A stretch of 64,000 bases of DNA from Clostridiaceae bacterium OM02-2AC (lineage in GTDB: Bacteria > Bacillota_I > Bacilli_A > Erysipelotrichales > Erysipelotrichaceae). Within the stretch, counting starts at the first letter, position 1, and every line of letters begins with the position of its first letter. The notes under the pieces were generated by a model. The model saw only the letters and a list, made by a program, of their open reading frames with translations. It was not told where the DNA came from and ran no database searches. Below, one piece after another: positions 1-64,000 of the stretch. The position numbers were made by a program, and so were the translations under genes. The stretch covers positions 1 to 64,000 of the forward strand of contig QULU01000020.1 in assembly GCA_003481775.1 (NCBI GenBank). The letters are read 5' to 3'.

Positions 1-62
1 TTATTCGCCTTTTGAAAGTGGAATTTAACTTTTCACTTCAGCTTTTTGAACATTTTACACTT

Positions 63-413
63 TTATGCATACTTGTACCGTCCTTCTTTAAATGCTGTTT
101 TCTGATTAATTTTCAGTCCTTTCAACAGCCAGTTCAATTGTTGGTGTGTGATCATTAATGAGCCATCACCTTTGTTTTCCCATTTAAAATGACCCTTTTC
201 CTATAGCTTATATAATTACCAGAATCCTTTGCCATCCCAGTATAGACATTTCAACTTATTTCTTTGCCTATTACAGAAGATGAAGAGCGCATCGTCAAAG
301 GGGTCAAGGTGAAACGTACTTTGAGCAATGGCAGAATAACCATCAATACCTTTACGTAAATCCGTGTATCCTTGTCCTATGTAGATAGTAGATATATCAT
401 CAAATTTAATCAT
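63..413 (-). pseudogene. tnpB: IS66-family tnpB (Orf2), broken
   Basis: Decayed helper gene of an IS66-type insertion sequence. The reading frame begins with an N-terminus containing GYTDLRKGIDG and continues through LDPFDDALFIFCNR and KCLYWDGKGFW, the hallmarks of IS66 TnpB/Orf2. After GFW there is an in-frame TAA and, four codons later, a TAG, beyond which the family sequence resumes (EKGHFKW, then ITHQQLNWLLKGLKI) to a natural TAA near position 63. Two nonsense codons make it non-functional. Its ATG overlaps the TGA of the upstream remnant (ATGA), the normal coupling in IS66 elements. The third gene (tnpC) would lie beyond the left window edge. Confidence 0.8.
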
Positions 414-585
414 GATGCCAATGCTTTTAAGATACGAGATAAAGAGAAGTCATCAATACAGGAATCAAGAACTATTTTGTTATCATTCAAAGTGAATACG
501 AGCTCATCTTTCATCTTCAATGAAACGGATACAAAATCCTTTACTACCGATTTATCTTGCAAGGCATATTTATGATTTTTGAAAG
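414..585 (-). pseudogene. tnpA: IS66-family tnpA (Orf1) remnant
   Basis: Immediately upstream of the tnpB relic, one minus-strand frame reads YALQDKSVVKDFVSVSLKMK and then LNDNKIVLDS...LSRILKAL before a TGA that overlaps the tnpB start. Position, size and the end pattern fit the 3' half of IS66 Orf1. The N-terminal part (VKKKYDFVDIKRFPIRLS near 640) lies in a different frame, so the gene is frameshifted. Identification rests mainly on context; similarity is weak by eye. Confidence 0.45.
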
Positions 586-659
586 CCTGATAGGGAATCT
601 CTTTATGTCAACAAAATCATACTTCTTTTTCACTATAGTCACCTCCGTGCCTATAGTAT

Positions 660-1400
660 CTCATAGTTATCAGTTTATTGTAATGTGTGCTCTATTTGAC
701 GTTTACGATTGTTTGAAATATGATTAACATTTTGTACACATGAAATTTCTGACTTCACTCGTAAATCTAGAAAGTTATCTTTAAAGATACTATTTCATTC
801 ATCTTATCAATGGTGGATAAGCCTATTTGCGAAGAACTACTCGATTTTTACATTACTCTAATAATACTCCAATCATTACACATGTAGATCAAGGAAAAGA
901 TATACAGAAACAATATCAACCCAGACCAATATATAGCAAACTACCCGTATTATGGTGAAATCCGTTATTCTGTTGGAAAAAGTAACAAACCATTAAGAAT
1001 CGTATTTAACTGTTTTCATATACCGAAGAGGAGGGGCATTTAAGTCTGCTCCCTTCTATTTATTGCGTTATCATAAACCAGAAGCATGAAAGTCCAAACT
1101 AAATCATGGATTTCTACGAGGCAAGAGAACAAATGAGAACTTCAATAAAGGACTAAAAAGCGATTTTGACGCAGGAACTCTGTCACATAAAGATTTCATA
1201 AAATGAAATGGTTTTTCTTATATGCATATAAACTCTTTCATATGTTTCAATCAGAAGTGTTGGAAGAGAACGACAAAACGCTTAGAATGGAAAACTAACG
1301 TTTTGTAAATTTCCTATCTATATTTTTTCCACATACTTATTATTACATATCTTATTCCTTAAGATAGTTGTGTTTTAGATAACTAACTAGAAGATTGTAT
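660..1400. other. Gene-poor stretch with a possible toxin relic
   Basis: No intact gene is visible. A short plus-strand frame at 924-1043 (DQYIANYPYYGEIRYSVG, then PLRIVFNCFHIPKRRGI) loosely resembles the core of a RelE/HigB-type toxin, but no start, ribosome binding site or continuation is present. The stretch is best read as degraded DNA between the IS66 relic and the polysaccharide genes. Confidence 0.25.
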
Positions 1401-1412
1401 ATTAATGAATAA

Positions 1413-2477
1413 TTAAAAGAATATTTGATAATTTATCATACCTTTTGCACATATTGCGAAATATAGAAAGAAAATAAACACACATCCCATCGTTAATAAT
1501 TTACCTAAATTTCTATTAGTACTCAATTGATATTTAATAACTTCTGGTATACTTATTATAGAATAAATAGCAAAAAAATACGATAATCGTAGAGCTAAGA
1601 AGGTATTAAAGTGTAAAATTGAAATTAATAATAATGATGCAGAAGATGATATATATAAAATTCTGTTATTTTTGTTTTTTTCTGGTAACCATATTGCTAA
1701 TAATATAAAAACTAAAAAAGCAAGTATAATCCGTGGATCATATATCTTTAAAGCATAACCATATTTATCACTGGAAAGATAACTCAATAATTGATTAAAT
1801 AACTTAAACGAGGGAAATAAATTCGCTAAGCTGAATAGGATATCTCTAACGGAAATCACTAAAAAAAATAATGATGACATAAAGATAATAATATTATATT
1901 TTTTTTCATTTAATTTTCTATTTATAAAATCTAGAACTGGATATATTAAAACTACAATAGCACTACGATGAAAACTCATTGCAAGAATGAATAATAGTAT
2001 TGTTTTTTTATATGCTTTTTTTGTATATGAATATATCGATAGAGATGCTAAGCAGGCAGCAATCGCAGTCCTTGAAGCGTGCATATCAAACTGTAAAAAA
2101 TAAGGTAAAAATATGATTAGAGAAATTAAATAATTTTTACTTTTCTTTATAATTAGATATATTAATGTTGTACTAAGTAATGCCATAAAGATAATAATTC
2201 CTTGAGGCGTCAATTTTAAAGCATTTTGTAGCAATGCGAGTATTCTAAAGCCAATTTCCATTGGGAATCTATAATTGAAAATATCTGTAATATGGGTTAT
2301 TTGTTTCCCTGCCCATATATATGCATAATAATCACCTTTTCCATTACCACGTAATCCAGCAAATAAAAAAAGAATTATGAGTGAAATAATTAAGAATGTA
2401 TTTCTTTTCATTTTTTTCTTATAAACTAGAATTGACATAATACAAATTAAAAAATAAGGTATAAAATATATGTACAT
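1413..2477 (-). CDS. EpsG-family polysaccharide polymerase
   Basis: A 354-aa integral membrane protein with about ten hydrophobic segments. The early sequence FAGLRGNGKGDYYAY is typical of EpsG/Wzy-type proteins (a conserved 'GLR...G.D...Y' near the second membrane segment), as is the later FDMHASRTAIAACL / SFHRSAIVVL region. The family polymerises exopolysaccharide or capsule repeat units at the outer face of the cytoplasmic membrane. It is read leftwards, directly after the flippase gene (10-bp gap, RBS GGAGGATCC), so the two form an operon. Family-level call; the sugar specificity cannot be told. Confidence 0.75.
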   Translation of the reverse strand: MYIYFIPYFLICIMSILVYKKKMKRNTFLIISLIILFLFAGLRGNGKGDYYAYIWAGKQITHITDIFNYRFPMEIGFRILALLQNALKLTPQGIIIFMALLSTTLIYLIIKKSKNYLISLIIFLPYFLQFDMHASRTAIAACLASLSIYSYTKKAYKKTILLFILAMSFHRSAIVVLIYPVLDFINRKLNEKKYNIIIFMSSLFFLVISVRDILFSLANLFPSFKLFNQLLSYLSSDKYGYALKIYDPRIILAFLVFILLAIWLPEKNKNNRILYISSSASLLLISILHFNTFLALRLSYFFAIYSIISIPEVIKYQLSTNRNLGKLLTMGCVFIFFLYFAICAKGMINYQIFF

Positions 2478-2487
2478 GGGATCCTCC

Positions 2488-3522
2488 TTATTTTAATATT
2501 GAAACTATAGATTTTACTATAAATTTAAAAATAGTCCTATAATCTTTTGATATGAATAAGACTGCAAAGTATATAAGCATACATAGAATAATAGATAGTA
2601 ATAATGTTATTGTATTGTGTAAAAACATATTGAAAAGGATACCAAACATTAACATTACTAGAGATGATACTAATGGCCAATATGTATTTTTTAAAATTTC
2701 TTTGATCCCAATTTCTAAATATTTTCTCGTAAAATAAAAATGTAGAATTAAAATTTGCAAATATCCTAACGATCTTAGCAGCACCATTGATTTGAATCCT
2801 TTATTTACACCGTATATACATATAGGAATGATAAAAATAATATGCAATAATTGAATAAAAGAAGATAATTTAGGCATGCCTTTTGCTCTATAAGCCTCAA
2901 CATTAGGTGTACCATATATTGCAACCAAGGACATTGAAAAGCCCCATAAGCCAAAAAAATCACTGCCAATAAGCCACTTTTCGCCTAATAATATACGAAC
3001 TAACGTTCCTCTGTAGATTAAAATGCCTAACCCCATAGGGAAAAGTATAATGCTCATATATTTTTGAAATAATAAAAAAATTCTTTTAAACTCAGCATCA
3101 TTGGACTGAATCTTGGATAGTGATGAAAAAAGAACTCGTCCAATAGAGCTAGTTATAATAGTTATTATTCCGGTTACAGTAGATTGACAATTTTTATATA
3201 TTCCTGTATAAAAGTTACCCATCTTATTACTTATTAGAAATATATCTATCCAAGTGACAAGCCATAGACAAAAAGACTCAATTATAGTCCAACTACTAAA
3301 CTTAAACATATTTGCAAGTTCATAATAAGAAAAGAAAAATTTAGGCTTCCATTTAGAATTAATAATTAAATTAGCTGATTTAATTATATTACCAATAAGT
3401 GTTCCAATTATAATTGAATAAGCACCATATCCCATTAAAGCTAAAGGGATTGTTATTATGAAAGGAACAATAGTTCCTAACAATCTATTAAAAAAAAGAA
3501 TTTTACAAATTAAAAAATTCAA
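2488..3522 (-). pseudogene. Wzx-type polysaccharide flippase, 5' end missing
   Basis: A 344-aa frame with about ten membrane segments matching the C-terminal three quarters of a MATE/PST-type polysaccharide flippase (family usually about 470-490 aa), which turns lipid-linked repeat units across the membrane. The frame opens at a TTG only four codons after an in-frame TAA, without a convincing ribosome binding site. The first residues already correspond to the middle of the family (FIITIPLALMGYGAYSIIIG). About 120-140 N-terminal residues are missing exactly where the ICE begins. I infer that integration of the element split this gene; the missing half should lie beyond the far end of the element. 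Confidence 0.7.
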
Positions 3523-3629
3523 AATGAAGATTTAGCCCTTTAAAATGGGGCTTTTTTTTATCTTTTCCTTCTTGTGATACGAATTTGAAACTAAAATTTA
3601 TTTCTTTTTCATGGTTTTCCCTAATAAAA
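3523..3629. other. Probable left end / attachment site of the ICE
   Basis: AT-rich gap between the truncated flippase and the 3' end of the integrase gene. In Tn916-like and related elements the integrase lies at one terminus, so the host-element junction should be here, most likely between 3500 and 3560. The core sequence cannot be defined without the other end, which is outside the window. Confidence 0.5.
3534..3559 (+). terminator. Hairpin with T-run at the element end
   Basis: AGCCC and GGGCT arms around a short AT loop, followed by a run of eight T on the plus strand. It has the form of an intrinsic terminator for transcription coming from the left. It may belong to the element terminus. 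Confidence 0.5.
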
Positions 3630-4715
3630 TCATATCGAAATGAGGTTCTTCGGTATGCTTTTATCAAGAACTACCATGACATCTTTTCGTCTTGATGGCA
3701 ACATATGAGCGTAGACAGTTCTAACTGTTAAAACAGAATCTCCAATCAATTCTGCAATAGATGTATCATCATACCCTTCATGGATTAGCATAGACACATA
3801 AGTATGTCGAAAATCATGAGGTGTCATGCGTTTTAAATGACATAAATCCAAGTGTTTTTCCAATGTAGTTCGGATAAGGTATTGAGGTATCATTTTGTTA
3901 AAATGTTTACCAAAGAATATGTATGAATCATTGGTAAAAGAATCTTCTTGTGCACAAAGTTTTTTAAATTGTTTTAAAAGTAAATTCAATTCATTGTCGA
4001 TAGGTACAATACGATTACTGTTTTCCGATTTCATAACCTTGTTAATAAAAAAGGATTGCTTCTTAAAGTTTGTCCATTTCAAGTTTCTTAACTCTGTAAT
4101 TCGCAATCCAGTAGAATATAATGTCCGAAAGAGGAGTTTCATTTTGATTGTATCCAAAGAATTGATAAAAGTGACAAAATCCTTTGGGTCTAAAATGACA
4201 TATTCTTTTTTCTTATCTTCTTTATGACATTTTATATATCCAACTTTACTTAACGGATGATAATCTATATCATAAATATCATTTGCATAGGTGTAGATAC
4301 CACTGAAAGCAGTGTGAATGACATTGATAGAAGGTTTGGATAGTCCTTTTTTAACTAAAGCCGTGTGCCATTCTGTAATTTCTTTTTTCTGTATTTGAAG
4401 TAAATCTCTACCTAAAAAATAAGGTTTAATATGTTTCTTGTAGATACAGGAGTTCGCATTGTAGGTAGAATCTTTCCATTCTGTCAATCTCATATAGTCA
4501 GAATATTCTTTCCAAACATCTTCTAATTTCAAGCCCAATACAAAATTATATTTTGCTTTCTGCTTCAACTGAATCATGATAACTCTTTCATAATTCAACG
4601 CATCACTTTTTTTCTTAAAACCACGAACTGTCTTTTTTTTGTAAAATCCTTTTTTTGGAGTGTAGGAAGTGGATATATACCATGTTCCTCGTTGTTTATC
4701 TTTATATACTGGCAA
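3630..4715 (-). CDS. int: Tyrosine recombinase (ICE integrase)
   Basis: A 361-aa phage-type integrase that inserts and excises the element. Visible parts: N-terminal arm-binding region (about 1-60, beginning MPVYKDKQRGTWYISTSY, the AP2-like fold of Tn916-type Int), a SAM-like core-binding domain (about 65-165), and the catalytic domain. Catalytic residues are in the Arg box STGLRITELR, the HxxR box TPHDFRHTYVS, and the Tyr box within VRTVYAHM. It is transcribed towards the element end, the usual arrangement. The upstream gene (HTH regulator) is on the same strand 63 bp away. Length and motifs are normal, so it should be active. Confidence 0.93.
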   Translation of the reverse strand: MPVYKDKQRGTWYISTSYTPKKGFYKKKTVRGFKKKSDALNYERVIMIQLKQKAKYNFVLGLKLEDVWKEYSDYMRLTEWKDSTYNANSCIYKKHIKPYFLGRDLLQIQKKEITEWHTALVKKGLSKPSINVIHTAFSGIYTYANDIYDIDYHPLSKVGYIKCHKEDKKKEYVILDPKDFVTFINSLDTIKMKLLFRTLYSTGLRITELRNLKWTNFKKQSFFINKVMKSENSNRIVPIDNELNLLLKQFKKLCAQEDSFTNDSYIFFGKHFNKMIPQYLIRTTLEKHLDLCHLKRMTPHDFRHTYVSMLIHEGYDDTSIAELIGDSVLTVRTVYAHMLPSRRKDVMVVLDKSIPKNLISI

Positions 4716-4778
4716 TTTGATCTCTCCTCTCTAAGTTCAATTTAAAGAAGGAAGATAAATTGAAGTATATTATGCGTA

Positions 4779-5132
4779 TTATTTAAAGGATGCCATTCGT
4801 TTTACTTCATCATGAATTGTTTGCAACTGTTCATCATTTAGTAAAAATAATGTTTTAAATGTATCATGAAGAAGTTCGTTTTTATTTTCATCATCACTTA
4901 AAATCATGATTTGTGTCCATAATACATAAAAATCCATTTCCATAGCATTTGCAAAGTGTTTAATAATGCGTGAAGTGAGTTTAACATCTTTACGCTTTAT
5001 TTGATGATATAGAGCATAACTAATATTTGCTTTTTCAATAAAATTTCGCAGGTTTATGTTTTTCCTAGTTCGATAATCCGTTATGATCTCAATAAGTTTA
5101 TCCACATCATATATGCTAGGTTCTTTTTCCAT
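4779..5132 (-). CDS. HTH regulator beside the integrase
   Basis: A 117-aa cytoplasmic protein. Residues about 22-70 (NLRNFIEKANISYALYHQIK... IIKHFANAMEMDFYVLW) have the spacing of a Cro/CI-type helix-turn-helix. The C-terminal part is helical and may dimerise. It is divergent from the Xis-like gene at 5295, and the 160-bp gap between them carries an ACTACA-type half-palindrome, so it may control both directions. It probably takes part in the choice between integration and excision. Family assignment is moderate. Confidence 0.55.
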   Translation of the reverse strand: MEKEPSIYDVDKLIEIITDYRTRKNINLRNFIEKANISYALYHQIKRKDVKLTSRIIKHFANAMEMDFYVLWTQIMILSDDENKNELLHDTFKTLFLLNDEQLQTIHDEVKRMASFK

Positions 5133-5294
5133 TTATTTCACCACCTTCGTTATATTCACTTCTATTATACGATATACTACTCTAACAAGTCCATTAAGAC
5201 TACGATTAAAAACTACAAAAGATGTGGTATATAAAAACTATACTTTTTGGTTTTGATTATGCTATGATGATTTTGCGAAAGGAGTGTTTCAAGT
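5133..5294. promoter_or_regulatory. Divergent control region with ACTACA-type site
   Basis: Intergenic region between leftward (regulator, integrase) and rightward (early block) transcription. It holds ACTACAAAAGATGTGGT at 5212-5228, an imperfect version of the perfect palindrome at 6478, a TATACT hexamer near 5239 and TATGAT near 5263, then the strong RBS GAAAGGAG before the ATG at 5295. Likely the main switch promoter of the element. Confidence 0.5.
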
Positions 5295-5564
5295 ATGAGG
5301 CAGAATCAACAAGATAATGAACATAGAAATATAATTAGAGAACAAATACTTAGAAAAGGATACGCTCACCAATACGATATACGGAGGTTTATTCCTTGTG
5401 GTAGGGAAAAAGCAAATCAAATTCTAGCACAGGAAATGTTGGAAGCAGAAAGAGAAGGGAAGAGTACAATCACAGGAATCAGTGCAAATCGATTACCTAA
5501 ATATGTAGGACTTACAAAAGAAGAAATCCAAGCATATGCTGAACAAGAGAAAAATCGGAAGTGA
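5295..5564 (+). CDS. Small Xis-like DNA-binding protein
   Basis: An 89-aa basic protein. The segment YDIRRFIPCGREKANQIL reads as a winged-helix/HTH of the excisionase kind (as in DIQ..L..GR.KA..L), followed by ISANRLPKYVGLT, a pattern seen in small regulators and excisionases of mobile elements. The first gene of the rightward block, with RBS GAAAGGAG. Its last codons and TGA stop lie inside the first copy of the GGAAGTNACTTCC palindrome. It could be the excisionase that works with the integrase, or simply an early regulator. Confidence 0.45.
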   Translation: MRQNQQDNEHRNIIREQILRKGYAHQYDIRRFIPCGREKANQILAQEMLEAEREGKSTITGISANRLPKYVGLTKEEIQAYAEQEKNRK

Positions 5565-5569
5565 CTTCC
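5557..5569. repeat. GGAAGTNACTTCC palindrome, copy 1
   Basis: Copy 1 of 16. The TGA stop of the Xis-like gene is the centre of the palindrome. The right flank is TATTTTT and the left flank AAAAATC, so the arms extend as a hairpin with a 3-nt loop and a T-run. Confidence 0.85.
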
Positions 5570-5623
5570 TATTTTTGATAAAAGAGTTGTGTTCTCTTTA
5601 AACACATAGAAGGGAAAAAGTGA

Positions 5624-5672
5624 ATGGTATCATATTTTAGAAACAAAAGCGTTTCAGGAAGGATGATACCAT
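5624..5672. repeat. Nested inverted repeats before a small ORF
   Basis: Perfect 10-bp inverted repeat ATGGTATCAT / ATGATACCAT enclosing a smaller GAAAC / GTTTC hairpin. It lies 25 bp before the ATG at 5697, so it could be an operator or an RNA structure in the 5' leader. Confidence 0.5.
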
Positions 5673-5696
5673 GTATAGACTTTACTATCTAAGAAT

Positions 5697-5870
5697 ATGA
5701 AGGAAAAATCAAGAAGTACAGAAATTAAAATCGTAGTGGATGCAAAAGACAATAATATAGATTGTGTCGCTACTGTCAATGTAGGTTCAATAGACTTGGA
5801 TACGACAATCGAATTATTACAAATCTGCATTGATGAACTCACAAAAAAGAAAATGGAAGGAGAATATTGA
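5697..5870 (+). CDS. Small hypothetical protein (57 aa)
   Basis: Begins MKEKSRSTEIKIVVDAKDN. The product is a short mixed alpha/beta protein without membrane segment or recognisable motif. It is coupled to the next gene: the TGA is separated by a single base from the ATG at 5872, whose RBS (GGAAGGAG) lies within this gene. The tight coupling supports that it is real; function unknown. Confidence 0.55.
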   Translation: MKEKSRSTEIKIVVDAKDNNIDCVATVNVGSIDLDTTIELLQICIDELTKKKMEGEY

Positions 5871-5871
5871 G

Positions 5872-6183
5872 ATGATATTACAAACAAACGATCATGTAAC
5901 ATTTATTAAAAGCATTATACGAAATGCTTCTGAGGAAGGAAGATGTGTGAATGAAATTGAATCTGAAGAAATTGCGAACAGTTTAAAGGCTATGTTGCAA
6001 GAATGTGATGATTTAGAAAACTATATGGTAACTGCGAATCAAAACACAATAAAATATGAGTCGTTGATAATGAAATTAAACGAATTGATGAATTGCATCA
6101 GTGAATACCCTTGGGTACTGGATACAGCAATAGATGGAATCGGAGAACTGATTGTAAAAGTGAATCAGAAGGCTCATCTTTAA
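5872..6183 (+). CDS. Hypothetical helical protein
   Basis: 103 aa starting MILQTNDHVTF; the start is set by the RBS AAGGAG 12 bases upstream and by coupling to the preceding stop. The frame could be extended upstream to 5830 but only through the preceding gene. The sequence is largely helical and acidic (EIESEEIANSLKAMLQECDD). No family recognised. A hairpin terminator follows. Confidence 0.6.
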   Translation: MILQTNDHVTFIKSIIRNASEEGRCVNEIESEEIANSLKAMLQECDDLENYMVTANQNTIKYESLIMKLNELMNCISEYPWVLDTAIDGIGELIVKVNQKAHL

Positions 6184-6190
6184 AAGAAAA

Positions 6191-6208
6191 GGCACTCGCT
6201 TGAGTGCC
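6191..6208 (+). terminator. Hairpin GGCACTC/GAGTGCC
   Basis: Seven-base-pair GC-rich stem with a 4-nt loop just after the stop of the previous gene, without a good T-run. It probably ends or attenuates the first early transcript. Confidence 0.5.
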
Positions 6209-6266
6209 ATCATTACAAATGTCATAAAATTCATATATAATACATTCAAGAAAAGAGGGAGCAACT

Positions 6267-6464
6267 ATGACATTAACAGAGTTATTAGAAAAAAAGGGGT
6301 ATTCTATTTATAAATTAAGCAAAAGAACAGGGATAAGGGAATCTACCCTATATGCCATCATCAATAATAATACTTCCATTAAAAATATTAAATTTGACAC
6401 TGTACATAAAATAGCAACAGAACTGGATATTCCTAGTGATTGGCTATATAAAAATATAGATTAA
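6267..6464 (+). CDS. XRE-family repressor (65 aa)
   Basis: Single-domain Cro/CI-type helix-turn-helix covering the whole protein: LTELLEKKGYSIYKLSKRTG, then IRESTLYAIINN and FDTVHKIATELDIPSDWLY. RBS AGAGGGAGC. A perfect palindrome ACTACAAAAGTTGTAGT sits 13 bp after its stop and related sites occur at 5212 and 8741. The simplest model is that this small repressor binds them and controls the early block, including its neighbours' promoters. Confidence 0.8.
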   Translation: MTLTELLEKKGYSIYKLSKRTGIRESTLYAIINNNTSIKNIKFDTVHKIATELDIPSDWLYKNID

Positions 6465-6477
6465 AAGTAATTGAAAT

Positions 6478-6494
6478 ACTACAAAAGTTGTAGT
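6478..6494. promoter_or_regulatory. Perfect ACTACA palindrome (operator candidate)
   Basis: ACTACAAAAGTTGTAGT, a perfect 7-bp inverted repeat with AAG centre, located between the XRE gene and the next gene at 6603. Similar elements at 5212 and 8741 overlap promoters. Confidence 0.6.
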
Positions 6495-6602
6495 ATATTG
6501 TGATTGTAGAAATACAAATGTTTTAGATTGATTTTAGATAAGTAAATGAACGAGCGAGAATTATTTTTGCTTGTTTTTTTGTTTTATTAAAAGGAGAAAT
6601 AT

Positions 6603-7163
6603 ATGGGTCATGAACTAACAAATTTATTTATTCTTGCAGGTACATTATTCCTGCTGTTTATAGGTTGTTTGGCTTTACAATTAGCATCAACTGAAAAAGG
6701 AAGACGAATATCACTTTTATATTTTGCTGTATGTATTTTAGTTTTCCTATTTTCGCTTCATTTCTTATTGTATAGTTTTGAAAATTCCTCTGAAGCTCAA
6801 CCAAAAATAGTAGAGAAATATGAAATTGTACGAGGAAAGACAGAGCAACTTATACAAGGAAAAGGGTTTGGGCTTTTGACAGTGTACAATATGTCGATTT
6901 CTGAAAATAATCAATTTGGATTTTATTATTACAATCAAGATGGCGATATTGAACGAATGTCATTGGATTTTGATGATATAAAGATTAAAGAAGTTGAAGA
7001 GGATACAGCTCGTTTAGAAGTCTATGTAGAGCAAGAAACTAACACTTATTGTAGTGTTCTTTTGGGATGTGAAACAGAAACAAAGCCAATTAGCAACGAA
7101 CAGTATATGTTGATTGTACCGAAAGGAACGATTACAGGGTCGGATGAATTGGTGTTTGAGTAA
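6603..7163 (+). CDS. Membrane protein with cytoplasmic/extracellular beta domain
   Basis: 186 aa. Two hydrophobic segments (about 8-26 and 36-60) are followed by a soluble domain (EKYEIVRGKTEQLIQ ... FGFYYYNQDGDIERMSLDF) rich in beta strands and containing one CSVLLGC pair of cysteines. The family is unknown to me, though proteins of this build are common in the early regions of Firmicute conjugative elements. RBS AAGGAG. Confidence 0.65.
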   Translation: MGHELTNLFILAGTLFLLFIGCLALQLASTEKGRRISLLYFAVCILVFLFSLHFLLYSFENSSEAQPKIVEKYEIVRGKTEQLIQGKGFGLLTVYNMSISENNQFGFYYYNQDGDIERMSLDFDDIKIKEVEEDTARLEVYVEQETNTYCSVLLGCETETKPISNEQYMLIVPKGTITGSDELVFE

Positions 7164-7175
7164 TAAAGGGAGTAT

Positions 7176-7526
7176 ATGATGGAATTATTTGTAGATGTGG
7201 TTGTGATTGTTATAATGCTGATGACATTGTACGCTCTTGGCATCTTGATATGGATGTCAGCGACCACGATTTATGAAGGCTTTCGTTGGAAATAAGATAG
7301 GTGGAAGATTGCATTAGGAATCGTTGGCTTTATTTGTGTAGTCGTATTGGCGTTTTTGATTGTAATTTTTTATACAACCCAAAAACCCCCATATAGTTAT
7401 GAAGTAGAATTGAAAGATGGTTCAATCGAAGAATCATTTGACTGTTATGAAAAAGATGAAAAGAAAATATGTGAAATTGATTTAGAGAAAAAGGTCGTAG
7501 TGAATTATTGGAAGATAGAGAAATAG
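7176..7526 (+). pseudogene. Small membrane protein gene with an in-frame stop
   Basis: The frame starts MMELFVDVVVIVIMLM (RBS AAAGGGAG), runs for 39 codons to TAA at 7293, and continues in the same frame with DRWKIALGIVGFICVVVLAF and a soluble end PYSYEVELKDGSIEESFDCY to TAG at 7524. Read through, it would be a 115-aa protein with two membrane segments, like its neighbours. A single nonsense change has therefore split it; the 39-aa first part may still be made. Confidence 0.55.
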
Positions 7527-7538
7527 AAAGAGAAGCGT

Positions 7539-7904
7539 ATGACAAAAAAGGAAAGAGATAAACTTTATAAAATCATAGAGATTTTTCATAATAAGTATTA
7601 TGAAGTAAATGAAAGAAATATCAGTGATTTTTATAAAGAAATCCATGTAATGTTTCCAACAATTACACAAAACGATATAAATTGGGCTTTTGAGAAATAC
7701 CTATGGAAAAAAGAATTCAAATTTAAAAAGCTCGCTTCAATCTTAACAATGCTCTTTATGTTGCCTCTGCAACTATGGGCGATAAAAATTATAGATGTAA
7801 ATGGTATTTCGCTATTATTTCTTTTAATTCCTGAAATTATCGCTATGTTTATTCTAGCGTGGTTCATGATGAAAGAAATGATAATTGAAGAAAAATATAA
7901 GTAA
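7539..7904 (+). CDS. Hypothetical membrane protein
   Basis: 121 aa: a charged helical N-terminus (MTKKERDKLYKIIEIF) of about 60 residues, then two membrane helices (about 62-80 and 88-110) and a short charged tail. RBS AGAGAAGCG. No family recognised. One of three consecutive small membrane proteins of the early block. Confidence 0.6.
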   Translation: MTKKERDKLYKIIEIFHNKYYEVNERNISDFYKEIHVMFPTITQNDINWAFEKYLWKKEFKFKKLASILTMLFMLPLQLWAIKIIDVNGISLLFLLIPEIIAMFILAWFMMKEMIIEEKYK

Positions 7905-7923
7905 TTGAGGTTAGGTAAAGGAA

Positions 7924-8316
7924 ATGAAGACTGTACATTTAAATGGATATATCCAAGTGGAAAAGTATCCTTTTATCGAAAATTCAGAAAGTCATTGCAA
8001 TGAAGGATTTGTTCTATTTAATGAGTTAGGAGAACAATTTGCTTTTTGTTGGGATAATGAACAACAGTGCTGTGAAAACTTTCTTGTTGATAAAAGTGGA
8101 TACGATCATGTATTGAGTTTTTCGTCCGATTGCGGATGTGAAATCAGAATCATGGAAACGCAAGAATATTTTAAAGCCATGTTAGATATTTTGATCTATG
8201 TGAACAAAGAAGAAAAAGTACGCTTTCATTTGAGCAATGAACAAGGAAAAGGTGCGTATTACAGCCATCTCATTATGTTTAAAATCAATAATGAATGGAT
8301 ATATGAAGAACTTTGA
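7924..8316 (+). CDS. Hypothetical soluble protein
   Basis: 130 aa, acidic, with an FCWDNEQQCC segment and a later DCGCE, so several cysteines that might bind metal. No membrane segment and no recognised domain. It is followed by palindrome copy 2. Function unknown. Confidence 0.6.
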   Translation: MKTVHLNGYIQVEKYPFIENSESHCNEGFVLFNELGEQFAFCWDNEQQCCENFLVDKSGYDHVLSFSSDCGCEIRIMETQEYFKAMLDILIYVNKEEKVRFHLSNEQGKGAYYSHLIMFKINNEWIYEEL

Positions 8317-8337
8317 CGAAAACGAATGAAAAAAATA

Positions 8338-8350
8338 GGAAGTCACTTCC
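8338..8350. repeat. GGAAGTNACTTCC palindrome, copy 2
   Basis: Copy 2 of 16, between two early genes; flanks AAAAATA and GAAAAAA, so the right arm is less symmetrical than in most copies. Confidence 0.85.
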
Positions 8351-8376
8351 GAAAAAAAAGAAAGTGAGAATAGATT

Positions 8377-8682
8377 ATGAGTATAAGGAAAATGAAAATT
8401 CAGCAAGGATATATTGTTTATCAGATTCCTGCTGAAGAAATTGTTAAATTGAGAGAGGCAGATTGTTTTGGCAATCTTTGTGATTCCTGCAATCAAACAA
8501 TAGAGGATACTTACTATATTCCAGTATTGAATTGGGGAATGTGTAAAAAATGCTTTGATGAATGGAAAGAAACAGCTATTTTTTATAAAGAGGATACAGA
8601 TTTTGAAGAATTGAATATTCATTGGATTGAAAAATGGTGTGATAGATTGAATATATCAATGACTAATACAACATTTCATTAA
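8377..8682 (+). CDS. Small zinc-ribbon protein
   Basis: 101 aa. LCDSCNQTIEDTYYIPVLN followed by GMCKKCFDEW gives two CxxC pairs about 20 residues apart, a four-cysteine zinc ribbon. The surroundings (IVYQIPAEEIVKLREADCFGN) look like a small conserved family of mobile-element proteins. A role in nucleic-acid or protein binding is possible but not shown. Confidence 0.6.
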   Translation: MSIRKMKIQQGYIVYQIPAEEIVKLREADCFGNLCDSCNQTIEDTYYIPVLNWGMCKKCFDEWKETAIFYKEDTDFEELNIHWIEKWCDRLNISMTNTTFH

Positions 8683-8740
8683 ATATAAATATTGAAATGG
8701 TTGAAAATAAAAAAACAATATGCTTAAATAAAAATACAGG

Positions 8741-8763
8741 GTGTAGTTATACTACACTATAAT
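8741..8763 (+). promoter_or_regulatory. Promoter overlapped by an ACTACA-type palindrome
   Basis: GTGTAGTTATACTACAC is a perfect inverted repeat (7-bp arms, TAT centre) whose middle supplies the -10 hexamer TATACT; a second TATAAT follows at 8758. A repressor bound here would block the promoter of the gene at 8776. It shares the GTAGT/ACTAC half-site with 6478 and 5212. Confidence 0.55.
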
Positions 8764-8775
8764 ATGGGGTGGAAT

Positions 8776-8961
8776 ATGGATTTTGGATATAAAGAAGGAG
8801 AACGATATAAAATCGTAAATCCTGAATTAAACGATCACAACAAAATGTTTACGGTTATAAAAGTCGAAGATTATAGCGTGTATTATATCTTTGATGGAGA
8901 ATCTACAATCCATGTATTTCATATTGGTTCGGTTTTTGAAAGTTATATAGAAGAATTATAA
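8776..8961 (+). CDS. Small hypothetical protein (61 aa)
   Basis: Starts MDFGYKEGERYKIVNPEL at the second ATG because GGGGTGG just upstream can serve as RBS, while the first ATG (8764) lies at the expected transcription start. The product is a small beta-rich domain of the SH3-like kind (KMFTVIKVEDYSVYYIFDG). Function unknown; directly controlled by the palindromic promoter at 8741. Confidence 0.5.
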   Translation: MDFGYKEGERYKIVNPELNDHNKMFTVIKVEDYSVYYIFDGESTIHVFHIGSVFESYIEEL

Positions 8962-8970
8962 AAAATCTTC

Positions 8971-9022
8971 ATAAAAGGGCAGACCAAAGCCCTAATTTAT
9001 TGAATTTCTTTGAAAATTTAAT
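8971..9022 (+). ncRNA. Structured RNA element, copy A
   Basis: Two hairpins in the 3' region of the preceding gene: AGGGC/GCCCT around AGACCAAA, and ATTGAATTT/AAATTTAAT. A near copy occurs at 32812-32863. In the second stem the two copies differ at paired positions in a compensatory way (A-T to C-G, G-T to G-C), while the AGACCAAA loop is identical. This indicates selection on RNA structure. Confidence 0.55.
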
Positions 9023-9061
9023 ATGTTTAATTGTTCTCAATGTATTAAGAATTGAAAAATA

Positions 9062-9074
9062 GGAAGTGACTTCC
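9062..9074. repeat. GGAAGTNACTTCC palindrome, copy 3
   Basis: Copy 3 of 16, about 25 bp upstream of the ssb start; flanks AAAAATA / TAAAAATA. Its position in front of a gene, with no T-run, suits a binding site better than a terminator. Confidence 0.85.
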
Positions 9075-9098
9075 TAAAAATAGAAGGGAGAAGGTTAT

Positions 9099-9485
9099 AT
9101 GTTGAATGAAGTAAATTTAGTGGGTCGAATTTCCAATGTACCAAGAATCAGTCGAACGAAAGCAAATGTAAGTGTAATTACTTGCAATGTTGCCAATCAA
9201 CGGAGTGAAAATTATGTGGACTTTATTCAATGTGTATTCTTTGACCAAGAATATTTGGAAAAAAGACTAAAAAAAGGTATGAAGATTTTAGTTAAAGGAA
9301 GACTACAACAAAATACCTATACAGATGCTGATACTGGAACAACGATTTATTATCATGAAGTCGTTGGAAAGGTATTGGAATTGATAGGTAAGATAAATAC
9401 TGAAGATGTATCAAAGAAAAAAACTGACAAATCAGAAGTTGTCAAGGACATCAATGATACTACAATAGAAAGAGAACGCTATTGA
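9099..9485 (+). CDS. ssb: Single-stranded DNA-binding protein
   Basis: 128-aa SSB with one OB fold: start MLNEVNLVGRISNVPRISRT, core NYVDFIQCVFFDQEYLEKRLKKG, then KILVKGRLQQNTY. It would coat transferred or replicating single strands. The C-terminal acidic tip (DDDIPF type) that recruits host replication proteins in chromosomal SSB is missing; the protein ends NDTTIERERY. RBS AGAAGGGAGAAGG. It sits in the early block. Confidence 0.93.
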   Translation: MLNEVNLVGRISNVPRISRTKANVSVITCNVANQRSENYVDFIQCVFFDQEYLEKRLKKGMKILVKGRLQQNTYTDADTGTTIYYHEVVGKVLELIGKINTEDVSKKKTDKSEVVKDINDTTIERERY

Positions 9486-9508
9486 ATAGCTAGAAAGGAG
9501 AAATATCT

Positions 9509-9937
9509 ATGATAGACCATAATGCTCAAGGTTGGAGATTGAATACTTGGAAAGAAGTAAAAGAAGTTATCGTAGAAGCCATGCAAAAGGGAAATATGTT
9601 TATTTCTGAAGCAGATGTTAATAATTATTACTTCAGCGATACAGATAGATTGGCTCAAGCACAAACGGAAACTGCCATCAGTTACATGGAGCAACAAATA
9701 TTTGATGGATTAAGAGTATATTATTCCAAAGTTGATCCAACAAAAACAGAAGAAGACTGGAAAGATTTCTACTATGAAACAGCAGATGCCATGTTCACTG
9801 GTACAAATCAGTTTTTGCATATGCGACTATTCTATTTTGTCTATATACCGAATGAAAGTCGAGTCATGATTATCTATTCAGCACCATTTGACTTCTTTGA
9901 CGATACAATTATGGAACACGAGTTTGAAAGAGAATGA
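9509..9937 (+). CDS. Hypothetical protein, coupled to cold-shock gene
   Basis: 142 aa, acidic, aromatic-rich (FLHMRLFYFVYIPNESR) with no membrane segment or known motif. RBS AAAGGAGAAA. Its stop overlaps the next start as ATGA, so it is translated together with the cold-shock protein. Function unknown. Confidence 0.6.
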   Translation: MIDHNAQGWRLNTWKEVKEVIVEAMQKGNMFISEADVNNYYFSDTDRLAQAQTETAISYMEQQIFDGLRVYYSKVDPTKTEEDWKDFYYETADAMFTGTNQFLHMRLFYFVYIPNESRVMIIYSAPFDFFDDTIMEHEFERE

Positions 9938-10134
9938 AAGGAGTCGTAAAATCATTTAGTCGTTTGAAAGGATACGGATTTATCCAATCAGAAGAGTTGG
10001 AACATGAAGTATTCGTTCATTATACGAACATTGATGATATGGATGGTTTCAAAACATTGAGTATCAATGATAAAGTGGAATTCAACTATGATAAAAACCA
10101 TAAGAGAGCAGTCCATGTCACAAAAAGAAAATGA
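9934..10134 (+). CDS. Cold-shock-domain protein
   Basis: 66 aa, one cold-shock domain: GVVKSFSRLKGYGFI holds RNP-1 (KGYGFI) and EVFVHYTNI holds RNP-2. Binds single-stranded DNA or RNA and may act as an RNA chaperone or help handle single-stranded transfer DNA. Its start overlaps the previous stop and its stop overlaps the next start (both ATGA), so three genes are translationally coupled. Confidence 0.85.
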   Translation: MKGVVKSFSRLKGYGFIQSEELEHEVFVHYTNIDDMDGFKTLSINDKVEFNYDKNHKRAVHVTKRK

Positions 10135-10643
10135 TACAAAAGAATAGAATTATGACAAAAAAAGGAATCATTATTTTTGATAGAAACATTGATGTAGAAA
10201 AGACACAGGAAAATGGGAAAAAGGTATGTGAAGCCTATGCACCTCTTATTCAACAGAGAATTCGATTGAAAATGCGTTTGCCATTGCATACAGGAAGTTT
10301 AATTCAAGTTAGTAGTGATATTAAGTCAGGTAATGGAATCGAAAGCGAATATATCAATCGGATTATAAAAGAGGGAGATCAAGTAGATTGTTTCTTGAAT
10401 TACATAGATGAAATGATTGAAATGGATGAAAAGGCAGGAAAATATCTGAAGTATAAATTGGTGGATGAACTTACAGATGAAGAAATTGCTTTAAAATTAG
10501 GTGTTTCAAGACGAGCCTTGTATGGTATCAAACCAAATGCGTATTTTCGTATAGCCATATGGAGTCATCAGGTAGCCTATATTAAAGAAAACACTTATGA
10601 ATTTATTTTCAATTATGCAGGATTATATGAACGATTAAAGTGA
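10131..10643 (+). CDS. ArpU/sigma-like transcriptional activator
   Basis: 170 aa. The C-terminal DEEIALKLGVSRRALYGIKPNAYFRIA is a sigma-70 region-4-like helix-turn-helix as in ArpU/RinA phage late activators; a helical domain precedes it. An internal ATG at 10152 is an alternative start. It closes the early operon and is followed by a promoter with an extended -10, so it may switch on the later genes. Family call is moderate. Confidence 0.55.
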   Translation: MIQKNRIMTKKGIIIFDRNIDVEKTQENGKKVCEAYAPLIQQRIRLKMRLPLHTGSLIQVSSDIKSGNGIESEYINRIIKEGDQVDCFLNYIDEMIEMDEKAGKYLKYKLVDELTDEEIALKLGVSRRALYGIKPNAYFRIAIWSHQVAYIKENTYEFIFNYAGLYERLK

Positions 10644-10792
10644 TAATCCATTTAGAAAATAAAGTGCTATAATGAAAATAGAAAGCGAGGGTATCAATAG
10701 GGGAATTTAAGTCAAGAACGAGCAAAAACTTAAAAATAATTCATTGGATATACTAAAAGATTAAAAATTATAGAAATAGGAGAAAAAAGAGT
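10644..10792 (+). promoter_or_regulatory. Extended -10 promoter before surface protein
   Basis: TGCTATAAT at 10665-10673 is an extended -10 element; the same TGCTAWAAT or TGCTATACT form recurs at 15986, 27132 and 31693. A 100-nt leader follows with RBS ATAGGAGAAAAAAG before the ATG at 10793. Confidence 0.5.
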
Positions 10793-12073
10793 ATGGAAAA
10801 CCAAAATACAAATAATTCAAATTTGAACAAAGACGAAAAACAAAAGAAAAACCAAAAACGGAATGTTGTATTGATTGGATTAGCATTGTTGGTATGTGCA
10901 GGAGCAGGGATTGGATATGCTGTGTCTAATAATAATAAATCTACATTGCCATTGAAAGAAGATCTAATTTTTGAGTATGGAGAAGCAATTAAACTTGAAC
11001 CTAAGACTTTTCTATCAAATGATGTAGAGGAAAATGTGTTAAGTTCCGTGGAATTAACTTCGGATTTAATGTCAAATGCAGAAAAATATACATTTGATAA
11101 GAAAAAGTTCACTGTAACATCCAAAGACAAAAAATACTTGGATGTTGGAGAGTATGAAGTCAGTCTTAAATATTCAAAAGAAAGCAAGGATGTGCCTTTT
11201 GAAGTTAAAGATACCAAAGCACCTGTATTCGAAGATTTCTTGACAGAAATTCGTATCGAACAAAACGCAGAAGATGTTGATTTAAAGGACTACTTCAAAG
11301 CTAATGATTTAAGTAGTGCAGAAATTACCATTGATAAGCAAGACTTTGACATCAAGAAAAAAGGAAAATATGATATTTCTGTATCAGCTACTGATAAATA
11401 TAAAAATACAACAGAAAAAAAATCTGTTGTAGTAAAAGTTGTTGATAGCAAAGATGCAAAAAAGAACGGATTAACAGAAACCGTAGATGGCAAGATTCCA
11501 ATGTCCAAAGAAACAAAAGAAAAAGTGGATAAAGGCGAAACAACGATCAAAAAGTCTGAAGATAAGGTAGAAAAACCAAACAGCGATAAAAATAATTCTA
11601 ATTCAAACAACAATTCAAATAATTCAAACGAAAAACCAAATTCAGACAAACCTTCTAAGCCAAACAATGATAACAATACATCTAAACCTAATGAGAAACC
11701 ATCTGAACACACTCATAATTGGGTAGAGCAGTTCAAAACAGTTCATCATGAAGAAAAAGGACACTATGAAAATGTCATGGTAGCTGACAAATGGATTGAA
11801 TACAAGCCTATTTATGATTATGTAGTTCATGATATTTGTAATACTTGTGGATTCGATTTGACTGCTAATGGGGTGGATGGAGCATCTCATGCAAAACAAC
11901 ATATGTTAAATGGAGAACCTGGGGGACATCACTCTGAAACTGTGCAAATAGAAGTTGGAAAAGAAGAAATTGTCCATGAAGCTGTTTACGAAAAGAAATG
12001 GGTTGTAGATAAACCTGCATGGGATGAAAAAGTAAGTATTGGATTCAAATGTGAATGTGGCAAATGGAAATAA
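10793..12073 (+). CDS. Membrane-anchored surface protein with Ig-like domain and Cys/His C-terminus
   Basis: 426 aa. A charged cytoplasmic start (1-23) precedes one membrane helix (VVLIGLALLVCAGAGIGYAV), then two beta-sandwich regions (the second, KAPVFEDFLTEIRIEQNAED to VVVKVVDS, resembles DUF5011/HYR Ig-like folds). A low-complexity Asn/Ser/Lys/Pro linker (about 255-305) follows. The last 120 residues are rich in His and Cys (HTHNWVEQ, HDICNTCGFD, CECGKW) and probably bind zinc. Type II membrane topology puts the domains outside. It may serve in adhesion or mating contact. Confidence 0.7.
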   Translation: MENQNTNNSNLNKDEKQKKNQKRNVVLIGLALLVCAGAGIGYAVSNNNKSTLPLKEDLIFEYGEAIKLEPKTFLSNDVEENVLSSVELTSDLMSNAEKYTFDKKKFTVTSKDKKYLDVGEYEVSLKYSKESKDVPFEVKDTKAPVFEDFLTEIRIEQNAEDVDLKDYFKANDLSSAEITIDKQDFDIKKKGKYDISVSATDKYKNTTEKKSVVVKVVDSKDAKKNGLTETVDGKIPMSKETKEKVDKGETTIKKSEDKVEKPNSDKNNSNSNNNSNNSNEKPNSDKPSKPNNDNNTSKPNEKPSEHTHNWVEQFKTVHHEEKGHYENVMVADKWIEYKPIYDYVVHDICNTCGFDLTANGVDGASHAKQHMLNGEPGGHHSETVQIEVGKEEIVHEAVYEKKWVVDKPAWDEKVSIGFKCECGKWK

Positions 12074-12139
12074 AATCTATACAATTACAAAATTCATGGT
12101 CTAATATAAATGCATAAAGAGAGTGGGTAATCACAAGAA

Positions 12140-12167
12140 AAGAGATAGGACGGCAATCCTATCTCTT
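12140..12167 (+). terminator. Strong hairpin terminator
   Basis: Stem of about 11 bp (AAGAGATAGGA / TCCTATCTCTT) with CGGCAA loop after the surface-protein gene, followed by ATTATTG. A loop of the same kind (TTGCCG) occurs in the terminator at 16560. Confidence 0.75.
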
Positions 12168-12183
12168 ATTATTGTTATGAGAA

Positions 12184-12206
12184 AACCCCTAGATAGTCTA
12201 GGGGTT
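12184..12206. terminator. Perfect palindrome AACCCCTAGA-TAG-TCTAGGGGTT
   Basis: Ten-base-pair stem with 3-nt loop directly in front of the broken ToxN gene. It may have been the terminator that ended a lost antitoxin RNA, or a deletion joint. Confidence 0.55.
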
Positions 12207-12222
12207 CAGTGAAGCTTTAGCA

Positions 12223-12708
12223 TTGGTCTGCGTTGTAACCTTTGTTGGAATCTTATTTGAAATAGATACAATGAAATACTTTGCTCCATTATCAAGTCCA
12301 AAGCAAAAACATTTAAAGATGAAGAATGATATTGACTTCTATAAGTTGAGTAACGGAAAACTAGGTGCGATTAACTTTAATAATATGATTCCTGTTCCTG
12401 ATGGTTCATATACTTTAATAGGCACTAAGACACAGAGTTTAACTTATCAAGAACAAAAATATAAAGCATTATTACGAAATCAATTAAGATGGTTAAACCC
12501 TGATGGCGAGAAGTTAAGGGATATTGCTTCAAACTTATACATGAATAGAATAAATAACACTTTGCCTTTTCGAGTACAAAAAAGGTGTTGTGACTTTCAA
12601 TTATTAGAAGAAAAGTGTAAAGAATATACAAAAATGATTTCTACTAAATCTTTTCAAGAATTAGAATATGATGAAATTGAGGAAGATTGTGCTGAAATAA
12701 ATATTTAA
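12223..12708 (+). pseudogene. ToxN/AbiQ-type toxin, N-terminus missing
   Basis: The frame shows the ToxN/AbiQ endoribonuclease core: GILFEIDTMKYFAPLSSPK, INFNNMIPVPDGSYTLI, LLRNQLRWLNPDGEKL, and CCDFQLLEEKCKEY. Compared with the intact relative at 27415, about 35 N-terminal residues are gone and only a TTG without ribosome binding site remains. A TAG within the palindrome at 12184 closes the frame upstream, and no repeat-type antitoxin RNA is present. The protein would end in EYDEIEEDCAEINI, a version of the acidic tail shared by many ICE proteins. Probably dead. Confidence 0.7.
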
Positions 12709-12714
12709 TAACAA

Positions 12715-12750
12715 AAAGATGGTATTCAATGAGAGGTATCATCTTTTTTT
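12715..12750 (+). terminator. Intrinsic terminator after truncated toxin
   Basis: AAGATGGTA / GTATCATCTT stem followed by eight T, just after the toxin stop. Confidence 0.75.
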
Positions 12751-12751
12751 G

Positions 12752-12825
12752 GTGCGCCCAGCATGGGCAGTAGCTAGGTGGTGAAAGTCCACTACAGGCT
12801 TTGCAGTAGGAACTGTTAGCTTAAG
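12752..12825 (+). mobile_element. Group II intron 5' fragment
   Basis: Begins GTGCGCCCAGCATGGGC, the conserved 5' end of bacterial group II introns, and continues with GTGGTGAAAGTCCACTAC and GCAGTAGGAACTGTTAGC, typical domain I sequence. The rest of the ribozyme and the reverse transcriptase gene are absent, so it is a truncated scar. It lies straight after the broken ToxN gene, so this spot has been a repeated target of insertion and deletion. Confidence 0.75.
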
Positions 12826-13027
12826 ACAAATATTTTCTTCCAAATGTCAATCTGTTTATATTGCTTGATAGCGATTCAAACAATTCTTCTTTAGAAATAT
12901 TATGTTCCTTCATAAATCTCACACATAAGATACTTATAAAAATATCGACTTCTGTTTTCGTATAATTACTTACTAAAGTTTCGATTTCTAAAAGTGCTAA
13001 CTCAGAGTCCATTTGTTTTTTATCCAT
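12821..13027 (-). CDS. Small hypothetical helical protein
   Basis: 68 aa, MDKKQMDSELALLEIETLVS, with RBS GAGGTG upstream of the ATG on the minus strand. All helical; no motif. Its 3' end meets the group II intron scar, so its natural C-terminus may have been changed. Confidence 0.5.
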   Translation of the reverse strand: MDKKQMDSELALLEIETLVSNYTKTEVDIFISILCVRFMKEHNISKEELFESLSSNINRLTFGRKYLS

Positions 13028-13241
13028 AAGAACACCTCATTATTTTAACATGGTTATTATATCATGGACATTATTACAAATAATGCTAATTCTTTCAGAA
13101 TGTAGTCTATTTGCTCCAACTCTATCAAAGGGAGTATAAATATACTAGACAAAGTGTCAGTTGCTCTTAGAATTCATTTAAAGTGGTAAATAAGACATAT
13201 GTGGGTTTTTGTTCTATGCTTTGAAGAACATATTTAATATT

Positions 13242-13514
13242 CTATAGAAAATCTCTTAATTTTTTGGTTTTATAAGGTTTTCTTGGATTCTTTTCAATCT
13301 CTAAGAGTCTTTTATCTTGTGGGTCGGATAAATAATAAACACAGATACTCAAATCTTCCAAATCTTCTATTTTCTTAAACCCTCTACGAATGTAATCTTT
13401 CCCACCATCTACAGTAACTGAACCACAACTACAAGATTTAATATCGTGTGTTGATGTACTTTCAATAATATCTCCACAATTTATGCACCTAGCTCGATTT
13501 TTTACAATCTTCAT
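13242..13514 (-). CDS. Small zinc-ribbon protein
   Basis: 90 aa from MKIVKNRARCINCGD; RBS GGAGAAGG places the start here rather than at the in-frame TTG at 13532. RCINCGDIIES and KSCSCGSVTVDGG give two CxxC/CxCG pairs, followed by a conserved-looking GGKDYIRRGF. This small family (gene-product-like, DUF7695-style) is common on Firmicute mobile elements; function unknown. Confidence 0.6.
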   Translation of the reverse strand: MKIVKNRARCINCGDIIESTSTHDIKSCSCGSVTVDGGKDYIRRGFKKIEDLEDLSICVYYLSDPQDKRLLEIEKNPRKPYKTKKLRDFL

Positions 13515-13667
13515 TTCATCCTTCTCCTTCAAAAATATTATTTATATTTATAATTATAACATTCTCTTAATAATTCTGATTAAAAGATGAAACAAAATAG
13601 CATAATGCTATTACTTAAAGAGGGTACAATGTTCAAAAAAGTTTGTTTTTCTATAAGATGATATATC

Positions 13668-13703
13668 CTTGTTTATAAACTTGTTTATATTCTTGTTTAC
13701 GGA
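13668..13703. repeat. Three 12-bp direct repeats (CTTGTTTA...)
   Basis: CTTGTTTATAAA, CTTGTTTATATT and CTTGTTTACGGA are consecutive with exact 12-bp period. They lie 40 bp before the iterons in AT-rich DNA and probably form the unwinding element of the replication origin. Confidence 0.6.
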
Positions 13704-13742
13704 GTGTTGAATGTTCAGTGTTTATCGGCTCAAAATGAATTT

Positions 13743-13874
13743 AATGTCCCCATGCAACAGACGAAATGTCCCCATGCAACAGACAAAATGTCCCCATGCA
13801 ACAGACGAAATGTCCCCATGCAACAGACAAAATGTCCCCATGTAGCAGACGAAATATCCCCATGTAGCAGATGA
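13743..13874. repeat. Six 22-bp iterons of a replication origin
   Basis: Six directly repeated, contiguous 22-bp units beginning AATGTCCCCATGCAACAG, with copies 5 and 6 reading ATGTAGCAG. The period is exactly 22 bp (two helical turns), the arrangement of iterons bound by Rep_3/RepB initiators. Directly upstream of the rep gene. This is an origin for theta-type plasmid replication inside the integrated element. Confidence 0.9.
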
Positions 13875-13885
13875 TGGGTATATTT

Positions 13886-13915
13886 ATGTCCCTGTTAAAT
13901 TTGACAAAGGGACAT
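13886..13915. promoter_or_regulatory. Inverted half-iterons (rep operator)
   Basis: ATGTCCCT ... AGGGACAT are inverted copies of the iteron core, spaced 14 bp, between the iterons and the rep start. In iteron plasmids such a pair binds Rep dimers that repress rep transcription; inferred here from sequence and position. Confidence 0.7.
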
Positions 13916-13954
13916 AATAAGTATATATTTCTTAATATAAGGAATGGTAAATCT

Positions 13955-14992
13955 ATGTTGAATGATGAAAATATTATATCGAAATCTAGATCAATCATTG
14001 ATTTAAGAAATGTTAATCTTACTATACAAGAATTCCGATTGATGGAAGTGTATTTATCGAAAATCAATCCACAGGACGAAACAACAGCATCTGTTACTTT
14101 TACTAAACAGGAATATTGTGATTTGATGGAAATTCAATCTAGATTATTGGAATCGAAACGATTAAATAAATATATGCAACATTTATTTAATAACAGTGTT
14201 ACTGAATGGTTGGAAGATGGAGAAAGTTTTGAAATGCATCCTCTGTTTGAAAAAGCAAAGTTTGATAAAAAAAATAGTACGATAACTTTAGAATGTGGCA
14301 AATCGGATTATGTACGAAAAATGTTTTTTGATATATCCAAAAACGGATATATTAAATACGCATTGAAAAATACTTTGTATTTACAAAGTGTCTATTCAAT
14401 AAAACTATATCTGTATTTGTTGGAAAATAGATTCCGTTCAACTTGGAAAATTGAATTAGACTGTTTAAAAGGAATTTTTGAATGTACTTCTGATTACTAT
14501 AATGATTTCAGAAGATTTAATTCAAAAATCTTGAAGACATCTATTGATGAAATAAATGAAATGACAAATGTTTTTGTTTCTTATGAAACAATACGAAAAG
14601 CTCGAAAAGTTGCAGAAATTGAATTCACTTGTCATTTTAAAGATACGAATGAAGTGATCAATGGAGAATTTGAAGAAAAGGATATTCCATCTATTTTTAG
14701 CACTTTAGCTTGGGATGAAATAGAAAATAACTTAGAATATGGTTCATTGGAATATGTAATCGCTGAAATTCAATACACATCGAAAGAATTATTGGGAAAA
14801 GAAGAATTAAGCAAGGCAGAATTAAATATCATTAAAGAATTATATGATTTGTACGGTGGACGAATGATGATTGTTGCTTCAAGAGAAGCAAGTACTTATG
14901 AAAAATATTCTTTGTATTACATACGAGAACTCATGAAGACTTGGATTATGAAGGGGTATAGTGTAGAAGATGTAGAGAATGGGAAACGATAA
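13955..14992 (+). CDS. rep: Rep_3-family replication initiator
   Basis: 345 aa from MLNDENIISKSRSIID. The start is chosen because the upstream in-frame ATGs (13871) lie within the iterons and operator and AAGGA precedes this ATG. Two winged-helix domains (WH1 about 10-125, VNLTIQEFRLMEVYLSKI; WH2 about 130-235, YALKNTLYLQSVYSIKLYLYLLENR) are the Rep_3/RepB pattern. It binds the adjacent iterons and starts replication, so the element can probably replicate as an excised circle. C-terminal 100 residues are less conserved. Confidence 0.85.
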   Translation: MLNDENIISKSRSIIDLRNVNLTIQEFRLMEVYLSKINPQDETTASVTFTKQEYCDLMEIQSRLLESKRLNKYMQHLFNNSVTEWLEDGESFEMHPLFEKAKFDKKNSTITLECGKSDYVRKMFFDISKNGYIKYALKNTLYLQSVYSIKLYLYLLENRFRSTWKIELDCLKGIFECTSDYYNDFRRFNSKILKTSIDEINEMTNVFVSYETIRKARKVAEIEFTCHFKDTNEVINGEFEEKDIPSIFSTLAWDEIENNLEYGSLEYVIAEIQYTSKELLGKEELSKAELNIIKELYDLYGGRMMIVASREASTYEKYSLYYIRELMKTWIMKGYSVEDVENGKR

Positions 14993-15013
14993 GAATAGGA
15001 GAGAATAAGATTT

Positions 15014-15916
15014 ATGAAAAAACAAATATCAAAGATATTACTCATTTTATTAACAAGTATATTTATTACTGGATGTTCGTTGGATTTAAAATCTGACAAA
15101 CCTATAGAAAATGGAATAATTCAGGAGAATGTGCAACTTACTGATATTCCTGAATTTAATGATGAACCGTATATCGTACTAAATGAGAATGTACCAATGT
15201 TTACTGAAGAAGAAACGGCAAGTACAGAGATATTTGAAGACTACTCTGATTTAGATAGATTCGGTCGGTGTGGTATTGCTTATGCTAATCTTCATCAGAG
15301 CATTATGCCAACCGAAGATAGAGAAAGTATTGGAATGATAAAACCATCAGGTTGGAAAACTGCAAAATATGATTTTGTAGATGGGAAATATTTGTACAAT
15401 CGGTGTCATTTAATTGGTTTTCAATTAGCAGGAGAGAACGCTAATGAAAAGAACTTGATTACAGGAACTCGCTTCCTAAATGTAGAAGGGATGCTTCCAT
15501 TTGAAAATATGGTTGCTGATTATTTGAAAGAAACAAACAACCATGTGTTATATCGTGTTACTCCTGTCTTTAAAGATAATGAATTGGTCGCTAGAGGGGT
15601 CACGATTGAAGGGTATTCCGTTGAAGATCATGGAGAAGGAATTCAATTCTATGTGTATTGTTACAATAATCAACCAAAAATAGAAATCAATTATCAAACA
15701 GGAGATAGTAAGGAAATTGCATCTTCTTCTGAAAATGAGCCTAACGATAGTGAAAAAAGAACCTTTATCGTAAATAAGAATTCAAAGAAATTTCACGAAG
15801 AAGACTGTGAAAATGCAAACAAGATTTCAAGCAAAAATAGAGAAGTTGTTGAAAGTGATGTAAATGCACTGATTGAAGAAGGATATGAACCAGCACAATG
15901 TTGTGTAGATAATTAA
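15014..15916 (+). CDS. Lipoprotein DNA/RNA non-specific endonuclease (EndA-like)
   Basis: 300 aa. Lipoprotein signal with lipobox ITGC (Cys21). NUC domain about 70-215: DRFGRCGIAYANL, SGWKTAKYDF, and the active-site region YNRCHLIGFQLAGENANEKNL with the catalytic His132 (the usual DRGH is NRCH here). A C-terminal cysteine-containing module (FIVNKNSKKFHEEDC) resembles the small Ada-like wall module often attached to such nucleases. It is an extracellular membrane-anchored nuclease that could degrade incoming or extracellular DNA. 22 bp after rep; RBS AGGAGAG. Confidence 0.8.
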   Translation: MKKQISKILLILLTSIFITGCSLDLKSDKPIENGIIQENVQLTDIPEFNDEPYIVLNENVPMFTEEETASTEIFEDYSDLDRFGRCGIAYANLHQSIMPTEDRESIGMIKPSGWKTAKYDFVDGKYLYNRCHLIGFQLAGENANEKNLITGTRFLNVEGMLPFENMVADYLKETNNHVLYRVTPVFKDNELVARGVTIEGYSVEDHGEGIQFYVYCYNNQPKIEINYQTGDSKEIASSSENEPNDSEKRTFIVNKNSKKFHEEDCENANKISSKNREVVESDVNALIEEGYEPAQCCVDN

Positions 15917-15946
15917 GAATATTATACATGATACAGAAATAAAAAA

Positions 15947-15981
15947 ACTTATACCTTTATTTTCTTTGGCAAGGTATAAGT
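15947..15981 (+). terminator. Terminator of nuclease transcript
   Basis: ACTTATACCTT / AAGGTATAAGT, an 11-bp perfect stem with a 13-nt loop, preceded by seven A (so it can also act from the other side). The right arm overlaps the spacer of the toxin promoter that follows. Confidence 0.7.
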
Positions 15982-15994
15982 CTTATGCTAAAAT
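15966..15994 (+). promoter_or_regulatory. Promoter of type I toxin mRNA
   Basis: TTGGCA at 15966, 17-bp spacer, extended -10 TGC-TAAAAT ending 15994. Predicted start near 16001, at GGACAGATTATT. Confidence 0.7.
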
Positions 15995-16086
15995 CATGGT
16001 GGACAGATTATTTAGGTAGTTCAGGTCGCTAGACCAAGGAGCGTTGAGCCTTGTTAATATAAATGTATTTTCGAGGAGTGATGCTT

Positions 16087-16173
16087 ATGAGTACATATGA
16101 AGCATTATCAATAATGTTATCTATACTAACTCTAGTCGTTGTTCTTCTAATCGAATTGATTAAGAAAAAATGA
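16087..16173 (+). CDS. Hol_Tox-type small membrane toxin (28 aa)
   Basis: MSTYEALSIM..., one hydrophobic helix, then IKKK at the end. This matches the 'putative holin-like toxin'/TxpA type I toxin family (MSTYE.LS.M start). Such peptides insert into the membrane and depolarise it when their antisense RNA is lost. RBS GAGGAGTG. Promoter at 15966 and bidirectional terminator at 16179. Confidence 0.8.
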   Translation: MSTYEALSIMLSILTLVVVLLIELIKKK

Positions 16174-16178
16174 CAAAT

Positions 16179-16217
16179 AAAAAACTACCTAAGTTTCCGA
16201 GGCGAAGGTAGTTTTTT
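16179..16217. terminator. Bidirectional terminator between toxin and antisense RNA
   Basis: AAAAAACTACC / GGTAGTTTTTT stem; A-run on the left and T-run on the right allow termination in both directions, as in convergent type I toxin-antitoxin loci. Confidence 0.8.
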
Positions 16218-16264
16218 ATAGAACTATTCAAAACCCTGAACAGAATAATCTGTCCACTTTTTAC
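16179..16264 (-). ncRNA. Antisense RNA (type I antitoxin candidate)
   Basis: On the minus strand TTGATA (plus 16294-16299), a 17-bp spacer and TATAAT (plus 16271-16276) form a near-consensus promoter reading back towards the toxin. The RNA would start near 16264 and end in the shared terminator, giving about 85 nt complementary to the 3' end of a toxin mRNA that uses or passes the same terminator. Compare RatA/TxpA and pAD1 par arrangements. Confidence 0.65.
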
Positions 16265-16312
16265 ATCTTTATTATAAGCGATAAATTGATAAATATCAAT
16301 AAATTCAAAAAA

Positions 16313-16325
16313 GGAAGTCACTTCC
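16313..16325. repeat. GGAAGTNACTTCC palindrome, copy 4
   Basis: Copy 4 of 16, between the type I locus and the small ORF at 16410; flanks AAAAAA / TATTTTT. Confidence 0.85.
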
Positions 16326-16409
16326 TATTTTTCTATTTGAGTGCAACAAGGCAGAAAAACTGGTAAATCAAATAAAGATTCTGTAGAATAATCGTGGAGG
16401 TATATGTAT

Positions 16410-16535
16410 ATGTACTATACTATCCAAAATAAGCACTCATTTGGAAATGTTTCAGTTCTTAACCAATATGGAATTACAGTTTTTGACTCTAGTAGTCATA
16501 CTGTTAATTATCAGAGAGTTAAAAAAGTAACCTGA
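16410..16535 (+). CDS. Small protein of 41 aa
   Basis: MYYTIQNKHSFGNVSVLNQYG..., with RBS GTGGAGG 10 bases upstream and its own terminator downstream. Beta-rich and basic at the end (QRVKKVT). It may be a free-standing regulator or an anti-defence peptide; no family recognised. Confidence 0.45.
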   Translation: MYYTIQNKHSFGNVSVLNQYGITVFDSSSHTVNYQRVKKVT

Positions 16536-16559
16536 AATATGTTCCAATGGGTGCAAAAA

Positions 16560-16587
16560 AAGAAGAGGATTGCCGTCCTCTTCTTTT
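16560..16587 (+). terminator. Hairpin terminator
   Basis: AAGAAGAGGA / TCCTCTTCTT, 10-bp stem with TTGCCG loop, followed by TTCC. Confidence 0.75.
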
Positions 16588-16589
16588 CC

Positions 16590-16964
16590 TATGGGAAATC
16601 CACAGTTCTTAACCACTATTATTATATGCTATAAACTGAAAAATGACAACTGATTTTAGATTTTAAAAACTGTAATTTTACCTGTGGTTGCACTTTTGCT
16701 TCACACCAAAATATGCTAATATGATAATGTGGTAAAATATTGAAAAGGCAGAAAACTAAGCGTTTTTTGTCTTTTTTTATTTTCAGAAAGGAGAGAAATT
16801 ACAGTGAAATGGTATTTTAAACGAAGGCATCCGTTTGGATGCCTTGAATCATTTATCTAGGAAAAAAGGGAACGGATGAAAACTCGAGATTCATTCGTTT
16901 CCTAAAAAAAGGAAGTCACTTCCTATTTTTCATAAAAAATACAAAAAAAGAAAGGAGAAACTTT
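16590..16964 (+). promoter_or_regulatory. Long leader of the adhesin gene
   Basis: A probable promoter lies around 16716-16733 (TATGCTAATATGATAAT). The transcript would have a leader of about 230 nt containing an 18-codon ORF (GTG at 16804, RBS AAAGGAGAG, product VKWYFKRRHPFGCLESFI). Inside it is an AAGGCATCC/GGATGCCTT hairpin at 16824-16845, followed by a longer imperfect hairpin at 16869-16902 and palindrome copy 5. The layout (leader peptide overlapping a hairpin, then further hairpins before the RBS) suggests attenuation control. Confidence 0.45.
16911..16923. repeat. GGAAGTNACTTCC palindrome, copy 5
   Basis: Copy 5 of 16, in the leader of the adhesin gene, 42 bp before its start. Confidence 0.85.
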
Positions 16965-19900
16965 ATGAAAAAGACATTAAAGCGAATTGTAACTTGCATA
17001 TTCTCTACGCTTTTAACTGTAAATGCTGTGATGCCTACTTATGCAAATGAGCAAGTCGTTGCCGAACCATCTCCTACTTTGAATATTACTGTTGAAGGAA
17101 ATGGACAGGTTAAAGTTACAGAAAATGAAACTGAAACGATAGTAACGAAAGAAACTCCATTTACACAATCTTATAAAGAAGGTACGAAAGTGACGATTGA
17201 AGCGATTGCTGATGAAGAAAATGTAATCGAAAACTTTACAAACAATGATGTTGCAGTACCTGAATTTGTGGCAGAACAGAATAGTTTAAAGATTGAATAT
17301 GTTACTGGTGTCGAAAATTCAAACTTTGTAGTTACATTCAAAGAAATTGTTTCTAGTGAAGAACAAGAAACAAATGAAAAAGTAGATACAGAACCGATTG
17401 AACAACCTGAAGCAGAAGGAGAAACTACAAAAGAAGATTCCATTGAAACGGAAGAAAAGGATAAAACAAAAGATAAAGTAGATAAAAATAGTAAACTGCT
17501 AATCAATGACGAAACCTTTATTCCAAATCGTCCTGTTAGTGCTGAAGAACAACAAATTTTAAACGATTATCAAAATGGAATGACTATGAAAGAAGAGTAT
17601 ATTCAAAAGCGTAAAGAAATTGTTGATAAAATTCATGCGTGGAAATATGTGGATGATAATTATTTTATTACGGCTAAATTTTATGAAGATTATGATACAG
17701 CAAATCTATTGCTAGGATTAGGTGCTTCTATTTTAATTGCCCCTGATTTTAGATACTCCGAATCTGCATCAAGCACTTATTCTTCTGATCGCAGTTTGAG
17801 TAGTCCTGTTGTTACTTATTTTGAAGAAGGTGGACATACATCTATTTCTAATGGAATAGGATCGGTTTGGGGAACTGGTGGATTTTGGAAGGTTGATGGA
17901 CATGTAGCATTTTGTGGAGAAGCTATGTACGCACCACCACGAGCAGGAATGACTTTAAATTCTGCTGTGGAAGTACATGATGATAGAGTGCGAAAAGTTA
18001 TTTATTATGCTTATGGATATCCAAATAATCAGGTTTCCAATACTTTTCCAAACAGAGATCAAGCTCTCTTGGCAATGAATGAATTCTTATCTGCTGTAGC
18101 TAGTGGCACTTCAATTAGTGGTTCTTCTAATGGACAGCGTTATCATGTTGCATATGAAACGCTAAAAGGAATTTTAAACCTACCTAGCCCACCATCAGAT
18201 TTTAAAGTATATAAAGCAAAATGCCCAGGTACTGGAGTAAGTTGGCAAGGAATTGTAACACAGAATCAAACTTTATATTGGGGACAAAATGAACCGAAAG
18301 GAAATCTAACGATTGAAAAATCTTCATCCAATCCTTCGATTACAGACAATAACAACTGTTATAGTTTAGAAGGTGCAGAATATGGATTGTATAACAGTGA
18401 AGCCGATGCCAATAAGGATGTCAATCGAGTAGGTACATTTACAATCAAGGCTGATGGAAAAGCAAATACCATCAAGGACTTGAAGGCAAAGACATATTAC
18501 TTGAAAGAAACCAAAGCAGGAAAAGGATATGATTTAGATAAAAAAGTGTATCCCGTTTCAATAAAAAGTGGAAAAACAGAAATTAAAAAGGTAAAAGACA
18601 ATCCTCAAGCTGACCCTGTTGGTATCTTATTGAAGAAGCGTGACAAGGAAACTGGACAGGATGTACCACAAAGAGATGCGAAACTTGAAGGTGCTGAATT
18701 TACTGTGAAGTACTACAAAGGGGATTATGCTGAAGATGTCGATCCTGCGACACAGGGAGCAACACCTGAACGTACTTGGGTATTAAAAACAGATGAAGAT
18801 GGTTTTACTTATTTACAAGATAACTATAAAGTTTCGGGTGATGAATTTTACTATAATAGCACAAATTTGCCAACAATTCCGATTGGAACAGTAACATTAC
18901 GAGAAACGAAAGCACCTGAAGGGTACAAACTAAATGATGAAACATTTATTGTAAAGGTAATTTCAGAAGGTTCAGATGAATTTTTAAGCACATACCAAGA
19001 ACCAATCGTACCTGAACAGGTTATCAAAGGAAAAATTCGCATTGCTAAGAAAGACAAGGATACAGGAAAAGTCATTCAAGTGGCAGGGACAGTCTTTGAT
19101 ATTTATTTCAATGGACAGAAAGTAAGCTCAATGACAACGGATGAAACAGGATATGCTACATCTGAAGACTTGGCTTACGGAGAATATGTAATCAAAGAAG
19201 CAAAAGCTCCAAATGGATATGTCGTTGATGTAGATCAAGAGGCTGTCGTAGATATTACAGCCGAAAAGACATACGATACAGAATTAAGTGATAAACGAGT
19301 GAATGCGACCATCAATCTTGTTAAAGAAGATAAAGATACTGGTAATCGTCCTCAAGGGGATGCAACACTAACAGGTGCTGTATATGGACTATATGCTAAA
19401 GAAGATATTCTTGACCCATCTATGGATGGAACAGTCATTCATAAGAAAGATTCTTTAGTTGGAAAAATCACGACAGATAAAAATGCAAGTGGTACAATTG
19501 AAAATCTATATTTAGGGGAATATTACTGGCAAGAAATCAGTCCAAGCGAAGGATATGAATTGGATGAAACAAAATATCCTTTCACTGCAAGTTATAAAGA
19601 CCAAAATACAATTACAGTTACTGTGGATAGTACAGTGAAGGAAACAATTCGTACTGGAGAATTTGACATTATCAAAACGATTACAGATGGAAGTCAATCT
19701 GAAATCATGACAAATGAAAAAGGTGCAGAATTTGTTGCTGTATTGTTAAAGGATTATGAAGCTAATGGTAAAGACATTCAAAAGGCTTTACAATATGCAA
19801 AAGAAAACCGAAGCGAAAAAGAATATGCTGTATTAACAACAAATAAAAATGGTTATGCGACTTCAGGCAAATTAGCGTATGGTAAATATATTATCCAACA

Positions 19901-22604
19901 GACTAAGAAAGGCGAAAACGCTGAAGAAACAGATATTCTTGAAGGAACATTCACATTTGAAGTAACCGAAGCCAATGGACAAACAATTATTAAAGGTGGA
20001 GATACTTCAGGAAATTCTCTTGAAGTCGGAGATGATGGTAAGATGCATTACCATATCAATAACCGACCAAGTGATTATTTCTTAAAACTTGTGAAAGTAG
20101 ATGCTGAAAGTGGAAAACAGATTATCTTATCTGATGCTACATTTAAAGTAAAAGATTTATCAACTGGTAAATATGTACGACAAAAAGTGGCAGGTGTTTG
20201 GATTGATGAATTCAATACAGATAAAGATGGTTATGTTATTCTTCCGTTAAAACTAAAGAGTGGAAAGTACCAACTCGAAGAAATCAAAGCACCTTACAAC
20301 TACTTGTTGAATGGTACAAGTATTCCATTTGAAATCAAAAAATCGGAAGTGACTTCCGAAGATGAAGATGGAGATGCGTATATCGTAGTTACTATGGAAG
20401 ACACACGAGTAAAAGGATCTATCTCTTTTGAAAAACGAGGAGAAGTGCTAGTGGGTTCTCATGAAGATGAAAATGGTAATATCGTATTCGATTATGAAGA
20501 ACAAGGACTAGAAGGCATGACAGTCACAGTGTATGCCAAAGAAGACATCATTGACCCTGCTGACGGAACGGTAATTTATAAAGCTGGTGAAGTTGTTACA
20601 ACAGCAACTACCGATAAATCAGGAAAGACTCAAGTAGATAATTTATATCTTGGAAGCTATATAGTGCGTGAAACACAGGCTCCTGAAGGATTTGTGATTT
20701 CTGATAAAGAGTATGAAGTAACTCTGTCATACAAAGATGATCATACAGCAATCATTTCTGATTCTGTAACCTATTTAAATGACCGTCAAAAGGTTCATAT
20801 TGACTTGAGAAAAGTGGATGAAGATAATGAAGCTAATTTACAAGGAGCTGTCTTTGGTCTATATGCTTCTGAAGATATTTATGGAGTTGAAAAATTGTCA
20901 AAAACAAACTCAAAACCATTGATTATCAAAAAAGGAACATTGATTGAAACAGCCACTTCAGATGAAAATGGACAGGTTGTATTTAACGCTGACCTTCCTC
21001 TTTCAAAATACGAAATTCGTGAATTGAAAGCCCCAATCGGATACGCTTCAAGTGATGAAGTGATTCCAGTGGATGCCACATATAAAGGGCAGGAATTACC
21101 AACTATCGAAATTGTTGCAGTATTTAAAAACAAAATTACACAAGTAGAATTCTCAAAAGTAGATGCTTCTACAAACGAAGAACTAGAAGGAGCAACTCAA
21201 ATTGTTTATCCTAAAGGAAATCGTGGAGAAGTATTTGAAACTTGGGTATCCACTAAAGAACCTCATATCATCAAAGGATTAGAAGTTGGACAAACTTATA
21301 TTTGGGAAGAAATTTCTGCCCCTTATGGATTTGCTCTTGCTGAAAAGATTGAATTTACTGTAAAAGACACAGGCGAAGTTCAAGTAGCAGGAACAATGAA
21401 GGATGAAATCGTATATGGACAGTTAGCTTTCGAGAAGAAAGGTAAACAGTTCACTTATACGGATATTGGTATGACGGATTTAGGAATGGTTAATACACCA
21501 GTCTTTGAAGAAATGAATATTCTAGGTGCAGAAATTACCATTTACGCAGGCGAAGATATTACATTAGGTAACGGAATCACTTATTACAAGGCAGATGAAG
21601 AAATCGACACTTTAGTAAGTGATTATGAAGCTGTACAGTCAATTAAACTTCCAGTTGGTAAATACTATTATGTTGAAACAAAAGCACCAATCGGTTTTGT
21701 GAAGAATGAAGAAAAACATTATTTTGAAGTTGTAGATAATCAAATCAATGAACTTCAAGTAATCGAATCTACATTGAAGAACGAACGACCAGTGTATAAC
21801 ATCAATATGACAAAACAGATGGAATTCTCTGATACAGCTATGAACAAAGAAGCCTACAAGGATGTTGTATTTGGAATCTACACTCGTGATGATACATACG
21901 ATTGGAAAGGTAATGTAGCAATCGAACCTGATACATTGCTTGCAACATCAGGAATTGATGAAGAAGGTCATTTAGTTCATACCCCTGAACTTCCAGTAGG
22001 AAATTACTACTTGAAGGAACTTCAAACAAATTCTGCATATAAATTAGATGAAAATGAATATGATTTTAGTATCGACCAATCTAATGAAAAAGCAGTGATT
22101 GTACCAATCAATGAAGGAAAACCTATCATCAATAAATTGAAAGAATACTATGTTCTTGTCAATAAAGTAGATGAAAACACAATGAAGAACATCATCAGTA
22201 AGGAATTTGAATTCACATCTTTCACAGATGCAGAATGTAAAAATCCTATCGAAACAAAACAGGCAAACACAAAAGATGGAACTGTTAAGTTTGTATTGAA
22301 CTACGGAACAACATATATCAAGGAAACGAAAGCCCCTCTAGGTTATTCGTTAAGCCCTGAAGTTGTCAAAGTTGAAGTCAATGATGATGGATTGTTTGTC
22401 AATGGTAAGAAGGTAGAACGAAGTGAAGACTTGTTGTATTCTATCATCTACAAAGACAGCTTACTTCCAGTTATTCAAACAGGAGCAGGTAGTGATTCTA
22501 TGCTGTTTATCGTTGCAGGACTTGGAGTTCTAGTATCTTTAATCGGTATCTTGGAATACAGAAGAAGAAACAAAAACAAGAAGTCTGAAAATAAATCAGA
22601 ATAA
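16965..22604 (+). CDS. Thioester-domain / SpaA-like CnaB-repeat surface adhesin
   Basis: 1879 aa. Signal peptide 1-28 (cut after PTYA), a beta domain (30-125), an acidic linker, then a region 230-430 with HVAFCGEAMYAPPRAG (Cys317), which resembles the thioester domain of Gram-positive adhesins that bind covalently to host proteins. About twelve CnaB/SpaA-like repeats follow to about residue 1840, many with K-E/V-D starts and E.KAP.GY ends, the pattern of intramolecular isopeptide bonds. Near the C-terminus LLPVIQTGAG acts as a non-canonical sortase motif, followed by a membrane helix and RRRNKNKK. It is a long wall-anchored stalk. Palindrome copy 6 lies in frame within the gene. Confidence 0.88.
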   Translation: MKKTLKRIVTCIFSTLLTVNAVMPTYANEQVVAEPSPTLNITVEGNGQVKVTENETETIVTKETPFTQSYKEGTKVTIEAIADEENVIENFTNNDVAVPEFVAEQNSLKIEYVTGVENSNFVVTFKEIVSSEEQETNEKVDTEPIEQPEAEGETTKEDSIETEEKDKTKDKVDKNSKLLINDETFIPNRPVSAEEQQILNDYQNGMTMKEEYIQKRKEIVDKIHAWKYVDDNYFITAKFYEDYDTANLLLGLGASILIAPDFRYSESASSTYSSDRSLSSPVVTYFEEGGHTSISNGIGSVWGTGGFWKVDGHVAFCGEAMYAPPRAGMTLNSAVEVHDDRVRKVIYYAYGYPNNQVSNTFPNRDQALLAMNEFLSAVASGTSISGSSNGQRYHVAYETLKGILNLPSPPSDFKVYKAKCPGTGVSWQGIVTQNQTLYWGQNEPKGNLTIEKSSSNPSITDNNNCYSLEGAEYGLYNSEADANKDVNRVGTFTIKADGKANTIKDLKAKTYYLKETKAGKGYDLDKKVYPVSIKSGKTEIKKVKDNPQADPVGILLKKRDKETGQDVPQRDAKLEGAEFTVKYYKGDYAEDVDPATQGATPERTWVLKTDEDGFTYLQDNYKVSGDEFYYNSTNLPTIPIGTVTLRETKAPEGYKLNDETFIVKVISEGSDEFLSTYQEPIVPEQVIKGKIRIAKKDKDTGKVIQVAGTVFDIYFNGQKVSSMTTDETGYATSEDLAYGEYVIKEAKAPNGYVVDVDQEAVVDITAEKTYDTELSDKRVNATINLVKEDKDTGNRPQGDATLTGAVYGLYAKEDILDPSMDGTVIHKKDSLVGKITTDKNASGTIENLYLGEYYWQEISPSEGYELDETKYPFTASYKDQNTITVTVDSTVKETIRTGEFDIIKTITDGSQSEIMTNEKGAEFVAVLLKDYEANGKDIQKALQYAKENRSEKEYAVLTTNKNGYATSGKLAYGKYIIQQTKKGENAEETDILEGTFTFEVTEANGQTIIKGGDTSGNSLEVGDDGKMHYHINNRPSDYFLKLVKVDAESGKQIILSDATFKVKDLSTGKYVRQKVAGVWIDEFNTDKDGYVILPLKLKSGKYQLEEIKAPYNYLLNGTSIPFEIKKSEVTSEDEDGDAYIVVTMEDTRVKGSISFEKRGEVLVGSHEDENGNIVFDYEEQGLEGMTVTVYAKEDIIDPADGTVIYKAGEVVTTATTDKSGKTQVDNLYLGSYIVRETQAPEGFVISDKEYEVTLSYKDDHTAIISDSVTYLNDRQKVHIDLRKVDEDNEANLQGAVFGLYASEDIYGVEKLSKTNSKPLIIKKGTLIETATSDENGQVVFNADLPLSKYEIRELKAPIGYASSDEVIPVDATYKGQELPTIEIVAVFKNKITQVEFSKVDASTNEELEGATQIVYPKGNRGEVFETWVSTKEPHIIKGLEVGQTYIWEEISAPYGFALAEKIEFTVKDTGEVQVAGTMKDEIVYGQLAFEKKGKQFTYTDIGMTDLGMVNTPVFEEMNILGAEITIYAGEDITLGNGITYYKADEEIDTLVSDYEAVQSIKLPVGKYYYVETKAPIGFVKNEEKHYFEVVDNQINELQVIESTLKNERPVYNINMTKQMEFSDTAMNKEAYKDVVFGIYTRDDTYDWKGNVAIEPDTLLATSGIDEEGHLVHTPELPVGNYYLKELQTNSAYKLDENEYDFSIDQSNEKAVIVPINEGKPIINKLKEYYVLVNKVDENTMKNIISKEFEFTSFTDAECKNPIETKQANTKDGTVKFVLNYGTTYIKETKAPLGYSLSPEVVKVEVNDDGLFVNGKKVERSEDLLYSIIYKDSLLPVIQTGAGSDSMLFIVAGLGVLVSLIGILEYRRRNKNKKSENKSE
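20345..20357. repeat. GGAAGTNACTTCC palindrome, copy 6 (inside a gene)
   Basis: Copy 6 of 16 and the only one inside coding sequence, encoding part of KSEVTSED between two CnaB repeats. The arms extend to TCGGAAGTGACTTCCGA. Confidence 0.85.
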
Positions 22605-22619
22605 AGAATTGTATAAAAA

Positions 22620-22666
22620 TCTATCTCACAAAAAATAAAATCTCTGATAGTTCACAGTGAGATAGA
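22620..22666 (+). terminator. Hairpin after the adhesin gene
   Basis: TCTATCTCAC / GTGAGATAGA, 10-bp perfect stem with a long AT loop, 16 bp after the adhesin stop. Confidence 0.6.
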
Positions 22667-22693
22667 AAATAAAGTATAATGATTTATCTTCCT

Positions 22694-22721
22694 GAAGCCC
22701 TTGCGTAAAAACAAGGGCTTC
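22694..22721 (+). terminator. Hairpin GAAGCCCTTG/CAAGGGCTTC
   Basis: Ten-base-pair GC-rich stem with loop CGTAAAAA; no strong T-run. It may be an RNA leader structure for the next gene, since a TATAAT-like box lies at about 22675. Confidence 0.5.
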
Positions 22722-22767
22722 AAATAAAAGGTATCAAAGCAATTTGATGCTTTTTATTTGAAAAATA

Positions 22768-22780
22768 GGAAGTGACTTCC
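22768..22780. repeat. GGAAGTNACTTCC palindrome, copy 7
   Basis: Copy 7 of 16, 20 bp before the start at 22801; right flank TAAAAATAG instead of a T-run, as in copy 3. Confidence 0.85.
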
Positions 22781-22800
22781 TAAAAATAGAAAGAAGGAAA

Positions 22801-23478
22801 ATGATGGACAATAAAATAAATTTTTATGGATTTGAAACGGGTGTACTTTTAGAAAAATTGGATAAAGAGTTTGATCATTATGCTTGCAATAATAAAGAAT
22901 TGAATTATGGATTCTATAACGAAAATAATGGTTTCTTTTTGGAAAAGGATTATAAAGAAAACCTAAAGTATATTCGTGATTATGTAGATCAGGGAGTGGA
23001 TGGAACATATGGAGTTATTTCTTTTCAAGGAAGCGTTGAAATAGGAGGAGAAGATTATAAGAACATAAAAGACAACGATTGTGATTTAACAAATATGGAT
23101 TATTCATTCTTTAAAGATTTATCAAGTATTGAATATTCTGTATGCAAAAAGGATGGGAAATTAGTAGAGAATTTTTTGGAAGATGAAATTAAGAAATTAG
23201 TTGCATCAAAAATAGAAAAAGATTGTCCAGTGGATATGCTCCATCTTACAGATCGAGCAAAATATTGTTTGAAAGCAAGTGGAATTACAACTTTAAAAGG
23301 ATTATTGAAAACACCTTTATACGATATGAAAAATCTAAAAAACATTGGGAAGAAAGGGTATCCTTCTATAAGAGGAGAACTTAATCGAATTTGTTATGAC
23401 ATTCAATTTAATAAAGAACAAGATAGAATAAATAAATTTATAGAAATTGAAGAAGAAATGGATGAAATTGAAAAATAG
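22801..23478 (+). CDS. Protein with RNA polymerase alpha-CTD-like domain and acidic tail
   Basis: 225 aa. N-terminal 135 residues are unknown (begins MMDNKINFYGFETG). Residues about 140-200 (DMLHLTDRAKYCLKASGI, TTLKGLLKTPLYDMKNLKNIGKKG) have the helix-hairpin-helix pattern of the alpha subunit C-terminal domain, which binds UP-element DNA and activators. The end is IEIEEEMDEIEK, the shared acidic tail; the stop codon lies in palindrome copy 8. It could bind DNA or imitate alpha-CTD in order to redirect transcription; inference only. Confidence 0.6.
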   Translation: MMDNKINFYGFETGVLLEKLDKEFDHYACNNKELNYGFYNENNGFFLEKDYKENLKYIRDYVDQGVDGTYGVISFQGSVEIGGEDYKNIKDNDCDLTNMDYSFFKDLSSIEYSVCKKDGKLVENFLEDEIKKLVASKIEKDCPVDMLHLTDRAKYCLKASGITTLKGLLKTPLYDMKNLKNIGKKGYPSIRGELNRICYDIQFNKEQDRINKFIEIEEEMDEIEK

Positions 23479-23490
23479 GAAGTCACTTCC
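23478..23490. repeat. GGAAGTNACTTCC palindrome, copy 8
   Basis: Copy 8 of 16. The TAG stop of the tailed gene overlaps the left arm; right flank TATTTTTG completes a 12-bp stem with a T-run. Confidence 0.9.
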
Positions 23491-23504
23491 TATTTTTGCA
23501 GAAA

Positions 23505-23573
23505 GCATGAAAATGCTATCTGTTAGAGTGCATAGAAATTTGTTATAATAGGGATATGAAAGAAGGTGGTTTA
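23505..23573 (+). promoter_or_regulatory. Promoter segment of first AAA gene
   Basis: Contains GCATGAAAATGC, TATAAT at 23544 and RBS GAAGGTGG. The block of about 70 bp is repeated almost unchanged before the second AAA gene (25305-25370), so the promoter was duplicated with the gene. Confidence 0.6.
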
Positions 23574-25235
23574 ATGAAAAAATATACAGCAAATGTTTTT
23601 GTTAAAGACGAATTAAAAGAAATCACAAATCGTGAAAAAGATAAACCACAACGCATTATTGGAGAAGAATTGAAAGACTATTTATTTGAATCAGAAGATA
23701 CCAAAGTCTGTATTTTATATGGATTGCGAAGAACTGGAAAAACAACTTTAATGTTGCAAACGATTTCTGAATTAACGCAAGATGAATTTGAAAAAAGTGC
23801 ATATATCGAAGTAAGCAATAGAGATACCATATCTTCTTTATATAGTGATCTTGATAGATTGAAAGAAGAAGGATACAAGTATATTTTCATTGATGAAGTC
23901 ACTTCATTGGATAACTTTATTTCCATGTCTTCCTTATTTCCTGATGTATATGTTAGAAAGGGGTTGAGAATTGTTCTGACAGGAACAGATTCTCTAGGCT
24001 TTTTCTTATCTTCTTCTCGTGAACTTTATGACAGAGCTAGATATATTCATACAACATATATTCCTTTTTATGAATTTAAACATTTGTTTCCTAATAAAAA
24101 TATTGATGAATTCATTGAATATGGTGGTACTTTGATTCCTGAATATAATGAAGATTATCCGTTCTATAATGGAAAAAATGCAGAGCAATATGTGGACTCT
24201 GCGATTGCACAGAACATTCAGCATTCTTTAGAAAACTATGAAGAAGGCAGTAAATTTCGTTCTTTGATAAATTTATATAATCAAGATAAACTGACTAATG
24301 CTATCAATCGTGTTGTACAAAATAGAAACCATCAGTTTTCTATCAGGGTAATTCAAAGTACATTTAAACCTTCTGATTATAACTCTGTTAGAGATATAAT
24401 GACTACTCGTGTTAAGAAAAATATCGAACCTAACACAGATATTCTAAACAAAATAGATTCAAGCACCATTGTTGAACCATTGAAAAAACAACTTCATATT
24501 TATGATGCAAGAAAAGATGAAATACTAACAGATTCTGAAGTCTATGAGATAGAACAATATTTACGAAAACTAGAAATTGTAGATTCCTATACTGTTGAAT
24601 CAGGTGACTTTAATATTTCGCCAGTAGAAAACAATATTATTACACAGTCAGGGTTGCGATACAGTCAGTGCAAGGAATTGTTGAAGATTTTAGAAAATCA
24701 CAATACTTTCCGATTAGGAACAGATAAAGAACAAAATTTAATTGTTTCAACGATTGATAACAATGTAAAAGGAAAGATATTAGAAGAATTGACAATTTAT
24801 AATGTCCAACAATCTTTGGATGCTGAAAAATATGAAGTATTTCAACTCTCTTATCCACCAATGCCGAGTGAAGGAGTTACAGAAGGAGAAATTGATTTAG
24901 TTATTAAAGATAAAGAATTATACACTGTAGAATTATTTGAAATCAAACACAGTTCTGAAATCGTACCAAGTCAGTACAAACATATGATTGACCCTGCAAA
25001 AATGAAATACTTTGAAAAAAGAGGATTAGAGGTAACAGGAAGAACAGTGTTATATATGGGAAAAACACAAGGACAAGAAATTGAAGGTGTGAAATATAAA
25101 AACATATCTGAATATCTTGATGAATTAAAAGTATATGATCGTAATTATCAGAAGATGCTTCTAGCACGAAAAGAATGTATAAAAAATGTAGAAGATGAAT
25201 ATGATGATAATGATTCATTGGATACAAAAGGTTAA
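23574..25235 (+). CDS. AAA ATPase with C-terminal nuclease-like domain (paralog 1)
   Basis: 553 aa from MKKYTANVFVKDEL; the in-frame ATG 18 bases earlier would overlap the RBS. AAA domain: Walker A YGLRRTGKTTL (about 60), Walker B YKYIFIDEV (about 115), sensor IVLTGTDSLG. A helical middle follows. The C-terminal part has EGEIDLVIKDKELYTVELFEIKHSSE, the E-D-(E/Q)xK pattern of PD-(D/E)XK nuclease folds (AAA_14 + DUF4143-like architecture). Ends NVEDEYDDNDSLDTKG, acidic but divergent from the common tail. Such ATPases are suspected in defence or toxin roles; function unknown. Confidence 0.7.
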   Translation: MKKYTANVFVKDELKEITNREKDKPQRIIGEELKDYLFESEDTKVCILYGLRRTGKTTLMLQTISELTQDEFEKSAYIEVSNRDTISSLYSDLDRLKEEGYKYIFIDEVTSLDNFISMSSLFPDVYVRKGLRIVLTGTDSLGFFLSSSRELYDRARYIHTTYIPFYEFKHLFPNKNIDEFIEYGGTLIPEYNEDYPFYNGKNAEQYVDSAIAQNIQHSLENYEEGSKFRSLINLYNQDKLTNAINRVVQNRNHQFSIRVIQSTFKPSDYNSVRDIMTTRVKKNIEPNTDILNKIDSSTIVEPLKKQLHIYDARKDEILTDSEVYEIEQYLRKLEIVDSYTVESGDFNISPVENNIITQSGLRYSQCKELLKILENHNTFRLGTDKEQNLIVSTIDNNVKGKILEELTIYNVQQSLDAEKYEVFQLSYPPMPSEGVTEGEIDLVIKDKELYTVELFEIKHSSEIVPSQYKHMIDPAKMKYFEKRGLEVTGRTVLYMGKTQGQEIEGVKYKNISEYLDELKVYDRNYQKMLLARKECIKNVEDEYDDNDSLDTKG

Positions 25236-25241
25236 ATGCAA

Positions 25242-25266
25242 AGTGGAGAGTAATCTTCACTTTTTT
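25242..25266 (+). terminator. Terminator of AAA gene 1
   Basis: AGTGGAGA / TCTTCACT with GTAA loop and six T; the identical unit follows AAA gene 2. Confidence 0.8.
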
Positions 25267-25274
25267 CAAAAATA

Positions 25275-25287
25275 GGAAGTCACTTCC
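25275..25287. repeat. GGAAGTNACTTCC palindrome, copy 9
   Basis: Copy 9 of 16, right after the terminator and before the duplicated promoter; flanks AAAAATA / TATTTTT, a complete 27-bp palindrome. Confidence 0.9.
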
Positions 25288-25370
25288 TATTTTTGTAGAG
25301 AGCATGAAAATGCTATCTATTAGGGTGCATATAAATCTGTTATAATAATAGTATGAAAGAAGGTGCTGAA

Positions 25371-27035
25371 ATGTCTATATACAGAACAAATGTTAGATTT
25401 GGAGTATCTTTACAAAATAGAGCGAAATCTGTAAGTTCATTAAACACAAGATATTTACTGAATGATTTGAACAAATATCTGTACTCTGATTTATCAGTGA
25501 ATACACCTTATTATGGTAAAGTTTGTGCGTTATATGGTTTGCGAAGAACTGGGAAGACTACTATGATGTTACAATCTATTTTAGGTATGACAAATGAGCA
25601 ATTTAATAAAACTGCATGGATAGATGTAACAGAAGAAGACAACATGGCAAGTTTGTATCTAGATTTACAAAAATTAAATGAACAGGGATATAAATATATT
25701 TTCATTGATGAAATTACCAAAGTAGAACAATTTGTAAGAGTATCTTCTTTACTATCAGATGAGTTTGCTATATCAGGTATTCATATTGTATTAACAGGAA
25801 CAGATTCATTAGGTATTTATTTAAGCCAAAGAGGAGAGTTGTTTGATCGTTCAATTTCAATTCATACAACTTATATTCCATATTATGAATATACGCATTT
25901 ATTTCCAAATGCCACTGCTGAAGATTATATTGTGGAAGGTGGATTGTTGTCAAAAAGTGGAATTAACTATAATAGAGATGAAAATTTTAAAGAATATGTT
26001 GATTCAGCTATTGCAGAAAATATTCAACATTCCTTGTCTAAATTAAAAGATAAAGGAGATTTAGGTGCTTTATATTTAATTCATAGTCGAGGAGAATTAA
26101 CAAATGTTATCAATCGAGTTATCGAAGATAAGAACCATGAATTTTTACTTGATGCAATTTTGAAAAATTTTGAATCTCATGATATTGGAGTTTTGCATCA
26201 CTATATATCGGATGTTAAAGACAATGATATATTATCCTATAGTGCTGATATGAATGTAGAAAATCTATCAGAGCAAATAAAAAAGGATTTAAAGATTTTA
26301 AATTACAATGAATTAAAGTATGGCTTAACAGAAAATGAACTTGCACAGATAGAAAATTATTTGTATGAGTTGGATTTTTTTGATGATGTTAAATATTGTA
26401 CAGTTAGCAAAGAATTTTCAATTTCTGATAATCCTGTCGTTGTTCAACCTTGCATTCGTTATAATCAGGCAAAATCAGCATTAAAAGCGTTGTATAATGA
26501 CCCTAAATTCGTTAAGTTGAGTGGAGATAAACAAGAGTTCATTTATAACAAATTGTTATCTGATATTAAAGGAAGAATGTTAGAAGAAATTGTTCTCTTA
26601 AATGTAACTAGAAGTTTATCTGATTGCTTTGTTTCTCAATTTAGATTTTATGAGTATAGAAAATCTCCATTTAAAAATGGCGAATATGATATGGTTATTC
26701 GTAACAAAAAGAATGAAACATTCATTTTTGAAATTAAACATTCTTCTGAAGTTGAATACAATAAACAAACAAAACATTTGCTAGATACTGAAAAACTTGA
26801 TTGGTTAAAAGAAAATGGTTTTAAAGTAAAAGAAAAAGTTGTTTTATATAATGGAAAGACTTTAGATAAAGATGATAATGGGGTTATATATCTTAATGTT
26901 TCAGAATTCCTTGAAGAACTGAAAGTATATGACCGTAATTATTTGTATAATAAGAATGGCATTACTGATGGAAACGAAGACAATGATGCAGTCAATATAA
27001 GTATTGAAGATGATTTTGAAGATAGAGATATTTAA
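25371..27035 (+). CDS. AAA ATPase with C-terminal nuclease-like domain (paralog 2)
   Basis: 554 aa from MSIYRTNVRFGVSL; start by RBS GAAGGTGC. Same build as paralog 1: Walker A YGLRRTGKTTM, Walker B YKYIFIDEI, sensor IVLTGTDSLG, then HTTYIP.YE in both. C-terminal NGEYDMVIRNKKNETFIFEIKHSSE keeps the nuclease-like D-E-K residues. It ends SIEDDFEDRDI, almost identical to the end of the unrelated Fic protein (SIEEDFEDRDI). The two AAA proteins may form a mixed ring, or represent a diversified pair such as antigenically distinct defence units. Confidence 0.72.
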   Translation: MSIYRTNVRFGVSLQNRAKSVSSLNTRYLLNDLNKYLYSDLSVNTPYYGKVCALYGLRRTGKTTMMLQSILGMTNEQFNKTAWIDVTEEDNMASLYLDLQKLNEQGYKYIFIDEITKVEQFVRVSSLLSDEFAISGIHIVLTGTDSLGIYLSQRGELFDRSISIHTTYIPYYEYTHLFPNATAEDYIVEGGLLSKSGINYNRDENFKEYVDSAIAENIQHSLSKLKDKGDLGALYLIHSRGELTNVINRVIEDKNHEFLLDAILKNFESHDIGVLHHYISDVKDNDILSYSADMNVENLSEQIKKDLKILNYNELKYGLTENELAQIENYLYELDFFDDVKYCTVSKEFSISDNPVVVQPCIRYNQAKSALKALYNDPKFVKLSGDKQEFIYNKLLSDIKGRMLEEIVLLNVTRSLSDCFVSQFRFYEYRKSPFKNGEYDMVIRNKKNETFIFEIKHSSEVEYNKQTKHLLDTEKLDWLKENGFKVKEKVVLYNGKTLDKDDNGVIYLNVSEFLEELKVYDRNYLYNKNGITDGNEDNDAVNISIEDDFEDRDI

Positions 27036-27059
27036 GTGGAGAGTAATCTTCACTTTTTT
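27035..27059 (+). terminator. Terminator of AAA gene 2
   Basis: AAGTGGAGA / TCTTCACTT stem with GTAA loop and T-run, a repeat of 25242-25266. Confidence 0.8.
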
Positions 27060-27067
27060 CAAAAATA

Positions 27068-27080
27068 GGAAGTGACTTCC
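27068..27080. repeat. GGAAGTNACTTCC palindrome, copy 10
   Basis: Copy 10 of 16, between the AAA terminator and the promoter of the repeat RNA. Confidence 0.9.
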
Positions 27081-27112
27081 TATTTTGAATAAAATGCAAT
27101 TTTAAAATTAGT

Positions 27113-27395
27113 TTGCAAATATAAATTACTGTGCTATACTCTAATCGAAGAGAACATCTTCATTATCATTCATATGAGGTTTGTCCTTTGCAGTTGAAGT
27201 ACAAGACAAGAGGCAAATCTCGAATCTTTAAGGTGCTTCGCTACCATGCCTGTATAATGCAGGATAGTCAAACGACTAAAAGGCGAATAATCTATTCGGG
27301 TGCTTCGCTACCATGCCTATTCATAATTTAACGAATAGGATAGCAAACAGCTAAAAGGCGAATACAAAGTCATGTATAGGTACATGGCTTTTTTT
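27113..27395 (+). ncRNA. Tandem-repeat RNA, type III antitoxin candidate
   Basis: Promoter TTGCAA (27113), 16-bp spacer, TGC-TATACT (27135). The RNA holds units starting at 27211, 27281 and 27356 (the last truncated), of 70 and 75 nt, each beginning AGGCRAAT and sharing GGTGCTTCGCTACCATGCC. Hairpins vary in a paired manner between units (CCTGT..GCAGG against CCTATTC..GAATAGG; AGTCAAACGACT against AGCAAACAGCT). A 9-bp terminator AGTCATGTA/TACATGGCT with T-run (27368-27395) ends it just before the toxin gene. This order (repeat RNA, leaky terminator, ToxN-like gene) is that of type III toxin-antitoxin loci; the units are longer than those I know (about 35-50 nt). Confidence 0.7.
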
Positions 27396-27414
27396 CATGT
27401 TTGGGGGTGCTTGT

Positions 27415-28491
27415 ATGAGCGAAAAACTAGATTTCTATGAAGTGAATGTTGATTATGTAAAATATTTAAAACAATTCGATTCTCGAATACCTAATGTGGA
27501 GTATCAGAATAGAAATAAATTTTTGTGTGGTACTTTATTTAAAATCAATGGATTGAATTATTTTGCTCCTGTATCCTCATTTAACATAAAACAAAGTTCA
27601 AATTATGTCATTGAAGTAGGAAATGTACCAGTGGGAAGTGTTCGTTATTCTTTTATGTTTCCTGTGCCTGATGCAGAAATTAAACAAAAAGTGATAAACA
27701 ACGAAAGTGATTATCAATACAGATTTCTGCTAAGACAAGAATTAAAATATTGTAACAAGAATAGAGAAGTCATTCAAAGTAAAGCAAAAGCAATCTATCA
27801 CAAGGCATTGGATAAGAATACGACATATCATCAGTTCTGTTGTGATTTTCAATTATTGGAAAAAAAGTGTAAAGAATGGATTTATGATAAAACCATAGAG
27901 AAACATGAAAAAGGGATTCCCATGTATAAGTTTTCCTTTCAAGAGAAAATGACATTGTTAGAACTTACGAAAGACAGACATATGATTGAGTTATTAGCTG
28001 TAGATCATAATGAAGTTATTAAAAATAAAGCAACAGATAAACTTAAAAAGATAGATGAAGCTACTAAGAAAGTATCTCCAGTTCATGAACTTTTGAAGCA
28101 GAAAGAAACAGTACCCCATAAAATTTATTTTACTGATTATCAGACAACAGTTCGATTGGAATTGATAAAAGATAGTATTTGCTATTACAAGAATGAGTTG
28201 AATAATTCAATCTATGCATTGGAACGAAAAGATGCTCATTTACCTCAAGTGATGCAGAGAATGTTAGAACCATATCTAAAGGCAAATGAAAAGAATACCA
28301 ATGTATATGTTCTAACAGACAGTGACCTAGCTAATAGCAATTATCATAGTCTTTTGATTGAATATCAGAATTATCCTGAACGGTTTGATTATGTGCGAAA
28401 AGGAATAGTTACTTCCAGTCAAAAAACAGCAATTATGGAAAATGAAAATCAATTTAATAAGACAGATGAATTTGATGAAATTGAAAAATAG
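27415..28491 (+). CDS. ToxN/AbiQ-type endoribonuclease with C-terminal extension and acidic tail
   Basis: 358 aa from MSEKLDFYEVNVDYVKYL (RBS GGGGGTG). Residues 1-160 match the ToxN/AbiQ family: DSRIPNVEYQNRNKFLCGTLF, NGLNYFAPVSSF, YSFMFPVPD, QYRFLLRQELKY, and CCDFQLLEKKCKEW. These toxins cut mRNA and are held inactive by processed RNA repeats in phage defence and maintenance. Unlike the usual 165-200-aa toxins, this one has about 190 more residues of unknown function and ends NKTDEFDEIEK, the common acidic tail, with the stop in palindrome copy 11. A functional split between ribonuclease and a delivery or partner domain is possible. Confidence 0.78.
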   Translation: MSEKLDFYEVNVDYVKYLKQFDSRIPNVEYQNRNKFLCGTLFKINGLNYFAPVSSFNIKQSSNYVIEVGNVPVGSVRYSFMFPVPDAEIKQKVINNESDYQYRFLLRQELKYCNKNREVIQSKAKAIYHKALDKNTTYHQFCCDFQLLEKKCKEWIYDKTIEKHEKGIPMYKFSFQEKMTLLELTKDRHMIELLAVDHNEVIKNKATDKLKKIDEATKKVSPVHELLKQKETVPHKIYFTDYQTTVRLELIKDSICYYKNELNNSIYALERKDAHLPQVMQRMLEPYLKANEKNTNVYVLTDSDLANSNYHSLLIEYQNYPERFDYVRKGIVTSSQKTAIMENENQFNKTDEFDEIEK

Positions 28492-28503
28492 GAAGTGACT
28501 TCC
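28491..28503. repeat. GGAAGTNACTTCC palindrome, copy 11
   Basis: Copy 11 of 16; overlaps the TAG of the ToxN-like gene. Complete stem with T-run TATTTTT. Confidence 0.9.
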
Positions 28504-28527
28504 TATTTTTAGAAATGGAGAAAATAT

Positions 28528-28995
28528 ATGGAATATCATTATTTTACGATTGAAGATATAGAAATGCTTACATTTAATGGAATCCCTCATTTGCATAATC
28601 ATCTTAATTATTTGATACATACCGATAAAGATCAAAAATTTACGAATGAGGATTCTGTGAGAAATGTATCCTTTATATTTGATAATGAAGGAAATTCAAA
28701 AGCATTGAGATGGACAGATGATTTAGAAAAAAGGATAGAATTAAAAAAGTATGTTTTTCGTTATATTAGAGATTTATATAAGCGATTGTTTTATGCAAGG
28801 GTTGAATGCCCTAGAAGAGATGTCCATAATTGGAATAAGGAAATGGTTGCAGAAATGTTTGGCATCATTCGAGAAATGAAGAAAGAAAAATATTATCCAT
28901 TATTTGTACAAATACACGACGATCAACCAAATTTATTCTGTCATTTTCATGTCATTTGTTTTTATGATAGAAGTAAGAAAGTGGAAGGAGAATAA
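28528..28995 (+). CDS. Hypothetical protein
   Basis: 155 aa, soluble, His-rich at the ends (HLHNHLNYLIH near the start, IHDDQPNLFCHFHVICFYD near the end). No acidic tail (ends SKKVEGE). The His/Asp pattern could be a metal site but no family is recognised. Only 3 bp separate it from the next gene. Confidence 0.6.
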   Translation: MEYHYFTIEDIEMLTFNGIPHLHNHLNYLIHTDKDQKFTNEDSVRNVSFIFDNEGNSKALRWTDDLEKRIELKKYVFRYIRDLYKRLFYARVECPRRDVHNWNKEMVAEMFGIIREMKKEKYYPLFVQIHDDQPNLFCHFHVICFYDRSKKVEGE

Positions 28996-28998
28996 ACA

Positions 28999-29181
28999 AT
29001 GAAGATAGTATTTACAGGATTGGGATTGGTTTGTTGTGGATGTGCGATATGGAATATCTATAAATTAGATGTGAAGAAACGAGAACATCATATATCCTAT
29101 GAAACATATCGTGAAAAGACAAGACAATGGATTGTGGTAACAATCGTGGGTGTCGTATTGATTGGTTTCTTTGGTATATAA
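28999..29181 (+). CDS. Small two-helix membrane protein
   Basis: 60 aa: membrane helix at 4-20, charged loop (DVKKREHHISYETYREKTRQ), second helix at 43-59. RBS GGAAGGAG. Function unknown. Confidence 0.6.
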   Translation: MKIVFTGLGLVCCGCAIWNIYKLDVKKREHHISYETYREKTRQWIVVTIVGVVLIGFFGI

Positions 29182-29201
29182 AATAGAAAGAGGTTGGCGA
29201 G

Positions 29202-30011
29202 ATGAATTTAAAAACACTTTATGAATTGAAGGAAGTACTTGATTTCTGTGGGTATCATGACACTATAGTGGAAGATATGACAAACAGGGGAATCGACCTT
29301 GAATCTTTGGAAGATAAAGTAAACCACGAACAAAAGGAAATCGAGGAGAATGTATATCCAAATCTTCATGGAACAGAGCTATTAAACAAAGAAAATATAT
29401 CTTTACTAGGAGAAGAAATACTACAGTATTTTGAAAAGACTTTGGAAGAATGGGATAAAGGTATTATTGATTATGATAAGAATACGAACCAATTATTCCA
29501 TAATGAAGGAAAGATATTCAGCAGTGATGTTATTGCATGGTATGAAGGTGGAAGAACTACAGAAGATTTAGTCAAAGAATACAGTGATGAAAAAGAGGTG
29601 GAAGAAGATAGGGAACATCAGATTCTCTTGTTATTGGGTCACGCTGTGCATTTAGGTTGGAATATAAAGCATGATGATGAAGGTATTTACTTCCATAAAA
29701 CAGCACCAAATGGTTTAGAACTTGGTGTACACTTTGATGCTGTCCATGAACAGGAAAGTGTTGAAGAATTTCTTGATGCAATTTATGAGTATGGAAATGA
29801 ATATAGTGTAGCTGAAGAATTGAGTTATTATGCAAATGTAGAGCATTATGGACAAGGACTTGTTTTAGATGATGTGATTGATGATTTGAAGTGGTTTAAA
29901 GATGAAGTTTTAGAAGTACATACTTTTTTGGAAAACTATCATCAGGAACTTTCACAAAAAGAAAATGAAACGATAGAGATGGAGTTAGAAGAAATCGACA
30001 AGGAGTTATGA
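29202..30011 (+). CDS. Hypothetical acidic protein with tail
   Basis: 269 aa, very acidic, no membrane segment. A central HLGWNIKHDDEGIYFHKTAPNG region looks like a small folded domain, and the protein ends TIEMELEEIDKEL, a variant of the common acidic tail. Part of a chain of genes with short gaps up to RadC (31104). Confidence 0.6.
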   Translation: MNLKTLYELKEVLDFCGYHDTIVEDMTNRGIDLESLEDKVNHEQKEIEENVYPNLHGTELLNKENISLLGEEILQYFEKTLEEWDKGIIDYDKNTNQLFHNEGKIFSSDVIAWYEGGRTTEDLVKEYSDEKEVEEDREHQILLLLGHAVHLGWNIKHDDEGIYFHKTAPNGLELGVHFDAVHEQESVEEFLDAIYEYGNEYSVAEELSYYANVEHYGQGLVLDDVIDDLKWFKDEVLEVHTFLENYHQELSQKENETIEMELEEIDKEL

Positions 30012-30013
30012 GA

Positions 30014-30133
30014 ATGAATAATGAAAGTGAAATGACAGGAAAGGATTTAAAAGGAATTCTACAATCATTAAAGTCGGATGAAGAATTAGTGATAGATGAT
30101 GAAGGCATTAGAATTATTAAGAAAGAAGATTAG
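30014..30133 (+). CDS. Very small acidic protein (39 aa)
   Basis: Starts MNNESEMTGKDLKGILQSLK and ends GIRIIKKED. It lies in a 2-bp gap arrangement between the preceding stop and the radC start, with RBS AAGGAG inside the previous gene. Its spacing supports translation; function unknown. Confidence 0.5.
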   Translation: MNNESEMTGKDLKGILQSLKSDEELVIDDEGIRIIKKED

Positions 30134-30135
30134 GT

Positions 30136-31104
30136 ATGAAGATAGATGTTGTTGGAATTCGATTAGTAAAGGAGCGAGAAATCGACTATGATAAGCCAAT
30201 TAAGAAACCAATAGATACTGTGAATTTTGTTTTAGAAGAGATGCAGGACTTGGATAGAGAAATGTGCATGACATTAAATTTAGATGCAAATAATTGTGTG
30301 TTAAATGCTCATATTGTATCTGTTGGTGGTTTAGATAGTTCGATAGTAGATGTAAAAAGCGTGATGAAATCGGCATTGTTGTCAAATGCTTGTGGAATTA
30401 TTATGTATCATAATCATCCATCAGGAAACAGCACACCAAGTCAAGAAGATTTTCAAATTACTGAAAAAATTAAAAGAGCCTGTGAGATTATGGACATTCA
30501 ATTTTTAGATCATATCATCATTGGAAAAGAAAACTATTATTCAATTCGTGGCGAATATACGAAACCATACGATACTTCAAAGCGAAAAGCTGAAAAAATA
30601 ACAAGAGTATTAACGATTCAGTCTTCGGATTTAGATGTGTCGAAAAAGGTGTATGCAGATAAAGATAGATGTAATTATCAAGAGGCATTACCAATTTATA
30701 GGCGATTATTTGATGATTATAATCGAATGAAAGAAACAGATTATTCATCTTTCTTTTGGGGCTTTTCCAAATTAAAAACAAAAGATATGGATAAGGCAAT
30801 TGAAAGAGCCTGTCATATGATAGGAAAAGAAACAGATGATTCTAAAATTTATGTACTGGATATTCCTAGTGAACTTTGTTTAGAAACTGACTTTTATAAT
30901 TTTGCTGATGAAATCTATGCGTATCAATATCCAAATGAAATGGAAAGTATATGGAATTCAATTTATGAAAAAAGAAATTCTGAACGGCAAGTGATTTTTC
31001 CGTATATTGAACCATCTATGATCGTTGGAGAAATTAAGCAAGGTAAATTTATTGAATTCAATCATGAAGAACAAAATTTAGAACTAGATGAAATTGAAAA
31101 ATAG
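30136..31104 (+). CDS. RadC/JAB-domain protein with C-terminal extension and acidic tail
   Basis: 322 aa. Residues 20-130 form a RadC-like JAB (MPN) metalloprotease-fold domain with YHNHPSGNSTPSQED (His92, His94, Ser96, Asp105), and earlier VGGLDSSIVDVKSVMKSAL. RadC proteins are frequent on conjugative elements and are a common piece of polyvalent proteins; their activity is unsettled. About 190 further residues are unknown. The end is NLELDEIEK, the common tail, with the stop in palindrome copy 12. Confidence 0.85.
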   Translation: MKIDVVGIRLVKEREIDYDKPIKKPIDTVNFVLEEMQDLDREMCMTLNLDANNCVLNAHIVSVGGLDSSIVDVKSVMKSALLSNACGIIMYHNHPSGNSTPSQEDFQITEKIKRACEIMDIQFLDHIIIGKENYYSIRGEYTKPYDTSKRKAEKITRVLTIQSSDLDVSKKVYADKDRCNYQEALPIYRRLFDDYNRMKETDYSSFFWGFSKLKTKDMDKAIERACHMIGKETDDSKIYVLDIPSELCLETDFYNFADEIYAYQYPNEMESIWNSIYEKRNSERQVIFPYIEPSMIVGEIKQGKFIEFNHEEQNLELDEIEK

Positions 31105-31116
31105 GAAGTGACTTCC
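31104..31116. repeat. GGAAGTNACTTCC palindrome, copy 12
   Basis: Copy 12 of 16; contains the TAG of the RadC-like gene. Confidence 0.9.
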
Positions 31117-31139
31117 TATTTTTTAGAAAGAGGTATATC

Positions 31140-31649
31140 ATGACAATATTGGGATTTTTACAAGGTAAAGAAAAAGACAATAAAGGAAGATACTTATTTG
31201 ATTATTGGGAAGCTGATAACCAATGGCTAGAAGAAACACATAATTACATACAATGGATGTTTCCATTAGATAAAAGGAGTTTTCATCATCCATTTGTCGC
31301 TCCTGCTCTAAAAGAGTATGAATTAGAAATGGCGAAACAGGATGAGATTATTCAGTATAATATGATAATGTCTTTTCAAAGAATGTTAGAATTCTATGGA
31401 TTAAGATTAAATGAAGTAGAAAACAAAATTGAAAAAAATAATTCTTTTGAGGAAAGAAGCAAGGTATGGTTAGTTGTAAAAAATCACAACCACTTACGAT
31501 TGACAAGGATTATTAAAAGTTTGCGATTATTTGGGTTGGAAACATATGCAGAAATGCTATTGGATTTTTTGATTGAGTTAGTAAGTGAAGTAGATTGTTT
31601 TACAAAAATAACTCGATCAATATGGATGGAGCTAAAGATAAGAAAGTAA
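31140..31649 (+). CDS. OGFr-domain protein
   Basis: 169 aa. DYWEADNQWLEETHNYIQWMFPL then HHPFVAPALKEYEL is the conserved core of the opioid growth factor receptor (OGFr_N) domain (D-x-E..HdYIQWlFP.....n..AP.lt..e). The domain is known from animals and scattered bacteria and phages; its molecular role is unknown. No acidic tail (ends MELKIRK). Confidence 0.65.
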   Translation: MTILGFLQGKEKDNKGRYLFDYWEADNQWLEETHNYIQWMFPLDKRSFHHPFVAPALKEYELEMAKQDEIIQYNMIMSFQRMLEFYGLRLNEVENKIEKNNSFEERSKVWLVVKNHNHLRLTRIIKSLRLFGLETYAEMLLDFLIELVSEVDCFTKITRSIWMELKIRK

Positions 31650-31692
31650 GTTGAATTTCCTTATTTTTGCATTTTCATTTCACAAAGAAAGT

Positions 31693-31833
31693 GCTAAAAT
31701 GAGTATAGTAGAATTCGTGTGAAAACTATAAAGTAAATCAAAATGTACTTACAAAAAATAGTAGGTGCTTTTTTTATTGGAGTCATCAGAAATGGTGGCT
31801 CTTTTCTTTTATGCAAAGAAAGGTGGTTTCTCT
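31693..31833 (+). promoter_or_regulatory. Promoter and leader with terminator hairpin
   Basis: Extended -10 TGC-TAAAAT at 31693-31700 starts a leader that holds GAGTCATC / GGTGGCTC (31780-31801) followed by TTTTCTTTT, then the RBS AAAGGTGG before the ATG at 31834. A terminator placed before the gene points to attenuation or antitermination. Compare 27368 and 45891. Confidence 0.5.
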
Positions 31834-32802
31834 ATGAAAAATCAGAGTTATCTCTCTGTATATAAATGCAATGAATTTAGAGTGGTAAGTAATGAGTTTA
31901 TTGGTCGTATTGAAGATACACCTGAAAACATTTCAGCTTTTGTCGTATCGGCTGATTTTAATTCCAATTACGCATTAGTGGATGATATGGATACTGTTAA
32001 AGTATTTACCATTGGTAATTTCTTGGATTTAGTACCTGATACAGAGTATTTAGAAAAGGAATTAAGACCAGTCTTGTTACAGATGCAATTTGGAGAAATA
32101 GAAATACCTGAAGTAAGATATGAAGCTATAAAAAAGAGTTTGGAAGAGTTTTTAGGAGAAAAAGGATTGTCTTCTCCAATTAGTGATTTTTTAGATGATA
32201 AACTTCGTTCTAATCGACAACTAAAAACACAACGAGGAGCAAGAAAATTTTATAGTGATGCCAACAAACAACGAATGGAGTATGCGAAAAAAAGAAGCGA
32301 AGCAATTAAAGAATATAATACATTAGTTAAAGAGGGGAAAATTATTCCCAAAACGCTGATAGAAAGAACTTTAGATAAAGCACAAGGGCATTCCGATAAT
32401 CCATCCGTTCAGGCAGCTAGAAGAATAGCAGAAAAAAGAGGATATGATTGGAGAACAGGAGAAAGACTTGAGAATGCAAAAATAGATAATGTTCAAATTG
32501 TGCAACTGGAAGTCTATAAAACTGGAGAGTTAAAAGGGTATGCTGATTTCTCTGTTGAAATTGGAGATGGCAAAGTTGAAGGATTGTATCGTATCTATGA
32601 CCCTGAAAACGGCAAAGAACAAACGATTGTAAGTTTCGATAACGGATATTCATCCAAAGAAATCATTGATACCTATTCCAATACAATAGAAACAGAACTG
32701 AAACTTGCTACAGAGGATACTTATCATAGCATGATTAAAGCAGATAAAAACTTTGATGAAATAGAACAAGATGATTTCGACCATGATGATATAGAAATTT
32801 AA
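31834..32802 (+). CDS. Hypothetical protein with double acidic tail
   Basis: 322 aa from MKNQSYLSVYKCNEF; start by RBS AAAGGTGG. A helical, basic middle (KQRMEYAKKRSEAIKEYNTLV; PSVQAARRIAEKRGYDWRTGERL) may bind nucleic acid, followed by a beta-rich part. The end NFDEIEQDDFDHDDIEI looks like two tail units in a row. No known family. Confidence 0.6.
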   Translation: MKNQSYLSVYKCNEFRVVSNEFIGRIEDTPENISAFVVSADFNSNYALVDDMDTVKVFTIGNFLDLVPDTEYLEKELRPVLLQMQFGEIEIPEVRYEAIKKSLEEFLGEKGLSSPISDFLDDKLRSNRQLKTQRGARKFYSDANKQRMEYAKKRSEAIKEYNTLVKEGKIIPKTLIERTLDKAQGHSDNPSVQAARRIAEKRGYDWRTGERLENAKIDNVQIVQLEVYKTGELKGYADFSVEIGDGKVEGLYRIYDPENGKEQTIVSFDNGYSSKEIIDTYSNTIETELKLATEDTYHSMIKADKNFDEIEQDDFDHDDIEI

Positions 32803-32811
32803 AAAAACTAT

Positions 32812-32863
32812 ATAAAAGGGAAGACCAAAGTCCTAACTTCTTGAGTTTTTTAGAAAATTCAAG
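32812..32863 (+). ncRNA. Structured RNA element, copy B
   Basis: Near copy of 8971-9022: AAAAGGG.AGACCAAAG.CCTAA is conserved, and the second stem CTTGAGTTTT/AAAATTCAAG replaces ATTGAATTT/AAATTTAAT with paired changes. Starts about 9 nt after a stop codon, like copy A. A further small hairpin CCTGTA/TACAGG follows near 32910. Confidence 0.55.
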
Positions 32864-32952
32864 ATAAGAAAATGTGAGTCTAAAGCCTATATGACTGATG
32901 ATTCACAACCTGTAATTTTGTACAGGTACTAAACATACTAAAAATAAAAAAA

Positions 32953-32965
32953 GGAAGTCACTTCC
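32953..32965. repeat. GGAAGTNACTTCC palindrome, copy 13
   Basis: Copy 13 of 16, 25 bp before the gene at 32990; flanks AAAAAAA / TTTTTTG. Confidence 0.85.
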
Positions 32966-32989
32966 TTTTTTTGAAAGAAGGTGGAGTAA

Positions 32990-33808
32990 ATGGAACAAAT
33001 GGGATTGTTTGATTTTTTGGATGAACAAGAACTAGAAAAGCCCAAAGATGTCTATTATATATCTAAGGAAGATTTAGAAAGTCAATTCATTGATGGTTAT
33101 ACACTTGGCTATCATTATGAATGGACTGTACAAAAGCCGAATTATAAGGGAGAAAACTTTATAGGGCTTTTACCAAACAATCGTGTTTATAAAAATGGGT
33201 TCATTTATCAATTTAAAACAGAGAAAGAAGCAAAACAACTGATTGTGGATACATATCAAAAACGGAAAGACTCTTTTGACAGAATGAAAGCTGATAAAGA
33301 AAGTTATCCTGTTGTTGAATATGACAACAAACCAAGAGTTAGAAAAAATCTATATTTGCTAACAGAACCAGTGAAACAACATGATGGTAGTCAAATGATA
33401 TTTTCAGAACATTGGTATAGTGGTTTGAATGGATATTTCTATACTCTTACTCTACCTTATGAAGATAAGATGGATTTACAAGGTAGAATCTTATATCAAA
33501 AAGATAAGATTGAGAATGTGTCATGGTATATCAATCGTGATCTAAAAGATAAAAGAAAAGCACCTATCTTTTATACATATATCCAAGAACTTATGGAAAG
33601 ATGTGATTATCTTGTCAATGAGTTAGGATACAACAATCCTGAATATATGGCGACATTGCCTGATTTAGAAATGCTAGAACAAATGTATGAAAAACACGAA
33701 AAAGAGCGTGAAATATATTTAAAAGAGCATCCAATAGTGAAACAGAAAATGGATGTAGAATATGAAGAAATTGAAGAAGATTTAGACGAAATGGATATGG
33801 AAATATAA
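32990..33808 (+). CDS. Hypothetical protein with acidic tail
   Basis: 272 aa, begins MEQMGLFDFLDEQELEK; a 'LFD(F/Y)L' start like that of the methyltransferase at 60244 (MSLFDYFMED), perhaps a clamp-like or docking peptide. The body is unrecognised (GYTLGYHYEWTVQKPN). It ends EYEEIEEDLDEMDMEI, a clear version of the tail. RBS GAAGGTGG. Confidence 0.6.
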   Translation: MEQMGLFDFLDEQELEKPKDVYYISKEDLESQFIDGYTLGYHYEWTVQKPNYKGENFIGLLPNNRVYKNGFIYQFKTEKEAKQLIVDTYQKRKDSFDRMKADKESYPVVEYDNKPRVRKNLYLLTEPVKQHDGSQMIFSEHWYSGLNGYFYTLTLPYEDKMDLQGRILYQKDKIENVSWYINRDLKDKRKAPIFYTYIQELMERCDYLVNELGYNNPEYMATLPDLEMLEQMYEKHEKEREIYLKEHPIVKQKMDVEYEEIEEDLDEMDMEI

Positions 33809-33833
33809 AACATATCTTAGAAAGTAGAGGAAT

Positions 33834-34463
33834 ATGAGAAAAGATAGAGTTTGGATGAAATTTAAGAAAGAGGATTTTAATCAGTTAATGGGAGTCTTAT
33901 CAAAACAAATGGAAAGATACTCGGAAATAGAAGCACAGAATCTAAACTTAAAAGCAGATATAAAAGATGAAAAAGAATGTTTACTGGATTTACAAAATAA
34001 AATTTGGAGATACTCTCATTTTGAAAAAGAAAGTGAACTGATAACTATGGATATGTTTCCATCCGAGGTTAAAAATTTATTTTGGACATTTTTGTTAAAT
34101 TCATTCCATGAGCATGATTATACAAATGAATCCTATTTTGATGAATATTCAAAGAAACATGAAAAATGTATTTATAAAGGAAACAAGTTATCAAAAGGAG
34201 CAATTCAAGAATTATATAACATGAATAGGGTTGGATATGATTGGTTGATTTGTAACAAAGATGGAAGAATTTTCTTTGCAGATCATGGATTATATCCTTT
34301 GGAAAAAGGCGATAAAGTTTGGAATAATAATGAAATTGATGGATACAGTGTTTCAGCATTCGTGGAAGATAAGAAAAAGCGTTATAAATCACTTGTATCA
34401 TGGGAAGATGAACAACCATTTGATATTTATGAATTTTTACTTACACAAGATATAGAAATGTGA
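33834..34463 (+). CDS. Hypothetical protein with coiled-coil start
   Basis: 209 aa. Residues 18-58 form a likely coiled coil (QMERYSEIEAQNLNLKADIK). The rest is unknown and ends FLLTQDIEM, at best a short remnant of the tail. The stop codon is part of the terminator hairpin at 34455. Confidence 0.55.
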   Translation: MRKDRVWMKFKKEDFNQLMGVLSKQMERYSEIEAQNLNLKADIKDEKECLLDLQNKIWRYSHFEKESELITMDMFPSEVKNLFWTFLLNSFHEHDYTNESYFDEYSKKHEKCIYKGNKLSKGAIQELYNMNRVGYDWLICNKDGRIFFADHGLYPLEKGDKVWNNNEIDGYSVSAFVEDKKKRYKSLVSWEDEQPFDIYEFLLTQDIEM

Positions 34464-34487
34464 TTACTTGGTCGCATTTCTTTTTTT
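34455..34487 (+). terminator. Terminator containing the stop codon
   Basis: GAAATGTGA / TCGCATTTC stem and seven T; the TGA of the preceding gene is inside the stem, as with the palindromic repeats. Confidence 0.75.
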
Positions 34488-34520
34488 ACATAGTAAGGAA
34501 AAAAGAAAGTAGGTGGAGAA

Positions 34521-34862
34521 ATGTTAGAAAAAACAGTATTACAGCAATTACAAGAAATATTTCCTATGGAAGTAAATCGTGAGGAAGCTGATGCAGGAGA
34601 AAAGATTCGATTACGAAATGATGAACAAAAAGTAGAGATAGATTTCATTCTTGATGGACACTTGGAACAAGGGTATGGGTATAAGAATTTTAAAGCCTAT
34701 AATCGTGATGTCTATGAAACCAGTTATATTTCTGAATATGGATATGAGGAATATAAGAAACAAATCCAAGAGGCGATTAACCACTATAATAAAAATGAAT
34801 TCACTCTTGAAGAATTGGCAGATAGCGTAAAAGAAGCAGAAAAAGACAATGGAATATATTGA
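34521..34862 (+). CDS. Hypothetical protein (113 aa)
   Basis: Starts MLEKTVLQQLQEIFPMEV with RBS GTAGGTGG. Soluble, acidic, with FILDGHLEQGYGYKNFKAYN in the middle. Overlaps the next small gene by 14 bp. No family recognised and no tail. Confidence 0.55.
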   Translation: MLEKTVLQQLQEIFPMEVNREEADAGEKIRLRNDEQKVEIDFILDGHLEQGYGYKNFKAYNRDVYETSYISEYGYEEYKKQIQEAINHYNKNEFTLEELADSVKEAEKDNGIY

Positions 34863-35028
34863 TGAAAAAGAAGCTGTAGAAATCGTTTTAAACGATTCAG
34901 AAGAAACACTTATTTATCACAAGAGTCCTGAAGAAGAATATTTCACAAGAGAAGCATTAAAACATGAAACAATCAATTTTGATAAAGAAAGTGAAATAGA
35001 AGAGGACTTAGATGAACTTGAAAAATAG
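34849..35028 (+). CDS. Small tail protein (59 aa)
   Basis: MEYIDEKEAVEIVLNDSEE... ending SEIEEDLDELEK. It overlaps the previous gene by 14 bp in another frame. The final segment is nearly the consensus tail, on a protein of only about 45 other residues. The coding reality is supported by the tail and by tight spacing to the next gene (13 bp). Confidence 0.6.
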   Translation: MEYIDEKEAVEIVLNDSEETLIYHKSPEEEYFTREALKHETINFDKESEIEEDLDELEK

Positions 35029-35041
35029 GAGATAGAAAAAC

Positions 35042-35581
35042 ATGAAGGATACATATGATTTTACTTATGCACAAGATTTAAGACATTTTATAGGATTATT
35101 GTTGGATGATTATTGTCCGACACAGTTAAAAATCTTTGATTCAGACATTGTATATGATGTGATAAAAGATTTAAAGCAATTCAAAATGGAATTGACAGGA
35201 AATCGAATTTTTGGTGACTGCTGTTTGGAGTGTAATGCATTACTCAATAAAGATTTAGAACAGCTAAAAGAAGATTTATCATATACGGATATGGATGAAC
35301 TTAGTGAAGAAGAAAAAGAAATCGTAAAAGAATTTTTAGATTCGTATAAGGGTAATTATAATTTGATTGAATTTGATTGTAATGGACAATGTAGCACGAT
35401 TTGGATACGAGATAATTTAACAGATAGTGAACTAGAGGCTTGTCAAATTATTGATAAGCATTTTGATGTGTTTAAAAATTTAGAAGATCGAGTAGATATT
35501 GAATTGTTTGGTATTCGGAAGGAAGAAATATCTACAGAAATGAATGAAATCGAAGAAGATTTAGATGAAATTGAAATGTAG
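35042..35581 (+). CDS. Hypothetical protein with acidic tail
   Basis: 179 aa, acidic; two cysteine spots (GDCCLECNALL and DCNGQC) could bind metal. Ends MNEIEEDLDEIEM. Stop and next RBS (TAGGTGG) are adjacent. No known family. Confidence 0.6.
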   Translation: MKDTYDFTYAQDLRHFIGLLLDDYCPTQLKIFDSDIVYDVIKDLKQFKMELTGNRIFGDCCLECNALLNKDLEQLKEDLSYTDMDELSEEEKEIVKEFLDSYKGNYNLIEFDCNGQCSTIWIRDNLTDSELEACQIIDKHFDVFKNLEDRVDIELFGIRKEEISTEMNEIEEDLDEIEM

Positions 35582-35590
35582 GTGGTTAAA

Positions 35591-37411
35591 ATGGAGAAAA
35601 GATTGACATCCAGTAATAAACGAATTGTTGAATTTTGTGGTTTAATGGAAAGTGAAGACTTGTTAAAGTTTATTGGTAGAAATCAATCTGTTTTAGAAAC
35701 TTCTAGTTGGGGTGGTAAGGGAATTGACCAAGAAAAAACAAGGCAGTTACTTAATGAATATTTAGAACCTTATCAATTTGAAATAACTAAGGATTATACT
35801 ACTCCTAATAATATTGGAAATAATCATTTATATTATATTCAAGATAAAGATGTGTTAGATGATATAGAAACTTTAATTGGTAGAATTGCTATCAATAATT
35901 TAATGGGATATGCAGTTGCTATTTATCAAGAAGATATGGATGGAAAAAGAATTGGAAAATCTTATCTTGAAATTACAGCAAGGGGTGTAAAAGAAGCACC
36001 AAACGAAAAATGGATTGGTTGGAATCAATATATTCAAGATAATCATTTAAATTGGAATTTAAATGATTTAGAAAAAGAACGAGAAATTCGTTTTATCATT
36101 CGTCAATGTATCGAGGAAGAAATTTTACAAGTTGAAAATGGATATATCATGGTTATACGAGAAAGTGCAGATGGAAGTACTGTGTGGTATCCTACAACTT
36201 ATGAACAGGTTATTGAAGATTTAAAAAATGAAAGGCAATTTCAAGTATTTAGAGATGCCTTGTATAGAAGACAAGTTTTATCTCATCAAATTGATAAACA
36301 AATGGAAGCATCCAAGGATACATTGCAACAGGTTGATAAATCGAAAGAAAAGCAAGAATCAGAAAATAGAAAACAAGTGTTTCAGCAATCCTTAAAGGAT
36401 ATGCAGGAAGTTTACGATAAAATTGTAAAATTCAATAAAGAACATAAAGCACCACTTGGTACTGAAAAATATGAGTATGAGCTTTATGTGTATATGAAAC
36501 AAAATGGATTGAATGTCCATCTTGCTGAAGAGTATGAAAATGGAGAATTTCTCAAAGACTTTGACTATGGACTCGTAACAGGAACGATTTATGGGTATCC
36601 TGATAAAGAATTAAGATTATCTGAGGATTTTGAAATTTGGAGTAAAGATGGAGAATACTTTGGAGCATATTCTAAAAAGGATATCATGGATAAATTAGAT
36701 GGTTTAAATGCTGAAAAACAAAAAACACTATTAATTAATCCGAATGATTATGGAAAGATTATTCAAGATATGGTAAAAGTGGCGAAAGCCTCTGATAATC
36801 ATACATGGTTTTTAGAGCCTGAAGAATTCTTAGATAAAACATATGCACAGGAAGACTTAGACGAACTCTCTCGTGACCTTCAATCAATCAAAGAAGCAGG
36901 AGTACATGATATGTATTCTATTGTTGAAATGTGGGATGATTGGAAAGAGGCAGATGAGCATGGCGAACCAGTTGCCACTTTTCATGGAGCATTTCTTGAT
37001 TTATTTGCAAAAGAGAAATCTCAAAGCATAGATAAAAATCTAATTTCATTTAATAGTTGTACATTTGAAATCAATTTAGATTCAAAAGACAATGGAGAAG
37101 GTTGTTTAAAATGGCATAATTATTTTCTCACAGATATTCACAATAAGGATCATTTTTACATCATTCAAATCGTACAAGAAACCGGAAAGGAAGAACCAAG
37201 GTTTTCGTTAGAAAAGTTTGAAAAAGAAGAAGGTAGCAAACTGTATCTTGGAGAATGGGTGGAACTAGAAGATGTAATCAAAAATTCATCAGAAATTGAA
37301 ATGGTACAAAATAAGCTAATTGAATTAAGTGATAAAGAGATTGGCATACAAAATGAAGAAATTAAAAATATAGAAGATGATTTTGAAGAATTGGATGAAG
37401 TTGAAAAATAG
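35591..37411 (+). CDS. Large hypothetical protein with acidic tail
   Basis: 606 aa from MEKRLTSSNKRIVEFCG; start set by RBS TAGGTGG (the in-frame GTG at 35582 lies inside that RBS). Apparent modules: an N-terminal region to about 230, a coiled-coil/charged linker (about 235-280, KQMEASKDTLQQVDKSKEKQ), and a C-terminal part with KEAGVHDMYSIVEMWDDW and a YIIQIVQETG region reminiscent of large polyvalent-protein associated domains. Ends IEDDFEELDEVEK with the stop in palindrome copy 14. Function unknown. Confidence 0.6.
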   Translation: MEKRLTSSNKRIVEFCGLMESEDLLKFIGRNQSVLETSSWGGKGIDQEKTRQLLNEYLEPYQFEITKDYTTPNNIGNNHLYYIQDKDVLDDIETLIGRIAINNLMGYAVAIYQEDMDGKRIGKSYLEITARGVKEAPNEKWIGWNQYIQDNHLNWNLNDLEKEREIRFIIRQCIEEEILQVENGYIMVIRESADGSTVWYPTTYEQVIEDLKNERQFQVFRDALYRRQVLSHQIDKQMEASKDTLQQVDKSKEKQESENRKQVFQQSLKDMQEVYDKIVKFNKEHKAPLGTEKYEYELYVYMKQNGLNVHLAEEYENGEFLKDFDYGLVTGTIYGYPDKELRLSEDFEIWSKDGEYFGAYSKKDIMDKLDGLNAEKQKTLLINPNDYGKIIQDMVKVAKASDNHTWFLEPEEFLDKTYAQEDLDELSRDLQSIKEAGVHDMYSIVEMWDDWKEADEHGEPVATFHGAFLDLFAKEKSQSIDKNLISFNSCTFEINLDSKDNGEGCLKWHNYFLTDIHNKDHFYIIQIVQETGKEEPRFSLEKFEKEEGSKLYLGEWVELEDVIKNSSEIEMVQNKLIELSDKEIGIQNEEIKNIEDDFEELDEVEK

Positions 37412-37423
37412 GAAGTGACTTCC
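37411..37423. repeat. GGAAGTNACTTCC palindrome, copy 14
   Basis: Copy 14 of 16; contains the TAG of the preceding tailed gene; followed by TATTTTTTT. Confidence 0.9.
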
Positions 37424-37454
37424 TATTTTTTTATTTGGAAGAAGGTGTTAATGA

Positions 37455-38147
37455 ATGACAAAGATAGATACATTGAGAAAAATCAATAAGAATATTGTTC
37501 ATGAAGATGGTACGATTACTTCTTTTGATAAACAGTTGATTCAGTTGATGAGTGGTATCTATGATACACGATACCCATTGATAGTTGCAGACAGTACACA
37601 CTCACTGGATTACATAGAAGATTTTGCTACAGATAATCCATTAGTCATGAATGTATCAACAGTTATTAAACTTAGAGAAAAGCATGATATAGGGTATGAG
37701 TTTGTCAGTAACTGTGAAATGTATTTAAAAGAAAGCGTGTTGGCATTTGATAGTTACCAACACGATACAAGTAAGATTATTTTATTAGATGAAGTAGATG
37801 ATGATGGATTTCCAATGATTGCAATCTGTAGAGAAAACAAAGATATGGGTGGAAATCTTCTGTTGAATGAAATTACATCCATTTACGAAAAAGAAAAATT
37901 AGAACAATTATTAAATCGTTCATATGAGAATGATAAAACTTTTTACACAAACAAAAAAACAGAGCAATATGTAAAATCTAGAGGACTCCAATTGTCCAAA
38001 GGTCTTACATATGCCCTGTCTAATTATTATACTAGGGCAAGTTTCAATAAAAGTCAAGTTGAACAAGACTTGGCAAAAGAAAAAGGTTGTATAGAAGAAA
38101 CTTATGGTATGGATTTAGAAGAAGATTTGGATGAAATTGAAAAATAG
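37455..38147 (+). CDS. MuF C-terminal-domain-like protein with acidic tail
   Basis: 230 aa. The segment ADSTHSLDYIEDF, REKHDIGYEFVSN, and KIILLDEVDDDGFPMIAIC fits the MuF_C domain found at the C-terminus of phage Mu F-like head proteins and in polyvalent proteins of conjugative elements, where it is thought to accompany injected proteins. Ends DLEEDLDEIEK; the stop lies in palindrome copy 15. RBS AGAAGGTG. Confidence 0.6.
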   Translation: MTKIDTLRKINKNIVHEDGTITSFDKQLIQLMSGIYDTRYPLIVADSTHSLDYIEDFATDNPLVMNVSTVIKLREKHDIGYEFVSNCEMYLKESVLAFDSYQHDTSKIILLDEVDDDGFPMIAICRENKDMGGNLLLNEITSIYEKEKLEQLLNRSYENDKTFYTNKKTEQYVKSRGLQLSKGLTYALSNYYTRASFNKSQVEQDLAKEKGCIEETYGMDLEEDLDEIEK

Positions 38148-38159
38148 GAAGTGACTTCC
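38147..38159. repeat. GGAAGTNACTTCC palindrome, copy 15
   Basis: Copy 15 of 16; contains the TAG of the MuF_C-like gene. Confidence 0.9.
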
Positions 38160-38179
38160 TATTTTTTGTAAACGAAAAA

Positions 38180-38239
38180 ATAGAGCATTTATAAAGTCTG
38201 CCAAGCTCTAATTGCTCTTAAACCTTATAAATGCTCTAT
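38180..38239. repeat. 15-bp perfect inverted repeat
   Basis: ATAGAGCATTTATAA and its exact complement 30 nt apart, between the MuF_C-like gene and its decayed partial copy. Could be a terminator-like RNA hairpin or the ends of a small lost insert. Confidence 0.6.
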
Positions 38240-38388
38240 CTACTTCATATGATAGACAATGTTTTACGAAAAATCAAGTTGAACAAGATTTATCAAAAAA
38301 CAAATCTTATGGTTCAGAAACACAACTAGATGAAGTAAAAGAAGATGTGGAAGAATATGAATTAGATATTACAGAAGATAGATGGTAA
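38239..38388 (+). pseudogene. Relic of a second MuF_C-like gene end
   Basis: A frame without start reads SYDRQCFTKNQVEQDLSKNK and ends VEEYELDITEDRW. NQVEQDLSK matches SQVEQDLAK near the end of the gene at 37455, so this is the 3' end of a duplicated, diverged paralog, with its own acidic C-terminus. Confidence 0.6.
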
Positions 38389-38459
38389 ATAACAAAATCA
38401 TAATTATGCAGTTAAAGAAGATTTGAAAATAAAGAAGGAAGAACACAGAGGTAAATAAA

Positions 38460-39320
38460 ATGAGATTTGATAAGGAAAGATTTTTTGAAGATTTGCAGGA
38501 GAAAATTCCTGAAGTATATGGAAATGACAAGGTACAGGAATTGATAAAACTTGTGATTGACAAACATTACAAGAAAGTAGAAAATGACGAAATCGTTTAT
38601 GATGATGATTTATTATTAGAATTGTATGATATGGTTCCTGAAATGTCGTTCAATGAAATAGATGAATATGGAATGTGTTTATCGAATGAAATGCAGATGA
38701 TGATTGATGGTTCGTATCAACATGAATATATGATGTTAGGTCGATTACAACAAGATTGTGAGTATTACTTAGGCTATGGACAACGAAGCGAGAGGAATTT
38801 ATGGGCTGACACAGTTCAAGACCACATTCACGCAATGAAACGATACTATAATCAAGTACCAATTAAACCTGAATGGTTATCGTATAAAGATATTCTCCGT
38901 TATGAAGCGAAAATGACAACATTGAAATCTTTGGACGATTTAAGAGATTTACTCGAAGCTCATGATTGGAAAATCTATGATGGTGGAACTTCATGGGAAA
39001 TTGAACAATATTCGCCAGCAGGAGAAGATTTTGTTTTTTGTATTCAACATGATAAGTCATTAGAAAAAGCAGTCGAACAAATTTGTGAGTATGCAATGAA
39101 TTTTGATCAAGAGGAACATATTGCCATGTGGTTAGAAGCAAGAACTGTTGATGACAATCGCATGAATGTACCTTCGCCTAGTGAACTTGTAGAAGATGCA
39201 AAAGAAATTCAAGGAATGTTGGATGAATTGGATTATGTATTGGATAATTGTACATTGATGGAAAAAAAACAAGAAACAGATATAGAACTTGAAGAAGAAA
39301 TGGAAGATATAGAGAAATAG
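38460..39320 (+). CDS. LPD11-domain protein with acidic tail
   Basis: 286 aa. LQQDCEYYLGYGQRSERNLW and HIHAMKRYYNQVPIKPEWL form an LPD11-like module (large polyvalent protein-associated domain 11), usual in proteins of conjugative elements. The remainder is unknown. Ends ELEEEMEDIEK, stop overlapping palindrome copy 16. RBS likely GGAAGAAC. Expected to act in the recipient or on transfer DNA; inference. Confidence 0.65.
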   Translation: MRFDKERFFEDLQEKIPEVYGNDKVQELIKLVIDKHYKKVENDEIVYDDDLLLELYDMVPEMSFNEIDEYGMCLSNEMQMMIDGSYQHEYMMLGRLQQDCEYYLGYGQRSERNLWADTVQDHIHAMKRYYNQVPIKPEWLSYKDILRYEAKMTTLKSLDDLRDLLEAHDWKIYDGGTSWEIEQYSPAGEDFVFCIQHDKSLEKAVEQICEYAMNFDQEEHIAMWLEARTVDDNRMNVPSPSELVEDAKEIQGMLDELDYVLDNCTLMEKKQETDIELEEEMEDIEK

Positions 39321-39332
39321 GAAGTGACTTCC
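39320..39332. repeat. GGAAGTNACTTCC palindrome, copy 16 (last)
   Basis: Last copy, at the stop of the LPD11 gene. None is seen in the following 24 kb, which marks the boundary to the conjugation module. Confidence 0.9.
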
Positions 39333-39361
39333 TATTTTTTTAAAAGAAAGTAGGTGGAAAA

Positions 39362-42300
39362 ATGGCAGAACAACAAAACTCTATGTTTCAACAAAAATAT
39401 CAGATGATTATCAATCAAGCAAGCGTTCGTGAAGTCATGGAAGAATATGGTTTAAAGATTGTTAAGAAAGGGAAAGATTTTAAAACAGTTTGTCCTTTTC
39501 ATGACGATCACGACCCATCCTTGAGTATCCGTGACGACAAGATTTGGAAATGTTTTGTGTGTAATGAAAGTGGAAATGCAATTTCTTTTGTTCAGAAGTA
39601 TGAAAACAAAGTATTAGGAAATCGTAACTTTACAGTACGGGATGCCATGAATAAAGTAATTGATATTTGTCATTTGTATATTCCAAAAGAACAAAACAAC
39701 CAAAATTCATTAAATGCACAATATTCTCATAATTCTCGTATCTATTCAGAGCATGAACGAGTTTTGTTAAATACGCTGAATAAAATCAAAGAGATTGCCA
39801 ATTACAATCTGATAAGTTTAGGAAATACAGAAGCAAAACAATACCTTCTTAATCGAGGATTTACAGAAGACTTGATTCAAGAATTACAGTTTGGTTATAT
39901 TTCTTATGAACAAATACAGCAGTGGATTGATAAAACTTTTTTGCCACTAGAACATCTATTGGAAACTGGATTTATTCGACAAGATGAAGAAGGAAATTAT
40001 TATCCCGTCTTTGGAAATCGTATCTTGATTCCAGTGATGGATGAACGAGGGAATACCGTTACTTTTAGTGGACGAGCCATTCATGGCGAAGAACCTAAAT
40101 ATCTACATGGTAGAAATACAGAGATATTCATGAAATCCAACCATCTATACAATTTCAATATTGCGAAAAATTATGCCTACAACGATAAAATCTATGTAGT
40201 AGAAGGATTTATGGATGTTGCAGGTGGAAATAAAATGAACATCCGTAACATTGTTGCGACTATGGGAACATCTTTTAGCGAAGAGCAAATCGCTATGTTA
40301 CGCAGATTGGATTGTGAAATCATATTGATGAGAGATAATGATAAAGCAGGAAGAAATGCAATGGTAAAAGAAATCCCTGAACTAATGAGTAAGAAATTGA
40401 AAGTTAGTGTAGTAGATTTAAACACAGTCAAAGAAAATCTACAACTTGCAGAAGATAAGGATAGCAAAGACCTTTGGGATTTCGCTAATGCAGGAGCAGT
40501 AGAGCAGGATTTAGAAAAAGCACGAGTATCAGGCTTTCAATATCTGATGAAAAATCAGTATTTCTTAGGTAAGGATTTCAATACAGAAACCATACGAGAT
40601 GCCTATGACGAAGCAAAGAAAGATGAACTTATAAAAACTTCATATGATGAGATGAATTTCAAAGATTATGTAGCAAAACATTCTACTTATTCAAAAGAAG
40701 AAGTGGATGATATTATTCATTCTTTGTCACTGGAAGAAAAAACAAATCCTATCTTTCAATTCCAAGTCAATCTGATGGAACGATATATCATCAGTAATTC
40801 CAATACCTATGTCAATCGAACAGGAGATAAGACAATGGTGGAGTTCTATCAAAAGAATTATGATCGTCTTCGTCAAAATATCTTAAATCGTTTCCATGAA
40901 GACCCTACACGATACCTTTCTCCTGAACTTGATAAGGTATTGATTCCTGCTTTAGTGCAGGACACTATGGTAAATGATGAACTGTGGTTACGATATGAAA
41001 CGATACATAAGTTTAAACACGAAAATGTATTCAATAAAACATTCGTAAAGAATACGATTGGACAACAAGCACAAATGAAGTTGGACATGGAACAAAAACG
41101 ATTGGTCGTTAAGCAATTTGAAAAGACATTTACAGATGATGAAAAGTTAGAATTCGAGCATATTGATGAATTATATATTGTTAATAAATATCAAGAACTA
41201 TCAGGAATCATTGATATAGAAGGTTCTGATAATGCAAAATTCTTGTTAGAGGCTTTAGAAATGAAATGGATAGGAAAAAAAGAAGGAATGTCGGTTTTCT
41301 CTTATAGTTCTATTTTTGATAAATCTATGTTGTTTGCGATTGATCCAAAGTATAAGACAGCAGATGGCAAAGATTTTAAATCCATTCTACTTTACAACAA
41401 CAGTGGTGGAAGTTTGAAATTGACAAAGAACAATATTGCAACCCCACAAAAAAGCAATGGAAAACAAGAAGTTGAACAAAGTATTCAAAAAGAGAAAACA
41501 GTATCTAAAGAGAGAACTTTCACTGTCCACCATAACTTAATAACAAGAGAAACAGACGATTCTTATTTTGTTAGAATTCCTAATACAATGGCGAAGAAAT
41601 ATATGTATATCCCTAAAAAAGATACACAATGGTCGGCAAATCGAGAAATTTTAGTGGCAACAGTATCTACGAAAGATACCTTTGCGATTTATCGTTCGGA
41701 TGGGCAACAGCAGGAAACATGGAATTGTAATGATTTGATGAAGCGTTGGGAAGATAAGACAAAGAAGAAAGAATCCATTGACATAAATTTAGCAATGAAT
41801 AAAAACTTACAATCAACACCTGTAAAAAGGAAACAGCAAGGAAATCCAATCATGAAAAAGAAATTGGATATACCTTCTCGTTCTACGGAAATGGTACAGA
41901 AATTTCAAAAATATCGTATTCCAGTTCATTTGATTCTAAACAATGAGAAGGGTACATTGATGGTGCGAAGTGCTATGCAGGGATATACCTTGTTTATTCC
42001 TAAAACAAGTGTGCGTTATGTAGAAGGGAGAAGTTATATTGAAGTGACACCCGAAGTGATGGGAATCGACAAATTTAAAACCATTTCTACTATATCCGTA
42101 GGAAAAGATGTTAGTGATGGAATGGAGTTAAAAGGGAATATTTCTTTTAATGAACTGGATATGTTTTTATCTTCAGAAGGAAAGAAAGTATGGGCTGTCG
42201 TAGATGAGAATAAGTTGGTGGAACAATCGAATGGATTTGTACAGATACCCATCTTTAAAGACCGTACCTATGGATATGTGCGAGTCAATAAAAAGGAATT

Positions 42301-42505
42301 GGAACGCATCAATGATAATCAGATTGCTTTGGTATCTACACCATATCATGAATATTCTGCCTATAAAAAATCAGGGGAATTCAATGGACTTGTATGTGCC
42401 AAAGACATAGACTACCTTTATAACGAATCTACCAAAGGTTCGATTGATATAGATAATATGGAAGCGACAGAGGAATTAGAAAAGGAAGTGAAATCGTATG
42501 AATGA
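39362..42505 (+). CDS. DnaG-type primase with long C-terminal region
   Basis: 1047 aa. CHC2 zinc finger VCPFHDDHDPSLS...KCFVCNESG (Cys44, His47, Cys64, Cys67), a catalytic core (HGRN...FNIAKN), and a Toprim domain from VVEGFMDVAGG (about 279) through ILMRDNDKAGR. Makes RNA primers, probably on the transferred single strand or at the iteron origin. The C-terminal 450 residues hold two similar segments (FTVHHNLITRETDDSYFVRIP and a later VHLILNNEKGTLMVRS) unlike DnaG. Ends NMEATEELEKEVKSYE, a weak tail. It is the first gene of the conjugation block and overlaps the next by 8 bp. Confidence 0.9.
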   Translation: MAEQQNSMFQQKYQMIINQASVREVMEEYGLKIVKKGKDFKTVCPFHDDHDPSLSIRDDKIWKCFVCNESGNAISFVQKYENKVLGNRNFTVRDAMNKVIDICHLYIPKEQNNQNSLNAQYSHNSRIYSEHERVLLNTLNKIKEIANYNLISLGNTEAKQYLLNRGFTEDLIQELQFGYISYEQIQQWIDKTFLPLEHLLETGFIRQDEEGNYYPVFGNRILIPVMDERGNTVTFSGRAIHGEEPKYLHGRNTEIFMKSNHLYNFNIAKNYAYNDKIYVVEGFMDVAGGNKMNIRNIVATMGTSFSEEQIAMLRRLDCEIILMRDNDKAGRNAMVKEIPELMSKKLKVSVVDLNTVKENLQLAEDKDSKDLWDFANAGAVEQDLEKARVSGFQYLMKNQYFLGKDFNTETIRDAYDEAKKDELIKTSYDEMNFKDYVAKHSTYSKEEVDDIIHSLSLEEKTNPIFQFQVNLMERYIISNSNTYVNRTGDKTMVEFYQKNYDRLRQNILNRFHEDPTRYLSPELDKVLIPALVQDTMVNDELWLRYETIHKFKHENVFNKTFVKNTIGQQAQMKLDMEQKRLVVKQFEKTFTDDEKLEFEHIDELYIVNKYQELSGIIDIEGSDNAKFLLEALEMKWIGKKEGMSVFSYSSIFDKSMLFAIDPKYKTADGKDFKSILLYNNSGGSLKLTKNNIATPQKSNGKQEVEQSIQKEKTVSKERTFTVHHNLITRETDDSYFVRIPNTMAKKYMYIPKKDTQWSANREILVATVSTKDTFAIYRSDGQQQETWNCNDLMKRWEDKTKKKESIDINLAMNKNLQSTPVKRKQQGNPIMKKKLDIPSRSTEMVQKFQKYRIPVHLILNNEKGTLMVRSAMQGYTLFIPKTSVRYVEGRSYIEVTPEVMGIDKFKTISTISVGKDVSDGMELKGNISFNELDMFLSSEGKKVWAVVDENKLVEQSNGFVQIPIFKDRTYGYVRVNKKELERINDNQIALVSTPYHEYSAYKKSGEFNGLVCAKDIDYLYNESTKGSIDIDNMEATEELEKEVKSYE

Positions 42506-43766
42506 TACTAAAATGGATATTCAGCGTTCAGGGGAAACGATAGAAAGAACAGCCGTAAAGTATTCAGCAAAAGCAACTAAAGGGTTGGCAAAACTAACAA
42601 AGATGCTTACCCTTTACGGCATCAAGATGTTTGCGAATCCGTTAAATGCTATCAAGAAGGACGGACCGAATAAAACACTGATCCATACTCCTGAACTTAC
42701 CAAAGAAGAAGCAAAGGTCATGATTGCTAAATTAAGGGAAGCCGAAATACTTGCAACTTATCGTGAAGTAGAACCATCAGGACGAGAAATACGAAGGGGT
42801 ATTTCTATTCATAACCAAGAGAAAATGGCAAAGAATGATATTAAATTAGCACAATGGAAAGACAGAGCCGTTAAATATGAGCGTTTTTCTTTATTAGGCA
42901 AGTTTTGTGAATCGCAGGCTGATAAATATCAGAACTTAGTAAATCAGGAAAATAGGATGCCAGCTGAAAATAAATATATCTTTATCGTCAATCAAAGACA
43001 CTCGAATGCATTAAATGAAATGTTGGCAGATATACGAGAAATGCGATTGACAAAGGATTTTGATAACAGTGTATTTGAAAAAGAAATGGACGAAAACCTA
43101 GTGCCTGAATTAAAGATGGAAGATATGGAATTAACGGTAGAATCAATGGAAGAGGGCATTGAATATGGAAATCGAATGATTGCTGAATTTCCTCATGCAG
43201 ATACCTGCCGTCATATCATTACAAAAGAAGAGTTTGTAGAGCATTATGAAGATATGTGTTCTCAAGAAGTTTTTGGTGCAACACTTCAAGATGAAGATCA
43301 TGTCATGGTTGTCTATCATAAAAGTTCTCGTGAGCGTATGGAAGAAATCATGGGAACAGACGGGCATAAGATTATTGAATATGGGGCAAATGGTGGCGAA
43401 ACGCTACAAAATCTCAAAAATGGAGATGCACCAATTCACGCTATCGTACCAAAAGAAGAAATGAAAAATTTTCGAGAAAAATATGAGGGATATGATTATA
43501 TTGCTCGTAAGCAGGAAGATGGAAATTACGAAATTCATGTATCCGAACATCAAACAAAGATGATTGATAGGGAAATGAAATTAAAAAACCAACAAGCCCA
43601 CGAAGACTTAAAGCAACAAGAACAGTCCATAGATTTAAACAAGGATTCCGTACAAATGGAAAATAAAGAAAACAGTATTTCGTGGGCAGAAAAAGATATG
43701 GCAAACCAAGAAGATTTAAGCTCATTGAATGAATTTGACCTAGAGTTAAATAAAGAGGATGAGTAG
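42498..43766 (+). CDS. Coupling-protein-associated protein (PcfB/DUF3801-like position)
   Basis: 422 aa. The N-terminus (ETIERTAVKYSAKATKGLAKL) resembles the start of PcfB/DUF3801 proteins, which lie directly before the VirD4 gene in Gram-positive conjugation loci and help bring the relaxosome to it. The rest is a mixture of helical, charged segments; ends LNEFDLELNKEDE, acidic but not clearly the common tail. 2 bp from the VirD4 gene. Confidence 0.5.
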   Translation: MNDTKMDIQRSGETIERTAVKYSAKATKGLAKLTKMLTLYGIKMFANPLNAIKKDGPNKTLIHTPELTKEEAKVMIAKLREAEILATYREVEPSGREIRRGISIHNQEKMAKNDIKLAQWKDRAVKYERFSLLGKFCESQADKYQNLVNQENRMPAENKYIFIVNQRHSNALNEMLADIREMRLTKDFDNSVFEKEMDENLVPELKMEDMELTVESMEEGIEYGNRMIAEFPHADTCRHIITKEEFVEHYEDMCSQEVFGATLQDEDHVMVVYHKSSRERMEEIMGTDGHKIIEYGANGGETLQNLKNGDAPIHAIVPKEEMKNFREKYEGYDYIARKQEDGNYEIHVSEHQTKMIDREMKLKNQQAHEDLKQQEQSIDLNKDSVQMENKENSISWAEKDMANQEDLSSLNEFDLELNKEDE

Positions 43767-43768
43767 AT

Positions 43769-45802
43769 ATGAAAGTAAAACGAGAATATAAAAGCAACAC
43801 AGTCATTGTAGTCCTTGTACTACTGATTGTGTTTTATTTTGGCTTACGATTAGGAACACTGGTGGAATTGAATGATGGAGAGTGGTCGTTTGAGGTATTA
43901 AACCAAGCAAGCGATCAATTTTTTTCATTTGAGCCTCTTATCTTTAATCAATTTACACTGATGATAGGTTCATTTTTAGCGTTATTTTCGTGGATGATTT
44001 ATGAAACTCTACATTCTTCTTATAAAAAGAATATGCAGGAAGAAGCGTTTGGTAGTGCGAAATGGAATGATCCTAATTTTACGAAAGATATGCGTGAAAA
44101 GGATATGTATCAAAATTGGATATTCACAAAGACAGAAATCTTTTCTAAAAATATGAAAGTGACTAAACGAAATCGAAACTGCACTTTGATAGGAAGACCT
44201 GGAACTGGGAAATCAAGATATTGGTTAATTCCTAATATTTTAAATTCAATGGCTGAAACAATTATCGTTACTGACCCTAAAGAAGAAATTTTGAAGGCTA
44301 CAGGAATGAGCTTAAAGAAAAAAGGATATGATATTCGAGTTTTAAATATCAAGGATAAATGGCGAAGCGACCATTATAATCCATTGAAATATATTCGTAA
44401 GTTACCGAAAGAAGCGTTTTTGTTAGACCTAGATAGTGATGAAAGCCGTCAAGATATTGTACAAGAATTGATGGATGAAGGACGAAATATTGCTGAAGAT
44501 GATGTCATGAATCTAATAAATACGATTATGGAAAATACAAAATCAGAAACGATTGAATCCAATACTGGTGACCCCTTTTGGGAAAAGGCAGAAATGGTGT
44601 TCTTACAGGCATTGTTTTACTATGTGATTTTCAATTATCCAATCGAAGAACGAAATTTCAGAAAAATCATGGAACTGATTCGTAAGGGAGAACCTGACAA
44701 AGAAGGAAATTCAGAACTTAGAAACTTATTTGATGAATGGGAAAGTCGTGATCCTAATAACATTGGTATCAAACAGTGGAAACATTTTGTTGTATCGGCA
44801 AAATCTCCAAAGATGATGTCCACTATTATTATGACGGCATCAGCCCGACTTGCTCCTTTCAACTTGCGTGAAGTAGATGAAATGACATATAACGACACTA
44901 TGGAATTAGATAGAATTGGTATGCCATTAAACGCTGATGAAGGAGAACATGGACGAGTTGCCTATTTCATTATTTCTGACCCTAACAGCAATGCATTCAA
45001 CTTCTTGATGAATATCATGTATTCACAGATATTCACAATAATCGACCAAAATGCACAAGCAAATGGTGGACGATTGGCAACTCCATGTAATATCTACATG
45101 GATGAGTTTAGACAACAAGGGGCTATCAATCGTTTCTTGGAATTTTGGGCATATTGTCGTGGCTTGGATTGTGGAATTACCATTATTCTTCAGTCTTTAT
45201 CACAGTTAAAGAAAATCTATAAAGATGAATGGGAAACAGCGTTAGACTGTTGTGACTACATCTTTTTCTTAGGTTCTCGTTCAAAAGAAACTTTGGAATA
45301 TATGAGTACCATGTTAGGAAAGCAGACATTGTATAAAAAGTCTTCAGGACGAACCTATTCAAGACAAGGTTCATCTTCTCAAAACTGGGATGTATATGGT
45401 AGAGAACTAGCAACCATGGATGAATTAGCTGAACTAGAAGCAGGACATGGAATCTTGTTAATGGCAGGAACAAAACCTTTCTATTCTGAATTATATGACT
45501 TAAAGAGCCATGATGATTATAAAGAAATGTGGGAAGCATGGACAGAACAGGATGGTACGAAAGACCCTGAATTTAAGAAAACAAAAGAATGGAAAGAAAA
45601 CCATGCGAAACTGTACGATCATCTACAGGAAATGAAGAAACCAAGAAAGTCAAAGACAAAGCAACAACAAGAATTGATGAAAGCGATTGGAGTTCCTTGC
45701 ACTGTACAAGAGCCATTTGAAATGAAAGTAGTAACGGAAGCACAGCTTGAAGCAAAATATGGAAAAGGAAAACTGAAAGCTGTTTGGAGCGATATAAAAT
45801 AG
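43769..45802 (+). CDS. virD4: VirD4/TraG-type coupling protein
   Basis: 677 aa. Two N-terminal membrane helices (about 8-27 and 58-80), Walker A LIGRPGTGKSRYWLIPN (about 140), IIVTDPKEEILKATG, and Walker B region NIYMDEFRQQG, ending with the VirD4/TcpA-type ILQSLSQLKKIY and LEYMSTMLGKQT blocks. This hexameric ATPase receives the relaxase-DNA complex and any protein substrates and hands them to the channel. It has no acidic tail. If the tails of other proteins are export signals, this is the expected receptor. Confidence 0.95.
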   Translation: MKVKREYKSNTVIVVLVLLIVFYFGLRLGTLVELNDGEWSFEVLNQASDQFFSFEPLIFNQFTLMIGSFLALFSWMIYETLHSSYKKNMQEEAFGSAKWNDPNFTKDMREKDMYQNWIFTKTEIFSKNMKVTKRNRNCTLIGRPGTGKSRYWLIPNILNSMAETIIVTDPKEEILKATGMSLKKKGYDIRVLNIKDKWRSDHYNPLKYIRKLPKEAFLLDLDSDESRQDIVQELMDEGRNIAEDDVMNLINTIMENTKSETIESNTGDPFWEKAEMVFLQALFYYVIFNYPIEERNFRKIMELIRKGEPDKEGNSELRNLFDEWESRDPNNIGIKQWKHFVVSAKSPKMMSTIIMTASARLAPFNLREVDEMTYNDTMELDRIGMPLNADEGEHGRVAYFIISDPNSNAFNFLMNIMYSQIFTIIDQNAQANGGRLATPCNIYMDEFRQQGAINRFLEFWAYCRGLDCGITIILQSLSQLKKIYKDEWETALDCCDYIFFLGSRSKETLEYMSTMLGKQTLYKKSSGRTYSRQGSSSQNWDVYGRELATMDELAELEAGHGILLMAGTKPFYSELYDLKSHDDYKEMWEAWTEQDGTKDPEFKKTKEWKENHAKLYDHLQEMKKPRKSKTKQQQELMKAIGVPCTVQEPFEMKVVTEAQLEAKYGKGKLKAVWSDIK

Positions 45803-45890
45803 CATATCTTAGCTACACTATATATTTTATTGAAAGGGGTGATGCCCTTAAAAATGAAGGGATAGAAATAAGGGGAGCATTTTTTATATG

Positions 45891-45912
45891 CAGGCAAGGT
45901 GCCTGTTTTTTT
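45891..45912 (+). terminator. Terminator hairpin before the pilin gene
   Basis: CAGGCA / TGCCTG with 3-nt loop and seven T, 20 bp before the pilin-like gene and directly before its RBS AAGAAGGAGG. Likely an attenuator that sets pilin level relative to upstream genes. Confidence 0.65.
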
Positions 45913-45931
45913 GTTGTTAAGAAGGAGGATT

Positions 45932-46279
45932 ATGGAAATGGAAAAACTAACAGCAATGAAAAACAATATGTCTAAAAAGACAAGAGAAAAAGTCGCAAAA
46001 GCAGGGCTTATCGTAAATACGACAGCCATGATGATGGTATTGAATATGACAAATGTACTCGCAGTCAATTCCAATACGGATTCTATCGACCAATTTATTG
46101 ATTTCGTGTGTGACTGGTTGATGAAGATTGGTGGAGTTGTAGGACTTGTTGGTGGTGTGTTATTTGCATTAGGATGGCAAAGAGATGATGCTGAAGGAAA
46201 GAGTCGTGGGTTAATGACTTTGATGGCAGGATTTATGCTAATTGCCATTGCACAAGCACCTGATATTTTTGGTTTATAA
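45932..46279 (+). CDS. VirB2/Maff2-like pilin subunit
   Basis: 115 aa from MEMEKLTAMKNNMSKK; start by the excellent RBS AAGGAGG. An N-terminal leader-like segment (LIVNTTAMMMVLNMTNVLA) with likely cleavage after LAV, then two membrane helices (MKIGGVVGLVGGVLFALGW and LMTLMAGFMLIAIAQ) joined by a short polar loop QRDDAEGKSRG, the VirB2/TrbC architecture. Probably lines the transfer channel. Confidence 0.75.
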   Translation: MEMEKLTAMKNNMSKKTREKVAKAGLIVNTTAMMMVLNMTNVLAVNSNTDSIDQFIDFVCDWLMKIGGVVGLVGGVLFALGWQRDDAEGKSRGLMTLMAGFMLIAIAQAPDIFGL

Positions 46280-46335
46280 GATGTATGGGCGAGTAAAAAT
46301 ATTCGCCCTGTCTTTTTAGGAAAGGAGTGAAGTCA

Positions 46336-47202
46336 ATGTTTGGAGAAATTGCAGAAGCACTGATGGATATAGCTTTTAGTATATTTGGTTTTGATATTGA
46401 TATAGGAAATTTAGGATTGACAGCCAAAGGACTTTGCGATTGGACAAAAATTTCTTCTTCTGAATTTGGTACGATTGCAGAAACCTTGAATGGTGCGTTT
46501 GTATCCGTTGGATTACAGTTACTTACCGTATTTGTAATGATTGATTTAATAAAAAAGGCAATGGAAATTGATCGTATTTCTTGGGAGCGAATCGTTATGA
46601 GTGTTGCACGATTTTTGATATTTAAGATGTTAATTACTTATTCATATGAATTTTTAAATATGATTATGAAAATCGGACAACAATTTATGAATATTCTTCT
46701 TAGAACAGTAAATTATCAGACAAGTGCAGGGACAAGTATTGGTGCTACGATAGGCGATATGATAAATAATGCAGAGGGGCTTGAACTTATTATTAACTTT
46801 ACCCCTGCCATAATGTTTATGGTTTTTATCGTCATTTATTTACCTTTGATTGGTACATTTGTGATGTGTATTGCACAAATATTCAGCAGAGTCGTAAAAA
46901 TTGTCTTAGCATTTGCATTCGCCCCAATTCCCCTTGCAATCGGAACATGGGAAGACGGTAGTGGTACAGGAAAACGATTTATTATGAATGCTGTAGCTTT
47001 AGCATTTGAGGGATTGGTAATGATTCTTTGTGTACACATTTATGCATTAGGACTTTCTGATATGCAATCTGGTTTAATGGTACAGGGAAATAATTGGGGA
47101 GAATGTCTTGGTTGTATGATTGGTATTTTGCTTATGAATGGTATCTTGACAACAGCTTTAACAACTTCTTCACAATTAGCAGAGAAATGGAGTGGTGCAT
47201 AG
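46336..47202 (+). CDS. VirB6/TrbL-like channel protein
   Basis: 288 aa from MFGEIAEALMDIAFSIFG (RBS GAAAGGAGTG). Five to six membrane helices with a conserved-looking AFAFAPIPLAIGTWEDGSG; topology and place between pilin and PrgI genes fit VirB6/TrbL of Gram-positive type IV systems, which form the inner-membrane channel. It overlaps no neighbour; the next start follows its stop by 1 bp. Confidence 0.75.
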   Translation: MFGEIAEALMDIAFSIFGFDIDIGNLGLTAKGLCDWTKISSSEFGTIAETLNGAFVSVGLQLLTVFVMIDLIKKAMEIDRISWERIVMSVARFLIFKMLITYSYEFLNMIMKIGQQFMNILLRTVNYQTSAGTSIGATIGDMINNAEGLELIINFTPAIMFMVFIVIYLPLIGTFVMCIAQIFSRVVKIVLAFAFAPIPLAIGTWEDGSGTGKRFIMNAVALAFEGLVMILCVHIYALGLSDMQSGLMVQGNNWGECLGCMIGILLMNGILTTALTTSSQLAEKWSGA

Positions 47203-47203
47203 T

Positions 47204-48010
47204 ATGGATGATATTAGAATCAGAACACATAAAGAACTTTCAGGAGTGGCAGAAAAATACTATGGATTTACTTTTCGACAATGGTTGTTTCTTGTTTTAA
47301 CTGGAATTATTACAGTGCCTACTTATTTATATTTAACACCTATATTGGGAGATGAGATTTCAAGTTGGATTGTCATTATCATGGGTTTACCTTTGATGCT
47401 TTGTGGCTTTTTGACATTGCAGGGAATGACAGCCGATAGATTACTACCTTTCTTAAAAAGACACTATTTGGATTTCGGAAAGCCATTAGAGTATAAGACT
47501 GAAAAAGAGTTATTAGCTGAAAAAGAAGCAAAGAAAAATAAAGGTAAGAAACAAAAAGAGGAATCTGTTCAAACTATCGAAAAGCCGAAAAAACCGACAA
47601 GAGCTGAACGAAAACAGGCGAAGAAAGATAAAAAAGTTTTAATGAAGATGGAAAAAGAACAAAAGAAAGAAAAGGCTCGATTGGAAAAACAAAAGGAATT
47701 GGAATTGAAGATAGAGCGAAAGAAAGCCAAAGAAAAAGCAAAGGCAATGAAGTGGTATGGGGATTTAGATGCCAACAAGAAAGCCTTGATTGAAGAGCGT
47801 ACTATGGAAAATAGTGAAAATGCACTTACGAAAGAAGATATTGAAAATATTGTCCGTCTAGGTGAAAAAGCAAAAGGCTATTTAGAAACAATAGAGAAAG
47901 GAGTCGAAGAAGATGTTCAAAAAGAAGGAAAAGAAAGAGAAACAGAAGAATCCAAAGACAGAGAAACCGAAAAAGCAGAAGAAACAAAAACAACAGAAAT
48001 CAGTGAATAA
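47204..48010 (+). CDS. PrgI-family (VirB3-like) protein
   Basis: 268 aa from MDDIRIRTHKELSGVAEKYY. YGFTFRQWLFLVLTGIITVP and the second helix of the hairpin (SWIVIIMGLPLMLCGFL) are the PrgI/VirB3 pattern. A long lysine/glutamate-rich coiled-coil region (about 100-190, KAKEKAKAMKWYGDL) follows, longer than in typical PrgI. Ends KTTEISE. Its last 98 bp overlap the VirB4 start in another frame. Confidence 0.78.
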   Translation: MDDIRIRTHKELSGVAEKYYGFTFRQWLFLVLTGIITVPTYLYLTPILGDEISSWIVIIMGLPLMLCGFLTLQGMTADRLLPFLKRHYLDFGKPLEYKTEKELLAEKEAKKNKGKKQKEESVQTIEKPKKPTRAERKQAKKDKKVLMKMEKEQKKEKARLEKQKELELKIERKKAKEKAKAMKWYGDLDANKKALIEERTMENSENALTKEDIENIVRLGEKAKGYLETIEKGVEEDVQKEGKERETEESKDRETEKAEETKTTEISE

Positions 48011-50474
48011 GCCAAACGAAAAATCATCCAACATGAATCCTTTTATGTCTTTGTGGAATAAACGACCAACAGTTTTTGTGCCAAAGACCAATCAACAAGT
48101 GTTTACTATGTTGTTTAAGGATTACAAAGAAAATATCATGCGAATCAGTGATGATATATATTCTATCTGTTTTGAATATACAGATATTTCTTTCGCAAAA
48201 GCAGATTTAGAAGATGCAGGTGAAATCTTCTTAAAATGGGTGGATTATCTAAACTCATTTACAGATAAAGCACATATTCAAGTCACAAATGCCAGTACAC
48301 CAGTGAACACAGAAAAGTATAAACAACAGTTTATCTATGATGAAGAAAGTATGGTTAGTGAACAGGAAAGACATCTTGCTCATGAGTTTAATACCTTGAT
48401 TGATGATGCCATTGGGAAAAAGAAAAATACACTGATTACAAAAAGGTATGTCACAATATCGCAGAAAGCATTGAATTATGAAGATGCCAAAGCGATATTT
48501 TTTAATATCTACAGAAAAACAGAAGAAAAGTTTAAGGATTTAAAATCTAGTATTCGTATCGTACCAGTGAATGAGCGTTTGACTTTGATTCATGACTTTT
48601 GGAATATCCAAACAGCAGATGAGAAAGGAATCAAAGATTTTGAAGAATATCGTAAGGAAAAAGATTTAACGATTTATGATGTTCTTGCACCTCATGAATA
48701 TATCAATCTAAGAGAAAGTGATTACATTGAAATCACGCCTCAAGATGTATTGAATTCGGATACAGAAACAGATGAAGTACATAGGAAACGATTTATTCGT
48801 TGTCTGTATATTGAACCTGATTTTCCAAATGCAATTACTCCAAAGTTTTATAATATTTTAACTACGATTGAAGATTTACACCTTGTTACGACAATCAATA
48901 TTCAGCCAAATGAAACGACCAAGATTGTAAAGAAATTATCCAAATTGCAATCAGGGTTGGAAACAGAGCGTTATAACAAGGTTAAACAATATGCGAAGCA
49001 ACAGATGAATTATGAATACATGAAAGATAAGAAACTGGAAACAAAATTAGATGATGTTACGCAGATGATCGAAGATATTCAGTATAACGATCAAAAAGTT
49101 TTCTGTGAGAATATCTGTTTATGTATTGTTGCTGATACCTATTCTGAATTAGAAGAACAGACTGTTAAAATTCAAAATAAAGTAGGAGAAATGTTAATTC
49201 GTATTTTACCTTTAAAATGGCAACAATTAGAAGGAATTCAAAATACACTTCCATTAGGACATAACACACTACAATTTCAACATAAGGAAACTTCTGAAGC
49301 AACAGCCGTCCATGTTCCGTTTAACTCAAAAGATTTTGCACATCCAAAATCAATCTTTATGGGAATCAATCTAGTGAGTCGTAACCCTATCTTTGTAGAT
49401 AGAAAACGATTGATCAATGGAAATGGATGTATTTTAGCGACATCAGGGGCAGGGAAATCATTCCAAGCGAAAACAAATGCCGAACAAGTATTACTACGCT
49501 ATCCTGATGATGAAATTATTTTTATCGATTTCCAAAAAGAATATGGAGAAGCCGTCCATGAATTAAATGGACAGACCATTACCATTTCCGATTCTACAAA
49601 GACTTATATCAATCCATTAGATTTAGATCAAAACTATAGTTTGTCTGAAGATGGTGGAGATTCGCCAGTAAAAGCAAAAGTTGAATATATGCAAGGTTGG
49701 GTAGAATCTATCATTGATGAAGGTAGTCTAAGTCCGATTGAAAAGACGATCGTAGATAGATGTGTACGACATATTTTCGAGGATTATGAAAAGAGTGGAT
49801 TTAAAGATGAAAGTAAACAGCCTTTATTAAAGGATTTCCAAGAAGAACTTGCGAAACAGCCTGAAGAAGAGGCAAAAAAGATGGCGAAAGCACTTGAGCG
49901 TTTCGTTAAAGGTACACAGGATATATTCTCGCATCCTACCAATGTTGATATTCATAACCGAGTTGTATCGTTTGATATTTCTGAACTTCCTGCTTCTATA
50001 CAAACAGCAGGATATTTAGTAGTCCTAGACCATATCATGAATCGTTTGATTAAGAATAGAGCAAAAGGTATCAATACATGGATTTATATTGATGAATTCC
50101 ATATCTTGCTTGCCAATCCATCAGGGGCTGAATATGTAGCCAAGATTGTTAAAATCGGTCGCAAATACAATGCTATGATTACTGTTATTACACAAAATAT
50201 TGAAGATGTTTCTGCGAATGAATGGGGTAGAAAAATACTTGGAAATGCCGAATTTGCTATCATCTTGAAGCAAAAGAAACGAGATCGACAGATTATTTGT
50301 GATATTTTCGATATTTCTGAAGGGGAAGCACGATATATCGGTAATGATGCTAAACAAGGGCAAGGTGTCATTGTCTTTGGTTCAGATAAGATTCCATTCT
50401 ATAACCATGTGCCAAAAGAATTCCGTATCTACCAGTTGAACAATACTGATAAAAAGGCGATTGCTAGAACATAA
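47913..50474 (+). CDS. virB4: VirB4-type conjugation ATPase
   Basis: 853 aa. A Lys-rich start (MFKKKEKKEKQKNPK), N-terminal VirB4 domain with DEVHRKRFIRCLYIEPDFPN, then Walker A LATSGAGKSFQAK (about 510), IFIDFQKEYGEAV, Walker B TWIYIDEFHILLAN and RKYNAMITVITQNIEDV. Energises assembly of and transport through the channel. RBS GAAAGGAG supports the start in the previous gene despite the 98-bp overlap. It has no acidic tail. Confidence 0.95.
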   Translation: MFKKKEKKEKQKNPKTEKPKKQKKQKQQKSVNKPNEKSSNMNPFMSLWNKRPTVFVPKTNQQVFTMLFKDYKENIMRISDDIYSICFEYTDISFAKADLEDAGEIFLKWVDYLNSFTDKAHIQVTNASTPVNTEKYKQQFIYDEESMVSEQERHLAHEFNTLIDDAIGKKKNTLITKRYVTISQKALNYEDAKAIFFNIYRKTEEKFKDLKSSIRIVPVNERLTLIHDFWNIQTADEKGIKDFEEYRKEKDLTIYDVLAPHEYINLRESDYIEITPQDVLNSDTETDEVHRKRFIRCLYIEPDFPNAITPKFYNILTTIEDLHLVTTINIQPNETTKIVKKLSKLQSGLETERYNKVKQYAKQQMNYEYMKDKKLETKLDDVTQMIEDIQYNDQKVFCENICLCIVADTYSELEEQTVKIQNKVGEMLIRILPLKWQQLEGIQNTLPLGHNTLQFQHKETSEATAVHVPFNSKDFAHPKSIFMGINLVSRNPIFVDRKRLINGNGCILATSGAGKSFQAKTNAEQVLLRYPDDEIIFIDFQKEYGEAVHELNGQTITISDSTKTYINPLDLDQNYSLSEDGGDSPVKAKVEYMQGWVESIIDEGSLSPIEKTIVDRCVRHIFEDYEKSGFKDESKQPLLKDFQEELAKQPEEEAKKMAKALERFVKGTQDIFSHPTNVDIHNRVVSFDISELPASIQTAGYLVVLDHIMNRLIKNRAKGINTWIYIDEFHILLANPSGAEYVAKIVKIGRKYNAMITVITQNIEDVSANEWGRKILGNAEFAIILKQKKRDRQIICDIFDISEGEARYIGNDAKQGQGVIVFGSDKIPFYNHVPKEFRIYQLNNTDKKAIART

Positions 50475-50479
50475 AGTGT

Positions 50480-52477
50480 ATGTCAAAAGAAACTAGAAAA
50501 GATGTCAATAAGACATTTCGTTCAGGAGAGTTTGCTACCAGTAAAGGACTTCGTTGGACTGGTAAAGGATTGGATAAGAGTGCCAAATTTGTTTCCGAAT
50601 GGAAATATAACAGACAAGGAAGCCAAGATGATGGTTCAGGTGGAAGTGGTGGAAAGGCTACTTTAGGAATTCAAACACAAGTTGATAAACCAAATGCAGA
50701 GAATGGTAATGCATTGTCACAAGAGAATGATAATAGTGCTGTAAAAACGACAGGTTCACTTTCCAAATCAGATAACGATATTCCAATCAGTAGTATGAAT
50801 GAACAGGAAGGTTCTGCTGTTTTAGGTATTAAAACAATGGAATCTTCCAATGCTGTTTCTGTTGAGAATGCAGTTATAGGAAATAATGATAAAAACAGTG
50901 CTATTTCCAATATCAAGACATTGGCAAATACCGGGGATGGAAAGAAAGGCACAGGTCAAAACTTGAAAGGAAAAATGGGGGAAGGAGAAGAGGATTCACA
51001 ACACTCAAATCGTTTCCTTTCTTTTATAAATCGACATACTTTTGACTTTCAACCGACACAGGGTAAATTTTCCAAAGCAGTCACTGTCGTAGGAAAAACT
51101 TCTGTAGGAGCAAGCAAGGTTGTTAAAAAAGGGGCAAGACTTTCTCACAAAGTAGAAAAAGCAACCAATGGCGAAGATGCTACAGGAATGAAATTCATTG
51201 AAGGAGAAGTTGGACGAAAGGCAGGAAAGGTAGCAGGAAAAGTTGGGAAGAAAGTTGGAAAAACGACAGCGAAATATACCTATAAAGGTGGAAAAAAAGC
51301 AGTTCAGTTTTCCTATGTAGTGGTAAAAACTTCTATCAAAAAAGGAGTGCAAGTTGCAAAGACAGGTACAACGATTGTTAAAAGAACAGCTATGATTATC
51401 ATACAAGCTGTAACAAAAACAATGATTTCGATAGGACAATTTCTTGCCCCTTTCTTTATGTCCGTATTGGCAGGGGCATTGGCACTTGGATTCATTCTTA
51501 TTTTAATAGGTGGTGCAGGTGCAACCGAACAGCACTGTAGTACGGATTATGTATTTTCAGATGGAACAACAGAAGGAAATGCACAGGCTGTATGGACATA
51601 CTTAAAAGGAAAGGGATTATCGGATGAAGCTGTTTCAGGTGTTATGGGAAACATGGAGCGTGAATCCAATTTTGACCCTGCCCTCATTGAAAAAGGGTAT
51701 CCCTATCAAGGGCATGGCTTAATCCAATGGAGTTATGGAAGAAAAGACAATTTATTGAAACAGGCAACCTTAAAAGGTGTTTCGTGGACGGATTTAAACT
51801 TTCAACTAAACTTCTTATGGGAAGAATCCTTATCTCCTGAATCCTATTATGGAAAACAATTACAGAGGGAAGGATTTTATGAAAATAAAAGTCCATCAAG
51901 ATGTGCTTATTTGTTCCATAAGATTGTAGAAAGATCGAGTGATTCCTATCAGTCGATTTCAAATACTCGCTGTAAGTCGGCAGAGAAGTGGTATGATAAA
52001 TTAAAAGGTACATATAAGCTGACAGACTCTACAGGATGTGCAACAGGTTCTATTGAAGGCGATCCAAACTTTGGGAATACAGATGCTTGGCTAACAAAAA
52101 ATCCATATGCACAAGCAGGACTATATGGACAGTGTTCATGGTTTGCTTGGGGTCGGTTTTATGAAATCTATGGATTTAGCCCTGGTTTTACTGGAAATGG
52201 ATATTCATGTGTAGCACAGTTGTTAGCAACGCATCCTGACAAATTTGAGTTCAGTTTGATACCGAAAGTAGGAGCTGTCGGTTCTTCCGATGTTGCTCAT
52301 AACCATGTATGGATCGTAGTCGGTGTAGAGGGAGAAAAGATTACCATTCAAGAGGGAAACTTAAATGGTAAGACAGATTCCTTTGAAGTAGCAAAGAGTG
52401 ACTGGCATACAGTTACATACTCATTAAGTCAATTACGAAGTATTTATGGAAATATTTCTTTTGCAAATCCTAAGTAA
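50480..52477 (+). CDS. Conjugation cell-wall hydrolase (phage-type lysozyme + CHAP)
   Basis: 665 aa. The N-terminal 160 residues are low complexity (GSGGSGGKATLG), a basic region follows (KAGKVAGKVGKKVGKTTAKY), then a membrane helix (about 325-350, PFFMSVLAGALALGF). Outside it: a lysozyme-like domain (about 370-490, GVMGNMERESNFDPALIEKG and GLIQWSYGRK, with Glu in MERES) and a CHAP amidase/peptidase (about 540-650; QCSWFAWGRFYEIYG with Cys, and NHVWIVVGVEG with His). VirB1-like, opens the wall for the channel. RBS is weak (AAAGTGT). Confidence 0.9.
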   Translation: MSKETRKDVNKTFRSGEFATSKGLRWTGKGLDKSAKFVSEWKYNRQGSQDDGSGGSGGKATLGIQTQVDKPNAENGNALSQENDNSAVKTTGSLSKSDNDIPISSMNEQEGSAVLGIKTMESSNAVSVENAVIGNNDKNSAISNIKTLANTGDGKKGTGQNLKGKMGEGEEDSQHSNRFLSFINRHTFDFQPTQGKFSKAVTVVGKTSVGASKVVKKGARLSHKVEKATNGEDATGMKFIEGEVGRKAGKVAGKVGKKVGKTTAKYTYKGGKKAVQFSYVVVKTSIKKGVQVAKTGTTIVKRTAMIIIQAVTKTMISIGQFLAPFFMSVLAGALALGFILILIGGAGATEQHCSTDYVFSDGTTEGNAQAVWTYLKGKGLSDEAVSGVMGNMERESNFDPALIEKGYPYQGHGLIQWSYGRKDNLLKQATLKGVSWTDLNFQLNFLWEESLSPESYYGKQLQREGFYENKSPSRCAYLFHKIVERSSDSYQSISNTRCKSAEKWYDKLKGTYKLTDSTGCATGSIEGDPNFGNTDAWLTKNPYAQAGLYGQCSWFAWGRFYEIYGFSPGFTGNGYSCVAQLLATHPDKFEFSLIPKVGAVGSSDVAHNHVWIVVGVEGEKITIQEGNLNGKTDSFEVAKSDWHTVTYSLSQLRSIYGNISFANPK

Positions 52478-52490
52478 ATGAGGTGGTATC

Positions 52491-53219
52491 ATGAAAAAAG
52501 TAATACTAGGAATTGTTGGAGTAATTGTGGTTTTAGGACTTGCTATAGGTGTCAAGATATATGTATTTCCTGAACCAACACACTTAGATGTTTTATCAAA
52601 CTTAGAGCTTACATTTGAAGGTATGGAAGAAAGCGGTAAGGCATCCATAAAAGGAAATGATATTCAATATGATGGAGATGATAAAGAAGTCCTAGACTTT
52701 ATTGCATCTTTGAAATATGAAATATCTCCTAATAAAAATCTAAGCAATTATGATGATGTAGAAGTGCAACTTATTTTTGATGAAAAAGCAAGGAAAGAAG
52801 CGAATGTAGAACTTGAAAGTACATCACGAACATATCAAGTAAGAGGATTAGAAGAAACACCTGAACAAAAGGCAGAACGAGTGGAAATCATTGATGGACA
52901 TGAAGTGCCTAGAGATTGGGAATTAGAAGACGAAGATAAAAAAGCCTATATTGAATATCTAAAACAGTTAGAAAATGCTGAAGATGGACTTGTTGAAGAA
53001 AAAGGTGCATATACAGAGTGGATGAAAGGGAATTCTAAAGAAGAAACAAAAAAAGGGAATAAAAAGTTTCTTACAAAAGAGTATGCCAATAATTCATCTG
53101 TTGCTTTTAAACGAGCCAATGAATATGGATTTACTTCTTCACAGGAATTCAAGGTGCAGCCAATCATTGAAAAAGATGAAACGATTGGCTACGAATGTAT
53201 ATTTAAGGGGTCTGAATAA
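52491..53219 (+). CDS. Membrane-anchored conjugation accessory protein
   Basis: 242 aa, one N-terminal membrane helix (3-25), rest outside: LDVLSNLELTFEGMEESGKASI, and a lysine/glutamate-rich end. RBS GAGGTGG. The position after the hydrolase fits an extracellular channel or mating-contact component; family not recognised. The stop overlaps a terminator. Confidence 0.55.
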   Translation: MKKVILGIVGVIVVLGLAIGVKIYVFPEPTHLDVLSNLELTFEGMEESGKASIKGNDIQYDGDDKEVLDFIASLKYEISPNKNLSNYDDVEVQLIFDEKARKEANVELESTSRTYQVRGLEETPEQKAERVEIIDGHEVPRDWELEDEDKKAYIEYLKQLENAEDGLVEEKGAYTEWMKGNSKEETKKGNKKFLTKEYANNSSVAFKRANEYGFTSSQEFKVQPIIEKDETIGYECIFKGSE

Positions 53220-53231
53220 GACTCTTTTTTT
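53208..53231 (+). terminator. Terminator overlapping the stop codon
   Basis: GGGTCT / AGACTC stem (one G-T pair), 5-nt loop, seven T; the TAA stop lies in the loop/right arm. Confidence 0.7.
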
Positions 53232-53248
53232 GGAAAGAAGGTGGAATA

Positions 53249-53995
53249 ATGAAATTAACTGTAGAACAGGCAAATGTACTTGATAAGATTGCAGAAAAAT
53301 CAGGCATGGATTGTTGGTTTTCAATAACAGATGATTTAACTGCCATTCATGATGTAGAAGCAAATAGAAATATCACTTTACGATATGGAATTGGTATCTT
53401 AAACCAAGGAGTAACAGATCTTGTGAAAGATTATGGATTAAATGAACATGAAGTAAAGGTATATCATGATTTACTGGTTTCTCTTGGACTTGAAAAAGAG
53501 AAGGATATGGCAAAAGATGACTTAGGAGTAAATGGAAAATATATCATTATCAATAAGGTGGTTACTGGCACTGGATTTAATGTCGTATTGGGAGTGAATG
53601 AAAGCCATCCAATCGAGGCATATCGTTATGTGACTTGGACACAAAACGATAGAGGGTATGATGTAGGACATTATTTTGGTAATTTAAAAGAAGCACAAGA
53701 AGATATGTTAGAGCGTGCCACTGATGAGATGAATATTGATTTACATGGAAAATGGTACAATGAATTTATGGAAAATGATATTCTATGTGCTTTGTCTGAA
53801 TTTCTTTCAGATGCTGAAGTGGAAGAATTGAGAAATGATAAAGAATTTATGGAACAAGCAATTCATTTTTATCAAAAAGCTGATATTGGTGTGGATCAAG
53901 CGATAAAGGATGGAGTTAAAGAACTTTATGAAGACTATAAGGAAGTCACAGTTGTAGAGTTTGATGAAGATTTAGATGAAATAGAAATGGAGTGA
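53249..53995 (+). CDS. Hypothetical soluble protein with acidic tail
   Basis: 248 aa, soluble. A KLTVEQANVLDKIAEKSGMDCWF start and repeated use of GLNEHEVKVYHDLLV; no known family. Ends EFDEDLDEIEME, a close match to the consensus tail although it lies among membrane proteins of the transfer apparatus. RBS GAAGGTGG; stop 2 bp from the next coding start. Confidence 0.6.
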   Translation: MKLTVEQANVLDKIAEKSGMDCWFSITDDLTAIHDVEANRNITLRYGIGILNQGVTDLVKDYGLNEHEVKVYHDLLVSLGLEKEKDMAKDDLGVNGKYIIINKVVTGTGFNVVLGVNESHPIEAYRYVTWTQNDRGYDVGHYFGNLKEAQEDMLERATDEMNIDLHGKWYNEFMENDILCALSEFLSDAEVEELRNDKEFMEQAIHFYQKADIGVDQAIKDGVKELYEDYKEVTVVEFDEDLDEIEME

Positions 53996-53999
53996 TTGA

Positions 54000-54728
54000 A
54001 TGGCAAAAAAAATAGCAATGGGAATCATGGCAACAATCATTGTTGTCTTTTTTGGATTGTCTGCTTATAAAAGTTTCTTTGGACAAGAAAAAGAACCTGA
54101 AAAGCCAAAGGTAGATATATTTAAAAATGCTATGGAAAAGGTAGATGTAAGTTATGTACCTTATGGAGAATCAAACGGAGATTGTCTATTGTTTGTAACA
54201 AACAATAACAAGTTTCAAATCAATGTAGCAGGAACGATTGTTAAAGAAGATGAAAACGGAGTACATGACGAAGATAAAGATGATGAAATCAATATTAACA
54301 TCAATCCACAACAAACCTATGTCATGGAAACAGTCAATCCAAACAATAAAGGGGCAAGAGAATCAAGACAAGAAATTACCTTTGATGCTTCTTCTCTAAA
54401 AGCCTCTCAAGTGGAAGGTAGTAATGAAGATGGTAAAAAATCAACAGAATTATTATTCCAAGATGATGTGAATGTGCAGATATTCCCTGATAAGAGAAAT
54501 GATAGCGAACAACCATTGATAACAATCGAAAACAATACGAACCATAAATTGTATGTGCAAGGGTATGTTGTGTTCTATGGAGATAAAGAACAAACGGAAA
54601 TTACAAATATAGCAAAAATCGAATTTGAAGATGTACCAAAGAAAGATGTATATAAAGATTATATCTATATAGGTACTTCCGAAGAAGCGAGCAATAACTT
54701 TAAAATTTTTATCAATATGTGTGAATAG
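54000..54728 (+). CDS. Membrane-anchored hypothetical protein
   Basis: 242 aa: one membrane helix at 5-24 (MGIMATIIVVFFGLSAY), extracellular beta-rich domains (NKFQINVAGTIVKED; NHKLYVQGYVVFYGD) that look like two similar sandwich folds. No tail. Likely part of the cell-surface side of the transfer machinery. Confidence 0.55.
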   Translation: MAKKIAMGIMATIIVVFFGLSAYKSFFGQEKEPEKPKVDIFKNAMEKVDVSYVPYGESNGDCLLFVTNNNKFQINVAGTIVKEDENGVHDEDKDDEINININPQQTYVMETVNPNNKGARESRQEITFDASSLKASQVEGSNEDGKKSTELLFQDDVNVQIFPDKRNDSEQPLITIENNTNHKLYVQGYVVFYGDKEQTEITNIAKIEFEDVPKKDVYKDYIYIGTSEEASNNFKIFINMCE

Positions 54729-54744
54729 AAATTAGGTGACGAAC

Positions 54745-55434
54745 ATGGAATTAAGTGAAAGAGAACAAGAGATATTGAAACTGTATCGAGCTGATAAAAA
54801 GCGTAAAAGAAAGAAAAGGATTACATTGATTATGCTTCTTCTTTTACTGTCAATAGGTGGATATGGAGTGTATCAATATGTTCAATCCATGCCAACAGTA
54901 CCTAAAGAAAAAATAGAAGAAAAACTTACAGATACAGTAAAACCTAACATTACACTTACAACAGAAAAAATCGAAATCTTTAAAGGAGAGGATATTGCGT
55001 ATGAAAAATACATCAAAGAAGCAATGGATGATAAAGATGGAGATTTAAGTGGAAAAGTGAACTTTAATAAAATAGATGCCAATGAAGTAGGCGAATATGA
55101 AGTTTATTATCGTGTGAAAGATAAAGCAGGAAATGAATCTTCAGCAACTTTAAAAGTCATTGTAAAAGAGAAGGAAAAGCCGAAAGAGAAGCCAAAAGAA
55201 GAAGTGGTGGAACAACCAGTGCAACAAGCACCTCAACAAGGACAGCAACAAACTCCACCACCACAGCCTGCACCACCTGTTACAAAATACTTTATGTTTA
55301 CAGATGGTTATACTATGGATAATGTAACCAGTGCTTGTCAAAATGAATTGGTTGCGTCAGGAAGAGCAGGAGTTTGTACTCCGATTCAAGATGCCAGTGG
55401 TGTCTATACAGGGATGCGTTTGGATTTATACTAA
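54745..55434 (+). CDS. Membrane protein with Ig-like domain and Pro/Gln linker
   Basis: 229 aa from MELSEREQEILKLYR (RBS TTAGGTGA). Cytoplasmic charged start, one membrane helix (about 27-46), an Ig-like DUF5011/HYR domain (EIFKGEDIAYEKYIKEAMDD ... AGNESSATLKVIVKE), a Pro/Gln-rich linker (VEQPVQQAPQQGQQQ), and a small C-terminal domain with two cysteines. Resembles the surface protein at 10793 in layout. Probably contacts wall or partner cell. Confidence 0.6.
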   Translation: MELSEREQEILKLYRADKKRKRKKRITLIMLLLLLSIGGYGVYQYVQSMPTVPKEKIEEKLTDTVKPNITLTTEKIEIFKGEDIAYEKYIKEAMDDKDGDLSGKVNFNKIDANEVGEYEVYYRVKDKAGNESSATLKVIVKEKEKPKEKPKEEVVEQPVQQAPQQGQQQTPPPQPAPPVTKYFMFTDGYTMDNVTSACQNELVASGRAGVCTPIQDASGVYTGMRLDLY

Positions 55435-55450
55435 GAAAGGACAACTTATT

Positions 55451-55591
55451 ATGAAAAGAAAACTAGAAGAACAAATCAAAGAAAGCGATAAATATAATTC
55501 ATCTACAATCGAAGCAGAATATGATAATTACGATAGTCAGGAGGAAATTATTGATGAAGAAATGGAACAAGATGAAATCGAATATAACTGA
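55451..55591 (+). CDS. Tail-only acidic microprotein (46 aa)
   Basis: MKRKLEEQIKESDKYNSSTI... ending EEIIDEEMEQDEIEYN. RBS GAAAGGACAA. Nearly half of it is a version of the shared acidic tail. The next gene starts within it (55554). Confidence 0.55.
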   Translation: MKRKLEEQIKESDKYNSSTIEAEYDNYDSQEEIIDEEMEQDEIEYN

Positions 55592-55910
55592 TGAAGAATT
55601 AAATTATAAATTCATGAATGGTTATAATTTGTTTTATCAGGAAGACAGTGAAAAGATAACAATCGTTGGAATGAAGAAAAATTTGTTATTCTATTTAACA
55701 TCTTCATGTAGTTCCAAGGATATTCCTATGGTAAAGACAATAAAGGCTAGATGTAATGATATTGCTTGGTACATATTGGAATGTCCTTTCTTTCGTACAG
55801 AAGAAGGAAGATGTATCAATGTGAATGATTGTCATATGATGGGAGAAATGCCAAGACAAGAAGTAAATGTATTGAAAGAATATTTATCAAGAAAGGAGAT
55901 TTATATTTAA
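55554..55910 (+). CDS. Hypothetical small protein
   Basis: 118 aa from MKKWNKMKSNITDEELNYK; RBS CAGGAGG inside the previous gene decides the start. Contains six cysteines (CSSKDIP, CNDIAWYILECPFF, CINVNDC). Unknown function; likely metal binding. Confidence 0.55.
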   Translation: MKKWNKMKSNITDEELNYKFMNGYNLFYQEDSEKITIVGMKKNLLFYLTSSCSSKDIPMVKTIKARCNDIAWYILECPFFRTEEGRCINVNDCHMMGEMPRQEVNVLKEYLSRKEIYI

Positions 55911-55911
55911 T

Positions 55912-56097
55912 ATGGCAAGTAGAGAAAGAACAATCGAAAATAAGATCAAATTTTATGAGAATAAAATTGTTGCTTCTGAAACATTGATAGCAGAAGAACA
56001 ACAAAAATTAGAAGGGTATAAGATGGAATTGAAAAAATGGCAGGTACATAAGAAAAATCTTGAAAAACTATTTCAAGAAATTGATAAAGATGTTTAA
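55912..56097 (+). CDS. Small coiled-coil protein
   Basis: 61 aa, almost all one amphipathic helix (IENKIKFYENKIVASETLIA...). RBS AAAGGAG. Its partner is unknown. The following 200 bp hold no gene; they include an AT-rich leader before the HAD gene. Confidence 0.55.
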   Translation: MASRERTIENKIKFYENKIVASETLIAEEQQKLEGYKMELKKWQVHKKNLEKLFQEIDKDV

Positions 56098-56297
56098 TTT
56101 GGTAAAAATTACGAGTGCAAAAAAATACACGCTATGAGAAGCCCATAATGGAACGATAAGAGCCATCTTTACTTTCATGAACAACAAGTCAAAAAAGTTT
56201 GTAATTCGTCTTAGCGTTCGATTGTGGAAGTCGATTTTTTTCAAAAACGCAATTTTTAGTCTGAAAATAAGAAAAAAGACTAGGAAAGGATAAAAAG

Positions 56298-57263
56298 ATG
56301 AAAAAAAGAGTGTTTATTGATATGGATGGAACATTGTATAGATTCCATGATCATATAGTAGATGAATCAGGTCATGTACAAATCGAGAAAATGTACGAGC
56401 CTGATTTTTTTATAAAACTGGACCCTTTTGAAAACATGAAGGATGCAATCAATCTTTTATATTCAGTAGATAAAGAGGAAGTAGAAATTTTTGTTCTTTC
56501 TTCGGCTGATATAAAAGAAGTGGTTGAACAAAAAAACTACTGTCTTGATAGAGATTTTCCATTCATTGATGAAGAGCATAGATTATTTCCGAAAACATGG
56601 GAAAGCAAAACCGAAAAAATACCTGAAGGAATTCGTGTAGGAGATATTTTAATTGATGATTACAATGTCAATCTTGAACAATGGAAAGATAAGGGTGGTG
56701 CATCTATTAAGTTTGTGAATAACATCAATCATCAAGGAAAAGGTAGATATGGTGGAGATGTAGGAAACTTATGGGAACATGAAATTCTACGCTATGATAT
56801 GAAACCAAAGGATATTGTATTAAACTTGGAAGAAATCATTGGGATACAGAGAGATAGATTTTTATTTCGATTTCCTGATGAAGAAAAAAACAAAGGTATC
56901 ATGGAAAAAGTAAGTTCGGTATTTAATGAATGGAATTTATGCGAACATGATAGCAAAGTATATTTGGTGTTTACAGGAGATTTAGAAGAAAGCATTACTT
57001 TCGATTATGAATGGATGATAAAAAATATGGATGCAGAAACGATAGAAGATGGATGTTTCTCCAGTTATGCTGAAGCTTTGTATAATTGGATAGATAGTGT
57101 CATTCAAGATATTCGTGATCTTGGCGTGTGGAATGAAGAAAAAGGGCATGATTTTTATTTGTCGGTTGAGGAAATAGAGTATTGTGGATTAAAAGAAATC
57201 TACCAAGATGAGAAAGAGAATGATTTAGAAATGATGGAAGAAATGGATGAGATTGATAAATAA
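56298..57263 (+). CDS. HAD-family 5'-nucleotidase-like phosphatase with acidic tail
   Basis: 321 aa. N-terminal 165 residues: RVFIDMDGTLYRFHDH (DxDGT nucleophile motif), IFVLSSAD, and DILIDDYNVNLEQWKDKGG, the pattern of 5'(3')-deoxyribonucleotidase-like HAD enzymes. They remove phosphate from nucleotides; here this could alter nucleotide pools. The C-terminal half is a second unknown domain. Ends MMEEMDEIDK, the shared tail. RBS GAAAGGAT. Confidence 0.75.
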   Translation: MKKRVFIDMDGTLYRFHDHIVDESGHVQIEKMYEPDFFIKLDPFENMKDAINLLYSVDKEEVEIFVLSSADIKEVVEQKNYCLDRDFPFIDEEHRLFPKTWESKTEKIPEGIRVGDILIDDYNVNLEQWKDKGGASIKFVNNINHQGKGRYGGDVGNLWEHEILRYDMKPKDIVLNLEEIIGIQRDRFLFRFPDEEKNKGIMEKVSSVFNEWNLCEHDSKVYLVFTGDLEESITFDYEWMIKNMDAETIEDGCFSSYAEALYNWIDSVIQDIRDLGVWNEEKGHDFYLSVEEIEYCGLKEIYQDEKENDLEMMEEMDEIDK

Positions 57264-57343
57264 ATGCAAAGCAATAAATAAAGGTATGTCATGACATTTG
57301 AAAGTCTGTTATAATATAAACTGAACAGAATGAGGTGAAGATA

Positions 57344-58075
57344 ATGAATCCTTTTAAAAAAGCGATAAAAGAATCTCAAGATTATTACGAAAATTTCATT
57401 ACTCGTAGTGTCCATAGTTCAAATAAAATTGAAGGAAATACTTTATCATATGCAGAAACATACGCTATCATATTTAATGATAATTCATTTTCTCTATCAG
57501 ATGTAAAACCTAGAGAAATCTATGAAGCAATCAATTTAAAATATGCGTTACAAGAATCATTGAAACAACAAGACAATGAAATCAATCCATCTTTAATTGT
57601 AAAGCTAAATGAAATTATCAATAAAAATATCAAAGATACAAGTGGTTATCGTAAAATTCCAGTGTTTATTCGTGGGGCAGATTTTGTACCACCTGAAGCT
57701 AAATATGTATCGAATATGGTAATGGAACAACTCTATTTTTATAATCATAGTACATTGCCATTGTTAGAAAGAATTGCAGATTTTCATATTCAATTTGAGC
57801 ATATACATCCTTTTGAAGATGGAAATGGCAGAACAGGTAGACTACTCATCAATCACGAATTGATTCGTAATAATGAAATACCAATCGTTATCCCTGATAA
57901 TAAAAGAGCTGAATATTTTGAATACTTGCAAAATTATGATGTTAAAGGTTTAGCTCATATGATTGAAGAATTACAAAAAGTAGAGAAAGAAAAAATGAAT
58001 TTATATGTAAAAGAAATTGTTAGTGAAGATATAAATAAAAGTATTGAAGAAGATTTTGAAGATAGAGATATTTGA
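57344..58075 (+). CDS. Fic-domain AMP-transferase with acidic tail
   Basis: 243 aa from MNPFKKAIKE (RBS GAGGTG; TATAAT at 57310). Fic motif HPFEDGNGRTGR (His155-Arg166) is complete, and SSNKIEG near residues 25-31 is the S/TxxxE(G/N) inhibitory helix in cis. Fic proteins transfer AMP (or another group) to target proteins. The end SIEEDFEDRDI is the same as that of the AAA protein at 25371. A regulated effector acting on proteins of the recipient or donor is a natural reading. Confidence 0.88.
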   Translation: MNPFKKAIKESQDYYENFITRSVHSSNKIEGNTLSYAETYAIIFNDNSFSLSDVKPREIYEAINLKYALQESLKQQDNEINPSLIVKLNEIINKNIKDTSGYRKIPVFIRGADFVPPEAKYVSNMVMEQLYFYNHSTLPLLERIADFHIQFEHIHPFEDGNGRTGRLLINHELIRNNEIPIVIPDNKRAEYFEYLQNYDVKGLAHMIEELQKVEKEKMNLYVKEIVSEDINKSIEEDFEDRDI

Positions 58076-58083
58076 AGTGTTAA

Positions 58084-58118
58084 AAGCAATGTTCATAAAT
58101 GATGACTTGCTTTTTTTT
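58084..58118 (+). terminator. Terminator after fic
   Basis: AAGCAA / TTGCTT arms with an inner TCAT/ATGA pairing and eight T. Confidence 0.6.
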
Positions 58119-58138
58119 ACTAGGAAGAGGGTGGAACT

Positions 58139-58843
58139 ATGATTTATGTTACAGGAGATATTCATGGTGAAATAGATATTTCGAAGTTGAACACTCAAAA
58201 TTTCTCGCAAGCCAAGGCAGGTGATTATTTGATTGTCTGTGGAGATTTTGGTTTGATATGGGATATGAAACCAAGCAGAGCTGAAGAATATTGGATGAAA
58301 TGGTTATCTGAAAAACCATGGATTACTTTGTTTGTGGATGGGAATCATGAGAACTTTGATCGTTTAAAAAACTATCCTATTACAGAAGAATGGGGTGGAA
58401 AGGTTCAGAAGATTTATGATAAGGTTTACCACTTAATGCGTGGGGAAATATATCTGATAGAAGGCAAGAAAATCTTTACTTTTGGTGGAGCGTTCTCACA
58501 TGATAAAATGTATCGTAGAGAAGGAATTTCTTGGTGGGAAGATGAACTACCAACAAAAGAAGAATGTGAATATGCAATAGCGAATTTGAAAACTGTTGGA
58601 GATACTGTAGATGTCATTATCACACATGATGCACCGAAAAGCATTGCTCGAAGATATGGATATGATAGAGTAGATATGAGTCAAGTATATGCAACAGACA
58701 AGGAAGATATAACGGCATTCTTAGAACATATTTCACATTTTGTAAACTATAAACAATGGTATTGTGGACATTACCATATGGACTTTGATGATAGTGAGTC
58801 CTTTCATTTTCTTTATCAAACAATTTTAAAAATTGATATGTAA
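58139..58843 (+). CDS. Metallophosphoesterase
   Basis: 234 aa calcineurin-like phosphoesterase: GDIHGEID, VCGDFGLIWD, DGNHENFD, ITHDAP, and CGHYH, all metal-binding motifs present. Substrate unknown (nucleic acid, nucleotide or protein). RBS AAGAGGGTGG. It ends TILKIDM, without acidic tail. Strong terminator follows. Confidence 0.85.
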   Translation: MIYVTGDIHGEIDISKLNTQNFSQAKAGDYLIVCGDFGLIWDMKPSRAEEYWMKWLSEKPWITLFVDGNHENFDRLKNYPITEEWGGKVQKIYDKVYHLMRGEIYLIEGKKIFTFGGAFSHDKMYRREGISWWEDELPTKEECEYAIANLKTVGDTVDVIITHDAPKSIARRYGYDRVDMSQVYATDKEDITAFLEHISHFVNYKQWYCGHYHMDFDDSESFHFLYQTILKIDM

Positions 58844-58868
58844 TGGAGAGCATTTCTCCATTTTTTTA
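58842..58868 (+). terminator. Strong terminator AATGGAGA/TCTCCATT
   Basis: Eight-base-pair stem, 5-nt loop, seven T; directly before ArdC's RBS GAGAGGAG. Confidence 0.8.
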
Positions 58869-58886
58869 TTTTAGAGAGGAGCAAAT

Positions 58887-60056
58887 ATGCCTGAAAAAAA
58901 GAAGTTAAGCAAGACTAGAGAAATGCTAGTTAATGAGTATATTAAATCGCTTGAACAAGACCAGTTGCCTTGGATAAAGGATTGGGGAAGCAAGCCACCT
59001 CATAACGCAATTACAAGGACACCATACAGACTTTTTAACAAAGTTTTACTTTGGTATATCCAAGAACAAAATCAATATGAGGATAGTCGTTGGTGTACGA
59101 TACGACAGGCAGAATCAAGAGAATGGTTTGTTAAAAAGGGAGAGAAATCCATTCCATTAGAATTTTATTATTACTACAATAAGAAAACTCATAAATCAAT
59201 GACGATTGAAGAGTTTTATAAATTTGTTTCAGATTTGAGAAAAGAAGGAATCTATGATGATGAAAAAACGCAGGAGTTATTAAAAGAATATATCCTTACC
59301 AGTTCTTCATTCAATGTGTTTAATGTGCAGGCACAAATGGAGCATAGACACTATATAAAGGATGGTACAGAGTATGTAAAAGCTACCGATTATTACCAGT
59401 TACTAAAAGAAATTAAGGCTGATAAAAAAGCGAGTTATGAAGAAAAAAATCAGCGTTATGCTGAATTGAAAGAACGATATGAATTAGTGACAGAAGAAAT
59501 TCCTATTGAGAAAACACCTACGATTGAATACAAAACAAATGAAGTCGTAGATAACATTATTAAGAATATGGGAGTAGGTTATGAAGAAAAGGGAGATAGA
59601 GCATACTATAGTCCTGCAAACGATACAATCACTTTACCCCCAATGACAACTTTCCATTCAGAGTATGGATACTATGCGACCAAATTGCATGAATCATGTC
59701 ATGCAACAGGGCATCCTAGTCGTCTGAATCGTGATATAGAAAATAGTTTTGGAAGTCAAAAATATGCAATAGAAGAACTACGAGCAGAAATTGGTTCTTC
59801 TTTTTTAATGGCAGAGTTAGGACTTGAAGCTGATGAAAATCATGTTAATAATCATAAGGCTTATATTCAAAGTTGGATTTCTGAATTGAAGAACGATCCA
59901 AAAGTTTTATTTGATGCGATTAAGGATGCTGATGAAATTGTAGATTACATTAAAGATATTGAGGACTTTGAAAAGTATATTTCACTGTCTGAAATTGAAC
60001 AGGAAACACTGGATACAATAGAAGAAGATAAGGATGAATTAGAAATGGAAATGTGA
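58887..60056 (+). CDS. ardC: ArdC-type antirestriction protein with acidic tail
   Basis: 389 aa. N-terminal ssDNA-binding domain (about 15-120, WIKDWGSKPPHNAITRTPYRL...NKVLLWYI), then a zinc metalloprotease-like domain with KLHESCHATGHPSR (HExxH at 268-272) and EELRAEIGSSFL supplying the third ligand. ArdC protects incoming DNA from restriction, and on plasmid pSa it is known to be carried to the recipient with the DNA. Ends TIEEDKDELEMEM. It is about 2 kb from the putative oriT, in the expected leading region. Confidence 0.9.
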   Translation: MPEKKKLSKTREMLVNEYIKSLEQDQLPWIKDWGSKPPHNAITRTPYRLFNKVLLWYIQEQNQYEDSRWCTIRQAESREWFVKKGEKSIPLEFYYYYNKKTHKSMTIEEFYKFVSDLRKEGIYDDEKTQELLKEYILTSSSFNVFNVQAQMEHRHYIKDGTEYVKATDYYQLLKEIKADKKASYEEKNQRYAELKERYELVTEEIPIEKTPTIEYKTNEVVDNIIKNMGVGYEEKGDRAYYSPANDTITLPPMTTFHSEYGYYATKLHESCHATGHPSRLNRDIENSFGSQKYAIEELRAEIGSSFLMAELGLEADENHVNNHKAYIQSWISELKNDPKVLFDAIKDADEIVDYIKDIEDFEKYISLSEIEQETLDTIEEDKDELEMEM

Positions 60057-60067
60057 GGTGACAAGAG

Positions 60068-60247
60068 ATGGAATATGCAAATAAGGAAGCGTTATTAGAA
60101 GCGTTAAGTTTAAATAAAAATGCCAGTGCAGGATATGATGAATACCCTGATGAAGATATGGAGTCTATTACATTCCATGAATCAGAAGATAAAGAAATCA
60201 CACAGCAGTTTGATACAAAATTAGATTATGAAGGTGTTTTAGAATGA
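60068..60247 (+). CDS. Small acidic protein (59 aa)
   Basis: MEYANKEALLEALSLNKNAS... with EYPDEDMESITFHE in the middle; ends KLDYEGVLE. RBS GAGGTGACAAGAG; its stop overlaps the methyltransferase start (ATGA). May be a partner of ArdC or the methylase. Confidence 0.55.
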   Translation: MEYANKEALLEALSLNKNASAGYDEYPDEDMESITFHESEDKEITQQFDTKLDYEGVLE

Positions 60248-61362
60248 ATACAGACACTATACAAATGAGTTTGTTTGACTACTTTATGGAAGATGAACAA
60301 TTTACAATTCCTGAAGCAACGGCTCTTGTAAAAGAACAAAAAAAACTACAAGTAAATGATGAATCTATTCGTGCTAGGATTTATGAAGGACTTGAATTAG
60401 GCATCTTTAAAAGGGTTGCTAGAGGTGTTTATAAAGTAGAAAGTCAGTTAAATAAAAAGACTGCGACCTGTCTTTTAATCAATGGAGATGGTCGTGATTT
60501 ATCATTTATTGAAGACAATAGTATTGATGGAATCATCACAGACCACCCATATGATTTAGCAAAATCTTTGACTGGTGGTAACAGAAAGTTTGCGACATAC
60601 GAATTATTTAAGTATACAAAAAAGGATTTTCAAGAGAAGATGCGTGTATTAAAAGAAGGAGCATTTTGTGTAGAATTGTTACCTGAAGAGAATGAAGTAA
60701 ACTATCAATACTTGTATGAAGTAAAACAAATGGCGATAAAAGAAGGTTTTAAATACTTCGCAAAAGTACCTTGGATTAAAGGCGATTTTAAAGCGAATAC
60801 AGGGCGAAAATCAAAGAATAGGGAAGACATTATGTTCTTCTCAAAAGGAGAACCACGAACACTAAAACTAGATGCTAAGAAGAATATTCAACTTGCAAAA
60901 GAAAATGATATTGATGTAAAAGGATTAAGTTCTTATGAAGTAAAAGAACGCTTAGAAGAAAATGGTTTAAGCGTTTTTTACATGAAAGGAACAAGTGGAA
61001 TGTTGCCTACAGAATTTCAAAGTAAAGTAGAAAACTTTCCAAAAGAATTTGATTTTCAACCGAGAAGTCGAACGCAAAAAGTGATGGAAGCAGAGAAACC
61101 AGTTGCACTTATGGAATCTATTATTGAATATATTTCATTACCTGACGAACTTCTTTTAGATCAATTCGGCGGTAGTGGGAACTTTGGAATTGCGTGTCTA
61201 AATACAAATAGAAATGCAATCATAGTGGAGAAAGATGAACAAACTTTTGAACGCATGAAGGATAATATTGTGAATACTATGAAAGAAAAAAGTGAAGCAA
61301 ATATTTATGTTGAAGAAGTTGATTTAGATGAAGATATGGATGTGGAGATGGAGCTTATGTAG
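60244..61362 (+). CDS. DNA methyltransferase with DHPY motif and acidic tail
   Basis: 372 aa. An N-terminal winged-helix-like module (FTIPEATALVKEQKKLQVND, RARIYEGLELGIFKRVARG), then motif IV region IDGIITDHPYDLAKS (residues 100-103 D-H-P-Y in place of the usual D-P-P-Y), and near the C-terminus LDQFGGSGNFGIA (about 306-316, the FxGxG AdoMet motif I). Order IV then I indicates a beta-type amino-methyltransferase. It could protect the element from restriction. The Pro-to-His change may alter or abolish catalysis. Ends EEVDLDEDMDVEMELM. Confidence 0.8.
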   Translation: MNTDTIQMSLFDYFMEDEQFTIPEATALVKEQKKLQVNDESIRARIYEGLELGIFKRVARGVYKVESQLNKKTATCLLINGDGRDLSFIEDNSIDGIITDHPYDLAKSLTGGNRKFATYELFKYTKKDFQEKMRVLKEGAFCVELLPEENEVNYQYLYEVKQMAIKEGFKYFAKVPWIKGDFKANTGRKSKNREDIMFFSKGEPRTLKLDAKKNIQLAKENDIDVKGLSSYEVKERLEENGLSVFYMKGTSGMLPTEFQSKVENFPKEFDFQPRSRTQKVMEAEKPVALMESIIEYISLPDELLLDQFGGSGNFGIACLNTNRNAIIVEKDEQTFERMKDNIVNTMKEKSEANIYVEEVDLDEDMDVEMELM

Positions 61363-61875
61363 ATGAAAGAACTATCAACAAAAGTGTTTGTAATTGCTCT
61401 GATAGGAACAATTTGTTTCTGTTTATTTATCTTTATTAAGCAACTAATAAAGGAGTACAAATTACGAAAATCTATTTTAAATGGATATTTTGTAAGTGCA
61501 GATATGTTTCTGAAAAAATGGAACGATTTATATAAAAACGAAACATGGAACAAGTCAGGGTGTTATGTAATTCTTATATATAATCATGTCGTAAATGATT
61601 TTCATAAAGAAAAATATGAAGCAATTTATATAGGGCAATCGTTACATTTAGCGAGTAGAGTGAAGCAACATTTACAAGGAAACGGAAACAAAAAAGTATA
61701 TTATGATTATCAAAACAGGAAACAAATCTACATTCATTTAGAACGCTGTATGCCTTCGTATATGAACAGAATGGAGAAAGATTTAATTCGATCTTTTAAA
61801 GCAACAAGGTCGTATAACATTCAAAAAGGTGGTGGAAAACATAGACAAAACAAAGAAAATTTTAAATACAAATGA
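61363..61875 (+). CDS. Membrane-anchored GIY-YIG-like nuclease domain
   Basis: 170 aa. N-terminal membrane helix (about 8-26), then GCYVILIYNHVV ... YEAIYIGQSLHLASRVKQHL, the GIY-YIG fold with Tyr/Arg in place, and MEKDLIRSFKATRSYNIQKG. May nick DNA at the membrane, where the transfer channel is. It starts directly at the methyltransferase stop (TAG-ATG). Confidence 0.65.
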   Translation: MKELSTKVFVIALIGTICFCLFIFIKQLIKEYKLRKSILNGYFVSADMFLKKWNDLYKNETWNKSGCYVILIYNHVVNDFHKEKYEAIYIGQSLHLASRVKQHLQGNGNKKVYYDYQNRKQIYIHLERCMPSYMNRMEKDLIRSFKATRSYNIQKGGGKHRQNKENFKYK

Positions 61876-61937
61876 GGTATCGTTAAGATACTTAAATAAT
61901 AATTTTATGGATACAAAAATGAAATTTTTGCACACGA

Positions 61938-61977
61938 AAGTGGTGTGGGGAAGATAATCCCTGCATCACTTTTTTTT
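61938..61977 (+). terminator. Terminator before the mobilisation region
   Basis: AAGTGGTG / CATCACTT with inner GGG/CCC and eight T. It separates the long rightward operon from the oriT/mob region. Confidence 0.75.
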
Positions 61978-61991
61978 ACAGTTAGGAGTGA

Positions 61992-62096
61992 ATGAAAATG
62001 AAATTTGAAAGAGCGAGTACCTACAATTTTGGTGCAACAAAATTGAATCGTAGAAGGGTTTCAGGGGCTACCCCTGACAAGCAAGGGTGTGTATAG
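61992..62096 (+). CDS. Small basic ORF running into oriT
   Basis: 34 codons, MKMKFERASTYNFGATKLNR..., RBS TTAGGAGTG. It ends in the oriT inverted repeat. Basic and compact; it may be a relaxosome peptide or only a leader. Low confidence in function. Confidence 0.4.
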   Translation: MKMKFERASTYNFGATKLNRRRVSGATPDKQGCV

Positions 62097-62109
62097 ACAC
62101 CATGCTTGT
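62062..62109. other. oriT: Putative origin of transfer (oriT)
   Basis: Two adjacent inverted repeats: CAGGGG-CTA-CCCCTG (62062-62076) and ACAAGCA..GGTGT-GTATAG-ACACC.TGCTTGT (62077-62109), directly before the MobC and relaxase genes. Such repeats flank the nick site that the relaxase recognises. The exact nick cannot be stated. Confidence 0.65.
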
Positions 62110-62155
62110 TATATACAATTACAACCTATTGGGAAACAGATTGTGAGGGAAAAAT

Positions 62156-62716
62156 ATGGAATTCAAAAGAATACCTTTTATCGCTGTTCAAAGAAAATTT
62201 AATCTGACAGATAGACAGATGTATTACATACGAGATCGAATTAGAAAATATCATAAAGAAGATGAATGGTTCATATTCGAGTACAACGCAATCGGAGAAA
62301 AAGAACTGTGGATTTATTTGGAAGGTGTGCATTGGATAGAGGAAGTATATCTTCAATATGACACACCATATATTGAAGCAGAAATCCAATTTGTATCGAA
62401 ACAGATTAAGAGATTAGAAGAAGAATTAAATGTGCATTGTGACCCTATCCACTGTGAAGATATGGACATCATTGAACTCTCTATTTATTTTCAAAAAGCA
62501 AAGAAGACGATCTATAACGAAATCAATAAAAACAGGAAGGATTTAGAAAAATATATCATTGGAAAGAAACCAATAAAGCTATCTGAAGAAGGGGTGCGTT
62601 GGATGGAATTGAACCTATATCGGAAGCGATATATGAAAGACCTCTACTTATACAAAAGAGTGATGCAGGATAGAAAGCGAGAAAAAAACAATGCGACAAA
62701 AATTACACGAGGATGA
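62156..62716 (+). CDS. Putative relaxosome accessory protein
   Basis: 186 aa, basic and helical, FIAVQRKFNLTDRQMYYIRDR near the start looks like a DNA-binding helix-turn-helix, with KAKKTIYNEINKNRKDLEK later. It lies between oriT and MobC and overlaps the MobC gene by 26 bp, so a role in processing oriT is likely. Family not recognised. Confidence 0.55.
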   Translation: MEFKRIPFIAVQRKFNLTDRQMYYIRDRIRKYHKEDEWFIFEYNAIGEKELWIYLEGVHWIEEVYLQYDTPYIEAEIQFVSKQIKRLEEELNVHCDPIHCEDMDIIELSIYFQKAKKTIYNEINKNRKDLEKYIIGKKPIKLSEEGVRWMELNLYRKRYMKDLYLYKRVMQDRKREKNNATKITRG

Positions 62717-63128
62717 TAAAAGAAAACGAGTCAATGTTTTGCTTAGTAATAATGAACGAGAACTGTTAAAAGAAAAGATGGATAAATATGGATACGCAGA
62801 TTTATCGTCCTATTTACGAGATGCAGGAATATACGAAAGACTGTATTTGGAAGATATAGATGGTAAAAAAGAAATATCTGAACTTGTCAGTAATATGATT
62901 GGAGAAATCAGGAAGTATTTATTTGAACAGAATAAAATATTGATGAAAAGCAGTCTTACAAGAAATGACATTCAGTTGTTGTCTGAACAAAACGATAAAA
63001 TTTTAGAATCGAATATGAATTTAGTAAAACTTATAAATGAAGTGTTGTGGGTATCTTCAAGAGTTATTGCTGAAGACCCTAGCCGTTTTGTTCAACAAGC
63101 AAAACTATTTGATGATGATGCAAAATAG
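62691..63128 (+). CDS. mobC: MobC-like relaxosome protein
   Basis: 145 aa. RVNVLLSNNERELLKEKMDKYGYADLSSYLRDAG is the ribbon-helix-helix/MobC pattern, then a long helix to the end (VSSRVIAEDPSRFVQQAKLF). It helps the relaxase open and nick oriT. The end is FDDDAK, not clearly the acidic tail. Confidence 0.75.
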   Translation: MRQKLHEDDKRKRVNVLLSNNERELLKEKMDKYGYADLSSYLRDAGIYERLYLEDIDGKKEISELVSNMIGEIRKYLFEQNKILMKSSLTRNDIQLLSEQNDKILESNMNLVKLINEVLWVSSRVIAEDPSRFVQQAKLFDDDAK

Positions 63129-63143
63129 AAAGGGGGCAATGAA

Positions 63144-64000
63144 ATGCCATATACAAAAAGAATACCGGTACACGCAGGAGAAAGAGGAACAGGTTTATAT
63201 AATTGCTTGGAGTATGTACGCAATGGAGATAAGACAGAGGATGGGATTTTGGTAAATTCCTTAAACTGTACAGTTGAATTTGCGGAACAAGAATTTCTTT
63301 ATATTCAAAGAAAGTATCATAAAGAAAATGATGATCGAGTTGCCTATCATGTTATTCAATCATTTGATATACGAGATGATATAACTCCTGAACAAGCCAA
63401 CGAAATAGGAATGAAATTATGTAAAGAGATTTATCCAAACTATCAATGTGTTGTAAGTACACACATTGACAAAGGACACTTGCACAATCATATCGTTTTA
63501 AACGCAACCAGTTTGTCAGGAAGAAAGTTAGAAGATAGATTGGCAAATAAAATAGAAGGACTATATGGATTAAGGGAAGCAAGTGACCGAATTAGTTTAG
63601 AATATGGATGTCATGTTATGAAAGACTTCAAACCGATTGGTAAATACAGAAGAAAAGATTATTCAGGGAAACTTCAAGAAACAACCATTAAAAAGATATA
63701 TGAAAATGCAACAGCGATTTGGAAACCACGAATTATTGAACAAATTGAGAAATTAAAAAAAGAAACAAACTCGTTTGATGAATTGATGGAACGATTAGCT
63801 TTGGAAGGGTATCAAATTAAAAGGGGAAAATATCTAAGTATAAAACCGTATGGTAAAGAAAGATTTACTAGACTTCATAAATTAGGAGATGAGTATAGTG
63901 AGGAAGCACTTCGTCAGTTCTTCAAAGACAAGAAAAAGGGAAGCTATGTGAAACAATTAAAAGCAGTAAATGGTTATAAAGGGAGAAGTAAATATTCTGA
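63144..64000 (+). CDS. Relaxase (MobP/VirD2-like), cut by window edge
   Basis: At least 285 aa, open at the right end. Start MPYTKRIPVHAGERGTG (RBS AAAGGGGGC). Tyr near LYNCLEYVRNGDKTEDG belongs to motif I, VAYHVIQSF...ITPEQANEIG to motif II, and THIDKGHLHNHIVLNA is the metal-binding motif III (HxDxxxxHNHI). Nicks oriT and pilots the strand. Prediction from this study: its C-terminus outside the window may carry the acidic tail. Confidence 0.93.
   Translation, partial: MPYTKRIPVHAGERGTGLYNCLEYVRNGDKTEDGILVNSLNCTVEFAEQEFLYIQRKYHKENDDRVAYHVIQSFDIRDDITPEQANEIGMKLCKEIYPNYQCVVSTHIDKGHLHNHIVLNATSLSGRKLEDRLANKIEGLYGLREASDRISLEYGCHVMKDFKPIGKYRRKDYSGKLQETTIKKIYENATAIWKPRIIEQIEKLKKETNSFDELMERLALEGYQIKRGKYLSIKPYGKERFTRLHKLGDEYSEEALRQFFKDKKKGSYVKQLKAVNGYKGRSKYS

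Follow-up and report, generated by a model that had tools for sequence, protein, structure and literature searches.

In one conjugative element of Clostridiaceae bacterium OM02-2AC, about twenty proteins, most of them unrelated, have short acidic tags at their C-termini that resemble one another. We show here, as a new observation, that this tag follows the element more than the gene. These tags are probably C-terminal type IV export signals read by an element-specific receptor.

A common acidic tag on soluble proteins

Within the window, that is, the whole stretch of 64,000 nucleotides analysed, strong tails are found on 16 genes (22801 through 60244) and on a ToxN fragment at 12223. Weaker tails at 29202, 33834 and 55331 come in addition to those listed in a previous sequence-only reading.

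12223..12708, + strand: ToxN ORF, N-terminally short, acidic tail kept
22801..23478, + strand: RNA polymerase alpha-CTD-like protein, tail IEIEEEMDEIEK
25353..27035, + strand: AAA_14 ATPase, tail ISIEDDFEDRDI
27397..28491, + strand: ToxN-family protein, tail FNKTDEFDEIEK
29202..30011, + strand: protein of no named family, weaker tail ..ELEEIDKEL
30136..31104, + strand: RadC/JAB protein, tail EEQNLELDEIEK
31765..32802, + strand: protein of no named family, tail EQDDFDHDDIEI
32990..33808, + strand: protein of no named family, tail IEEDLDEMDMEI
33834..34463, + strand: protein of no named family, weak tail ..LLTQDIEM
34849..35028, + strand: small protein, below count size, tail SEIEEDLDELEK
35042..35581, + strand: protein of no named family, tail NEIEEDLDEIEM
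35582..37411, + strand: protein of no named family, tail EDDFEELDEVEK
37455..38147, + strand: MuF_C protein, tail MDLEEDLDEIEK
38460..39320, + strand: LPD11 protein, tail IELEEEMEDIEK
53249..53995, + strand: protein of no named family, within the transfer region, tail EFDEDLDEIEME
55331..55591, + strand: small ORF, start probably later, tail ..MEQDEIEYN, uncounted (overlap)
56298..57263, + strand: NT5C/HAD nucleotidase, tail LEMMEEMDEIDK
57335..58075, + strand: Fic protein, tail KSIEEDFEDRDI
58887..60056, + strand: ArdC-type antirestriction protein, tail IEEDKDELEMEM
60244..61362, + strand: DNA methylase, tail LDEDMDVEMELM

The sequence-only reading had claimed a common acidic tail on unrelated ICE proteins, and the tails that it named are indeed present at their genes. 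At least five D/E within the last 12 residues occur in 21 of 44 forward-strand ORFs of at least 70 aa (window positions 9,000-64,000), compared with 6 of 267 ORFs on both strands of non-element stretches of the nearest genome (Fisher p 1.7e-15), which rules out chance as the origin of the tails. ORFs shorter than 70 aa, minus-strand element ORFs and ORFs overlapped over more than 30% by a longer one were removed before counting, and because of these size and overlap filters 34849 and 55331 are outside the 44. Four of the 21 acidic-ended ORFs (9509, 23556, 39362 and 42498) do not have the motif. The D/E excess spans approximately the last 12 residues and reaches background level by around residue -20; in the RadC/JAB protein at 30136, pLDDT is below 50 at residues 303-322.

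The tag is carried by soluble cargo (ToxN, RadC, MuF_C, LPD11, Fic, NT5C, ArdC and methylase), whose functions look recipient-type, judging from the protein families. The proposal that the tag is limited to soluble non-machinery proteins held, since acidic tails are present on 21 of 33 soluble ORFs and 0 of 11 TM-like ORFs of the window; over eight elements, they are found on 85 of 216 soluble and 5 of 96 TM-like ORFs. As in C-terminal signals of type IV secretion systems (T4SS), the tag occupies the very end of soluble proteins that are unrelated to one another and encoded together with a T4SS. The element is a CD1115-type ICE, with VirD4 (CD1115, 362.9 bits, NCBIfam cut-off 250) and VirB4 (CD1110, 622.4 bits, NCBIfam cut-off 325) both above cut-off:

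39362..42505, + strand: DnaG-type primase, untagged, acid-rich end without motif
42498..43766, + strand: 422-aa protein adjoining VirD4, own acidic end without motif
43769..45802, + strand: VirD4 coupling ATPase, CD1115 family, untagged
46327..47202, + strand: VirB6/TrbL-like protein, weak match under the Pfam cut-off, untagged
47192..48010, + strand: PrgI family protein, acid-rich end without motif
47913..50474, + strand: VirB4 ATPase, CD1110 family, untagged
50480..52477, + strand: phage-lysozyme/CHAP hydrolase, untagged

When the ORF ends were read, VirD4, VirB4, VirB6, the lysozyme-CHAP protein, SSB, Rep3, the integrase and the phosphoesterase were all without the tag, as had been stated. 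For PrgI, also described as untagged, the motif is absent but the end is acid-rich.

Outside these elements, homologs had been expected to lack the tail, and none of the 43 RadC homologs among the matches listed (P0026-P0068), mostly of housekeeping type and taken without genomic context, carries one. Among methylase homologs, 107 of the 120 matches listed have at least four D/E in the last ten residues, in several dialects. In viral contigs, EED[LF]DEIE was C-terminal in 0 of 16 cases, and no VirD4 or LPD11 relatives were found by scan.

Tail dialects differ between elements

Equivalent tails had been predicted in related ICEs and they are present, in element-specific versions. In elements whose VirD4 is 44-69% identical, cargo proteins end in YEYEF, DLEMDR, NEPDICD or EIEYE, that is, in other acidic/hydrophobic dialects; in E457, for instance, the homologs of the 35042 protein and of the 56298 nucleotidase end in NEPDICD and NEPDICDD respectively. 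A clear dialect is absent from the distant loci L056, L060 and L064 (VirD4 27-34%), and searches at class and phylum level gave few elements (5 of 395 and 4 of 392 genomes, G001 included). The comparison covers 23 of 33 related loci, with element bounds drawn by hand, while additional G455 and G470 sequence was left out. In one comparison of genes, 15 of 16 were matched. E458 and E463 were read, yet stand outside the ORF counts, codon ratios, ortholog-pair and dialect tests, and in E461 and E464 VirD4/VirB4 are frameshifted, their ORF ends being artefacts.

Tails of unrelated proteins of one element are alike beyond chance (dialect test, z 7.6, the protein pairs having members in common and not being independent). 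Without the window, z was 2.8, a value reached by 2 of 500 shuffles, and it was 3.7 when sister elements were also merged and 4.0 and 5.8 with a broader soluble set; controls gave 0.8, 1.0 and 1.2. The window gives the strongest dialect signal, and what remains after its removal is modest. In 38 cross-dialect ortholog pairs (51 pairs minus 13 from sister elements, with the 422-aa family and PrgI included), the tail score was 17.1 with the ortholog, 19.5 with unrelated proteins of the own element and 16.4 with unrelated proteins of another element, the own-element score exceeding the other-element score in 30 of the 38. On these scores, orthologous cargo tends towards the local dialect.

In the surroundings of ten PcfB loci, few ORFs (5 of 387) have the strict terminal motif. 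This rarity counts against the export reading, as do the distant loci without a clear dialect and the modest signal outside the window. As a lead only, we note [DE]-hydrophobic-[DE]-hydrophobic ends on certain PcfB and ArdA-type proteins in sister ICEs; other PcfB ends differ.

Relaxases and the candidate receptor

To what could the tails be addressed? The sequence-only reading answered that they direct establishment proteins to VirD4. Confinement of the tag, its absence from the 43 RadC homologs, the tails of related ICEs and a motif on MobQ relaxases agree with this answer; the element's own relaxase does not, and the charge of VirD4 gives no clear hint. The tail sought on the own relaxase is absent: this protein, read in genome G001 (573 aa), ends in ..EYYASLKVEV, and it is the sole relaxase scanned, with matches far under the cut-offs. 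The dialect tail is also absent from the putative relaxases, chosen by eye, of E453, E454, E456 and E457. Relaxases of other elements do have a comparable short motif, MobQ proteins ending in [DEN][LMI][DE][LR] in 9 of 10 cases; these come from the 10 of 18 loci whose ORF reached 450 aa or more, and are mutual homologs from four genomes, counted irrespective of the element type of each locus. A separate MobQ protein search, in which the matches listed were all at least 89% identical, was kept out of this count. Relaxase signals are often internal, so the same signal on the relaxase is helpful and not required. It counts against export that the own relaxase, the one expected substrate, does not have the dialect tail.

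In VirD4, regional net charge revealed no clear tail-docking surface when six tailed and six untailed elements were compared: central-region charges overlap (-9 to -2 and -12 to -3 respectively), while in tailed elements region 70-170 is less basic (+3 to +5 versus +7 to +15) and the C-terminal region less acidic (-10 to +5 versus -29 to -1). The 422-aa protein next to VirD4 is a candidate adaptor. It occupies the place that PcfB has in sister elements. In most of the tailed elements that were read, a member of its family immediately precedes VirD4 and has an acidic end; E457 has at this place a 593-aa protein without detected homology. A relation to PcfB (DUF3801) was found neither by Pfam (no match at E 0.05) nor by hhalign (5 against 3 sequences, probability 0.8%), and a PDB fold search with a model of the protein (mean pLDDT 69.3) gave zero matches at E <= 0.001. 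VirD4 is one possible receptor, and a different protein of the element is another.

Alternative explanations

The tails might instead dock to a hub that the element encodes (the VirD4-upstream protein, or a complex active in processing or bound to DNA), so that cargo is assembled inside the cell and nothing is exported. Such docking accounts for the dialects equally well, and the untailed relaxase and the acid-ended 422-aa family upstream of VirD4 are consistent with it; however, the recipient-type look of the cargo families and the similar terminal motif on relaxases of other elements argue against it, and we consider it unlikely. The tails could also be generically acidic, serving solubility, DNA mimicry or the avoidance of sticking to DNA without specific recognition, since every dialect is acidic and several cargo families act on nucleic acids. 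This is improbable, because the dialects differ by element beyond acidity and, in these proteins, the internal segments richest in acidic residues give an element signal of only z 0.8, a value reached by 99 of 500 shuffles; on this internal control, general acidity was rejected as explanation. A tag for regulated degradation or stability, read by an element or host protease, would suit tags that are short, free and C-terminal and that occur on unrelated proteins, but the variation of dialects by element, and the fact that the peptidase-like domains of the Pfam scans are restricted to tagged cargo (RadC JAB, ArdC metallopeptidase) or to the cell-wall hydrolase, make it very improbable.

A last alternative concerns the DNA. 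The final '..K-stop' of 6 of the 16 tails is partly fixed at the DNA level, because the stop codon lies inside a repeated palindromic terminator:

23473..23497, + strand: terminator-like palindrome holding the stop codon of 22801
28486..28510, + strand: terminator-like palindrome holding the stop codon of 27397
31099..31123, + strand: terminator-like palindrome holding the stop codon of 30136
37406..37430, + strand: terminator-like palindrome holding the stop codon of 35582
38142..38166, + strand: terminator-like palindrome holding the stop codon of 37455
39315..39339, + strand: terminator-like palindrome holding the stop codon of 38460

Thus the tail might be a by-product of a 3′ cassette (ORF end plus terminator) copied from gene to gene, given that these six tails run into one palindrome present at 12 places, that five of the six have GATGAAATTGAAAAATAG in common with at most one mismatch, and that same-codon pairs number 418 versus 362 expected (of 541 identical-residue pairs in the 16 strong tails). 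However, the other ten strong tails use different codons and are not followed by such a terminator, codon ratios are 0.89-1.28 in seven other elements, and the dialect test still gives z 4.2 without the six terminator-linked tails. A pure DNA repeat as sole cause is largely refuted by the codon ratios, which leaves this the least credible explanation, with a partial role for the six window tails; copying may have helped to spread some tails inside the window element.

An address for export?

From these data we infer export, the identity of the receptor and action in the recipient. In the export reading, each element would mark soluble proteins for the recipient, with antirestriction, methylation, toxin-like, nucleotide and DNA-repair-like functions, and the mark would be a free C-terminal tail that is short, disordered and acidic/hydrophobic. 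The tail would be bound by a receptor that the element encodes and that sits at the conjugation channel, and this receptor would pass the tagged protein on to the type IV channel. The likeliest receptor would be the VirD4 coupling protein, acting by itself or together with the product of the gene directly before it. Each element would have its own dialect because each receptor drifts, and incoming cargo genes would have to acquire the local one. More tentatively, and with somewhat less than even confidence, we envisage that some twenty establishment proteins are injected with the DNA under an element-private password that coevolves with its receptor, that the ancestral signal is the short terminus of the form [DE]-hydrophobic-[DE]-hydrophobic on MobQ relaxases of sister elements, and that dialects bar cross-export between co-resident elements.

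The known systems compared here are taken from parts of the published reports. In Legionella, acidic Glu-rich C-termini bind DotM of the coupling complex (PMC5802825). The Dot/Icm E-block resembles our case in that an acidic C-terminal stretch is found on many unrelated proteins of one T4SS (PMC5802825), and the window tails are likewise Glu-rich and acidic. In contrast to the E-block, they are strictly terminal, alternate acidic and hydrophobic residues, are element-specific and belong to a Gram-positive-type conjugative element; its machinery is of CD1115/CD1110 type and not Dot/Icm (type IVB) with DotL/M/N, DotM being absent from the Pfam scans. The XVIPCD of Xanthomonas X-T4SS effectors is, like the window tails, a common C-terminal part, which interacts with VirD4, although it measures ~120 residues and the window tail ~8-12 (PMC10025392). 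Polyvalent proteins of phages and conjugative elements, thought to be co-transferred with DNA, have ArdC-N and zincin-like peptidase domains and in this resemble the tagged cargo, while the part of the report considered describes no common C-terminal address (PMC5512222). F-type conjugation (pED208) delivers maintenance proteins to recipients (PMC8406263), by signals located at the C-terminus or internally; C-termini with positive charge were in general functional and, unlike in the window, no common acidic tail appears in the part of that report considered (PMC11288057). Element-specific tails of this kind were not described in the literature searched, a scope that mostly excluded subscription papers.

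If the export reading is true, a tag of ~10 residues would list, from sequence, the injected proteins of one class of Gram-positive-type conjugative elements. An old question, namely what proteins accompany the DNA during conjugation, would become testable element by element, and the dialects would represent a natural series of receptor-peptide pairs for locating the substrate-docking site of these coupling systems.

Acidic C-terminal tails and their background

The acidic tails that the sequence-only reading had quoted for about twenty mostly unrelated proteins are present at the quoted genes (the analysis covered every window ORF of 50 aa or more, and the ends of 65 selected genes were read). 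The shared tails are real, and they extend beyond what had been described, into a set of element-specific C-terminal tags. Pfam names the carriers as alpha-CTD-like, AAA_14, ToxN, RadC, MuF_C, LPD11, NT5C and Fic proteins, an ArdC-N protein with a metallopeptidase and an N6/N4 methylase; the remaining carriers had no Pfam match over the Pfam cut-off. VirD4 (362.9 bits) and VirB4 (622.4 bits) both score above the NCBIfam cut-offs and place the transfer machinery in the CD1115/CD1110 type; as first claimed, these two, VirB6 and the lysozyme-CHAP protein end without the tail. When ORFs were split by a simple hydropathy rule, acidic tails fell on 0/11 TM-like vs 21/33 soluble ORFs in the window, and on 5/96 vs 85/216 over eight elements. 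A surface protein of 1879 aa is also encoded in the window (16965-22604). It contains eleven SpaA stretches, matches a thioester domain weakly and below cut-off, and is likely an adhesin of the element; related ORFs occur in 8 of the 9 related elements read.

Could so many acidic ends be expected by chance? The same element is found in G001, the nearest genome compared, in three blocks that are 95.5-98.9% identical in nucleotides; window positions 12,061-13,953 have no match there. In the 140 kb read, motif genes occur only within the element, between 757,981 and 797,052. If a tail counts as acidic when at least 5 of its last 12 residues are D/E, 21/44 forward ORFs of the window qualify vs 6/267 ORFs on both strands of G001 non-element stretches (Fisher p 1.7e-15), and none of those six shows the motif by eye. 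Because these stretches contain other VirD4 relatives (24-38% identity), conjugation genes alone do not bring tails. In 97 genomes the pattern EED[LF]DEIE has three sites; G001 has two, both at C-termini of the element, and the third is N-terminal in a different gene, in G072. None of its 16 sites in viral contigs is C-terminal, the closest lying 15 residues ahead of the stop.

Element-specific versions of the tail

A VirD4 search of genome contigs gave 33 loci, of which 23 were read. The statistics cover the window and seven extended elements; two more elements were read and left out.

Tail forms on the same kinds of cargo in related conjugative elements
E453 (VirD4 69% identical): DDYEMDW, ELEYA, DYEYEF
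E454 and E456: DLEIEMER, EEIDIER, EYELER, DFDLEMDR
E457 (no mutual homology of tailed proteins detected at E 0.01): NEPDITEDM, TEPDITEDM, NEPDICD, NEPDICDD
E462: IDMEM, LDIEM
E461 and E464: YTDIEI, EIEYE, DISDELFD

Minority forms are also present within elements, and no clear version was seen in the distant loci L056, L060 and L064 (VirD4 27-34%). Tails of unrelated proteins are more similar within one element than between different elements (19.23 vs 17.13; z 7.6; 0/500 label shuffles), while the controls gave z 1.0 for non-acidic tails of the same elements, 0.8 for the most acidic internal segments and 1.2 for residues -40 to -29. Removal of the window lowers z to 2.8, reached by 2/500 shuffles (3.7 with sister elements merged); in a broader soluble set, also minus the window, it is 4.0 (5.8 merged). 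Other elements show the effect too, though less strongly than the window.

The tail follows the element more than the gene. Between elements, 51 ortholog pairs were found, 38 of them joining different tail versions; in these 38, the ortholog's tail scored 17.1, unrelated tails of the own element a mean of 19.5 and those of the other element 16.4, the own-element score being the higher of the last two in 30 pairs and the lower in 8. The structure model of the RadC protein (22 sequences, mean pLDDT 73.6) is mostly folded to about residue 300, with the tail, residues 303-322, below pLDDT 50. Six close homologs (P0001-P0006) keep the tail, the intermediate P0014 ends in DDIELEL and, judged from protein sequences alone, 0/43 more distant homologs (P0026-P0068) carry it, 31/43 having the UPF0758 domain PF20582. 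In public data, P0008, P0009 and P0011 are ORFs in which part of RadC is fused either to the end of a different tailed gene from that element (LPD11, or the gene at 32990), with P0008 and P0011 among the intermediate homologs that run into such ends, or to a neighbouring gene; these are either real deletions or assembly chimeras. For the methylase, the last 10 residues include 4 or more D/E in 107 of the 120 homologs listed, from 776, and mean D/E among those listed is 4.38 there vs 1.41 at residues -40 to -31. Their ends include DMEMELM, DDYEYDA, DDYEIER, NEPDICEDML, EIDYEY and KDITDDIF; of the remaining 13, several are ORFs of unusual length, short or long, and some have a weaker acidic tail.

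In elements from MAGs of uncultured Clostridia, the reading frames of VirD4 and VirB4 are broken by +1 at 8 sites in 5 loci, where an extra C ahead of a conserved glycine codon makes CGG (TDPK-GE, DPQ-GEY, GRPGT-GKS); at the corresponding positions, other loci simply read GGN.

+1 frame breaks in VirD4/VirB4
L044: about 10501 and 15610
L050, L054, L058, L062: same genes

From the sequences, the pattern resembles +1 frameshifting or quadruplet decoding at CGG. Long ORFs of these elements seldom use CGG (4-8 of 10,502-16,810 codons), but it is rare in other low-GC elements too, so its rarity alone is no evidence.

Possible spread at the DNA level

In six window genes (22801, 27397, 30136, 35582, 37455, 38460) the stop codon lies inside the 5' arm of a terminator-like palindrome, AAATAGGAAGT-N-ACTTCCTATTTTT, which occurs at 12 places in the element with at most 2 mismatches and at none in 100 shuffles.

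Terminator-like palindrome, window starts
5552, 16308, 16906, 23473, 25270, 27063
28486, 31099, 32948, 37406, 38142, 39315

Five of the six genes share GATGAAATTGAAAAATAGGAAGT with at most 1 mismatch. Moreover, identical residues of 16 strong window tails use the same codon 418 times vs 362 expected. On these two grounds, part of the window's tails may have been spread together with the terminator, as one piece. The observed/expected ratio in seven other elements is 0.89-1.28, the highest value coming from 18 residue pairs, and the element effect without the six terminator-linked tails keeps z 4.2. In 15 genes compared between window and G001, 6 synonymous and 3 non-synonymous changes fall in the tails, against 195 and 112 in the bodies; on these few events, the tails are kept.

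Relaxases, candidate receptors and putative export

The proposal that the tail is a conjugative export signal addressing establishment proteins to VirD4 does not extend to the element's own relaxase. Read in G001, beyond the window, this protein (573 aa; SAG1250 and TraI/MobP relaxase matches far below cut-off) ends EEVKEYYASLKVEV, without the tail. The tail is likewise absent in E453, E454, E456 and E457 from the proteins that were picked as relaxases by eye. Tail-less relaxases count against one common signal. In four genomes, 9/10 full-length MobQ relaxases end in ELDL, DMEL, NMEL, DIDR or DLDR, the two in G001 having other VirD4 relatives within about 9 kb, and similar ends occur in sister elements on a small number of PcfB and ArdA-type proteins; these ends are short relatives of the window's tails. 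Around ten PcfB loci the strict pattern marks 5/387 ORFs, host DNA included, and so is no general cargo mark there. In sister elements, ArdA/YodL polyvalent proteins (L105 38075-39847; L106 33814-37140) carry DUF4316 (43 positions) close to their C-terminal end, possibly a longer export domain.

What reads the tails? It may be VirD4 or the 422-aa protein encoded directly upstream of it (42498..43766). Net charges of VirD4 regions in six proteins from tailed vs six from untailed elements are -9 to -2 vs -12 to -3 (central, overlapping), -10 to +5 vs -29 to -1 (C-terminal) and +3 to +5 vs +7 to +15 (residues 70-170), without clear separation. The 422-aa protein sits in the PcfB position; no homology to PcfB was detected, and its model, of moderate confidence, matched no solved fold at E 0.001. 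In Legionella, DotM uses arginine patches to bind acidic Glu-rich C-termini (PMC5802825), an analogy for the candidate receptor and not a test.

The main rival explanation is a docking tag that acts without export. We lean, with moderate confidence, towards putative export through the conjugation channel as the best explanation of the tags. By this presumed mode of action they are putatively classed with C-terminal T4SS signals, for which translocation is the defining criterion.
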